Source: a virus
Reading direction: 5' to 3' (one strand)
Virus record (IMG/VR): IMGVR_UViG_3300036399_000439
Coordinates: 1 to 28,035 of that record
DNA length: 28,035 nucleotides
The notes below the pieces were generated by a model that saw nothing but the letters and a program-made list of their open reading frames with translations, did not search any database and was not told where the DNA came from. The number at the start of each line of letters is the position of its first letter. Positions within the stretch are counted from its first letter, which is position 1. Shown piece by piece: positions 1-28,035 of this stretch. Made by a program: the position numbers and the translations under genes.

Positions 1-1059
1 GCACCTTCTTCCCCGGCACCAAGCCAATCTCAATCCGCTCCCCAGCAGTCGCAGCCCTCTTACCAATCGGCACCCCAATCCCAGCAGCAAGTGGGGTATT
101 GGGATCGGTTCAAGACCCTGCCCGAGTTCCAAGGGCAAGATGACCGAGCTATCGCCGCCCGCCTCTATCAGGCCATGGAGCGTGAGAAGGTAGCCTCTAA
201 GGCACTTGCTCAGTACCAGCAGGTCCTCCCTTACGCCCAAGAGTTTCTTTCCAACCGCCGTGAGTTTGAGGCTTGGAAGCAGTCCCAAGCTCAGGCCCAG
301 CGGGCTCCCGCAGCACCCCAGCCCGAAAAGGCCAAGTGGTGGAACCCTCCCGAAGTCCGAGAGGGCTACAAGCGGTATCTCACCAAAGACGAGGACGGTC
401 GTGATGTCATTGACCCCAGCGCGCCGCTGGACGCCCGCCATGCCCTTATCGAATACCAGCAGTACAAAGCCGACTTTGCCCGCAAGTTCCTAGAGAACCC
501 GGAGCAGGCCCTCGGCCCCATGGTCCAAGACCTTGCAGCCAAGCAGGCTCAGGAAATCTTCCAGCAGACCATGGAGCAGAAGGACAACGAGAGCTTTGTC
601 TCCGCTGTGGAAGAAGAAAACAAAGATTGGCTCTTCGATAAAGAAACTGGCAATGTCACACCGGAGGGTCTGCTCGTACATAAATATATTGAGCAGGCAA
701 GAGACAAGGGCATCAACGGTCCCCAAGCCCGTTGGGAATATGCCGTCGCTATGACCGAGAGGGACATGCTTGCTCAACAGTTCGATCAGCAGCAGCAGTA
801 TCAGGGTCGGGTTCAGCAGTCGGCACAGCAGTTCATGGCGCAGCAGGCTCAGGCCCCAAGGCCACCAGCCCCGCAACCGCCAGCACAGCCCCGGCAGCCG
901 GATGTGGCCCAGCAGAACATGCAGTACCTGAGGCGAGAGGCCTCAAGAAACCCAAGCCGTTCAGCGGGAACAGCAAACAACGACATTCGGGCACCAAAGC
1001 CCAAGATGACCTTTGAACAAATGCTAAGGGACGACGCTAGTTCCCGAGGCTTCATTTGA
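1..1059 (+). CDS. Probable head scaffolding protein (5' end cut by window)
   Basis: The reading frame is open from base 1, so the true start lies to the left; 352 residues are visible. A GTG at position 91 is available but the Ser/Gln/Pro-rich stretch before it continues in frame, so it is probably internal. The visible part starts with a low-complexity Ser/Gln/Pro region, passes through a charged, mostly helical region, and ends with another Gln/Pro-rich stretch (around residues 255-310) and a basic tail. Low complexity, helical charge pattern and a position directly before the major capsid gene are typical of phage scaffolding proteins, which guide capsid assembly and are then lost. Function is inferred from position and composition, not from a recognised domain. 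A promoter-like motif lies inside it at 671-690. An assembly protease or other capsid-related role is not excluded. Confidence 0.7.
   Translation, partial: APSSPAPSQSQSAPQQSQPSYQSAPQSQQQVGYWDRFKTLPEFQGQDDRAIAARLYQAMEREKVASKALAQYQQVLPYAQEFLSNRREFEAWKQSQAQAQRAPAAPQPEKAKWWNPPEVREGYKRYLTKDEDGRDVIDPSAPLDARHALIEYQQYKADFARKFLENPEQALGPMVQDLAAKQAQEIFQQTMEQKDNESFVSAVEEENKDWLFDKETGNVTPEGLLVHKYIEQARDKGINGPQARWEYAVAMTERDMLAQQFDQQQQYQGRVQQSAQQFMAQQAQAPRPPAPQPPAQPRQPDVAQQNMQYLRREASRNPSRSAGTANNDIRAPKPKMTFEQMLRDDASSRGFI
671..690 (+). promoter_or_regulatory. Possible internal late promoter ahead of the capsid gene
   Basis: Bases 671-685 (TGCTCGTACATAAAT) match 12398-12412 exactly over 15 bases. The latter is the intergenic motif ahead of the fibre cluster. 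Here the motif continues as ATATAT rather than GA. It lies inside the scaffold-like gene about 390 bases ahead of the major capsid start, where an extra promoter for abundant capsid synthesis would make sense. It could also be a chance match within coding sequence. Confidence 0.35.
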
Positions 1060-1072
1060 AAGGATAGCTTAG

Positions 1073-2206
1073 ATGGCAAGCTCGACTGACTGGGCCCGTA
1101 GCATTGGCACGACCATTACCAATTACCTGCGTGAGGAAGAGCTAAACACCTTCCGCAAGTTTAAGGTATTCGCGGCTCTGGAAGGTTCTGGCAATGTCAT
1201 CATGAATCAGGGAGGCCTTGGCCTCAACTGGCAGGTTCGTTATCGGAACCAGCCTGTGACGGGAAACAATGGCGAGACTCCCCGAGTATTTGCCCGTCAG
1301 AACCTGTGGGTCGATGCCAATCTCCCTTACCGTGGCTATCAGGTAACAGATTCGATCTACAAGCGCGAGATGCTTGAGAACCGTGGCCAGCAGGCCCTGA
1401 TTAATGTTGCAGGCAAGATGGCTAGTCGGCTTCAGGAGTCGATGGAGCAGCATCTCGCCAAGGAAGTCTGGATCGACGGCAATCTCGCCGGTAACGAGCT
1501 TCGATTCCACGGCCTTGAGAGCTTCTGTGCCGTTGATGGCACTGTTAATGTCGTTGACGGCACCAAGCGTGTTGCCAGCCCCGATGACCCGTTTGGCTGG
1601 CCTGCGGATGTCTACGCTGGCATCAACACTGGCCTTGGTGCTGTGGCTGGTTCGCAGCTTCAGGGATCGTGGCCGAACGGCGTGGCCGATCCTGAGTACG
1701 ACTTCTATAGTCCTATCGTAGTAAACTATACAAGTCGCTACTTCAAGGGTAAGGACGAGTCGGGCACTGATAGCTACACATGGAAGGATCAGTGCGTTCA
1801 GGCTGTCCGCGAGGGCATTCAGCAGGCCAAACGCAATGACACCAAGGCTAGCCAGATCGACATGGTTATCTTGGATCGGAAGCTGTACATCGACTACATG
1901 AACAAGTTGGACAGCAAGGAACGCATCCTTGCCAACAACAACGAGGGTCTTCGTAGCTACGGCTTTAAGGACGTATTCCAGCAGGACGGTGTGGATATTT
2001 CGACTGAATACGCAGTGCCAACCGGCTGCGGATACGGCTTGTCCATTGCCAACATGGAACTCCGCTGCATGGAGGGTTCCCTGATGACCGCCGAAGGCCC
2101 CTTCTACAACGAAGATACCCAGGCTTATCGGTATGTCGTGTCCGTATTAGCCAACCTTAAGTTTGTTAGCCCACGCAACTTCTTCAAGTTGCAGGCCATC
2201 GCCTGA
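1073..2206 (+). CDS. Major capsid protein
   Basis: A 377-residue protein with the length and composition of a tailed-phage major capsid protein: soluble, no signal peptide, rich in Asn, Gly and Gln, and with long mixed alpha/beta segments. An N-terminal helical region with the pattern TITNYLREEELNTFRKFKV is followed by a Gly-rich beta region. It sits between a scaffold-like gene and a probable decoration gene, the usual head-gene order. An AAGGA Shine-Dalgarno sequence lies about 10 bases before the ATG. All 22 Arg codons are CGN by my count and none is AGA or AGG, as expected for a very highly expressed gene; the terminase gene in this window is strikingly different. The HK97-type fold is assumed from the family context, not seen directly. 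A tail-tube protein would be the main alternative but fits the neighbourhood less well. Confidence 0.85.
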   Translation: MASSTDWARSIGTTITNYLREEELNTFRKFKVFAALEGSGNVIMNQGGLGLNWQVRYRNQPVTGNNGETPRVFARQNLWVDANLPYRGYQVTDSIYKREMLENRGQQALINVAGKMASRLQESMEQHLAKEVWIDGNLAGNELRFHGLESFCAVDGTVNVVDGTKRVASPDDPFGWPADVYAGINTGLGAVAGSQLQGSWPNGVADPEYDFYSPIVVNYTSRYFKGKDESGTDSYTWKDQCVQAVREGIQQAKRNDTKASQIDMVILDRKLYIDYMNKLDSKERILANNNEGLRSYGFKDVFQQDGVDISTEYAVPTGCGYGLSIANMELRCMEGSLMTAEGPFYNEDTQAYRYVVSVLANLKFVSPRNFFKLQAIA

Positions 2207-2236
2207 TCCCAAGACCCATAAGGAAAGCACAGACCC

Positions 2237-2902
2237 ATGAGTATTCACAATTCTGATCCTTGGTTCGGTCGTGGCCAGACCGCACTCGCTGGTCCGGGGC
2301 GGTACGCTGGCTACGAAAGTTCCTCTGCTGCGGCTGACCCCCGCAACGGTACGTCTTACCTCGGCTCGGTGAAGGTGTTCTCGGACGTTGATCCCCGTAC
2401 TACCAACACGGGCATCGTTCTGAGCAACCGGCTTGTCACCTGTGTCGCGGTTCGCAACACTTCGGGGGCGGCTCTGCTGCCGGGAACGGTCGCTAAATTT
2501 AAGAAGTCGGCCATCCTCACTGAGGTAGACGGTGCGGCGACTGCTATTGCAAATGCCCCGATTGGGGTTGTGGACGAGTATCTTCCGGCCTCGGGTGTTG
2601 CCAATGGTGACATCTTCTGGCTGGTGACCTCGGGTCCGACTGCCATCATGACCTCGGCCACCTTTGCTCCCGGTGCGCTGGTGGGTATCGGTGCTGGTGG
2701 TACTGCGGCTGTCGGTGCGGCTGGCACTTCGATTGGTGTAGCTATCTCGGCTGTTGTCTTGGGCAAGGTTCGGACGCTCACCAATGTGGCGGCTGATGGT
2801 GGTTCCCTCGCTCCGGTGTCGGCTGGTGGTGAAGAGCCTCCCGTCGAGCCGGACCCCGCCCCTGCTGCTGATCCGGTATCCAAGTCCACCAAGTCGAAGT
2901 AG
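2237..2902 (+). CDS. Probable head decoration / capsid-stabilising protein
   Basis: A 221-residue protein dominated by Ala, Gly, Val and Thr, with a central beta-rich region (about residues 45-175). The pattern IFWLVTSGPTAIMTSA resembles phage head-stabilisation proteins and DUF2190-like proteins, whose beta barrels carry comparable text. The last 40 residues are a Pro/Glu-rich, then Ser/Lys-rich tail that looks disordered. It follows the major capsid gene by 30 bases with its own AAGGAAAG ribosome-binding sequence, and a strong hairpin lies 15 bases after its stop. The position directly after the capsid protein is the main support for a decoration role; the family match is by eye. Two large open frames run antisense through this gene but are best explained by its GC-rich, repetitive codons. 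Confidence 0.6.
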   Translation: MSIHNSDPWFGRGQTALAGPGRYAGYESSSAAADPRNGTSYLGSVKVFSDVDPRTTNTGIVLSNRLVTCVAVRNTSGAALLPGTVAKFKKSAILTEVDGAATAIANAPIGVVDEYLPASGVANGDIFWLVTSGPTAIMTSATFAPGALVGIGAGGTAAVGAAGTSIGVAISAVVLGKVRTLTNVAADGGSLAPVSAGGEEPPVEPDPAPAADPVSKSTKSK

Positions 2903-2917
2903 TTCACTTTCAGCATT

Positions 2918-2960
2918 GGTCTGGCGGGATGGTGGCAAGAAGCTGCTGTCCCGCCAGACC
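2918..2960 (+). terminator. Perfect 12-bp hairpin after the capsid/decoration genes
   Basis: GGTCTGGCGGGA at 2918-2929 pairs perfectly with TCCCGCCAGACC at 2949-2960 around a 19-base loop. It starts 15 bases after the decoration gene stops. There is only TATATCCTT after it, not a run of T, so it may be a weak intrinsic terminator or an mRNA 3'-end stabiliser for the capsid transcript. The stem itself is unambiguous; its function is inferred. Confidence 0.6.
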
Positions 2961-2979
2961 TATATCCTTAAGGGAATCC

Positions 2980-3324
2980 ATGTACAAGAACATCCTGATT
3001 GCTTCTGCGGTAGTTTTTGCGGGTCTTGTTGGCGTTGCCCTTGCTGGCTCTGCCCCTGACGTAGCTGACGTTGCTTCAAGCTCCTGCCACGGCAGTGCTG
3101 AGGCTCAGGCTGAGTCGAGTGGTTGCCATGGATCGTCTGCCAGCAAGTCTGCCAGCCGGTCTGTGTCGCGTCGTTCGACCCGGCGGCTGGAAGCCCGTGC
3201 TGCCCGCTCTGAGGCCCGTGCGGCTGCACTGGATTGCCGTGCGGAAGCCATTGAGGCCCGTGCGGAAGCCAAGGCTGAGGTAAGGTCGGCCAAGGCTGCA
3301 AAGTCATCCTGTCACGGTGGGTGA
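2980..3324 (+). CDS. Small secreted Ala/Arg-rich protein with CHG repeats
   Basis: Starting at the ATG at 2980 gives 114 residues, preceded by AAGGGAA. An upstream in-frame start at 2929 would run through the hairpin and hide the signal peptide, so I reject it. Residues 1-23 (MYKNILIASAVVFAGLVGVALAG) form a clear signal peptide or N-terminal membrane segment. The mature part has three Ser/Gly-Cys-His-Gly motifs (two near the start and one at the very end) and a middle that is strongly Ala/Arg/Glu-rich, probably one long helix. Cys-His pairs could bind metal or form disulfides. From memory, secreted proteins with repeated CHG motifs are common in Planctomycetes, which is one reason to suspect such a host. 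It lies alone between a hairpin and a terminator. Function unknown. Confidence 0.7.
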   Translation: MYKNILIASAVVFAGLVGVALAGSAPDVADVASSSCHGSAEAQAESSGCHGSSASKSASRSVSRRSTRRLEARAARSEARAAALDCRAEAIEARAEAKAEVRSAKAAKSSCHGG

Positions 3325-3347
3325 CACTGGAGGTCCGAGTCATTGCG

Positions 3348-3385
3348 ACAAGAGCCGTGGGTCACCCCTGCGGCTCTTGTTTTTT
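3348..3385 (+). terminator. Rho-independent terminator
   Basis: ACAAGAGCCG at 3348-3357 pairs perfectly with CGGCTCTTGT at 3371-3380 around a 13-base loop, followed directly by six T (3380-3385). This is a textbook intrinsic terminator. It closes the capsid region and lies 14 bases before the next gene, whose GGAGG ribosome-binding site follows the T run. No promoter is visible between the terminator and that gene, so the next operon probably depends on read-through or antitermination. Confidence 0.85.
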
Positions 3386-3399
3386 GGAGGCGCACTTAA

Positions 3400-3735
3400 A
3401 TGCTTGAGTTGATTATCAAGAACATGGACAAGGTTTTGATTGTTACTGGTGCGGTCGTTGTTTTGTTTTGGCCCAAGATTAAGGCAGCAATCGCCGCCGC
3501 AGGAACGGCACCAGCACCCAGCCCTTCCTGTTCATCGTGCCCTTGCTGTGCCCCTCCCAAGCCAGAGGAGCCCGTTTCCAACTGGGTCAACCGACAGCTT
3601 GAGGTCAGGGAATACTGCGAGCGGCGAGGTCTTGTCGATGCCGTCAAGGCTTGTGATGTGGTCATTACCGAGATGATTTCTGGCGAGCCTTCTCATGGCC
3701 ACGCCGACAAGGTGGCATCCAAGAAGGGATGTTGA
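3400..3735 (+). CDS. Small membrane-anchored Cys/Pro-rich protein
   Basis: A 111-residue protein with a strong GGAGG ribosome-binding site about 9 bases upstream. Residues about 11-27 (KVLIVTGAVVVLFWPKI) form one hydrophobic segment, followed by an Ala/Pro linker with a cysteine cluster (SCSSCPCC) and then a helical C-terminal domain starting at a Trp-Val-Asn motif. It ends in Cys. The layout is a single-pass anchor with a Cys-rich stem and a small domain. It is followed after one base by another single-pass protein, so the two may form a membrane complex. I do not recognise the family. A spanin-like or holin-accessory role is possible given the neighbours, but nothing in the sequence proves it. 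Confidence 0.7.
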   Translation: MLELIIKNMDKVLIVTGAVVVLFWPKIKAAIAAAGTAPAPSPSCSSCPCCAPPKPEEPVSNWVNRQLEVREYCERRGLVDAVKACDVVITEMISGEPSHGHADKVASKKGC

Positions 3736-3736
3736 A

Positions 3737-4207
3737 ATGGGCAGTGGCGATCTTTTCCGAGTGGCAATAGTTGTCGGTGGCCTGCTTCTGTACTTCCAGA
3801 GCCAGAAACCCCCAGACAACCCCAAGCCGGACGAGCCAAAGCCAGTCCCGGTTGAGCCGGTGCCGCCATACACAGGCCCGTATCAGTCGCTGCACCAGTC
3901 CTCTCGTCCAATGACCGTAGAGGACAGGGATGCTTTGTCTGGTGGGTTTAAGGCCGGGTACGACATGGCAATGGCTGACAGCAAGGGTCTGATTAAGCCA
4001 ACGAACGTAGCTCAGGACTTCGTGGTTGGCCTGCTCCAGTTTGACTACAACGGCATCTACAAGCCCTCTGCAAAGTATCCATCGGTGGTGACGGAGGTTT
4101 CCAAGATCATGGAGGAGGTCTTGGGGACTGATGTCAAAGACATGAGCCCGACCGAGCGAGATAAGTTCATTCAGTCTCTCCTTGAAATGAGTAAGGCGGT
4201 GAAGTGA
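3737..4207 (+). CDS. Single-pass membrane protein with Pro-rich linker
   Basis: The ATG at 3737 follows the previous stop by one base and is preceded by AAGGGA, giving 156 residues; an upstream ATG at 3695 would overlap the preceding gene and is less likely. A hydrophobic segment at about residues 7-20 (FRVAIVVGGLLLYF) is followed by a proline-rich linker (about 24-45) with alternating Pro, Lys and Glu, and a soluble helical domain of about 100 residues. This is the layout of a protein that is fixed in the inner membrane and reaches into the periplasm. Its stop overlaps the start of the papain-like peptidase gene, suggesting coupled translation and a shared role. No family recognised. Confidence 0.7.
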   Translation: MGSGDLFRVAIVVGGLLLYFQSQKPPDNPKPDEPKPVPVEPVPPYTGPYQSLHQSSRPMTVEDRDALSGGFKAGYDMAMADSKGLIKPTNVAQDFVVGLLQFDYNGIYKPSAKYPSVVTEVSKIMEEVLGTDVKDMSPTERDKFIQSLLEMSKAVK

Positions 4208-5265
4208 TGGCCAGACTCAAGACCCTCCAAGAGCGGATTGCTAACAACGAGCTTCCTCCCCCGGCTGTGTTCAAGTCGGCAGAGGAGTGTGCGTCTGCCT
4301 ACTCCAGCGGCTTTGAGGGTGCCATCTATGACCCCGATGGTGCCGAAGCGGTGGAGTCCCAGCAGTTCGGCAAGGGCGAGGACATGCTCAGGGACTTTGG
4401 CCTAGAGGACGGTGGCAAGGGCAAGCTCTCGCTTATCTACCCTGTCGTGTGGGATGTGGCCGGTCGAGATGACTTCTTCCACGGCTCCAAGTCACAGCCC
4501 TGTGGAGACTGTGTTTCCCGCTCGCAGACTCATGCCGCCATGGGCTCTCTTGCTGTGGCTGCCAAGAACGGCCAAGGAACGTGGCCTGATGTACCTGATG
4601 AGGTCTACAAGTACGGCATGGTGTTCCATCCGAGCCCGGTCTATTGGAATAGAGATCACGGTGGGGACGGGTGGAGCTGCTCAGAGGCAGTGGCACGATC
4701 CAAGGACAGCATTGGCCTTGTTGTCTGTGCCAAGTACCCGGGCCCACTGGACTTTGACCTGACCGTCTACAACGAAAACGTGGCTCACAAGTGGGGCAGC
4801 AAGCGTCCCCCGGATGACATCCGCAAGCAGTTGAACGAGCATTGCACCTTGAGCTACAGCCGGATCAGCAAGTTTGAGCAGATCAGGGATGCCATAGCCA
4901 GCGGGTATGCCGTGACCACCTGTGGCAGCCAAGGCTTTGATTCTGTCCGTGATGCCAATGGTGTTGCTCGCAGGAAGGGGTCATGGAGTCACGCGATGGC
5001 TTATGTGGCCTGCGATGACACCGAGTGGGCCCACAAGAACTACGGCGAGCCTCTCATTTGCGTCCTCAATTCTTGGGGAGAATCTTGGATCAGCGGGAGT
5101 AGGGTTGTTCAAGGTAACTCTGCTATCCCCCAAATCCCCAAGGGTTCATTCTGGGCCAAGTGGTCTGATGTGTCTGGCCGTGATTGCTATGCGGTCAGTG
5201 CTGTCAACGGGTTCCCTGCGATGAAGCTCCCAAGCTGGGGAGAGGCTCTTGGGGGGTTGATCTAG
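4207..5265 (+). CDS. Papain-like cysteine peptidase
   Basis: Starting at the ATG at 4207, whose A is the last base of the previous stop, gives 352 residues; a GTG one codon earlier is a less likely start. The motif QPCGDCVSRS holds the probable catalytic Cys near residue 102 with a Gln five residues before it, as in the papain QGSCGSCW signature. SWSHAM gives the probable catalytic His near residue 262 and LNSWGESW the Asn near residue 288, so order and spacing of a C1-type Cys-His-Asn site are complete. The classical Trp after the catalytic Cys is replaced by Val. There is no signal peptide, which would demand a holin or other export route. It lies among genes for membrane and secreted proteins, so a role in envelope breakdown or processing of a virion protein is possible. 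From memory, GDCVS-type relatives occur in Planctomycetes and marine phage sequences. Confidence 0.85.
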   Translation: MARLKTLQERIANNELPPPAVFKSAEECASAYSSGFEGAIYDPDGAEAVESQQFGKGEDMLRDFGLEDGGKGKLSLIYPVVWDVAGRDDFFHGSKSQPCGDCVSRSQTHAAMGSLAVAAKNGQGTWPDVPDEVYKYGMVFHPSPVYWNRDHGGDGWSCSEAVARSKDSIGLVVCAKYPGPLDFDLTVYNENVAHKWGSKRPPDDIRKQLNEHCTLSYSRISKFEQIRDAIASGYAVTTCGSQGFDSVRDANGVARRKGSWSHAMAYVACDDTEWAHKNYGEPLICVLNSWGESWISGSRVVQGNSAIPQIPKGSFWAKWSDVSGRDCYAVSAVNGFPAMKLPSWGEALGGLI

Positions 5266-5266
5266 G

Positions 5267-5920
5267 ATGCGGCACCTCCTGCTTGCCCTGCTGTTGCTGG
5301 CTCTTCCCCGGGCTGCCTTCGGGCTTCCGGTTGGGGAGCTTCGTCGGCTTGCGGCTTACGAGGCATACCTTGTTGCCACGGCTGTGCCACCCACGCCGTG
5401 CAAGCCGGATGGGCCATCCCGCCCGGGGGTCTGTCCTGAGTGCGATGGTTCTGGCAAGGTCGGAGATGGAACTGTTTTCATGGAATGTGGTCGCTGTGGT
5501 GGGACTGGCAAGGTCAGTTCTAGTGCCCCCAGCTTCGGTGCCACCCCTCAGGTGATTGCCCCGCCGGTCATAGTGCCGTCTATGCCAACGCCGGTCCCCG
5601 GGCCTCAGGCCATTCGTAGCCCAATGCCGGTTCCTCAGGTTATTCGCAGTCCCGGCCCTCAGTGGAATGTCGAGGGGAAAAACAACTACTCAACATTTGA
5701 GTTGGCTGACCACCTTCGCCGGGTGCATGGAGTGAGCGTGGACGGCCAGACGCGGGAGCAGCTAGAAGCGATGCACGACAACCTGCACAACTCCGAGGTC
5801 AGGTCTGCTCCGGTCATCCGGCCACCTGCGCCGACAATTCGTTCATGCCCCAACGGGCAGTGCCCAACCTCTGGGCAGTCCTACCAAAGTTCACCAAGAC
5901 GGGGGATTTTCCGCAGATGA
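5267..5920 (+). CDS. Secreted protein with DnaJ-type zinc finger
   Basis: A 217-residue protein starting one base after the peptidase stop. Residues 1-19 (MRHLLLALLLLALPRAAFG) form a typical signal peptide. At about residues 55-82 two CxxCxGxGK/CxxCxGTGK motifs (CPECDGSGKV and CGRCGGTGKV) form a DnaJ cysteine-rich type zinc-binding unit, but there is no J domain. Then comes a Pro-rich region with the repeated element PQxIxxP, and a C-terminal part with the pattern HLRRVHGVSVDG...LEAMHDNLHN, which looks like a small helical domain that I cannot name. The last part has a CPNGQC pair. A zinc finger of this kind outside the cytoplasm is unusual and may serve protein binding. Its stop overlaps the next gene start as ATGA. 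Confidence 0.75.
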   Translation: MRHLLLALLLLALPRAAFGLPVGELRRLAAYEAYLVATAVPPTPCKPDGPSRPGVCPECDGSGKVGDGTVFMECGRCGGTGKVSSSAPSFGATPQVIAPPVIVPSMPTPVPGPQAIRSPMPVPQVIRSPGPQWNVEGKNNYSTFELADHLRRVHGVSVDGQTREQLEAMHDNLHNSEVRSAPVIRPPAPTIRSCPNGQCPTSGQSYQSSPRRGIFRR

Positions 5921-6279
5921 CAGAAGTCGCCCCGCCCCCCGCCTCTTCCGACACGCTGGCCCGCTACATCGAAAAGTTTGGCCTACCCACGGCTATACTC
6001 TGCGTAGTCTGCTACATGGGCTACTCCGAGGTAATCAAGCCCATCACGCTGAAGTATGTCGAGCTTGTGGAGGAAGTTAAGAACTCCAACAAGACCCTCT
6101 CGGAAGTTACAAACGAGTTGCGGATCAACATCAAGGCTATTGCAGAGGCCAATGGCGGTAAGCTGGACCGCATGGAAGACCGGCTCAAAGAGATTGATAG
6201 CTGCGTCAAAAGGCTTGAGAGGCTGCTGCCGCAGGGCGAGCGGGCCAGTATCAGGCCCATTGATCCCGGGGGTGGCTGA
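5917..6279 (+). CDS. Holin-like protein: one membrane segment plus coiled coil
   Basis: Translation from the ATG at 5917, which overlaps the preceding stop as ATGA, gives 120 residues; an upstream in-frame ATG at 5845 lies inside the preceding gene. A hydrophobic segment at about residues 22-37 (GLPTAILCVVCYMGYS) is followed by a long heptad-like, charged helix (about 45-105). One N-terminal membrane helix followed by a charged coiled coil is the pattern of BhlA/UviB-type small holins, and the place next to other membrane proteins and a peptidase would suit a lysis role. Many small phage membrane proteins share this pattern, so the holin call is an inference. The stop overlaps the next tiny gene as TGATG. 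Confidence 0.65.
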   Translation: MTEVAPPPASSDTLARYIEKFGLPTAILCVVCYMGYSEVIKPITLKYVELVEEVKNSNKTLSEVTNELRINIKAIAEANGGKLDRMEDRLKEIDSCVKRLERLLPQGERASIRPIDPGGG

Positions 6280-6374
6280 TGGTCGGCAGAATCTACCGCA
6301 CAAAGCATCTTGTACTTGTCGTTGCCTTCGCCCTCGGAATCGCAATGGCAGTCATCGTTGAATCATGGATTTAG
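6279..6374 (+). CDS. 31-residue membrane peptide
   Basis: An ATG at 6279 shares its A with the preceding stop (TGATG). It opens a 31-codon frame that ends at 6374 and fills the gap up to the next ribosome-binding site. The peptide has a short basic N-terminus (RIYRTKH) and then LVLVVAFALGIAMAVIVESWI, one continuous hydrophobic helix. The stop/start overlap, exact fit between neighbours and clear topology argue for a real gene. It could be a holin partner, an antiholin or a small envelope protein. No homologue can be named from so short a sequence. Confidence 0.6.
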   Translation: MVGRIYRTKHLVLVVAFALGIAMAVIVESWI

Positions 6375-6384
6375 GAGGGCACGA

Positions 6385-6726
6385 ATGAGCAGGCTTTTGA
6401 GGGCCCTTCGCGGAGCCTCTTCCGGCGGTCAGATGGCCCGGGAGGACCTTGAGGACTTTATTTTCAGGACTACCGGACAGAGATCGAACCTGTCCGACAG
6501 CCTAGGGGCAGACCCGCTTGGTGACCCTGCATCCGACTACCTCCAAGGCCCCAGCATGGCCAGCATTCTTATTAAGAACGCAAAGGCAATGACCCTCAGG
6601 AATCAGATTGAGGAAGCCCAGCTTGCCGGTGCTGACCCTGAGGTTGCAGCCAAAAGGCGAGCCCAGAACGACATTGAAATGGCCATGGGGCCAATGATCG
6701 CATCCATTAAGCAGCTAGACCGATGA
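6385..6726 (+). CDS. Small helical phage protein, function unknown
   Basis: The start at 6385 is fixed by a strong AGGAGGG ribosome-binding site at 6373-6379; an upstream in-frame ATG at 6310 would overlap the membrane peptide gene. The product has 113 residues, no signal or membrane segment, and a mostly helical, Ala/Asp/Glu-rich composition. The N-terminus is basic (MSRLLRALRG) and the C-terminal half (about residues 60-113) looks like one long amphipathic helix region. It comes immediately before the probable small terminase gene and overlaps it as ATGA, so a role in packaging is possible. I do not recognise the family. Confidence 0.65.
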   Translation: MSRLLRALRGASSGGQMAREDLEDFIFRTTGQRSNLSDSLGADPLGDPASDYLQGPSMASILIKNAKAMTLRNQIEEAQLAGADPEVAAKRRAQNDIEMAMGPMIASIKQLDR

Positions 6727-7397
6727 GCGAAGCACCAAAGCCGCCGGATCAGACAAGGCAGTGCGACAACTGCAAGCAGGTGAAGCCGCTTACCACGAAG
6801 CACTTCCCTCGGGTTGTCGGGACTCAGCACAACTATCAGTGGGTGTGCCGCCCCTGCAAGGTCAAGCTCAAGCAGCAGGCACAGATGGAGCGGATGGAAA
6901 GGAACGCCATCGGCACCTACCTCTCTCGGACTGTCTCTGGCGGGACTAACATCCCCCACACGGCAGAGCTTCTGGAAGGAATCATGCACTACTTTGGTGG
7001 TGCCAATGGATTTGCCAGCTTGGTGATGAAGCAATACTTTGAGTCCCCACCCGGCAGCCGGATGCGTAATTCCCTGCTGGAGATGGTTGTCCGGCTGGCT
7101 TCCAAGAACACCGAGCAGGGTGGGGCAAAGAAGCCCATCGACCTCTACTCAGAAGAAGAGCTAGAGGCAGAGATCGACCAGCGGCTCAGGCAGGCTGTCC
7201 TGACCTACGGAAATGTGAGGCACATAGATGTCCAAGAAGAAAACAAGCCAGATTCCACCAACGCCGCTGCCAACGGTCCAGAGCATTTCGAGCTTCCAGC
7301 GGGACGAGTTGAAGAGCTTGCAGAGCGAGCTATCGGAGAGGCGAATAGAAGCCTTGAGGCTATACAAGCCAACCGCGAGGCAGAGGGAGTTTCATGA
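6723..7397 (+). CDS. Zinc-finger protein, probable small terminase subunit
   Basis: A 224-residue protein. Residues 14-47 carry CDNCK and CRPCK pairs, about 25 residues apart, forming a probable zinc ribbon or HNH-like zinc knuckle. The middle (about 60-125) is helical with the pattern ELLEGIMHYFGGANGFASLVMK, and the C-terminal 100 residues are charged helix. A DNA-binding zinc motif, helical core and position directly ahead of the large terminase support a small terminase, which recognises phage DNA and regulates packaging; this is inference because no classical helix-turn-helix is obvious. Its last 57 codons overlap the terminase reading frame in another frame. Both frames look genuine, since the terminase needs that part for its ATPase Q motif. 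Confidence 0.6.
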   Translation: MSEAPKPPDQTRQCDNCKQVKPLTTKHFPRVVGTQHNYQWVCRPCKVKLKQQAQMERMERNAIGTYLSRTVSGGTNIPHTAELLEGIMHYFGGANGFASLVMKQYFESPPGSRMRNSLLEMVVRLASKNTEQGGAKKPIDLYSEEELEAEIDQRLRQAVLTYGNVRHIDVQEENKPDSTNAAANGPEHFELPAGRVEELAERAIGEANRSLEAIQANREAEGVS

Positions 7398-8916
7398 GTG
7401 CAAGTCCAGCGAAACACTTGTGCTTGGTGGAAATAGATCGGGCAAGTCACTCTGCTCATTCATAGAGGACGCATGGGCCGCAACTGGAACCCATCCCGTA
7501 GAAGGAAAGTACAGAAAAGAGGGCGGGAACCTCGTCATCGTAGGCCAGAACTGGAAGCACATCGGTCTAGTGGTAGTGCCCTATTTGTTCAAGGCCGGGG
7601 CCTTCAAGATCATCAGGGACAAGGAGACGAACCAGTTCCGAGCCTTCGATCCGGTGGCCGACGCCGACAGGCTGAAGGAAGCCAAGCCTGCACCGCCGCT
7701 GATCCCGCCCCGGATGGTCAAGAGCTTTTCGTGGGTGCTGAAGTCCGCAGGCTACTTGAACTCCTGCGAGCTAGTTAATGGCTGGACTATCTATTGCTTC
7801 TCCTCGGAAGGTGATCCACCCCAAGGATTTCAAGCGGACAGAGTGCATATAGATGAAGACCTTAACAACGAGGCATGGGTTCCAGAAATGCAAGCCCGCC
7901 TTGCCGACAGAAAAGGGCTCTTCTGCTGGTCTGCAATGCCCCATAGCAAGAATGAGGCACTCCTTGGCCTGAACGAAAGAGCAGACAAGGCAGAGGAGGT
8001 CGGAGACACAAAGGACATAAAGAGGTTCGTCCTAAGGTTTCTGGACAATCCTCACATCGACAGCGACGAAAAGCGTAAGGCCATTGAGCGATGGTCGGCC
8101 ATTGGGGATGACGTTCTCAGGCAGAGGTCTGAGGGCGAGTTCGTCATTGACTCCATTCTGGTCTACCCCAACTTTAACCCGTCCATCCATGGGTTTGATC
8201 TATCCACGATTGAGGGTGGGGAGATACCGGATGACTGGTGTCGATATGCCGTCGTGGACCCGGGGCATGCCGTAACCGCAGTCCTGTTCGCAGCCGTCCC
8301 CCCCGGGGCAGACCGGATCGTGTGCTACGACGAGCTTTACATAAGGAACTGCAACGCCACCATATTTGCCTCTGAGTTTCATAAGAAGGTGCAGGGCAAG
8401 AAGTTTTACGCCTTCCTAATTGACGCCCATGGTGCCCGCCTGACCGATATTGGCTCAGGCAAATCCCCTCAAGAACAGTATTCGGAGCAGCTTTCTGCCC
8501 TCGGGGTGAGGTCAAAAGTCACCGGGGCTAGCTTCATTCCCGGCTCAGATGACATTCAGGGTGGACTTCAGGCAGTCCGAATGTCCATGCACATCAGGCC
8601 AGAGGGCACCCCAAGGTTCCGGTATGTCAGAAGCCGCATGCCCAATTTTGAGCGGGAACTGAAGCGGTACAAGAAAAAGACTATCAACGTGGCTGGGACT
8701 TCGGTTGTGACCGATGAGCCCAACAAGCGCGGCGAGTTTCACCTAGTGGACTGCCTGAGATACCTGATGGCCTACGATCCCCAATACCACAGGCCTGAGG
8801 TTGTGGCAGAAGTTCCTTGGTACGTCTCTTGGAAAGCCAGAAGGGATAAGGAGCAGGGCAAGTCCAATACTATTTACTTAGCCCCAAACTCCTACACTGA
8901 AGTCTACATCGCATAG
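7228..8916 (+). CDS. terL: Terminase large subunit (packaging ATPase/nuclease)
   Basis: A 562-residue protein, the usual size. It pumps DNA into the prohead and cuts concatemers. YKPTARQREFH (residues 46-56) is the adenine-contacting Q motif, GGNRSGKS (67-74) the Walker A motif, and VHIDED with Asp209-Glu210 the Walker B and catalytic glutamate. The nuclease half shows the acidic residues Asp344 in VVDPGH, Asp399 in LIDAHG and Asp508 in HLVDCLRYL, as in RNase H-fold terminase nucleases. The start at 7228 lies 170 bases inside the upstream gene; it is the only in-frame ATG before the Q motif. Codon use differs strongly from the capsid gene: 24 of 40 Arg codons are AGA or AGG by my count. Identification is secure; the exact start less so, because in-frame TTG codons exist downstream. 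Confidence 0.93.
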   Translation: MSKKKTSQIPPTPLPTVQSISSFQRDELKSLQSELSERRIEALRLYKPTARQREFHECKSSETLVLGGNRSGKSLCSFIEDAWAATGTHPVEGKYRKEGGNLVIVGQNWKHIGLVVVPYLFKAGAFKIIRDKETNQFRAFDPVADADRLKEAKPAPPLIPPRMVKSFSWVLKSAGYLNSCELVNGWTIYCFSSEGDPPQGFQADRVHIDEDLNNEAWVPEMQARLADRKGLFCWSAMPHSKNEALLGLNERADKAEEVGDTKDIKRFVLRFLDNPHIDSDEKRKAIERWSAIGDDVLRQRSEGEFVIDSILVYPNFNPSIHGFDLSTIEGGEIPDDWCRYAVVDPGHAVTAVLFAAVPPGADRIVCYDELYIRNCNATIFASEFHKKVQGKKFYAFLIDAHGARLTDIGSGKSPQEQYSEQLSALGVRSKVTGASFIPGSDDIQGGLQAVRMSMHIRPEGTPRFRYVRSRMPNFERELKRYKKKTINVAGTSVVTDEPNKRGEFHLVDCLRYLMAYDPQYHRPEVVAEVPWYVSWKARRDKEQGKSNTIYLAPNSYTEVYIA

Positions 8917-8998
8917 TCGCACAAAAGCCCCTTTTGTACGGGGGTTCCCTCTGGAAGATGGTGTCTGTGGTTGACAGACCCGTTTCTCTGGAGGCTTT
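8917..8998 (+). other. Gap with two small hairpins
   Basis: The 82 bases between the terminase and the next gene hold ACAAAAG/CTTTTGT (8921-8927 with 8931-8937, 3-base loop) and GTCTGT/ACAGAC (8963-8968 with 8974-8979, 5-base loop). Neither is followed by a good T run. They may be mRNA processing or weak termination signals. The GGAGG at 8990-8994 is the ribosome-binding site of the next gene. Confidence 0.4.
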
Positions 8999-9328
8999 AT
9001 GGCAGACTTCAAGATGCCCGAAGTGGGCATTGGTGATCTCGTCCTTTTCTATGACAACCCGTTCTCCCCTGACGCCCACTCTATGGGCTGGGTTTCTACG
9101 AAGCCGGGTGTGCAGACGGTCAAAGTCCTGATTTTTGCGGAAGAAGCTGGCTTTATTGAGAAGCCCTCTGTCCGACACAAGGACGATCCGTTCTGGCGAG
9201 AGAGTGAGACTGCACAGGCGTGGGGACGCTGGGGCTGCTGGGATTTCCACCCAAGCACCCGTGCCCTGAAGGAGCTTCAGACCCTCCTTACCAAGTCAAA
9301 GATTGAGGCTGCCAAGAAGGGTGGATGA
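8999..9328 (+). CDS. Small conserved phage protein, function unknown
   Basis: A 109-residue soluble protein with a GGAGG site four bases before its ATG. It starts MADFKMPEVGIGDLVLFYDN, then a beta-rich part, the pattern SVRHKDDPFW, an aromatic stretch WGRWGCWDF, and a helical Lys-rich end. Small proteins with the text PEVGxGDxVLxY and VRHxDDP recur near terminase and portal genes of environmental phages, from memory. The N-terminal part may be a small SH3-like barrel. It lies between the terminase and a promoter-like motif, so it probably ends the packaging transcript. Role unknown. Confidence 0.65.
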   Translation: MADFKMPEVGIGDLVLFYDNPFSPDAHSMGWVSTKPGVQTVKVLIFAEEAGFIEKPSVRHKDDPFWRESETAQAWGRWGCWDFHPSTRALKELQTLLTKSKIEAAKKGG

Positions 9329-9346
9329 GCGTCCGAGGTTTAATCC

Positions 9347-9358
9347 GTACATAAATGA
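9347..9358 (+). promoter_or_regulatory. Repeated promoter-like motif GTACATAAATGA, copy 1
   Basis: An exact 12-base motif found in three intergenic gaps of this window. The first base is 25 bases before the ATG of the secreted protein gene, and a GGAG ribosome-binding site lies between. The core ATAAAT recalls T4-type late promoters (TATAAATA). It would drive the secreted protein, portal and following gene. The promoter role is inferred from repetition and position. Confidence 0.6.
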
Positions 9359-9371
9359 ATTGGAGACTTTT

Positions 9372-9722
9372 ATGAATCGGTTCCTGATCGCAGCTACGGT
9401 TTCCACGATGTGTTTCAACTGGACGGTGGAAGCCCACGCTTGGCCCCGCCGCCAATCCTCCCGCTCCAGCTACAGCTACTCCCAGCCTGTGTCAGGAGAC
9501 AACTCCACGGCACAGGGGGTGGCTGAAGCCTGTGCCCGCAGTGGGGTTCTTTCTCATATGGGCGGCAACCGTGGGTACGAAGGGCTTGGTATGGGCAGCA
9601 CCCGGGAAGGGGCCTACCGGAACTGCTGCTACGCCAATAGTGGGATGCCTGACTCTGATGTCGGTTATGCCAAAATGAGCAATGGGATGTGGGTGTGTTG
9701 CCGCAGATACGGGGGCCGGTAG
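9372..9722 (+). CDS. Secreted Cys-rich protein
   Basis: Starting at 9372, after a GGAG site and the repeated promoter-like motif, gives 116 residues; an upstream in-frame start would run through the motif. Residues 1-23 (MNRFLIAATVSTMCFNWTVEAHA) form a signal peptide with an AHA cleavage site. The mature part has a Ser/Tyr-rich stretch and then a compact domain with the patterns GVAEACARSG, HMGGNRGYEGLGMGST, AYRNCCY and GMWVCCRRYGGR. The cysteines probably form disulfides. From memory, the GxxxGxGxS...A..NCCY pattern is common in secreted planctomycete proteins, so a host-derived gene or host-surface function is plausible. It directly precedes the portal gene without spacing. It could act on the host envelope, or be displayed on the virion. 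Confidence 0.7.
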   Translation: MNRFLIAATVSTMCFNWTVEAHAWPRRQSSRSSYSYSQPVSGDNSTAQGVAEACARSGVLSHMGGNRGYEGLGMGSTREGAYRNCCYANSGMPDSDVGYAKMSNGMWVCCRRYGGR

Positions 9723-11849
9723 ATGAACGAAAACCTCCAGCCAGAGCTTCCTTCGGAGGGGTCAGATTCTGGCCCTTTTGAGGCCCCGCCGCCTGATGTC
9801 ATTCCGCAGAAGCGGATGGAGGACGCCCTTCGTGCCATCTCGACCTCTTGGCTGTCCAAGCTCAAGCAGGCAGAGAAGCACAAAAAGCCCTTCACGGATG
9901 ACGCCAAAGAAGGCATGAACTTCTTTGATGGTTCAGGAGACTGGTTCTGGAAGCAGGACGGCAGGTCGGCTGGCAACTACTCCAAGATTGCCCCGCCGTC
10001 TTTCAAGATGAGCCTGAACAAGGTGTTTGAAGCGGTCAAGCTCTTTGGCTCAGTCATCTACCACCGCAATCCGGTGCGGACTGTCACCCCAAGGACCTTC
10101 CCGCCAATCCCACCAGAGTCTTTGGGCATTGATCCAAGCCAGCCGCCGCAGATGGACCCCATGACCGGGCAGCCCATGCCGGACCCTAGGGTGGATCAGT
10201 ACGTCCAGATTTCTCAGCAGATCGGAACCATGGAGCGGCAGCGGGAGACCGTTGCTTCTCTTATGGAGACGTACCTGAACTACAGCCCTGTCGAGTTGAA
10301 CCTCAAGGAACACTCCAAAAAAGCTGTAGATGAAGGCATTATCAAAGGCATGGGGGTGTGGTGGACGGAATTGGTTGAGCTGCCTGCCTCAGAAGACGGC
10401 CAAACCTTTGGGATTATCGGCTCTTTCTGTGATTCGGTAGACAACCTCTTGATGGACCCTGATGCGGACGAGCAGGAAGACATCCTGTGGTGTGCCCGCC
10501 GCTGCGTTCACCCGGTCGATGAGGTGGCAAAGCAGTACGGCCTGAACAAAGAAGACTTGAAGGGGCACCTTGAGAGCTTTGTGGCCCGCTCCCAAGAAGA
10601 AGACCGGGACTACAAAACAAAGAAGCGGAACGGCAAGACCAACGACCTGTGCGTCTACTGGAAGATTTGGTCCAAGACGGGCTTTGGCCACACGCTCAAG
10701 GGATTCCCCAAAGAGTTTGCAGGGATGTTCGATGCCCTTGGTCAGAATTGCTATGTCGTGGTGGCCGAGGGTGTTGATTTCCCCTTGAATTGCCCAAAGG
10801 AAATCGCACTTGAGGAGCCCGACGAGTCTGGGCTGCCCAACAGCCTTTTCACCAAGAGCCGCTGGCCGATCCCCTACTACGCCGACCTCAACGGCTGGCC
10901 ATTCACCCCGCTCCAGTTCCACCGCAAACCGGGGTACATCTGGCCCATCTCTCACCTGAAGCCGGGTCTCAGTGAACTGAAGTTCCTGAACTGGGCCATG
11001 AGCTTCTTGGCAGGCCGGATCATGGTGTCCTGCAAGACCATGGTGGGTGTTGCGAAGGCTGCTGGAGATGACATCAAAGACCAGATTCTCAAGCACGAAG
11101 AGAACGGATTCTCCCTGATTGAGCTATCTGAAACTCTTGGCCGTTCGGTTGGGGACATCGTGAATGTCTTCCAGATGCCGCAGGTCACCCCGGATATATG
11201 GCAGATCATACAGGCCGTATCCGAGATGTTTGACAAGCGGGTAGGCCTAACCGAATTGGTCTATGGCATGACCCGCAGCCAGTTCAGGAGTGCGGCAGAG
11301 GCACAGGTCAAGTCAGAGCAGATTAGCGTTAGGCCAGATGACATGGCTAATGTCCTTGAAGACGCCATGTCTATGTTGGCAAGGAAGGAAGCCCTAGCTG
11401 CCCGCTGGCTTCTTCAGCCTCAAGACGTTGCTCCCATCCTTGGTCCGCTGGGTGCCGAGGTCTGGAACAGCCTGATTCAGCAAATGGACGTTCATGGTCT
11501 CGCCCGTGAGTTCGACTACAGGATCGAAGCTGGTTCTGCCCGCAAGCCCAACAAGGCAGGCAGGGTAGAGCAGATGCAGATGGCCATGCAGACGCTTGGC
11601 CCGATCCTGCAAGGCCTTGTCCCAATGGGTCAGGTTGATCCGCTCAACGCTCTCATCACCGACTGGGCCAGATCGCTCGACATCGACCCCAAGAACTACT
11701 TGGTTCAGCCGCCACCTCCCCCGCCGCCGCCACCCGGCCCTCCGTCTGGACCTCCAGCCAGCGAAGAAGGGAATCAACCCGGGCCACAAAGCGGCGGGGG
11801 GGCGGCTCCTGAAGAGATGCCCCAGATGCCACCGGAGATGATGGGATGA
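9723..11849 (+). CDS. Portal protein
   Basis: A 708-residue protein, large as in podovirus-type portals. The portal forms the ring at one head vertex through which DNA enters and to which the tail attaches. The N-terminal Pro/Glu-rich tail is followed by the wing and stem region; the features SFKMSLNKVFEAVKLFGSVIYHRNP and LKPGLSELKFLNWAMSFLAGRI resemble the conserved helices of large phage portals, and YGMTRSQFRSAAEAQVKSEQ the typical region before the crown. Near the C-terminus is a run of nine prolines (around residue 665) and a Gly/Pro-rich disordered end. It starts directly after the preceding stop and overlaps the next gene as ATGA. The length, helical pattern and place in the cluster make the call good; an ejection protein is the main alternative. 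Confidence 0.85.
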   Translation: MNENLQPELPSEGSDSGPFEAPPPDVIPQKRMEDALRAISTSWLSKLKQAEKHKKPFTDDAKEGMNFFDGSGDWFWKQDGRSAGNYSKIAPPSFKMSLNKVFEAVKLFGSVIYHRNPVRTVTPRTFPPIPPESLGIDPSQPPQMDPMTGQPMPDPRVDQYVQISQQIGTMERQRETVASLMETYLNYSPVELNLKEHSKKAVDEGIIKGMGVWWTELVELPASEDGQTFGIIGSFCDSVDNLLMDPDADEQEDILWCARRCVHPVDEVAKQYGLNKEDLKGHLESFVARSQEEDRDYKTKKRNGKTNDLCVYWKIWSKTGFGHTLKGFPKEFAGMFDALGQNCYVVVAEGVDFPLNCPKEIALEEPDESGLPNSLFTKSRWPIPYYADLNGWPFTPLQFHRKPGYIWPISHLKPGLSELKFLNWAMSFLAGRIMVSCKTMVGVAKAAGDDIKDQILKHEENGFSLIELSETLGRSVGDIVNVFQMPQVTPDIWQIIQAVSEMFDKRVGLTELVYGMTRSQFRSAAEAQVKSEQISVRPDDMANVLEDAMSMLARKEALAARWLLQPQDVAPILGPLGAEVWNSLIQQMDVHGLAREFDYRIEAGSARKPNKAGRVEQMQMAMQTLGPILQGLVPMGQVDPLNALITDWARSLDIDPKNYLVQPPPPPPPPPGPPSGPPASEEGNQPGPQSGGGAAPEEMPQMPPEMMG

Positions 11850-12391
11850 AAAACTTCATGCCGCAGGAAATCCTGAACGCCCCTGCCCATGTTCAGCAGC
11901 ACTACGTCAAGGTGCTTGCTATGGGCTACGGGGAGAGGTGGGCAGCCATGGTGGCTTTGCAGCAGCCCCCGGGCACCAAGGGCACCGACCGAGCCTTCCA
12001 AGAGGGACGCCTCGCTGGCAATCAGTGGGACGAACTCCCCGCTCGACAAGCCAAGAAGATGATCCGAGAGGCCAAGGCGGCAGGCATCAACATTTCAGGG
12101 AAACAATATGTAAGCGGCTTGGCAAACAAACTTGGCCATTGCGATCCTAGGGCTTGGGTGTCTGACTTGTCAGATGTCCGGCAGGTCGCAAAAGACCGGA
12201 ATCTTAATGTTTCTGGGCTAGTAAACATGGAGGCTATGGAGCTTCCCCCTATCAGGCACGACCTAAACCCGCGAATCGCCAAGGAGCTAGCAAAGAAGGA
12301 AATCGCCAAGAACCCCAAGCTCTCAATGCAGGACGCCTTGATAAAGGTCAAAGAAAAGCACGCGCCCAAATGGAAGAAGCCTGCACGTTGA
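11846..12391 (+). CDS. Conserved phage protein of unknown function
   Basis: A 181-residue, basic, mostly helical protein whose ATG overlaps the portal stop as ATGA. The N-terminal 60 residues (about MKNFMPQEILNAPAHVQQHYV onward) read like a short helical domain, with a GTDRAFQEG pattern. The central part has AGINISGKQYVSGLANKLGHCDP, typical of proteins that carry a small helical repeat, and the C-terminal 40 residues are Lys-rich (KELAKKEIAKNPKLSMQDALIKVKEKHAPKWKKP). Small proteins after the portal often act in head completion or as internal virion proteins, but no family is recognised. The last third is richer in A and AGR-free codons than the portal gene. Confidence 0.65.
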   Translation: MKNFMPQEILNAPAHVQQHYVKVLAMGYGERWAAMVALQQPPGTKGTDRAFQEGRLAGNQWDELPARQAKKMIREAKAAGINISGKQYVSGLANKLGHCDPRAWVSDLSDVRQVAKDRNLNVSGLVNMEAMELPPIRHDLNPRIAKELAKKEIAKNPKLSMQDALIKVKEKHAPKWKKPAR

Positions 12392-12402
12392 CGGTGATGC
12401 TC

Positions 12403-12414
12403 GTACATAAATGA
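12403..12414 (+). promoter_or_regulatory. Repeated promoter-like motif GTACATAAATGA, copy 2
   Basis: Identical to copies 1 and 3. The first base is 28 bases before the ATG of the first fibre-cluster gene, with GTAGGAG between as ribosome-binding site. The upstream context TGCTC is shared with the copy at 671. TTGACG at 12388 is too close for a standard -35 element, so a phage-type promoter is more likely than a host sigma-70 one. Confidence 0.6.
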
Positions 12415-12430
12415 CGTAGGAGCCCTTATT

Positions 12431-13060
12431 ATGGCGTGTGTACCGACAGCACCATCTACGCATTCCAACTGCTCCTCTGAAGAGCGTGGCTACCAGCGTA
12501 TCAGGGTCCGGCAGGATACCGAGGCCAACTGGCTGAAGAACGATCCGATCCTTGCATCGGGTGAGTTCGGGTACGTCATAGGGTCCACAGACCCAGCCAG
12601 AATGCTCAAGATTGGTGACGGGTGGGTTAAGTGGAGCCAGCTTCCATGGCTTGAGTTTGGTGCCGGTGACTCCGACCAGCACATTGTTTCCAACACCAAG
12701 CCACCCCCCGGCGAGGACGTTGGTGACCTGTGGATTTGCCCTGACCCGGATGTCGCACCCAAGGCATTTTCTCACGCCAACCCACCCCGCTATCTCCACC
12801 CGTTACTGCCAGCCCCGCAAGCTGCCCAAGGCTTTGTGGCTGCCGTGCCTGTAACTGTGGGCGGGAAGAGGCTCTTGCTGCCCCTCATGGAGGTGGTAGG
12901 TGTCTCCCCGTCCAAGTACCAGCCGTCACTGCTGCACTACTCAGATCAGCCAGTGACCACCAAAGAAGACGGCTCCAGCATCCAAGGCACCCCGATAGCT
13001 GGCGGCATCTACGCGATTGTCGGTGGCAAGAGATACATCCTCCCAGTCCTTGAAAGCTAG
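12431..13060 (+). CDS. Virion surface protein with Mtd-like N-terminal module
   Basis: A 209-residue protein heading the fibre cluster behind promoter-like motif copy 2. Residues 22-75 contain RVRQDTEANWLKNDPILASG, GEFGY and KIGDGWVKWSQLPW, the pattern of the N-terminal domain of phage tropism-determinant and tail-fibre proteins. It is followed by HIVSNTKPPPGEDVGDLWICP, a motif also present in three neighbouring fibre genes. The C-terminal half has two related stretches, VTVGGKRLLLPLME and AIVGGKRYILPVLES, suggesting an internal duplication. It has no collagen repeats and is short for a receptor-binding protein, so it may be an adaptor to which others attach. No variable region or reverse transcriptase is visible, so a diversity-generating system is not supported. 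Confidence 0.65.
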   Translation: MACVPTAPSTHSNCSSEERGYQRIRVRQDTEANWLKNDPILASGEFGYVIGSTDPARMLKIGDGWVKWSQLPWLEFGAGDSDQHIVSNTKPPPGEDVGDLWICPDPDVAPKAFSHANPPRYLHPLLPAPQAAQGFVAAVPVTVGGKRLLLPLMEVVGVSPSKYQPSLLHYSDQPVTTKEDGSSIQGTPIAGGIYAIVGGKRYILPVLES

Positions 13061-13062
13061 CC

Positions 13063-13200
13063 ATGACAGACAAAGAAGAGCCGGTCAAAGACGAGGCAGC
13101 AGTTCCCCCCAAGAAGATCGTAAAAGTGGCCGTCAAGGTCCTGAAGAAGATTCTGGAACTGACGGACAGTGAAGCCACCCCGAAGGAAAAGGCAGACTGA
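13063..13200 (+). CDS. 45-residue Lys-rich small protein
   Basis: An ATG at 13063, two bases after the preceding stop, opens a 45-codon frame that fills the space to the next gene and shares its last base with the next ATG (TGATG). The peptide starts acidic (MTDKEEPVKDEA) and has a basic amphipathic helix (PPKKIVKVAVKVLKKILEL), then an acidic tail. Exact packing between neighbours supports translation. The helix could bind nucleic acid or a membrane, or pair with a fibre protein. No family recognised. Confidence 0.55.
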   Translation: MTDKEEPVKDEAAVPPKKIVKVAVKVLKKILELTDSEATPKEKAD

Positions 13201-14918
13201 TGGCATCGCTTCTCTACTACTGGACCGGGACTGCGTGGGAACCCATCGCTGGTGGCGGCGGTGGCGGTACGGACGGTATGCACATTGTCTCGGAGACTAC
13301 TCCCCCTCCCCCGCCCAACATCGGTGACATCTGGATTCAGCCCAACGCTCCCGACGTTCCCGGCGGCACTGGTGAACCCGGCCCTCAGGGTGAGCCCGGT
13401 CTAGCTGCCACCATTGAGGTCGCAGAAACAACCACCATTGACCCCGGCCTGCCAGCGGAAGTGGTCAATGTCGGTAACGAGAGCAAAGCCCTCTTGGCAT
13501 TCAAGATTCCCCGTGGCTCAGACGGCTTGCCCGGGGAACCCGGCATCCAAGGGGAAGCTGGAGCCCAAGGCATTCAGGGCGAGATTGGCCCCGCAGGCCC
13601 ACAGGGCGAACCCGGCGTTCAAGGAGTTCAAGGTGAACCCGGTGAGCCGGGACCACAAGGCATCCAAGGTGAGCAGGGAATTCAGGGCGAACCCGGCGTT
13701 CAAGGCCAGCAGGGCATTCAGGGTCCAGCAGGTCTTGGCATCAAGTATGTAGGCACGGTTCCTACACAAGCCGACCTTCCAGAGTACGGCACCCAAGGCG
13801 ACCTCTATGTTGTTGCCGATCCCGTGCCCGCAAGAGGGTATGTCTGGGATGACGAGCAGGTGGCGTGGATTGACTCCGGTCCAGTGCAAGGCCCTCAGGG
13901 CGTGGAAGGACCTCAAGGCATCCAAGGCATTCAAGGCGAGCCCGGGGCTGCTGGCCCGCAGGGAGATCAGGGAATCCCGGGTGTTGCTGGGCCGCAGGGT
14001 GAAGTCGGTCCCGCTGGCCCTACCGCTATCGCCACTGCCACTGTTCTTGGTGGTGTGAAGATCGGGGCTGGCATAACGGTTGAGGCTGACGGCACCATCA
14101 GTGCAAGTGCTGGCAGTGAATACCTGCTGCCAAAAGCCAGTGCGACTGTTCTGGGTGGCATCAAGATTGGCAACGGGCTGGCGATTGATGCCAATGGAGT
14201 TTGCACGGCTTCCCTTGCTGGCAACTATGTCAACAAGGCAGGGGATGTCATGAACGGCCCCCTCCGGTATTCCGCATTTACTGGGGCCACGAACTTCAAT
14301 GGGTCAGACGTTTACACCTACTACGACGGCTCCTATTACCGGCTGTATATGCCGGGTGGGAAGCAAGCGTTTGTTGCTGCTCCAGACACGGCTGTTGTTC
14401 AGTTCTTGGGCGGCAACCCACAGACCCCGTTTGTCCCCGCCGTAGACAACGACCTCACCAACAAGAAGTACGTTGACGGGGCTGTCTCAGGAAGCACGAC
14501 TTTCCTGAAGCTGGCTGGCGGGACCATGACGGGGACCATCGTTGCCCCGACCGCAGTCAACACGATGACTTGGGCCTCGACCTACAACATCTTTGGCTCC
14601 AGCGGTGGCTGGGCGGTCAGAAATGTCAACTCCAACTTGCTGCTTGTGACCACTACCAGTGTCGCGGCGGTGGTGCTGCTGGAGGTGAAGGCAACCGGCG
14701 CAGCCATTCGGTTTGGCAGTGCAGGCCCCACCATTACCAATGTCTCTGGCGTGGTGTCCGTTTCCGCGAACTTGGAGTCCACCGTTGCAGCCCCTACGGC
14801 AGCCAGTCACCTGACCCGCAAGGACTATGTAGATGGGCGAGTGATTGCTCAGGCTGCTGGTGGTGCCGCTCCCGCTGTTACCGGCCTGTCCGCTGGCACT
14901 CTGTTTGTTGAGTATTGA
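13200..14918 (+). CDS. Collagen-like tail fibre protein
   Basis: A 572-residue fibre protein. The N-terminus (YYWTGTAWEPIAGGGGGG) is the module shared with three later genes, followed by HIVSETTPPPPPNIGDIWIQP. About residues 58-64 and 102-180 are Gly-X-Y triplets (GIQGEPGVQG types), interrupted near 181-230 by the module GIKYVGTVPTQADLPEY...VW...W, then more triplets (about 225-275). After this come two copies of ATVLGGxKIGxG, a DLTNKKYVDGAV motif, LAGGTMTGTI and a later RKDYVDGRV motif, all typical of trimeric tail-fibre shafts. Gly-X-Y regions probably form a collagen-like triple helix as a long spacer between virion anchor and receptor-binding tip. The repeated DNA inside makes length changes possible. 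Confidence 0.85.
   Translation: MASLLYYWTGTAWEPIAGGGGGGTDGMHIVSETTPPPPPNIGDIWIQPNAPDVPGGTGEPGPQGEPGLAATIEVAETTTIDPGLPAEVVNVGNESKALLAFKIPRGSDGLPGEPGIQGEAGAQGIQGEIGPAGPQGEPGVQGVQGEPGEPGPQGIQGEQGIQGEPGVQGQQGIQGPAGLGIKYVGTVPTQADLPEYGTQGDLYVVADPVPARGYVWDDEQVAWIDSGPVQGPQGVEGPQGIQGIQGEPGAAGPQGDQGIPGVAGPQGEVGPAGPTAIATATVLGGVKIGAGITVEADGTISASAGSEYLLPKASATVLGGIKIGNGLAIDANGVCTASLAGNYVNKAGDVMNGPLRYSAFTGATNFNGSDVYTYYDGSYYRLYMPGGKQAFVAAPDTAVVQFLGGNPQTPFVPAVDNDLTNKKYVDGAVSGSTTFLKLAGGTMTGTIVAPTAVNTMTWASTYNIFGSSGGWAVRNVNSNLLLVTTTSVAAVVLLEVKATGAAIRFGSAGPTITNVSGVVSVSANLESTVAAPTAASHLTRKDYVDGRVIAQAAGGAAPAVTGLSAGTLFVEY
13602..13705 (+). repeat. 23-bp direct repeat in the collagen region, 81 bp apart
   Basis: The 23 bases at 13602-13624 recur exactly at 13683-13705. 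The offset of 81 bases is 27 codons, or nine Gly-X-Y triplets, so recombination between copies would shorten or lengthen the fibre without breaking the frame. Confidence 0.8.
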
Positions 14919-14920
14919 CC

Positions 14921-15337
14921 ATGACCATGAAAGTCTTGAACGCCAATGTTTGGAAAGCAGCCACCCCCAAAGGTGTGCTGGTCAATGGTGCATGGCAACA
15001 GCCCAAGCGGGTGTCTGTTCTAGCCGGTGGAGCATGGAAGGTGGTTTGGGAAGAGCCGGTCGCTGCCGAGCCCCCCTACCTCTATGACATCACCATTGAG
15101 TATCTGCCCAACTACGAGGTGAAGTTCACTGCCAAGATCGGTGCCCCAGAAGACCCAGAAGACGCATTTATGTTCAGGTGCGTCCAGATGCCAAGGGACG
15201 GGTATACGGGCCGCGTGTTCAACAAAACATGGGTGGCAAACGGCTACTCCAAGCTCGACTGCACCCTTGAAGATATGTCCAACGTGCCGGGGCGAGATCG
15301 CCGCACCATCAACTTCTTCATCACTCCCCGGCCTTAG
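14921..15337 (+). CDS. Virion-associated protein in fibre cluster
   Basis: The ATG at 14921 lies two bases after the preceding stop and gives 138 residues; a second ATG lies two codons later, and a TTG at 14915 overlaps the fibre gene. The N-terminal 45 residues contain two related stretches, GVLVNGAWQQPKRVSVLAGG and GAWKVVWEE, a beta pattern often seen in small phage tail proteins that carry ...VLVNGAWK... text. The C-terminal 90 residues look like one beta-sandwich domain with an RDRRTINFFITPRP ending. No collagen repeats. It may be a fibre tip or accessory carbohydrate-binding domain, or a fibre chaperone. The family is not recognised. Confidence 0.65.
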   Translation: MTMKVLNANVWKAATPKGVLVNGAWQQPKRVSVLAGGAWKVVWEEPVAAEPPYLYDITIEYLPNYEVKFTAKIGAPEDPEDAFMFRCVQMPRDGYTGRVFNKTWVANGYSKLDCTLEDMSNVPGRDRRTINFFITPRP

Positions 15338-15340
15338 TCC

Positions 15341-15652
15341 ATGGCAAATGCAGCTTATTACTGGGACGGTAAACAGTGGCAGCCGCTTTCCGGCGGCGGC
15401 GGGGCTTCAGGTCCACAGGGGCCCGTTGGTCCTGTTGGTCCAGCCGGTGATTCGGTCAGCGTCTTTGTTCAACTCACTGAACCACAGCCAAACCGTGAAG
15501 GTGACTTCTGGATTGAGGAGCCTCCAATTGTGAAGACCCCTGAGAAAAACACCAAGGTTATTCGCCTTGAGAAGAAGAAGTATCCAACTCTGGATAGTTT
15601 GAAGAAGTACCCAACCCTCAGTGATATTGAAAGGAAGAAGAACCATGGCTGA
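15341..15652 (+). CDS. Short collagen-like fibre-family protein
   Basis: A 103-residue member of the same set. It starts with the shared module AAYYWDGKQWQPLSGGGG, continues with about five Gly-X-Y triplets (GPQGPVGPVGPAG), then VQLTEPQPNREGDFWIEEPP, a second module shared with its neighbours, and ends with a Lys-rich tail containing two KKYPTL repeats. It lacks any receptor-binding domain. It could be an anchor or adaptor subunit for longer fibres, or a gene shortened by recombination between collagen regions. Its stop overlaps the next gene start by a few bases. Confidence 0.7.
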   Translation: MANAAYYWDGKQWQPLSGGGGASGPQGPVGPVGPAGDSVSVFVQLTEPQPNREGDFWIEEPPIVKTPEKNTKVIRLEKKKYPTLDSLKKYPTLSDIERKKNHG

Positions 15653-16238
15653 CGTTAGAATTTGGGACGGGGTTCAGTGGGTTTCGTTGCAGGGGCCGGA
15701 AGGTCCGATTGGCCCAGCGGGTCCAGCGGGCAGTGACGGCGTGGCTGGCCCCACTGGTGCCGATGGTGCTGCCGGTCCCGCTGGCGAGCAAGGCATTCAA
15801 GGTATCCAAGGTGAGGTCGGACCTGCGGGTCCCGAAGGCCCTCAGGGTATTCAGGGTATCCAAGGTGTTGCCGGTTTGGGCATCAATTTCAAGGGCGAGG
15901 TCCCGACTGAAGGTGATCTTCCCTCAGGTGCAGCCCAAGGTGACAGCTACATCGTTCAGGCCGATGACTCGTTCTGGGTCTATGACGCTGCGACTAGCAC
16001 ATGGGTGAGCGGTGGTTCGATCCAAGGTCCGCAGGGTATTCAGGGCTTGGCTGGCCCAGCGGGCCCCCAAGGCGAGCAGGGTATCCAAGGTGTTGCCGGT
16101 GTTCAGGGTCCCGCTGGCCCGACTGGCAGTGACGGTGTTGCCGGTGCTGACGGTGCCGATGGGCTTAACAGCGAGGTCTATAACCAAACAGCAGAGCCCA
16201 CTCCGATCCGTGAGGGAGCTATCTGGTTGGTCCCGTAA
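15645..16238 (+). CDS. Collagen-like fibre protein with inserted module
   Basis: The ATG at 15645 gives 197 residues and overlaps the previous gene by eight bases; a start at 15621 would overlap it more. The shared anchor VRIWDGVQWVSLQGPEGP runs directly into Gly-X-Y triplets (about residues 17-75). The module GINFKGEVPTEGDLPSGAAQGDSYIV...FWVYD...TWVSGG follows, matching the one in the larger fibre gene. A second triplet region (about 126-175) and a terminal module TAEPTPIREGAIWLVP follow. The whole protein is thus made of parts found elsewhere in the cluster. It probably forms a thin trimeric fibre without a large tip. Confidence 0.8.
   Translation: MADVRIWDGVQWVSLQGPEGPIGPAGPAGSDGVAGPTGADGAAGPAGEQGIQGIQGEVGPAGPEGPQGIQGIQGVAGLGINFKGEVPTEGDLPSGAAQGDSYIVQADDSFWVYDAATSTWVSGGSIQGPQGIQGLAGPAGPQGEQGIQGVAGVQGPAGPTGSDGVAGADGADGLNSEVYNQTAEPTPIREGAIWLVP
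15852..16100 (+). repeat. 24-bp direct repeat, 225 bp apart, flanking a fibre module
   Basis: The 24 bases at 15852-15875 recur exactly at 16077-16100. The offset of 225 bases is 75 codons, so exchange between the copies would cleanly remove or duplicate the non-collagen module between them while keeping the frame. Confidence 0.8.
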
Positions 16239-16251
16239 TGGCACAAAGAGG

Positions 16252-16285
16252 AGGGGCACACTAAGGGGATTATGCCCTTGCCCCT
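16252..16285 (+). other. Compound hairpin between two fibre genes
   Basis: AGGGGC (16252-16257) pairs with GCCCCT (16280-16285), and inside it AAGGG (16263-16267) pairs with CCCTT (16275-16279), leaving a five-base bulge on the left and a seven-base loop. It occupies most of the 80-base gap before the gene at 16319. No T run follows, so it may be a processing site or attenuator, not a full terminator. Confidence 0.45.
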
Positions 16286-16318
16286 GTTGGAGGCGGCACA
16301 CCAAACGAGACAGGCAGC

Positions 16319-17614
16319 ATGGCAACGACAAAGATTTGGGACGGAATAACTTGGCGTGACCTCCAAGGACCTCAGGGTCCAGAGGGGCCGACCGCTGTTT
16401 CTGCGGATGCAGGCAACGTCGCCAAGCTGGGCACTGATGGCAAGGTGCTTGTTGCTCAAGCTGACCTGAACGCAAAGTACGTCGAGGTAGCTGGCGACAC
16501 GATGACCGGCCCGCTGGCCGTTACGGCTGGTGCGACGATGACCCCACCGGCTACGGCCATCCAGCCCGGAACCGTCCTGCACGCTGTTCGTGAAGGCGGA
16601 TCAGCGTTTATTGAAACCTACAACGTCGGAGCATCTGGCACGACCGGACTGACCTTTCGCCGCAAGGCAGGAACCGTTGCCGCCCCAGCCCCAGTAGCCG
16701 CAAACACCAGCATGGGCGTTATTCGCTGGCAAACCAAGCCCAGCAACGGCAGTAATGACCGGATAACCGCTCAGATTGCGTTGGCTGCCACCAGCCCCGA
16801 AACCCCTGACGGGTACTTTGAGAGCGTTATAGCGTTCACGACAGTTGGATATGCAGCCGGTGCGCCCAACACAGCTATAAGCCTTACTAATGCCGCAGCA
16901 GGCCGCACTTGCACCATCAATACTGACACTTTTATTTGCGACGGGAAGAACTTTTCCGTCACCGCCTCTGGTGACACCACCGTTACCGGCACCCTATCCG
17001 CCTCTGGTGGCGACTTCATCGTCACCGATACCCAAGTTAAATCAGCCGTCACGGCGGGCGACAGCGTTACGGCCATTGGGCTTTGCGGGGCCGGTGTCGG
17101 TACGTCCGCAACCTCTGGCGGTGTATATGGAGTGATCGGACAAGTTACCGGCACGGTTAGCACGGGCATTGGGGTCAGCGGCAACGTCACCGCCACCGCT
17201 ACGCAGAACTTTGGCCTGCAAGCTATTGTCAGCGGCGGCACCCGCAACTGCGGCCTCTATGTAGATGTCCCGAAAGCGGCTGGCTCGTATGCCGTGCAGT
17301 TTCAGGGGGATGCCGACTCCTACTTCAAGAGTAATGTTGGCATAGGCTGGTCTACCCCGACCGTCGCCCTAGAGGTTGGTGGCGCAACCAAGCTCCGCAG
17401 CACTCTTGAGGTTGTCGGTAACATCACATCCACCGGGACGGCCCATTCGTTTTCATCTGCGTCTATCCCATCTTCTGCCGTCGTTGGCAGCACCGCATTC
17501 ACCCCGGCCAACTCAGCCGCCGCAGGGGTGGCTGGATCAATGAGGTGGGATGAGAATTTTCTTTATGTAAGAGTGGCTTCCGGGTGGAAGCGTGTCGCCC
17601 TCGCCGCCTTCTAG
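16319..17614 (+). CDS. Tail fibre / spike protein
   Basis: A 431-residue protein that begins with the shared anchor TKIWDGITWRDLQGPQGPEG and only about three Gly-X-Y triplets. Residues 50-70 hold DLNAKYVEVAGDTMTGPLAV, a typical fibre motif. The rest is a Thr/Ala/Gly/Val-rich beta region, with the sequence VGIGWSTPTVALEVGGATKL near residue 345, a text common in phage and bacterial fibre proteins next to C-terminal tip or chaperone domains. The C-terminal 30 residues (MRWDENFLYVRVASGWKRVAL) are the usual end of such fibres. It probably forms a trimeric beta-rich shaft that binds the host surface. The receptor cannot be named. Confidence 0.8.
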   Translation: MATTKIWDGITWRDLQGPQGPEGPTAVSADAGNVAKLGTDGKVLVAQADLNAKYVEVAGDTMTGPLAVTAGATMTPPATAIQPGTVLHAVREGGSAFIETYNVGASGTTGLTFRRKAGTVAAPAPVAANTSMGVIRWQTKPSNGSNDRITAQIALAATSPETPDGYFESVIAFTTVGYAAGAPNTAISLTNAAAGRTCTINTDTFICDGKNFSVTASGDTTVTGTLSASGGDFIVTDTQVKSAVTAGDSVTAIGLCGAGVGTSATSGGVYGVIGQVTGTVSTGIGVSGNVTATATQNFGLQAIVSGGTRNCGLYVDVPKAAGSYAVQFQGDADSYFKSNVGIGWSTPTVALEVGGATKLRSTLEVVGNITSTGTAHSFSSASIPSSAVVGSTAFTPANSAAAGVAGSMRWDENFLYVRVASGWKRVALAAF

Positions 17615-17622
17615 GAACCACC

Positions 17623-17928
17623 ATGACAACTGAAAACGAAGTAGTGACAGACACTGTAGCCGAGCCCGTCATCGACACCAGCGCAGCCGAACAGGCCAAG
17701 CGGGAGGCCGAGATGCAGGCAGAGTTGCAGGCCCAAGACAAGATGGCAACAGACTACATGGAGCGCGTTAATTCCGACATGGAGGCCCTGCGCGAAGAAG
17801 AGGCAAAGATTGCTGCTGAACAAGATGCCGCTCTCACTGAAGTTAGAGAGGCGTGTGATGCCGAACGCGAGGCTGTTGGCCTGCCTACGAGCGATGCGCC
17901 CACAAAAGAAGACAAGCTGCCAACCTAA
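17623..17928 (+). CDS. Acidic coiled-coil protein
   Basis: From the ATG at 17623 the product has 101 residues; an upstream in-frame start lies inside the preceding fibre gene. About residues 20-85 are Glu/Ala/Gln/Lys-rich with heptad-like spacing and no Gly or Pro, a clear coiled coil. The ends are Thr/Glu-rich and disordered. There is a single Cys (EACDAE). Its position between two fibre genes suggests a fibre-assembly helper or a trimerisation partner. No family can be assigned from such a composition. Confidence 0.65.
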   Translation: MTTENEVVTDTVAEPVIDTSAAEQAKREAEMQAELQAQDKMATDYMERVNSDMEALREEEAKIAAEQDAALTEVREACDAEREAVGLPTSDAPTKEDKLPT

Positions 17929-17937
17929 GGACCTGCC

Positions 17938-19623
17938 ATGAGCTTCACCCCCAGTTCCTGCAATCAAGTCCCCAACGCCTACCCGTATGGCTGTGGGTGC
18001 CCCTCGTACTCCACCCTCAGGATGCCTAGCAGGACATCTGTGGAGTGGGCATTGGACAACCCCGTCCTTGAGATGGGTGCTACTGCCTATGAGTCCGATA
18101 CCGGCAAGTGGAAGATCGGTGACGGCATCAGCACCTACATGGAGCTTGGTTATCAGGCAGAGCCGGGGGTGGCTGGGCCCGTGGGTCCTCAGGGGCCTTC
18201 TGGTCCGGCAGGTGCGGTCGGCCCCGCTGCGGAGCCCTACTCCCTCGTTATCGGATCAGTAACCACCGGGCCGGTCCCGATGGCAACGATCACGGGCACA
18301 CCACCAAACCAAACTTTGAATCTCGTCCTGCCAAGCACTGGCGGCGGGGGCACTGACACCCTCACCTTCGTGTCATCCCCGGCAGACAAGAATGCCTACG
18401 TTGGGGATGAAGTCACCCTCTATGCCAATGCTCAGTCCACCGAAACGCCCATTGTCTATATGTGGGAGGTGACCACAGACGGCACCAACTGGACCGACGT
18501 TAGCCCCGGCCAGTCGCTCAAGTTCACTGCTGCCCTTGCGGACAACGGCAAGACCTACCGATGCAAGGCCACCACTGCCACCTTGGGGCCGGTCTACTCG
18601 CTCTTGTCTGACCTGACCGTTTTGCCCAGCATCCCGGGCTCGACATGGAGGGCTGCAAGCCTAAAGGCACCCGCTCGCCTTGGGCACGGCGACAGCCTGT
18701 TCTCTGGATACGGCGGGTCTACATCTGATGACAACGGCATCACTTGGCGGGGCAGTTCAGTAGAACTGAACAACACCCCGACATACGGCAATGGAACGTG
18801 GGCTGGGATTCAGCACCTCTACAATGCCAACTACAGCCCTCCAATCAATAAGGCAATTCCGCACACAAGCCCTGACGGAATCAACTGGTCCCCCCAGACC
18901 GCATTGACGTACAGACTTGGGACAGCGGTTGCGTTCGTAGGCACTCCAACGAACGCCGGTGCCGTCCCCGGGGTCCAGCCCATGTCTTTCCTCAACGGGA
19001 AGTTCTTTGGTTTTCTTGGCACAATGGGACAGCGATCCCCGCAGAATGTCATCCCAATCTACTCCTCTGACGGCGACAACTGGGCGGCTGGAGTTACATC
19101 AGGACTGACTTTTGTAGACGGCTGGAACGGTGCCACAGCCTATGCAGACCTGTGTGAAGTGCGTGGAATTGCTAACAGTGCAACCTTATCGGTGGCTGTT
19201 GGGAGGGGGCTGCGAGGCAATCTCACCACCTCCCCCGTGACCACCAATAAGTGCATTCGGGCGGCTGACCCCAAGGGCTGGGTTGGGACCACTCTTCCAT
19301 TTGCCGCCTTGTGGAATGGCATTGCCTACGGGAATGGCCGGTTTACTGCGGTGTGCGACGGTGCCTATGCGGTTTCCAGCACTGATGGCCTGAACTGGAC
19401 GGTCATCAGGATGCCATCCACGCTCAACTGGACTTCCATTGCTTATGGGAATGGGACTTGGGTTGCTGTTGGTGGCCCATCGGCAGTATCTGCCATCTCG
19501 TCTGACGGCCTGACATGGACCAAGGTCACGCTGCCAGTTTCCGCAACTTGGACCAGCGTGACCTACGGCAACGGCAGGTTCCTCATGTCCAGCACAACGG
19601 GCGTGTCCCTCTACTCCAAGTAG
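17938..19623 (+). CDS. Fibre protein with Ig-like domain and Asp-box propeller
   Basis: A 561-residue protein. After a Cys-containing N-terminus, residues 27-72 hold a module like that of the first cluster gene (PSRTSVEWALDNPVLEMG and KIGDGISTYMELGY). A short collagen-like stretch (about 75-97) follows. An Ig-like domain is at about 140-225, with YVGDEVTLYANA, YMWEVTTDGTNW and YRCKAT patterns. The C-terminal 300 residues have at least five Asp-box-like motifs (for example SPDGINW, SSDGDNW, STDGLNW, SSDGLTW) with repeated YGNGxW/F strands, as in sialidase/BNR-type beta propellers. This end probably binds or cuts host-surface sugars. No sialidase catalytic Arg triad was checked, so enzyme activity is not claimed. 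Confidence 0.8.
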   Translation: MSFTPSSCNQVPNAYPYGCGCPSYSTLRMPSRTSVEWALDNPVLEMGATAYESDTGKWKIGDGISTYMELGYQAEPGVAGPVGPQGPSGPAGAVGPAAEPYSLVIGSVTTGPVPMATITGTPPNQTLNLVLPSTGGGGTDTLTFVSSPADKNAYVGDEVTLYANAQSTETPIVYMWEVTTDGTNWTDVSPGQSLKFTAALADNGKTYRCKATTATLGPVYSLLSDLTVLPSIPGSTWRAASLKAPARLGHGDSLFSGYGGSTSDDNGITWRGSSVELNNTPTYGNGTWAGIQHLYNANYSPPINKAIPHTSPDGINWSPQTALTYRLGTAVAFVGTPTNAGAVPGVQPMSFLNGKFFGFLGTMGQRSPQNVIPIYSSDGDNWAAGVTSGLTFVDGWNGATAYADLCEVRGIANSATLSVAVGRGLRGNLTTSPVTTNKCIRAADPKGWVGTTLPFAALWNGIAYGNGRFTAVCDGAYAVSSTDGLNWTVIRMPSTLNWTSIAYGNGTWVAVGGPSAVSAISSDGLTWTKVTLPVSATWTSVTYGNGRFLMSSTTGVSLYSK

Positions 19624-19630
19624 GTGAATT

Positions 19631-20698
19631 GTGTATTCGGCCTTCGACGCTTTGAGCTACCTGATGGACTCTGTGGGCGGCGGCGCACAGGATCAGGAAC
19701 ATCGTGTACTTAGGCAGGCCCTCTTCTCTGCCTACCGGGACCTTGTGTCTGTCAGGGACTGGCGGTGGTATCAGGCCGAGGAGCAGATCGACATTTGCGG
19801 TCAGGACACAATCTCTCGGCATACCCTGCCGTGGGGTGTCACCTCTGTTGATTCATTCATGCTGCCCCAGACTGGGGTCATTGCTGAGTACCTGCGGCCC
19901 ACTGAGTTTAACCGGCTGATTCACTTGCAGTTCCGTGGGTTTGCCCGCATTGCTTGGACGGTCATGCCTTCCACTCAGGTTCCCGATAGGTATGACCTCG
20001 TTGTCTATAACGGCTGGGCATCTGATAGCTGTGTTTCGGTCACATATCGCCGCCGCCCCCGTGACCTTCGCTTCACTGGATGGGAGCCGCAGACCAGAAA
20101 CGGCACGATCTCTTGGACTGACAAGGAGGTCATGGGTGACGGCACCACCTTCACCAACCTGATGATTGGGTCTGTACTCCGAGTGAGTGCTGACCCCGCT
20201 CGCCACCCCGAATCACTTACCGGAATGAACGCTTACTCCGACGAGGGGCTCATCTACGGTGTGGCCAATACCGGCAAGCTCTACGCCTACTCCCCGGCTG
20301 GCAAGATGGCTTACCCAGAGGGGACCAAGTTCGCAGTGACCGACTACTTGGACTTGGCACCCGGGATGTACACGGCCCTTTTATCTGGAGCCGAGGTCTG
20401 GCTGGCAAGGTTGATGGGCAAGAATATCGAAGGGGCCACGGGCATCTACGGCAGAGATTTGCGAATGGCTTTTGAGAGTGATGCCATCGCGGTCCTCTCT
20501 GGCCAAAGGAACGGCGGCGGTGGCCACGCTGGTGGCGGGGGTTATTACGCGCTCTGGTATCTCCGACCGGGTGTGGATCAAGGCACTGAGTGCTGCACAA
20601 CCGGCGGGCCCAATGCCAATGGCACTTGCTGCATCCCCCCGGAGATCAACGGCGGGTCCTCCAGCACGGCTTACGATAGCTGCGGGAATCCTATCTAA
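19631..20698 (+). CDS. Head-tail adaptor (tail tubular protein A-like)
   Basis: A 355-residue protein with a GTG start at 19631, preceded by AGGTGA; no ATG fits the N-terminus better. Residues 3-45 (FDALSYLMDSVGGGAQDQEH onward to AYRDLVSVRDWRWYQ) match the helical start of podovirus adaptor proteins that bind the portal and carry the tail nozzle. The middle is beta-rich (VTSVDSFMLPQTG...YLRPTEFNRL, VVYNGW...YRRRPRDL). The last 50 residues are Gly/Cys-rich (TECCTTGG, GTCCIPPE), an extra tail that is not usual for this family and resembles the Cys-rich style of other virion proteins here. It is followed by the nozzle gene with TAATG overlap, the common order in T7-like phages. Identification rests on the helical pattern and order. 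Confidence 0.7.
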   Translation: MYSAFDALSYLMDSVGGGAQDQEHRVLRQALFSAYRDLVSVRDWRWYQAEEQIDICGQDTISRHTLPWGVTSVDSFMLPQTGVIAEYLRPTEFNRLIHLQFRGFARIAWTVMPSTQVPDRYDLVVYNGWASDSCVSVTYRRRPRDLRFTGWEPQTRNGTISWTDKEVMGDGTTFTNLMIGSVLRVSADPARHPESLTGMNAYSDEGLIYGVANTGKLYAYSPAGKMAYPEGTKFAVTDYLDLAPGMYTALLSGAEVWLARLMGKNIEGATGIYGRDLRMAFESDAIAVLSGQRNGGGGHAGGGGYYALWYLRPGVDQGTECCTTGGPNANGTCCIPPEINGGSSSTAYDSCGNPI

Positions 20699-23589
20699 TG
20701 AAAATCTCCAAGTGGCTTGGGTGGGTCCCAGCCTTTTCCAGATACTTGCTCCCTCCCGGCGGTGCCGTCGAGCAGGTCAATCTGCATACTCTCATTGCGG
20801 GGCAGCTTACCTGCCGACATGGCTCCAAGAAGGTTGCCAAGACCAGCAGCAGAATGCTCTCCCTGTGGGGCCTGTCCGTAGGGCCAACCAAGGACGATGT
20901 GGTTCTGGGGCACTCGGACACCGGCAGCATTGTGGAGTTCAATGGCGGGACCGAGAAGCTGCTTCTGGAAGGGGCCTTTACGGGCGAACACCCAGTCACA
21001 TTTTCCCAAGGCCGCAGGGGCGAGGTATATGCCTACCAAGGCTACGGGAAGCGTGGCCTAGTCAGGGACGCAGACGGCAAGGTCAGGCCGGTAGGTCTTG
21101 ATGCCCCTGCCGACAAGCCTGCCATCGCTATCGACTCTAGCCCCAGCTACTACGTCGCCCGAATTGACATCACCGACGCTGGCAACGGCTACAACCTGCC
21201 TCCAACAGTCTCCATTGCCGCCCCTCCCGCAGGAGGCAGGCAGGCTGTTGCCCTGTCCCGCATAGCAGATGCTCAAGTTTCTGCCATTACCGTCAGCGAT
21301 GGTGGTGCTGGGTATGACAAAGTGCCATGCGTCACACTCACCGACACTCCCAACGGACCAGCCACTGGGACTGGTGCGGCTGCCACCCTAGAGCTTGAGG
21401 ACGGCCATGCCGAGGGTGACCCAGACACGGGCATTGTGTGGTTTGAGATTTCCGAACTGCCCACCTACTTCTGGCTCTGCCTTAATGAGTATGAGCGAGA
21501 AGGCAACGGCTACATCGTGCCGGTCACTGGTGGGTCTGGCACAGGCGCAAAGGCAATCTTTTTCTTTGATTCCCTCTACAACGGCAACTGCTACAAGCAA
21601 GATTCTGACGGCACAGACCTGACGGATCAGGGGGTCAGGGTGCAGGTGTACGATTTCGGCTCTGGCTATAAGGCGGGCGAAGAAGTTGTAGCCACTCTCC
21701 ACACGGCAGCCGCATGGCAAGCTGGTGCTGGGGTAGTCACAGGGCCTCGCTGCGACACTACCCAAGAGTGCCAAGTGCGGGCCAAGGGGTACACCCTATA
21801 TGACCCAAAGGCCCCCGACCAACTGACCATCATCAATGACAATCCGTACAAGCAGCGGAAAATCAAGACAACCATAACCAACGGTGGCTCTGGCTACCTC
21901 ACCCCTCCAACCTTCACCACTGAAGACGGGGATGTGGTTGAAACCGAGATCAACTGCGACGGTGCGGTCACTGAACTTAAGCTGCAAGAGCCCAACAAGC
22001 TCTACCTGTTCCCACCCAAAGTCTTAGACACGAACGGGGATGTGGGTGGTGCTAGGGCTCTGGCTATTGTTCGCCCGAACTTCCGAGGCAAGTATCAGGC
22101 ATATATCCGGTTCGTGAATGACACGGTGACCAAGGAGCAGGGCGGGCCGCTTTACAGCAATCTCTCCCCGGTCAACGAAGTGGATGCCGGTCAGGTGGCC
22201 AGCAAGCTGACATGGACGCTGCCGCTCACGGGCCCGCCCTCGACCACTCACGTTGAGCTATGGCGGTCTACGGCAGATCAGGCAACCACCTTGTTCCGCG
22301 TGGCCAAGCTACCCATTGGCACTGCCAGTTACACCGACACTATCCATGACGGTGACCTGATTGATGCCAAAAGGACGGACTACGAGGCACAGTCAATCCT
22401 GCTGTCCGATGGCCGCCTGAACCTGAACAAGTACGGCATTGCCAGCGACGGGTTTGCGGTTGGCACTGTGTTTCAGGATCGGTCTTTCCTAGGGGTGGAC
22501 ACCACCGGGAAGAGGCCGAACACCCTGCTCTACAGCGAGGCCGACAAGCCCGAGGCTGTTCCTGAGATCAACGAACTGGTTCTCCAGCAGAACGTGAGGG
22601 ACTCGGACTACATCACTGCCCTTGCGCCGTTTGCCGGGGCCCTCATGGTGTTCCAAACCCATCACTGCTACCGGCTCAACTTTGTCGCTAGGCCCGAGAT
22701 CGACGCTACCGTGTCTCTGGTTGCCTACCGGGGGTGCATTGGGCAACGCTGTTGGGATGTCTGGCTGGGCGATATGTATGTGCTGGACGAAACTGGGTTC
22801 TACAAGATGGACTCACAGGGCGGGGCGGAAGATGTGTCCGATGCCATTGCCACGCTGTTTCGTGCCAACACCGACCCCCTAGTGCAGACCATCGACTTCA
22901 CGAAGAAAGAGTGGTTCTTCCTCCACTGCGATAGGGCTCTAGGCATAATCCGAATCCATGTCTCTTTCACGGGAGATCAGGGCAAGTTCCCCACAAGGCA
23001 GATCGTCTATGACCCAGACACCAAGACCTTCTGGCTAGAGTCTTACCCCTATGTGTTTAGTGCTACGGCGGCTGCCCGTGCCAACCAAGACCTGCACACG
23101 GTCATTGCCAGCGAATCTGACCTGCACGTTCTTGGGCAGGGTCTGACCGACGATGGCCAGCCTGTACCCTATGCCTTCCGCACGGGCAACATGGCCTACG
23201 AAACTGACGAGACTGCCAAGACGGGTGGGCAGCAGGGTAGCCGCAATGTATCTGTGATCTACAAGCCAACCACAGATAGCTGCTTGCTGAAACTGGCCAA
23301 TTACTACAACGGCAGTAACACGCCACGCTCCAATGTAGCTATCAGGGACCGAGGGGTAGGCTTCGTCCACCAAACTGACGAGCCTGCCGCTACCGTGGAC
23401 ATGATTGCCCTGCCCCACCAAGAGGCCGAGAGCCATGGGGTAGCCCGCGCGTTGTTCGCCGGGAAGACAATCACCGACTTCTACGGCTCAGACAGTCATG
23501 TTTCCATTCGGCTTTACGGGCAGCAAGACAACTCGCCTGTTATACTCCATGAACTTGCCGTCAATGGAGTACAGGACAATGGAAAGTGA
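20698..23589 (+). CDS. Tail nozzle (tail tubular protein B-like)
   Basis: A 963-residue protein, longer than T7 gp12 (about 794) or P22 gp10 (472). Such proteins form the hexameric nozzle below the adaptor with a beta-propeller fold. The N-terminal 140 residues and the region from about 440 onward read like the family, for example the stretch from LLSDGRLNLNKYG to YVLDETGFYKMDSQGG, including NTLLYSEADKPEAVPEINEL and MVFQTHHCYRLN. Between about residues 150 and 430 is an insertion with five GxGY motifs (near 162, 202, 269, 321 and 397), three of them followed by a PPTV/PCV/PPTF-type strand. This insert is probably an exposed domain. The ATG shares a base with the upstream stop, and the end overlaps the HNH gene by eleven bases. 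Confidence 0.75.
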   Translation: MKISKWLGWVPAFSRYLLPPGGAVEQVNLHTLIAGQLTCRHGSKKVAKTSSRMLSLWGLSVGPTKDDVVLGHSDTGSIVEFNGGTEKLLLEGAFTGEHPVTFSQGRRGEVYAYQGYGKRGLVRDADGKVRPVGLDAPADKPAIAIDSSPSYYVARIDITDAGNGYNLPPTVSIAAPPAGGRQAVALSRIADAQVSAITVSDGGAGYDKVPCVTLTDTPNGPATGTGAAATLELEDGHAEGDPDTGIVWFEISELPTYFWLCLNEYEREGNGYIVPVTGGSGTGAKAIFFFDSLYNGNCYKQDSDGTDLTDQGVRVQVYDFGSGYKAGEEVVATLHTAAAWQAGAGVVTGPRCDTTQECQVRAKGYTLYDPKAPDQLTIINDNPYKQRKIKTTITNGGSGYLTPPTFTTEDGDVVETEINCDGAVTELKLQEPNKLYLFPPKVLDTNGDVGGARALAIVRPNFRGKYQAYIRFVNDTVTKEQGGPLYSNLSPVNEVDAGQVASKLTWTLPLTGPPSTTHVELWRSTADQATTLFRVAKLPIGTASYTDTIHDGDLIDAKRTDYEAQSILLSDGRLNLNKYGIASDGFAVGTVFQDRSFLGVDTTGKRPNTLLYSEADKPEAVPEINELVLQQNVRDSDYITALAPFAGALMVFQTHHCYRLNFVARPEIDATVSLVAYRGCIGQRCWDVWLGDMYVLDETGFYKMDSQGGAEDVSDAIATLFRANTDPLVQTIDFTKKEWFFLHCDRALGIIRIHVSFTGDQGKFPTRQIVYDPDTKTFWLESYPYVFSATAAARANQDLHTVIASESDLHVLGQGLTDDGQPVPYAFRTGNMAYETDETAKTGGQQGSRNVSVIYKPTTDSCLLKLANYYNGSNTPRSNVAIRDRGVGFVHQTDEPAATVDMIALPHQEAESHGVARALFAGKTITDFYGSDSHVSIRLYGQQDNSPVILHELAVNGVQDNGK

Positions 23590-24325
23590 CTTTGACCAGA
23601 AGGTTGCAGCATTGAGGGGTAAGGTTCCTGCCAAGAAGGTCATCCGAAAGAAGAAGTCCGACTGCACCCCCGAAGAGTGGGCTGGGAACCTGAACTATTA
23701 CGCAGCCAGATACGCAGCAAACCCAGAGCCTCATCGCCAAAGAGCATCGGCTTGGGCAAAAGACAACAGGGAAAAGAATAGAGTCAGGCAGCGGCGGCAA
23801 CGTGACGCTGACCGAGAGAAGTACAGAGAAATGCGCCGCGCCTACTACCGGAGCGATCTTCAGGTAACCGAGGCAATACGGGCAAGAAACAAGCGATGGA
23901 AGCAAAACAACAAGGAGAAGGCCCGCGAAAGCCATAGGATTTCGCTATCTGACCCTAGCAGAAAGCTGGCGGCAGACCTTCGCATTCGCCTGAACGTGGC
24001 TGTTAAGGGCGGGGTCAAGCAGGGCTCTGCCGTACATGATCTCGGCTGCACAATTGCCGAACTCTGGGATCATCTTGAGTCCAAGTTCCAGCCGGGAATG
24101 ACTAGAGAGAACAGGGGAAAGGTGTGGGTGATAGACCACATGTACCCACTGTCAAAGGCTAACCTGATTGGCAGCCGGACAGAGTTCTTGGCGGCAAACA
24201 ACTGGAGGAATCTCCAGCCGCTTACTAAAGCACAAAACATGGAAAAGGGGAACAGGGTAACCCCCGAGGCCCAAGTCCTATTTGACCAGTTGTGTGCCGA
24301 GTTCAGGGAGCAAGTGGCGGCATGA
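23579..24325 (+). CDS. HNH endonuclease (homing type)
   Basis: I choose the ATG at 23579 (248 residues), four bases after AGGAC; other in-frame ATGs at 23498, 23549 and 23564 lie deeper in the nozzle gene. The N-terminal 130 residues are very basic and helical (many Arg/Lys, RQRRQRDADREKYREMRR), fit to bind DNA. The C-terminal half has LRIRLNVAVKGG, AVHDLGCTIAELWDHLESKF and the core VWVIDHMYPLS...NNWRNLQPLTKAQNMEKGN, the DH...N...N...K pattern of HNH nucleases found as free-standing homing enzymes in phages. It lies between virion genes and has no packaging role that can be seen. Free-standing HNH genes usually cut rival phage DNA at the matching locus and spread by repair. Start uncertain, domain call good. 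Confidence 0.85.
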   Translation: MESDFDQKVAALRGKVPAKKVIRKKKSDCTPEEWAGNLNYYAARYAANPEPHRQRASAWAKDNREKNRVRQRRQRDADREKYREMRRAYYRSDLQVTEAIRARNKRWKQNNKEKARESHRISLSDPSRKLAADLRIRLNVAVKGGVKQGSAVHDLGCTIAELWDHLESKFQPGMTRENRGKVWVIDHMYPLSKANLIGSRTEFLAANNWRNLQPLTKAQNMEKGNRVTPEAQVLFDQLCAEFREQVAA

Positions 24326-24930
24326 GCTTTTCTAAGGCAATCAATGACATCAGTCTCTTGCTCACCCAAGGCGGCACCCCGGCGGCACACAGCCAAGACA
24401 TTGCCGCCCGGTTAGTCAACGCTCTGGAAGGCTATTACGACTTCCGAGAAAGCCAAAAAGGCAACAGTGCTGTAACTGACTCTTCGTCAGACTCCTCTGC
24501 CTTCAGGCGGGCTTTCTCTCCCCCTGAATCCAACCCCGGTGGCATAGCTGGTGCTGATGGCTCCGATGGACTAGGGGCTTATGCGTGGGCCGTGGGCAAG
24601 GATGGTAAGGATGGGGTTGATGGCGACGGCACTACCCTCAATGACTACCGCAGATATGAGACATTCAACGTAGGCGGCGGTGGTGGTGGCGGGCTCGACA
24701 TCCGGTCAGTGAACTGCATGGACCTGAAGGCCAAGCTCAAGTCCTGCGGAATTGAAACCGGGGGCGACTGCGACTGCTCGCAAAATCTGGAGTGCCCGCC
24801 GGGGTCGGGGATCGTTCGCGGACAAAACATCTGTAATGTCCTAGACGATCACGCCAGACAGCTAAAGAAAATCAGAGAGCGGCTGGACAAGATTGAAAAG
24901 ATGCTTGAAGAAGCGGTCGATTGCCCATGA
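24322..24930 (+). CDS. Virion protein with short collagen, Cys-rich and coiled-coil parts
   Basis: The ATG at 24322 overlaps the HNH stop as ATGA and gives 202 residues; starts further up fall inside the HNH gene. The N-terminal 50 residues are helical. About residues 80-110 hold collagen-like triplets (GADGSDG, GKDGKDGVDGDG), then a run of seven glycines near 125. A Cys-rich stretch (about 135-175, with CGIETGGDCDCSQNLECPPG) follows, and the last 30 residues are a charged coiled coil (DDHARQLKKIRERLDKIEKM). This layout suits a small trimeric surface fibre with a disulfide-rich knot. It overlaps the next Cys-rich gene as ATGA, so the two are likely to act together. Confidence 0.7.
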   Translation: MSFSKAINDISLLLTQGGTPAAHSQDIAARLVNALEGYYDFRESQKGNSAVTDSSSDSSAFRRAFSPPESNPGGIAGADGSDGLGAYAWAVGKDGKDGVDGDGTTLNDYRRYETFNVGGGGGGGLDIRSVNCMDLKAKLKSCGIETGGDCDCSQNLECPPGSGIVRGQNICNVLDDHARQLKKIRERLDKIEKMLEEAVDCP

Positions 24931-26564
24931 GTAAGCTGCTCAAGAAAGACGGCAAACTTGCCAAGCAGGGTGGCAAACTGGTTGTCACCGACGATCCTGC
25001 CAAGTGCCCGTGCTGCAATCCCATCGACTGCACTTGTGCCGATTCCAGCAACTTGCACATCAATGCCAACACTGACTTCTCTGATATGGACAACCCCAAG
25101 GTTGCCTATCTGATCGACTGGAGCCCTCCCGACACCTGCAACGAGAGCGACTTTGACTTTGATATTGAGTACCGAGACAAGGACGGAAACAAAACTGGCG
25201 GCACCACCCAGCCAGCCACGAAAGGCCAGACTCAGGGCAGCGTGACCATGCCGGGTTTCCCCGGGCTCTGCTCCCAGCCAGAGGGTCAGATTCACTCGGT
25301 GGCCGTCAGGCTGGTGCCCCGCAGTGCTTCATGCCAGCCGGGAGACTGGGTGGAAGCTGGCGTTATGGGGGCAGACTACGAGAGCAATTGCCCGCCGCCA
25401 CCCCCATGCCAGCCTGCCCCCGATTGCCAAGATGCCTTTGTCTCTAAAGCTCAGTGCAACGGCAAGGAAGAAGCGTGGGTCAATTGTTCCAACAACGACT
25501 GCACTGCCAACGACTTTCAAGAAGCCAAGTGCCTTGAGGGCCTGCCAGAGGCATTGGAGTCGCAGGGCTGGAACGTGGTTGTGCGGAACGAGCAGTGCTG
25601 CGAGTGCGGCCCGACTGGGCCAGAAGACGGCACCCAGTTGATGAATGTATTCGCTTGCTGCGAAGGCACCGTAGACGGCCTTGTTGCCAACTTCATTTAC
25701 ATACCCCGCAACGAAGACGATCCCTGCCAGTGGTGTACTGGCCTGTCTGGGGTTGAGGCAACATTCAAAGACGGAAAGCCGGTCTGGTCTATCCAGCGTT
25801 GCACCCCGCCGCAACCCTGCGGTGATTGCGTTCCAATACCCGAAATGACCGACCTCAAGCTAGAGGTCAGGGGAGAACCCGGCAAGGAGGAGGTATGCGT
25901 TTTAGCGACCGCCCAGTGGACTCCACCCGATGGCTGCTATGCGTCCGATCAGGAAGCGCGAGATAAGGTCAGCATTGTCTTTGAGTTTCTCGACAAAGAC
26001 CGCGAGGTGATCCAAAGCATTGGAGGCCCCGCAAACATTGGTGAGAACATCGTTGGCTATTGCAGCTCCTTAGTTCCGGCGTGTGACCCCTCCTCCCCGA
26101 AGGCAGAGTTCGCCAGAGCGAAGGCGGTATCCGATGAATGCGAGAGTGAGTGGTCGCGTGAATTTGGACTGCCGGGTGGATCGGCCTCTTGGGAGGACAT
26201 CTGCAAGCCGCCGCAGCCCGATGGCTACATTTGTCAGGGGCCGTTCTCGCAAATCTGGGAGTGTGCCCCGTGCAACGAGTGCGCGGGCCAGCCGGAAGTC
26301 TACGCCACGATGGAGGAGTGCCAAGCTGCCTGCAAGCCGCCCGACCCGCGATGCTTGCCGCCCGCAATATGCACATGGTCGCCACCTGATTGCGGTGGTG
26401 AGTGCTGGCTGGATGCCGTATGGGATGACTCAGACCCATTGCCCCCAGCCTATTGTGCGTCCCGTCCGTATGACTGCACAAGCAAGTCGGCTTGCGAAGC
26501 ATGGGTACAGGCCAACCCGAATCCTCCCTGCGTGGGGCGACAAGAGGAGAACCCCCTCCCATGA
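24927..26564 (+). CDS. Large Cys-rich virion surface protein with duplicated module
   Basis: A 545-residue protein from the ATG at 24927 (ATGA overlap). By my count it has 45 cysteines, about 8 percent. The start KLLKKDGKLAKQGGKLVVTD is followed by CPCCNPIDCTC. Two fibronectin-like modules can be matched by eye, near residues 55-150 (IDWSPPDTC...FDIEYRDKDGN) and 305-420 (AQWTPPDGC...VFEFLDKDRE). Each is followed by a Cys/Pro-rich segment, and a third Cys-rich segment (ICTWSPPDCGGECWLDAVW) ends the protein. Short knots such as YATMEECQAAC resemble small disulfide domains. There is no signal peptide, so oxidation must occur after release or in the particle. It is probably on the virion surface. 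No known family recognised. Confidence 0.7.
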   Translation: MSKLLKKDGKLAKQGGKLVVTDDPAKCPCCNPIDCTCADSSNLHINANTDFSDMDNPKVAYLIDWSPPDTCNESDFDFDIEYRDKDGNKTGGTTQPATKGQTQGSVTMPGFPGLCSQPEGQIHSVAVRLVPRSASCQPGDWVEAGVMGADYESNCPPPPPCQPAPDCQDAFVSKAQCNGKEEAWVNCSNNDCTANDFQEAKCLEGLPEALESQGWNVVVRNEQCCECGPTGPEDGTQLMNVFACCEGTVDGLVANFIYIPRNEDDPCQWCTGLSGVEATFKDGKPVWSIQRCTPPQPCGDCVPIPEMTDLKLEVRGEPGKEEVCVLATAQWTPPDGCYASDQEARDKVSIVFEFLDKDREVIQSIGGPANIGENIVGYCSSLVPACDPSSPKAEFARAKAVSDECESEWSREFGLPGGSASWEDICKPPQPDGYICQGPFSQIWECAPCNECAGQPEVYATMEECQAACKPPDPRCLPPAICTWSPPDCGGECWLDAVWDDSDPLPPAYCASRPYDCTSKSACEAWVQANPNPPCVGRQEENPLP

Positions 26565-26989
26565 CCACCTGCGACAAGAGGTTCCTGATAGCCCGCTGCC
26601 AAGAAAGGGGCTACTCCCTAGCGGAAGTCATGCCCTGCGTAGTCAGGCAGATAGACAAAGACCTGTGGGTGATAGACGAAACCCACCCCAGCTACCCCCA
26701 TTCCCGGGAGCCCAAGCCGCCCCGGTGTCTGGCAGGCACGGAACTCAAGAAGCTCCTCAAGCGAGTCGGCATTGAGGCTACCCCAAACTGTAGCTGTAAC
26801 TCTAGGGCAGCCATGATGGACAGCATGGGATGCCCATGGGTTAGGGAGAACATTGATCTAGTGACTAGCTGGCTAGAGGAAGAGTCCAAGAAGCGGGGCC
26901 TGCCTTTTATCAGGATGGCTGGCAAGGCATTGGTCATGACTGCGGTCAAGCTGGCTGAGAGAAAAGCCCATGTCGTGCCCGGGAGGTAG
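26561..26989 (+). CDS. Small conserved Cys-containing phage protein
   Basis: The ATG at 26561 overlaps the previous stop as ATGA and gives 142 residues. The N-terminus (CDKRFLIARCQERGYSLAEV) is followed by a beta pair with DLWVIDETHPSYP, a Pro-rich linker, and a helical domain ELKKLLKRVGIEATPNCSCN...MMDSMGCPWVRENID...WLEEESKKRGLPFIRMAGKAL. The second domain, with CSC and a later Cys, is a small module that I have seen in environmental phage and planctomycete sequences, often near virion genes; its function is unknown there too. It ends the Cys-rich block and is followed by promoter-like motif copy 3. Confidence 0.7.
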   Translation: MTTCDKRFLIARCQERGYSLAEVMPCVVRQIDKDLWVIDETHPSYPHSREPKPPRCLAGTELKKLLKRVGIEATPNCSCNSRAAMMDSMGCPWVRENIDLVTSWLEEESKKRGLPFIRMAGKALVMTAVKLAERKAHVVPGR

Positions 26990-26992
26990 TCG

Positions 26993-27004
26993 GTACATAA
27001 ATGA
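26993..27004 (+). promoter_or_regulatory. Repeated promoter-like motif GTACATAAATGA, copy 3
   Basis: Identical to copies 1 and 2. The first base is 29 bases before the ATG at 27022, with AGAAGGG between as ribosome-binding site. It starts the block of Gln-rich virion proteins that runs out of the window, supporting a role as late promoter. Confidence 0.6.
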
Positions 27005-27021
27005 GATAGAAGGGCTCACTC

Positions 27022-27672
27022 ATGGCTTTCAATTACGGCTTGGCAATGCGGTCGCAGGGCGTTAACCCGTCCATGTATGACAGCAACCCCAAAAAAGCCC
27101 GCCAAATGATGATTGAGGACTTTGAGTCCCGATGGGGCAAGGACCCAGCCGCATTCCAGAAAGAGATGATCCGGCAGGCCCAGCTAGAACGAAATGGCAA
27201 TTCCGGCAACGCCGCCCCGGAAGACCAGCCCAAACAAGAGCAGCCCCAGCAGGCACCCCAGCAGGCTCGTCAGGGCATCGGGAACGCAATGGGTGATGCC
27301 CCCATTCAGCTTCCCGGCATGAATCCAGCCGCCCACTTTGCCGCTCATGGAAACATGATTGCCGCCACCAACAGAGCGTGGTCGAGGGAAATGGACTCCC
27401 GTCGAGAGCAAGCAGCGGCCGCGCAGGCTAATCAGCACGAATACCAGATGGAAATGCTGAAGCAGCAGGGCCGTCAACAGGCCGAGCAGCAGCAAGACCA
27501 GCAAGGTCAGCAGGCTAGCCAGCTTGACCAAATCCGAAAAGCCAGAAACAGGAGCCTGCTTGGTGCTGCCGGTCTGGGTGGCCACACCATCAAGTCGGGG
27601 CCGGGTGGAACAAAGGTAACGCCGCACCAGTTTGGCAACAGTCCGTTCGCCAGCGCACTTCTTGGTGACTAA
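27022..27672 (+). CDS. Gln-rich protein, probable internal virion protein
   Basis: A 216-residue protein behind promoter-like motif copy 3. The N-terminal 55 residues form a small helical region (MAFNYGLAMRSQGVNPSMYD onward). The rest is mainly Gln, Ala and Asn, with a disordered Gln/Pro stretch (about 67-85), a long Gln/Glu helix (about 120-170) and a Gly-rich C-terminus. Ala/Gln-rich helical proteins after the nozzle are often ejection proteins that leave the head with the DNA. Here the place after tail genes and ahead of a similar gene supports that, but no domain is recognised. It shares its stop with the next ATG. Confidence 0.6.
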   Translation: MAFNYGLAMRSQGVNPSMYDSNPKKARQMMIEDFESRWGKDPAAFQKEMIRQAQLERNGNSGNAAPEDQPKQEQPQQAPQQARQGIGNAMGDAPIQLPGMNPAAHFAAHGNMIAATNRAWSREMDSRREQAAAAQANQHEYQMEMLKQQGRQQAEQQQDQQGQQASQLDQIRKARNRSLLGAAGLGGHTIKSGPGGTKVTPHQFGNSPFASALLGD

Positions 27673-28035
27673 TGCCAGCTTTCTCAGCAACACCACCGGG
27701 CACACCAAAGTCCAACGTCTCGACCAATGGGCAGGCTGTCAACACTGGCAGCTTGCTGTCTGGGCTGACCGCAGAGTCAGGGGTGAAGGCCAACACTGGA
27801 ACAGCTACCGGCGACAGGGCAGTGCAAGACTTCGCAAAAGGCCAGCTATACCAGAATCAAGCCAACATGCAGAGAGGCCTTGCTACCCAGAACGCCAAGA
27901 CCAACACAGAACGAGTGCGGCAAGGCGAGCAGATGGCTCAGGCTTGGAATCAGGCCCAAATGGCTCAGTACCAAAGCCTGTCCCAGCAGCGATCTCAGCA
28001 GACCTCGCTTGCCCAGAAGCTGCTTGAAGAACGGA
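27672..28035 (+). CDS. Gln-rich protein, 3' end cut by window
   Basis: The ATG at 27672 overlaps the preceding stop as TAATG and the frame stays open to the right edge, with 121 codons visible. The first 50 residues are Thr/Ser/Gly-rich (MPAFSATPPGTPKSNVSTNG), then Ala/Gln/Asn-rich helix (QDFAKGQLYQNQANMQRGLA and on). Composition and place match the preceding gene, so it is probably another internal virion or ejection protein. The true length is unknown. Confidence 0.65.
   Translation, partial: MPAFSATPPGTPKSNVSTNGQAVNTGSLLSGLTAESGVKANTGTATGDRAVQDFAKGQLYQNQANMQRGLATQNAKTNTERVRQGEQMAQAWNQAQMAQYQSLSQQRSQQTSLAQKLLEER

Follow-up and report, generated by a model that had tools for sequence, protein, structure and literature searches.

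A papain-like peptidase inside a conserved membrane-protein cassette of tailed Planctomycetota phages, a candidate lysis module

We think, with moderate confidence, that a compact row of six genes at positions 3400-6374 of the window (the whole stretch of DNA analysed, a 28-kb phage fragment with longer relatives of 48-64 kb) is a module for breaching the host envelope, most likely for lysis, in tailed phages that infect Planctomycetota, and that a papain-like peptidase takes the position of the endolysin in it. The most telling result is that this peptidase and a CAP-domain protein replace each other between related phages behind a constant small membrane protein, and we read the module as swappable between enzymes. 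The conserved cassette, the conserved catalytic residues, this exchange and the lack of any recognised muralytic domain in the long relatives all count for a lysis module. The export and target of the peptidase, lysis itself and the roles of the partner proteins (s, c1, c2 and c3 below) are what we infer from there.

The gene row and its products

The row and the terminator ahead of it comprise the following features (TM, transmembrane):

3347..3381, + strand: intrinsic terminator, a long hairpin followed by T6 (MFE -25.5 kcal/mol, z -4.66, 0/200 shuffles equally stable)
3400..3735, + strand: s, small one-TM protein of 111 aa (family from an iterative HMM)
3737..4207, + strand: c1, 156 aa, N-terminal TM helix, Pro-rich linker and helical bundle (AlphaFold model); adjoins the peptidase
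4207..5265, + strand: papain-like (C1A fold) cysteine peptidase of 352 aa with Q97, C102, H262 and N288 (alignment and predicted structure)
5267..5920, + strand: c2, exported Cys-rich protein with a DnaJ-like CxxCxGxG zinc ribbon and a hydrophobic N-terminus (sequence features)
5917..6279, + strand: c3, one-TM coiled-coil protein of 120 aa, holin- or spanin-like by shape only (phrog_1009 match)
6279..6374, + strand: hydrophobic peptide of 31 residues (ORF overlapping the c3 stop)

All six genes lie where the initial annotation had placed them, and the terminator that it saw ahead of them is borne out as a strong one by its fold; a simple pattern scan for terminators gave no excess over chance (4 found vs 4.0 expected). 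The ATG of the peptidase at 4207 overlaps the c1 stop, and the whole cassette is located in the window between the major head gene and the terminase/portal genes. Among cultured phages (GenBank collection), the TerL of the window has only three distant relatives, the best at 26% identity over 91%, and searches of this collection with the peptidase, with its diverged form and with the matrixin of the jumbo phages described below gave no relative.

The AlphaFold model of the peptidase (pTM 0.87) has the papain (C1A) fold, with a best Foldseek E of 2e-9, and superposes on xylellain (Z 19.1, rmsd 3.0 over 229 residues) and on Cwp84 of Clostridioides difficile (Z 16.4), which is titled an S-layer-associated protease. 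The structure prediction that the initial annotation had proposed as a check thus points to a papain fold, and its reading of intact Cys-His-Asn motifs is confirmed by the alignment and by the model. With the C1A peptidases (xylellain, cathepsins, papain, Cwp84) the phage enzyme shares the predicted fold and the Q-C-H-N set, but it has only 10-18% identity to them in the matches listed, matches no Pfam family and is encoded within a membrane cassette. Profile searches gave weak papain matches only (PDB E 0.24 and 1.1), the peptidase alone against Pfam, PHROG and PDB sequences gave nothing useful, and Pfam searches with 18 members, accepting E values as high as 1, returned no peptidase family, NlpC/P60 and CHAP included. 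Phage proteins annotated as Peptidase_C1 in BFVD likewise present a papain fold in uncultured tailed phages, but even the strongest phage matches there share about 11-16% identity with the window enzyme. The Gln-Cys-His-Asn set is conserved throughout the 87 loci described below, where scored (Q 85/85, C 86/86, H 87/87, N 87/87; the 23 "diverged" peptidases in this scoring include three, L142-L144, that duplicate members of the main set). The alignment used as search profile (A2) comprises 18 loci, window included, out of the 21 known when it was built; L002, L017 and L025 were dropped as duplicates. Compared with a relative of 58% identity (L003), the peptidase shows a dN of 0.42 and a saturated dS. 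The window-type enzyme has no signal peptide and the window peptidase no binding domain; an N-terminal TM segment is found on most peptidases of the diverged cassettes in planctomycete contigs and of the TerL relatives.

The s family comprises 83 ORFs, which come from papain loci, from TerL relatives and from one planctomycete MAG contig. The c1 model (pLDDT 91.4) consists of a helix at residues 3-21, then a bundle at 50-155; the hydrophobicity of the window c1 (1.58) falls narrowly below the threshold of 1.6, and the model nonetheless shows the helix there. A fold search with c1 gave no clear match to a known fold (best Z 6.1, a helical bundle), and its alignment (A7) covers 42 of the 49 c1 representatives. 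At least two CxxC motifs are present in 43/46 c2 representatives and a hydrophobic N-terminus in 36/46, and the match of c2 to Pfam DnaJ_CXXCXGXG (E 0.003) is below the family cut-off. Thioredoxin-like tails considered in the c2 of L027 and L085 were dropped, the PDB searches having given no such match. The initial annotation had called c3 holin-like: its single TM segment and coiled coil stand, but the holin label is a description only, the best match being phrog_1009 (E 4e-4), a family of unknown function. None of the TM proteins s, c1 and c3 has a Pfam holin match. The 31-residue peptide has a counterpart of 26 aa in L146 and none in L033 and L034.

Conservation of the cassette and exchange of its enzyme

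Relatives of the peptidase are numerous (140 in one scan). We retained 87 loci: the window, 84 viral relatives from three scans (one alone: 80 of 140 kept) and two MAG contigs. The protein c1 is encoded directly upstream of the peptidase in 85/87 loci and c2 directly downstream in 81/87, which exceeds chance and answers the proposal of the initial annotation to look for co-occurrence in related phages; c3 is found downstream in 27/87. The cassette occurs in about 11 unrelated genome contexts among 51 dereplicated loci, genomes being linked if they share at least two non-cassette genes. Its position differs even within the phage family of the window, since it lies elsewhere in the genome in the relatives G426-G428, G424 and G002. 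In other phages, the cassette is near tail-fibre-like genes, as judged by reading their sequence. In phages of about 200 kb, a matrixin with a PG_binding_1 domain (Pfam 7.5e-18) is added to the row (49/87 loci), together with a two-TM holin-like protein, c20, whose Phage_holin_10 match reaches only E 0.41.

The exchange is clearest among the long family members examined (n=11, the window phage and its 10 longest relatives, of 48 kb or more), six of which carry the papain-like peptidase and five a membrane-anchored CAP-domain protein, none having both or neither, with s directly upstream of the enzyme in 11/11. A scan with TerL found 109 relatives, of which 80 were kept; at the locus level 21 of these have the CAP protein, 9 the papain and none both. 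A further search for papain took in 16 records of the 80 plus G002, and 10 of these 17, all of at least 48 kb, were searched by ORF-level HMM. The genome-level negatives obtained with A2 are not firm for diverged forms, because A2 missed a diverged papain in G424 that the ORF-level HMM found. The CAP protein in the papain slot is recognised by Pfam at 1.6e-16; the two enzymes coexist in the ~200-kb phages G014 and G015. A zincin-like protein occurs in 5/80 loci of TerL relatives, recognised from its HExxHG motif only, with no match in Pfam or PDB.

In most phages, the enzyme position of a lysis cassette holds an endolysin. The present row resembles the canonical cassette (holin - endolysin - spanins) in its tight succession of a small TM protein, an enzyme, an exported protein and a TM coiled-coil protein, and also in that the membrane partner stays constant while unrelated enzymes take turns behind it; it differs in that no muralytic enzyme is recognised here and that the membrane proteins are outside known holin and spanin families. 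CAP/SCP proteins are themselves known from phages (the YkwD-like protein of Bacillus phage Stills), and the paper on that phage states that their role in phages is unknown (PMC4541274); here a CAP protein takes the papain slot with another fold and another site.

Muralytic enzymes, hosts and envelope

The initial annotation saw no muramidase, amidase or transglycosylase in the window, and Pfam searches with the main window proteins agree, finding no muralytic domain. It had also suggested a search for a conventional endolysin in longer genomes; none was recognised in the long related records scanned. Phage_lysozyme, Amidase_2, SLT and NLPC_P60 (PF00877) are absent from 24 records, in a one-by-one search made up of these four families and M23, with CHAP, Amidase_3, M15 and the GH families outside it. 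Full Pfam scans took in the window, G002 (of the same phage family), G004, and G018 with G019, the CAP-type genomes being outside this set; no muralytic family appeared in G002 and the window (57/61 G002 ORFs and 18 window ORFs listed) or in most of G018 and G019 (95/118 ORFs). For G004, the lists cover 186/219 ORFs and show 25 families each, out of totals of 30 and 34. The ORFs left out of these lists are mostly short ones that run against the gene direction, together with ORFs scanned elsewhere. M23 gave matches below the cut-off in 9/24 records, in ORFs of two sizes. We set aside a peptidase reading for both: those of 1458-1490 aa are sized like an annotated RNA polymerase cluster, and those of 631-643 aa are close in length to an ORF of 626-631 aa read as RNA polymerase beta-prime. 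On the basis of these sizes and of the one ORF that was read, we take the M23 matches to be probable RNA polymerase.

The hosts of the cassette phages are Planctomycetota, as the initial annotation had supposed. A first scan of contigs for peptidase relatives gave none and a second gave two, both Planctomycetes MAGs; diverged cassettes adjoin terminase genes in planctomycete contigs, and a separate 37-kb contig of one planctomycete genome encodes a diverged peptidase as well as a terminase. The further premise of a protein wall without peptidoglycan is contradicted: several Planctomycetes have lysozyme-sensitive peptidoglycan sacculi, according to Jeske et al. 2015 (PMC4432640). The argument from a protein wall is therefore weak, and it is not obvious that a protease alone would release the phage.

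Possible mechanism and alternatives

If the cassette is a lysis module, s (possibly also c3 or the 31-residue peptide) would sit in the inner membrane and control or make the opening, and c1 would hold the peptidase on the outer side of this membrane, to which diverged versions would be anchored by their own TM segment. The peptidase may then cut envelope proteins (lipoprotein/cell-wall links, S-layer-like proteins) or peptide cross-links, perhaps assisted by the exported c2. Against such a module count the families of s, c1, c2 and c3, which have no known function, the lack of a signal peptide on the window-type peptidase, the coexistence of CAP and papain in G014 and G015, and the fact that morons and exclusion genes are likewise swapped between related phages. 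The release of a planctomycete phage without lysis, reported in PMC10945688, counts against it as well.

The peptidase could instead be a usual endolysin, its papain-like site cutting peptidoglycan cross-links or stem peptides as the related-fold CHAP and NlpC/P60 enzymes do. The peptidoglycan of the hosts (PMC4432640), the same slot logic of papain/CAP exchange and the PG_binding_1 domain of the partner enzyme in the jumbo phages agree with this, but the fold matches are to proteases of papain/cathepsin type, NLPC_P60 is found in 0/24 records, a peptidase family match in 0/18 members, and the window enzyme has no binding domain; we find it rather unlikely. We think it unlikely, too, that a tethered enzyme strips surface or periplasmic proteins and so blocks other phages (superinfection exclusion or receptor shaving). 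Exclusion genes are often swapped between close relatives, as the enzyme types are here, and the partners are membrane and exported proteins; however, papain or CAP is present in 11/11 long family members examined, which is more than an optional gene would lead one to expect, the row has head and packaging genes around it in the window, and the long relatives have no recognised endolysin.

The location between the major head gene and the terminase/portal genes in the window would suit a virion-associated protease, for particle maturation or for envelope penetration at entry, as would the tail-fibre-like neighbours read elsewhere from sequence. We consider this quite improbable, since the row is found elsewhere in G426-G428, G424 and G002, many relatives have an N-terminal TM segment on the peptidase, and in nearly all loci the partners are TM (s, c1, c3) or exported (c2) proteins, which does not look like a head-maturation protease; detection of the peptidase only as a maturation enzyme is one of the findings that the initial annotation had named as overturning its view. 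Colocation with head genes was rejected as proof of head maturation, the cassette moving within the same phage family. That the module loosens the envelope locally, particles leaving without killing the host, appears to us very improbable: a deep-sea planctomycete is reported to have a chronic extrachromosomal phage released without lysis (PMC10945688), and the 37-kb contig is suggestive, but that phage was not shown to carry the module, and the head, portal and terminase genes of a tailed phage suit ordinary lytic release.

A broader proposal, which we regard as possible but doubtful, is that planctomycete phages as a group open their hosts by proteolysis and not by a classical endolysin, with a constant small membrane protein and interchangeable anchored enzymes. 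These would be papain-like, CAP or HExxH zincin-like and, in the ~200-kb phages, papain together with two others, the matrixin that binds peptidoglycan and a trypsin-like enzyme that is secreted; proteolytic opening would then be a group trait because proteins would be a load-bearing or outermost barrier of the envelope.

The exit of phages from Planctomycetes, and the forces that hold the envelope of these bacteria together, have hardly been studied; among the papers that our literature searches listed, none has a title on lysis genes in planctomycete phages. The module offers a marker for such phages and supplies protein families that Pfam does not match. Should planctomycete cells be opened by the peptidase or by the CAP enzyme, the substrate of that enzyme would name the envelope barrier, and the enzymes could serve to lyse Planctomycetes gently and to work on their genetics. 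Proteolytic opening, if true, would be a distinct type of lysis by a bacterial virus.

A conserved gene row around a papain-like peptidase

With its 28,035 bases the window spans an entire IMG/VR record; it represents part of the genome of a tailed phage, which also encodes collagen-like tail proteins. The row of six genes described at 3400-6374 in the initial annotation (hereafter the cassette) is indeed there, tightly packed or overlapping, between the head and terminase genes and downstream of a strong terminator. It consists of s (a small protein with one transmembrane (TM) segment), c1 (TM anchor and helical bundle), the peptidase, c2 (exported, Cys-rich, zinc-ribbon), c3 (one-TM coiled coil) and a 31-residue peptide.

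1073-2206, major head protein (phrog_9953, 2e-10)
3347-3381, strong terminator (z -4.66)
3400-3735, s
4207-5265, peptidase
7228-8916, terminase large subunit (Pfam Terminase_6N, 0.0018, and relatives found)
9723-11849, portal (phrog_156, 1e-9)

A single-sequence search gave three relatives of the peptidase, and profile searches 20 and then 140. Q97, C102, H262 and N288 are invariant among 18 aligned members, and the catalytic Q, C, H and N are kept in every row scored across 87 loci (the window, 84 viral relatives and two planctomycete MAG contigs). The AlphaFold model (pLDDT 82.7, pTM 0.87) has a papain/cathepsin fold, with xylellain as the top Foldseek match (E 2e-9) and VIA matches to xylellain (Z 19.1), procathepsin B1 (Z 18.1) and Cwp84 (Z 16.4), so that the papain-like enzyme proposed earlier holds at the level of predicted structure. 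None of the 18 members matched a Pfam peptidase family, and a PHROGs search returned only a weak match to an unknown. Taken together, these fold matches and the lack of a Pfam match make the peptidase, as modelled, a member of a C1A-fold family without Pfam match.

The cassette is one unit, and the co-occurrence in related phages that had been left to be checked is found: c1 lies directly upstream of the peptidase in 85 of the 87 loci (the exceptions are L004, where the contig ends, and L098, whose contig measures 3.1 kb), c2, with its hydrophobic N-terminus and two CxxC, directly downstream in 81, and c3 further downstream in 27. After dereplication, 51 loci fall into 11 genome groups with fewer than two non-cassette genes common between groups (14 groups at a threshold of three shared genes, 7 at one).

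Several neighbouring features deserve mention. The peptidase ORF of L085 (8645-10834) has a long extension at the N-terminus and runs to about 730 codons. Several exported proteins among c2 and neighbours (e.g. window 5850-5917) have a CPNGQCP-like motif and then an Arg/Phe-rich end, for example RRGIFRR; by pattern match, 7 of 46 c2 representatives have such a tail and 20 the motif. This tail may be a sorting signal. A small secreted-looking protein that has CHG motifs and a tail rich in Ala and Arg lies near the papain cassette (window 2980-3324), and a similar one near the CAP cassette of relatives such as L153 (7705-8100). ORFs read from their sequence as putative HNH endonucleases occur inside or just after papain or CAP cassettes (L003 11053-11631; L148 1353-2060; L162 7451-7924), and Pfam finds one HNH protein in the set formed by the window and G002, a 62.5-kb record of the same phage family by terminase large subunit.

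Alternative enzymes and hosts

We fetched 80 relatives of the window's terminase and compared the slot bounded by the gene following the head protein and the gene preceding the terminase. Some carry the papain cassette; in some the papain is diverged and has an N-terminal TM of its own (L164, L168, L169, L174, L182-L184; that of L180 is truncated). Still others lack papain and have a small TM protein and, after it, a CAP-domain protein with a TM anchor (Pfam 1.6e-16), in some cases accompanied by an HExxHG protein. At locus level CAP is present in 21, papain in 9 and both in none. The small TM proteins of both types, window 3400-3735 included, form one HMM family of 83 ORFs. Among the window and 10 relatives of at least 48 kb, an ORF-level search found papain with c1 in six and CAP in five, never both and never neither, with s directly upstream of the enzyme in all 11; of the CAP relatives in this set the closest is G419, whose terminase is 87% identical to that of the window. 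In the 850-aa terminase ORFs of L175 (1869-4421) and L176 (1386-3938), the Walker A motif is followed by an insert, which starts with Cys and includes an HRVLS-like block; we take this insert to be intein-like.

The mutual exclusion fails in the phages of about 200 kb, where G014 and G015 hold both enzymes. The largest genome group (27 representatives, contigs up to 205 kb) adds to its row c20 (two-TM), c7 (another TM protein), a matrixin that carries PG_binding_1 (Pfam 7.5e-18 and 1.5e-11) and c9, of the s family. One 205-kb phage of this group, G004, encodes papain, matrixin and a trypsin-like protein whose N-terminus is hydrophobic (L103 19103-19966, minus strand; Pfam 8.9e-16).

As to hosts, peptidase patterns whose reach is limited to close relatives matched only two contigs in the genomes of 84,980 species, both from Planctomycetes MAGs. 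Within Planctomycetota, the sole phylum sampled by this second search, 12 of 392 genomes matched, one strongly (E 5.6e-117) and 11 as diverged sequences (6e-28 to 7e-8), some of which may be host genes. Seven of the 14 planctomycete stretches fetched have c1 adjoining the peptidase, and in L130 a terminase gene lies beside it (E 1e-10). A separate 37-kb contig of a planctomycete genome (G348:C2, L136), possibly an extrachromosomal prophage, encodes a TM-anchored papain-like peptidase and, beside it, a terminase (E 1.9e-54), followed by another large ORF.

Endolysin search and the role of the cassette

The conventional endolysin that might have accounted for lysis was not recognised. Phage_lysozyme, Amidase_2, SLT and NLPC_P60 each gave no match in 24 records, in profile searches that did obtain matches in bacteria; full Pfam lists of G002 with the window, and of G018 with G019 (55.8 kb each), hold no muralytic family, nor do the best 25 of 30 and best 25 of 34 Pfam families of G004. 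M23 matches in nine of the 24 records, all under the family cut-off, were set aside; judging by the lengths of the ORFs and by a single sequence, we read them as RNA polymerase. The apparent absence from the scanned records is thus strong but not final, since these have no CheckV completeness values.

The small membrane protein is constant and the anchored enzymes behind it interchange; all long family members examined have this arrangement, it lies in a late-gene region, and no endolysin was recognised. This is what would be expected of a lysis module. Were these exclusion genes, a patchier distribution would be expected than the cassette shows. Release of a planctomycete phage without lysis is also on record (PMC10945688). 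The observation in the initial annotation is confirmed, and its proteolytic interpretation, now much extended, is partly supported: the lack of a recognised endolysin and the exchange of enzymes behind a constant s speak for it, whereas the lysozyme-sensitive peptidoglycan reported for Planctomycetes (PMC4432640) speaks against it. For hosts that have no wall of this kind, archaeal virologists have proposed proteolytic enzymes against S-layers (PMC4456609). Neither "planctomycet" nor "papain" nor "matrixin" occurs in the main text of a viral lytic protein survey (PMC12596118); "planctomycet" does not occur in a classification of papain-like enzymes (PMC10318531) either, and among its passages listed the phage enzymes named are of CHAP type only.

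With such peptidoglycan in the hosts, the papain-like enzyme could cut wall peptides, proteins could be an extra barrier, or an unrecognised wall enzyme could exist. That lysis by the cassette is truly proteolytic seems to us rather unlikely; that the cassette is an envelope-breaching exit module has, in our view, an even chance of being right.

Follow-up and report, generated by a model that had tools for sequence, protein, structure and literature searches.

A short conserved sequence as a probable late promoter core ahead of virion-assembly genes in an uncultured phage group

The DNA analysed here, called the window below, is a stretch of 28,035 nucleotides (positions 1 to 28,035 of the IMG/VR virus record IMGVR_UViG_3300036399_000439), and it represents part of a genome from an uncultured phage group. 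Its genes encode a head protein, a portal (PHROG; Pfam SU10/P22 portal), tail and fibre proteins and, by a weak Terminase_6N match, a terminase. Several fibre genes with tandem collagen-like GPQG repeats occupy positions 13200-16240, and two endonuclease VII-like reading frames (PHROG 1035) are found within the structural region at 6723-7397 and 23498-24325. Three exact copies of the sequence GTACATAAATGA are present on the + strand; they begin 25, 28 and 29 nt ahead of an ATG, and each of these intervals contains a purine-rich ribosome-binding site (Table 1). The module after the tail genes, which begins behind the third copy, probably encodes internal virion proteins; for its first gene, no relatives were confirmed in IMG/VR.

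Table 1. Motif copies, predicted promoter parts and adjoining genes in the window.
Feature	Position	Strand	Remarks
Putative late promoter core, copy 1 (GTACATAAATGA)	9347-9358	+	Exact match; core GTACATAAA kept at orthologous sites in G001-G007
Copy 1, candidate -10 hexamer CATAAA	9350-9355	+	Predicted transcription start 9362 (T-1 G+1)
Copy 1, position of weak -35-like box	9326-9330	+	TGAGC, poor match; register shifts by 1 nt from clade to clade
First gene after copy 1, small protein with signal-peptide-like N-terminus	9372-9722	+	
Portal gene, next after the 9372-9722 gene	9723-11849	+	
Putative late promoter core, copy 2	12403-12414	+	Candidate -10 hexamer 12406-12411; predicted start 12418 (T-1 A+1)
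Copy 2, weak -35-like box	12382-12386	+	TGCAC
First gene of the tail/fibre module (tail-assembly / Mtd_N-like N-terminus)	12431-13060	+	
Putative late promoter core, copy 3	26993-27004	+	Candidate -10 hexamer 26996-27001; predicted start 27008 (T-1 A+1)
Copy 3, weak -35-like box	26972-26976	+	GTCGT
First gene of the module past the tail genes	27022-27672	+	
Possible intragenic motif copy (GTACATAAATAT)	676-687	+	In scaffold-like gene; the major head protein gene (1073) follows about 390 nt downstream

A preliminary description of this DNA had reported the three copies, all on the + strand and 25-29 bases before an ATG with the ribosome-binding site between, and we have confirmed the coordinates and the strand. 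It had judged them unlikely to arise by chance, and this is borne out by a count of 20 window sites with up to three mismatches to the motif, against 9.1 +/- 3.0 expected, a total that none of 100 shuffles reached; with one mismatch, no further copies were found in the window. The statement that the copies always lie in gaps holds for the three exact ones, but not for all copies, because the near copy GTACATAAATAT sits within a scaffold-like gene. Clades A, B and C have all conserved the codons GTA-CAT-AAA (or AAG) at this intragenic copy, although GTA makes up 2-12% of valine codons there. Since the three-codon window takes about the 15th place among 104 in codon identity, this conservation is suggestive of an internal promoter as a hint and is not a proof.

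Relatives of the window were collected from IMG/VR, in which 20 loci were found by the terminase and 80 by the portal, and about 25 relatives with portals 57-100% identical have been compared. Exact end overlaps, as in complete circular assemblies, are present in five of them, G006, G018, G024, G030 (127 bp) and G008 (55 bp), and were found later also in G038, G044 and G048. Complete circular genomes of the group are about 60-65 kb long and have two arms, a rightward arm with the structural genes followed by exonuclease/Erf/helicase genes, and a leftward arm. In the latter, an AAA/MoxR-like ATPase and a VWA/metallopeptidase-like DUF2201 protein are conserved in the group (L026:6777-9602, minus strand; G006 46777-49602). 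The portal had no match among deposited phage records, and a search of 84,980 GTDB genomes for portal homology, in prophage or host, found nothing. Gene starts were taken from a home-made gene caller.

The scan of complete genomes and relatives for the motif, which the preliminary description had proposed, found it restricted to the heads of late modules on the structural strand. The consensus across about 25 relatives is G[TG][AC]CATAAA[T]. At orthologous sites of close relatives, GTACATAAA is invariant and the flanks and the last three bases vary (GTACATAAATAC, -TAA, -AAGA); of the 12 bases originally described, therefore, GTACATAAA(T) stands as the conserved part, and the trailing TGA does not. 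Distant clades carry the motif as GGACATAAAT or GGCCATAAAT, as found by de novo repeat counting in G028, G032 and G035; this counting, blind to the motif, returned from the more distant genomes GGACATAAACC, GGGACATAAAT and GGCCATAAATC, all intergenic and on the structural strand.

Nearly every long genome has two to five CATAAA sites near gene starts, nearly all on the structural strand. In 18 long genomes, the word ACATAAA occurs 47 times at 10-60 nt upstream of late-strand genes, 13 times elsewhere on the late strand, never upstream of opposite-strand genes, and eight times elsewhere. For 41 other words of the same letters, the mean number upstream of late-strand genes is 0.98 and the maximum, reached by an overlapping word, is 6. 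Because many of the genomes are related, these counts are not all independent, and the safer basis is provided by six clade representatives and a deduplicated set of 35-38 sites; in the former, no other 7-mer is as enriched as ACATAAA (19 of 30 copies, p 5e-25). For G038, one pattern search gave a single motif copy and a looser pattern gave three sites. A bare scan of IMG/VR for GTACATAAATGANNTAG has been left out of the evidence, because its 63 contigs are about the number that we estimate by chance for 15 fixed bases in so large a collection.

On the family map, the motif is located before the scaffold/head/terminase/portal operon, past the portal and one more gene ahead of the fibre genes, and ahead of the module that comes after the tail genes; clade E has an extra site before an accessory module running towards the sigma gene described below. 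Copy 1 is specific to the clade of the window. No sites were found on this map before the exonuclease/Erf/helicase block or before leftward genes. The motif is thus short and conserved, upstream of late genes in the sense orientation, and present in few copies.

A start-site signature accompanies the motif. At 19 of the 38 deduplicated sites, T followed by a purine is found exactly 12 nt after the C of CATAAA; at other offsets, with the T/A of the motif itself and the zone of the start codon set aside, the count is 0-6, and random offsets gave a mean of 3.8 and a maximum of 12. If CATAAA is placed at -12 to -7, the T/purine step corresponds to -1/+1 of an ordinary bacterial promoter, and a weak, drifting box found 20-24 nt further upstream of CATAAA at the deduplicated sites to a -35-like box at -36 to -32. 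The motif can then be described as a -10-type element with a start-site signature at the right spacing, and the predicted starts in the window are each preceded by T. On held-out scoring, the box ranks first at -25 to -23 in clades B and E and second at -24 in clades A and D, in these four clades no more than one base away from its place, and it fails in clade C; as a strict -35 consensus, it is only partly supported. At L026:17835-17860 (G006 57835) and L035:2819, the ATG stands exactly at the predicted +1, which suggests a leaderless mRNA at this promoter copy.

The preliminary description had supposed a sigma factor encoded outside the window, and in the relatives a sigma-70-family gene, conserved and syntenic, lies outside the region that the window covers. 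The protein, of about 170-185 residues with regions 2 and 4, was found in every complete genome examined. The first nine genomes examined, complete or nearly so, all showed Sigma70 region 2 and/or 4 (detected through region 2 in eight and through region 4 in G033), and the gene is present also in G036, G038, G043, G044, G045 and G048; in total, 51 IMG/VR loci have it. It is the last gene of the rightward arm and overlaps or abuts a leftward recombinase-like gene. The window record stops short of this region, and the gene is presumably carried by the window's own phage as well. The motif class was present in all 13 further long sigma-bearing contigs searched, and 33 of the 38 copies share the strand of the sigma gene.

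Sigma alignments were made of eight members and then of 38. Compared with profiles of solved structures in the PDB, they matched sigma factors only (best RpoE, 2.9e-9; also FliA, WhiG and SigK), and the PHROGs match was RNA polymerase sigma factor (6e-15). Pfam Sigma70_r2 was found in 37 of the 38 members and region 4 models in 23-24 of 38; in clade A, region 4 was not detected by Pfam. AlphaFold2 models had pLDDT values of 75.7 and 84.4, with a pTM of about 0.5 that makes the relative placing of the domains uncertain, and the predicted fold resembles sigma factors, best WhiG and ECF SigL. The protein thus has the build of an ECF-type factor, with regions 2 and 4 only in less than about 200 residues and region 4 below Pfam detection in clade A, and the weak, clade-variable box, failing in clade C, is the candidate -35 element for region 4. 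The RNA polymerase gene that had been proposed as the other target of the search was not found: PF00940 (T7-like RNA polymerase) is absent from the 29 relatives searched, with a T7 positive control at 1e-109, and a promoter for a T7-like single-subunit RNA polymerase was rejected on these grounds.

Taking these results together, we consider it likely that the motif forms the -10 part of a late promoter of these phages and that this promoter is read by the host RNA polymerase with the small phage sigma factor; very probably, the 12-base sequence serves as an on switch ahead of the virus-assembly genes in this phage group. Promoter activity, lateness and recognition of the motif by the phage sigma are what we infer from sequence, and the link between sigma and motif is drawn from their co-occurrence and from the absence of another phage polymerase. 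In the mechanism that we propose, the host polymerase would transcribe the early arm, the phage sigma would be made from the middle region, and it would then steer the host polymerase to CATAAA promoters at the heads of the late modules, namely head/packaging, portal or fibre, and post-tail; expression of sigma would thereby turn on the structural genes. At each such promoter, CATAAA would occupy -12 to -7, transcription would start 12 nt after its C at the T/purine step, and the box would lie near -36 to -32.

Another reading, which we regard as unlikely, leaves the late promoter to a sigma factor of the host, housekeeping or alternative, possibly with a phage activator, and assigns the phage sigma to other promoters. 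The indirect nature of the link between sigma and motif leaves room for this, and in clade E leftward genes are preceded by another repeated element, CTGCGGAGTCTGG, possibly a promoter of some sort. This leftward-arm element, however, was found in clade E only, whereas both the sigma gene and CATAAA occur in all clades, and for this reason the sigma pairs better with CATAAA. The confinement of the motif to late modules also fits a factor under phage control. Matches to the host sigma-70 sites (TTGACA/TATAAT) in the window are at chance level, five against 5.8 expected, and none with up to two mismatches was found upstream of genes in six relatives; on these two results, host sigma-70 promoters of this type were rejected.

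The closeness of the motif to the ribosome-binding sites downstream might instead point to a post-transcriptional element, a part of the mRNA leader that sets translation or stability, and some sites in clades E and B do lie in leader inverted repeats, with a downstream complement of at least 6 bp at 8 of 38 sites against 1.1 expected. We think this very improbable, because the distance between motif and start codon spans 12 to 59 nt, so that the two have no fixed geometry, and in one site class the ATG directly follows the motif (G006 57838). A leader hairpin is missing at most sites (mean z -0.2), and a translational or hairpin role was rejected since the leaders are not generally structured; the initiator step at a fixed spacing is a promoter signature. 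Least probable of all, in our estimation, is a DNA site for another process, such as an operator, replication, packaging or recombination between modules. The motif does stand at module boundaries, which are likely recombination points too, but its orientation is strict relative to transcription and the leftward arm has none, the T/purine step keeps a fixed distance, and copies are found at unrelated gene starts in one genome.

Other repeated elements have been observed. In the leftward arm of clade E (G028, G030, G033, G044 and G048), the element CCGCTGCGGAGTCTGG occurs as GCGGAGTC; of its 71 copies, 37 are situated upstream of leftward genes. It might be an early promoter, an operator or a leader element. 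In the leftward arm of G006, G008, G018 and G024 (L026 and others), a repeated intrinsic-terminator-like sequence, CCCCTTCGGGG then TTTTTTGTTG, is found between genes. Long inverted repeats spanning promoter, leader and start codon (GCCATAAATCCC GTGA GGGATTTCTATGGC) are present in clade E (G032 1291, G028 11797 and G033 36631, portal-oriented), and these may hide the ribosome-binding site.

With regard to the host, a DUF1559 (SBP_bac_10) protein with a type IV pilin-like N-methylation motif is encoded among the fibre genes of G006 (L024:12353-13315, E 8e-40), and proteins of this DUF1559/N-methyl kind are typical of Planctomycetota; Rhodopirellula baltica has 74 such genes, which have been called planctomycetes-group-specific (PMC2754498). 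This is only a hint that the phage group possibly infects Planctomycetota. Literature searches for late promoters of planctomycete phages or for phage ECF late promoters found nothing on point. We raise, with less than even confidence, the idea that phages possibly of Planctomycetota have a small-sigma lineage of their own and an undescribed promoter type, with C at -12, a weak -35 and a six-base discriminator, whose transcription would begin at the ribosome-binding site or immediately ahead of it and, at one conserved site, with the ATG itself, giving a leaderless mRNA. The analysis provides a testable temporal programme for uncultured phages without a portal match among deposited phage records, and a new phage sigma family paired with a promoter and a start site predicted to the single base. 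The compact sigma/promoter pair is open to in vitro testing and, if the host is a planctomycete, would give a handle on transcription in that phylum.

Among known systems, FliA and WhiG of the sigma-28 group and the ECF sigmas are the best profile and fold matches of the phage sigma. The FliA -10 element, GCCGATAA, has ATAA in common with CATAAA, and the FliA -35 box is TAAA, unlike the box found here. The phage sigma lacks the length of a sigma-28 protein that includes domain 3, and the identity is low.

The late promoter of T4, used with gp55/gp33/gp45, is TATAAATA. The preliminary description had seen a likeness to it, which stands for the -10-type core with the shared ATAAAT, and also the late structural genes and a small, divergent sigma-70-family protein are in common. 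An invariant C is present here where T4 has T, and PHROG 234 (late sigma) matches the phage sigma only weakly (best 1.7e-4). The likeness does not extend to the factor itself, since gp55 resembles sigma in domain 2 only and a separate protein takes the part of region 4 (PMC2988020), whereas in the phage sigma both regions, 2 and 4, belong to the same protein, which is not an orthologue of gp55; a T4-type late system was therefore rejected.

The closest precedent, both for layout and for logic, is found in the Kuravirus-like podoviruses phiEco32 and 7-11, whose middle and late promoters are read by the phage sigma gp36 (PMC4331800; PMC3594737). The present group differs in the motif, TAATGTATA in phiEco32 (PMC4331800) against G[TG]ACATAAAT here, and in the place of the sigma gene, which in phiEco32 does not share the strand of the structural genes and here is at the end of the structural-strand arm. 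Compared with the single gp36 sequence by hhalign, the phage sigma gave a probability of 0.1% and was not alignable. Because of this and the differing consensus, membership in the gp36 family was rejected, and the group is likened to the phiEco32 late system and not counted as a member of it. The likenesses are a podovirus-type genome, an ECF-kind phage sigma acting, as we suppose here, on the host RNA polymerase, and a few short, well conserved -10-type late promoters ahead of structural genes (PMC4331800; PMC3594737), together with the Pfam match of the window portal to SU10_portal, from a phiEco32-like phage; by analogy, the system of this phage group may work like the late system of phiEco32.
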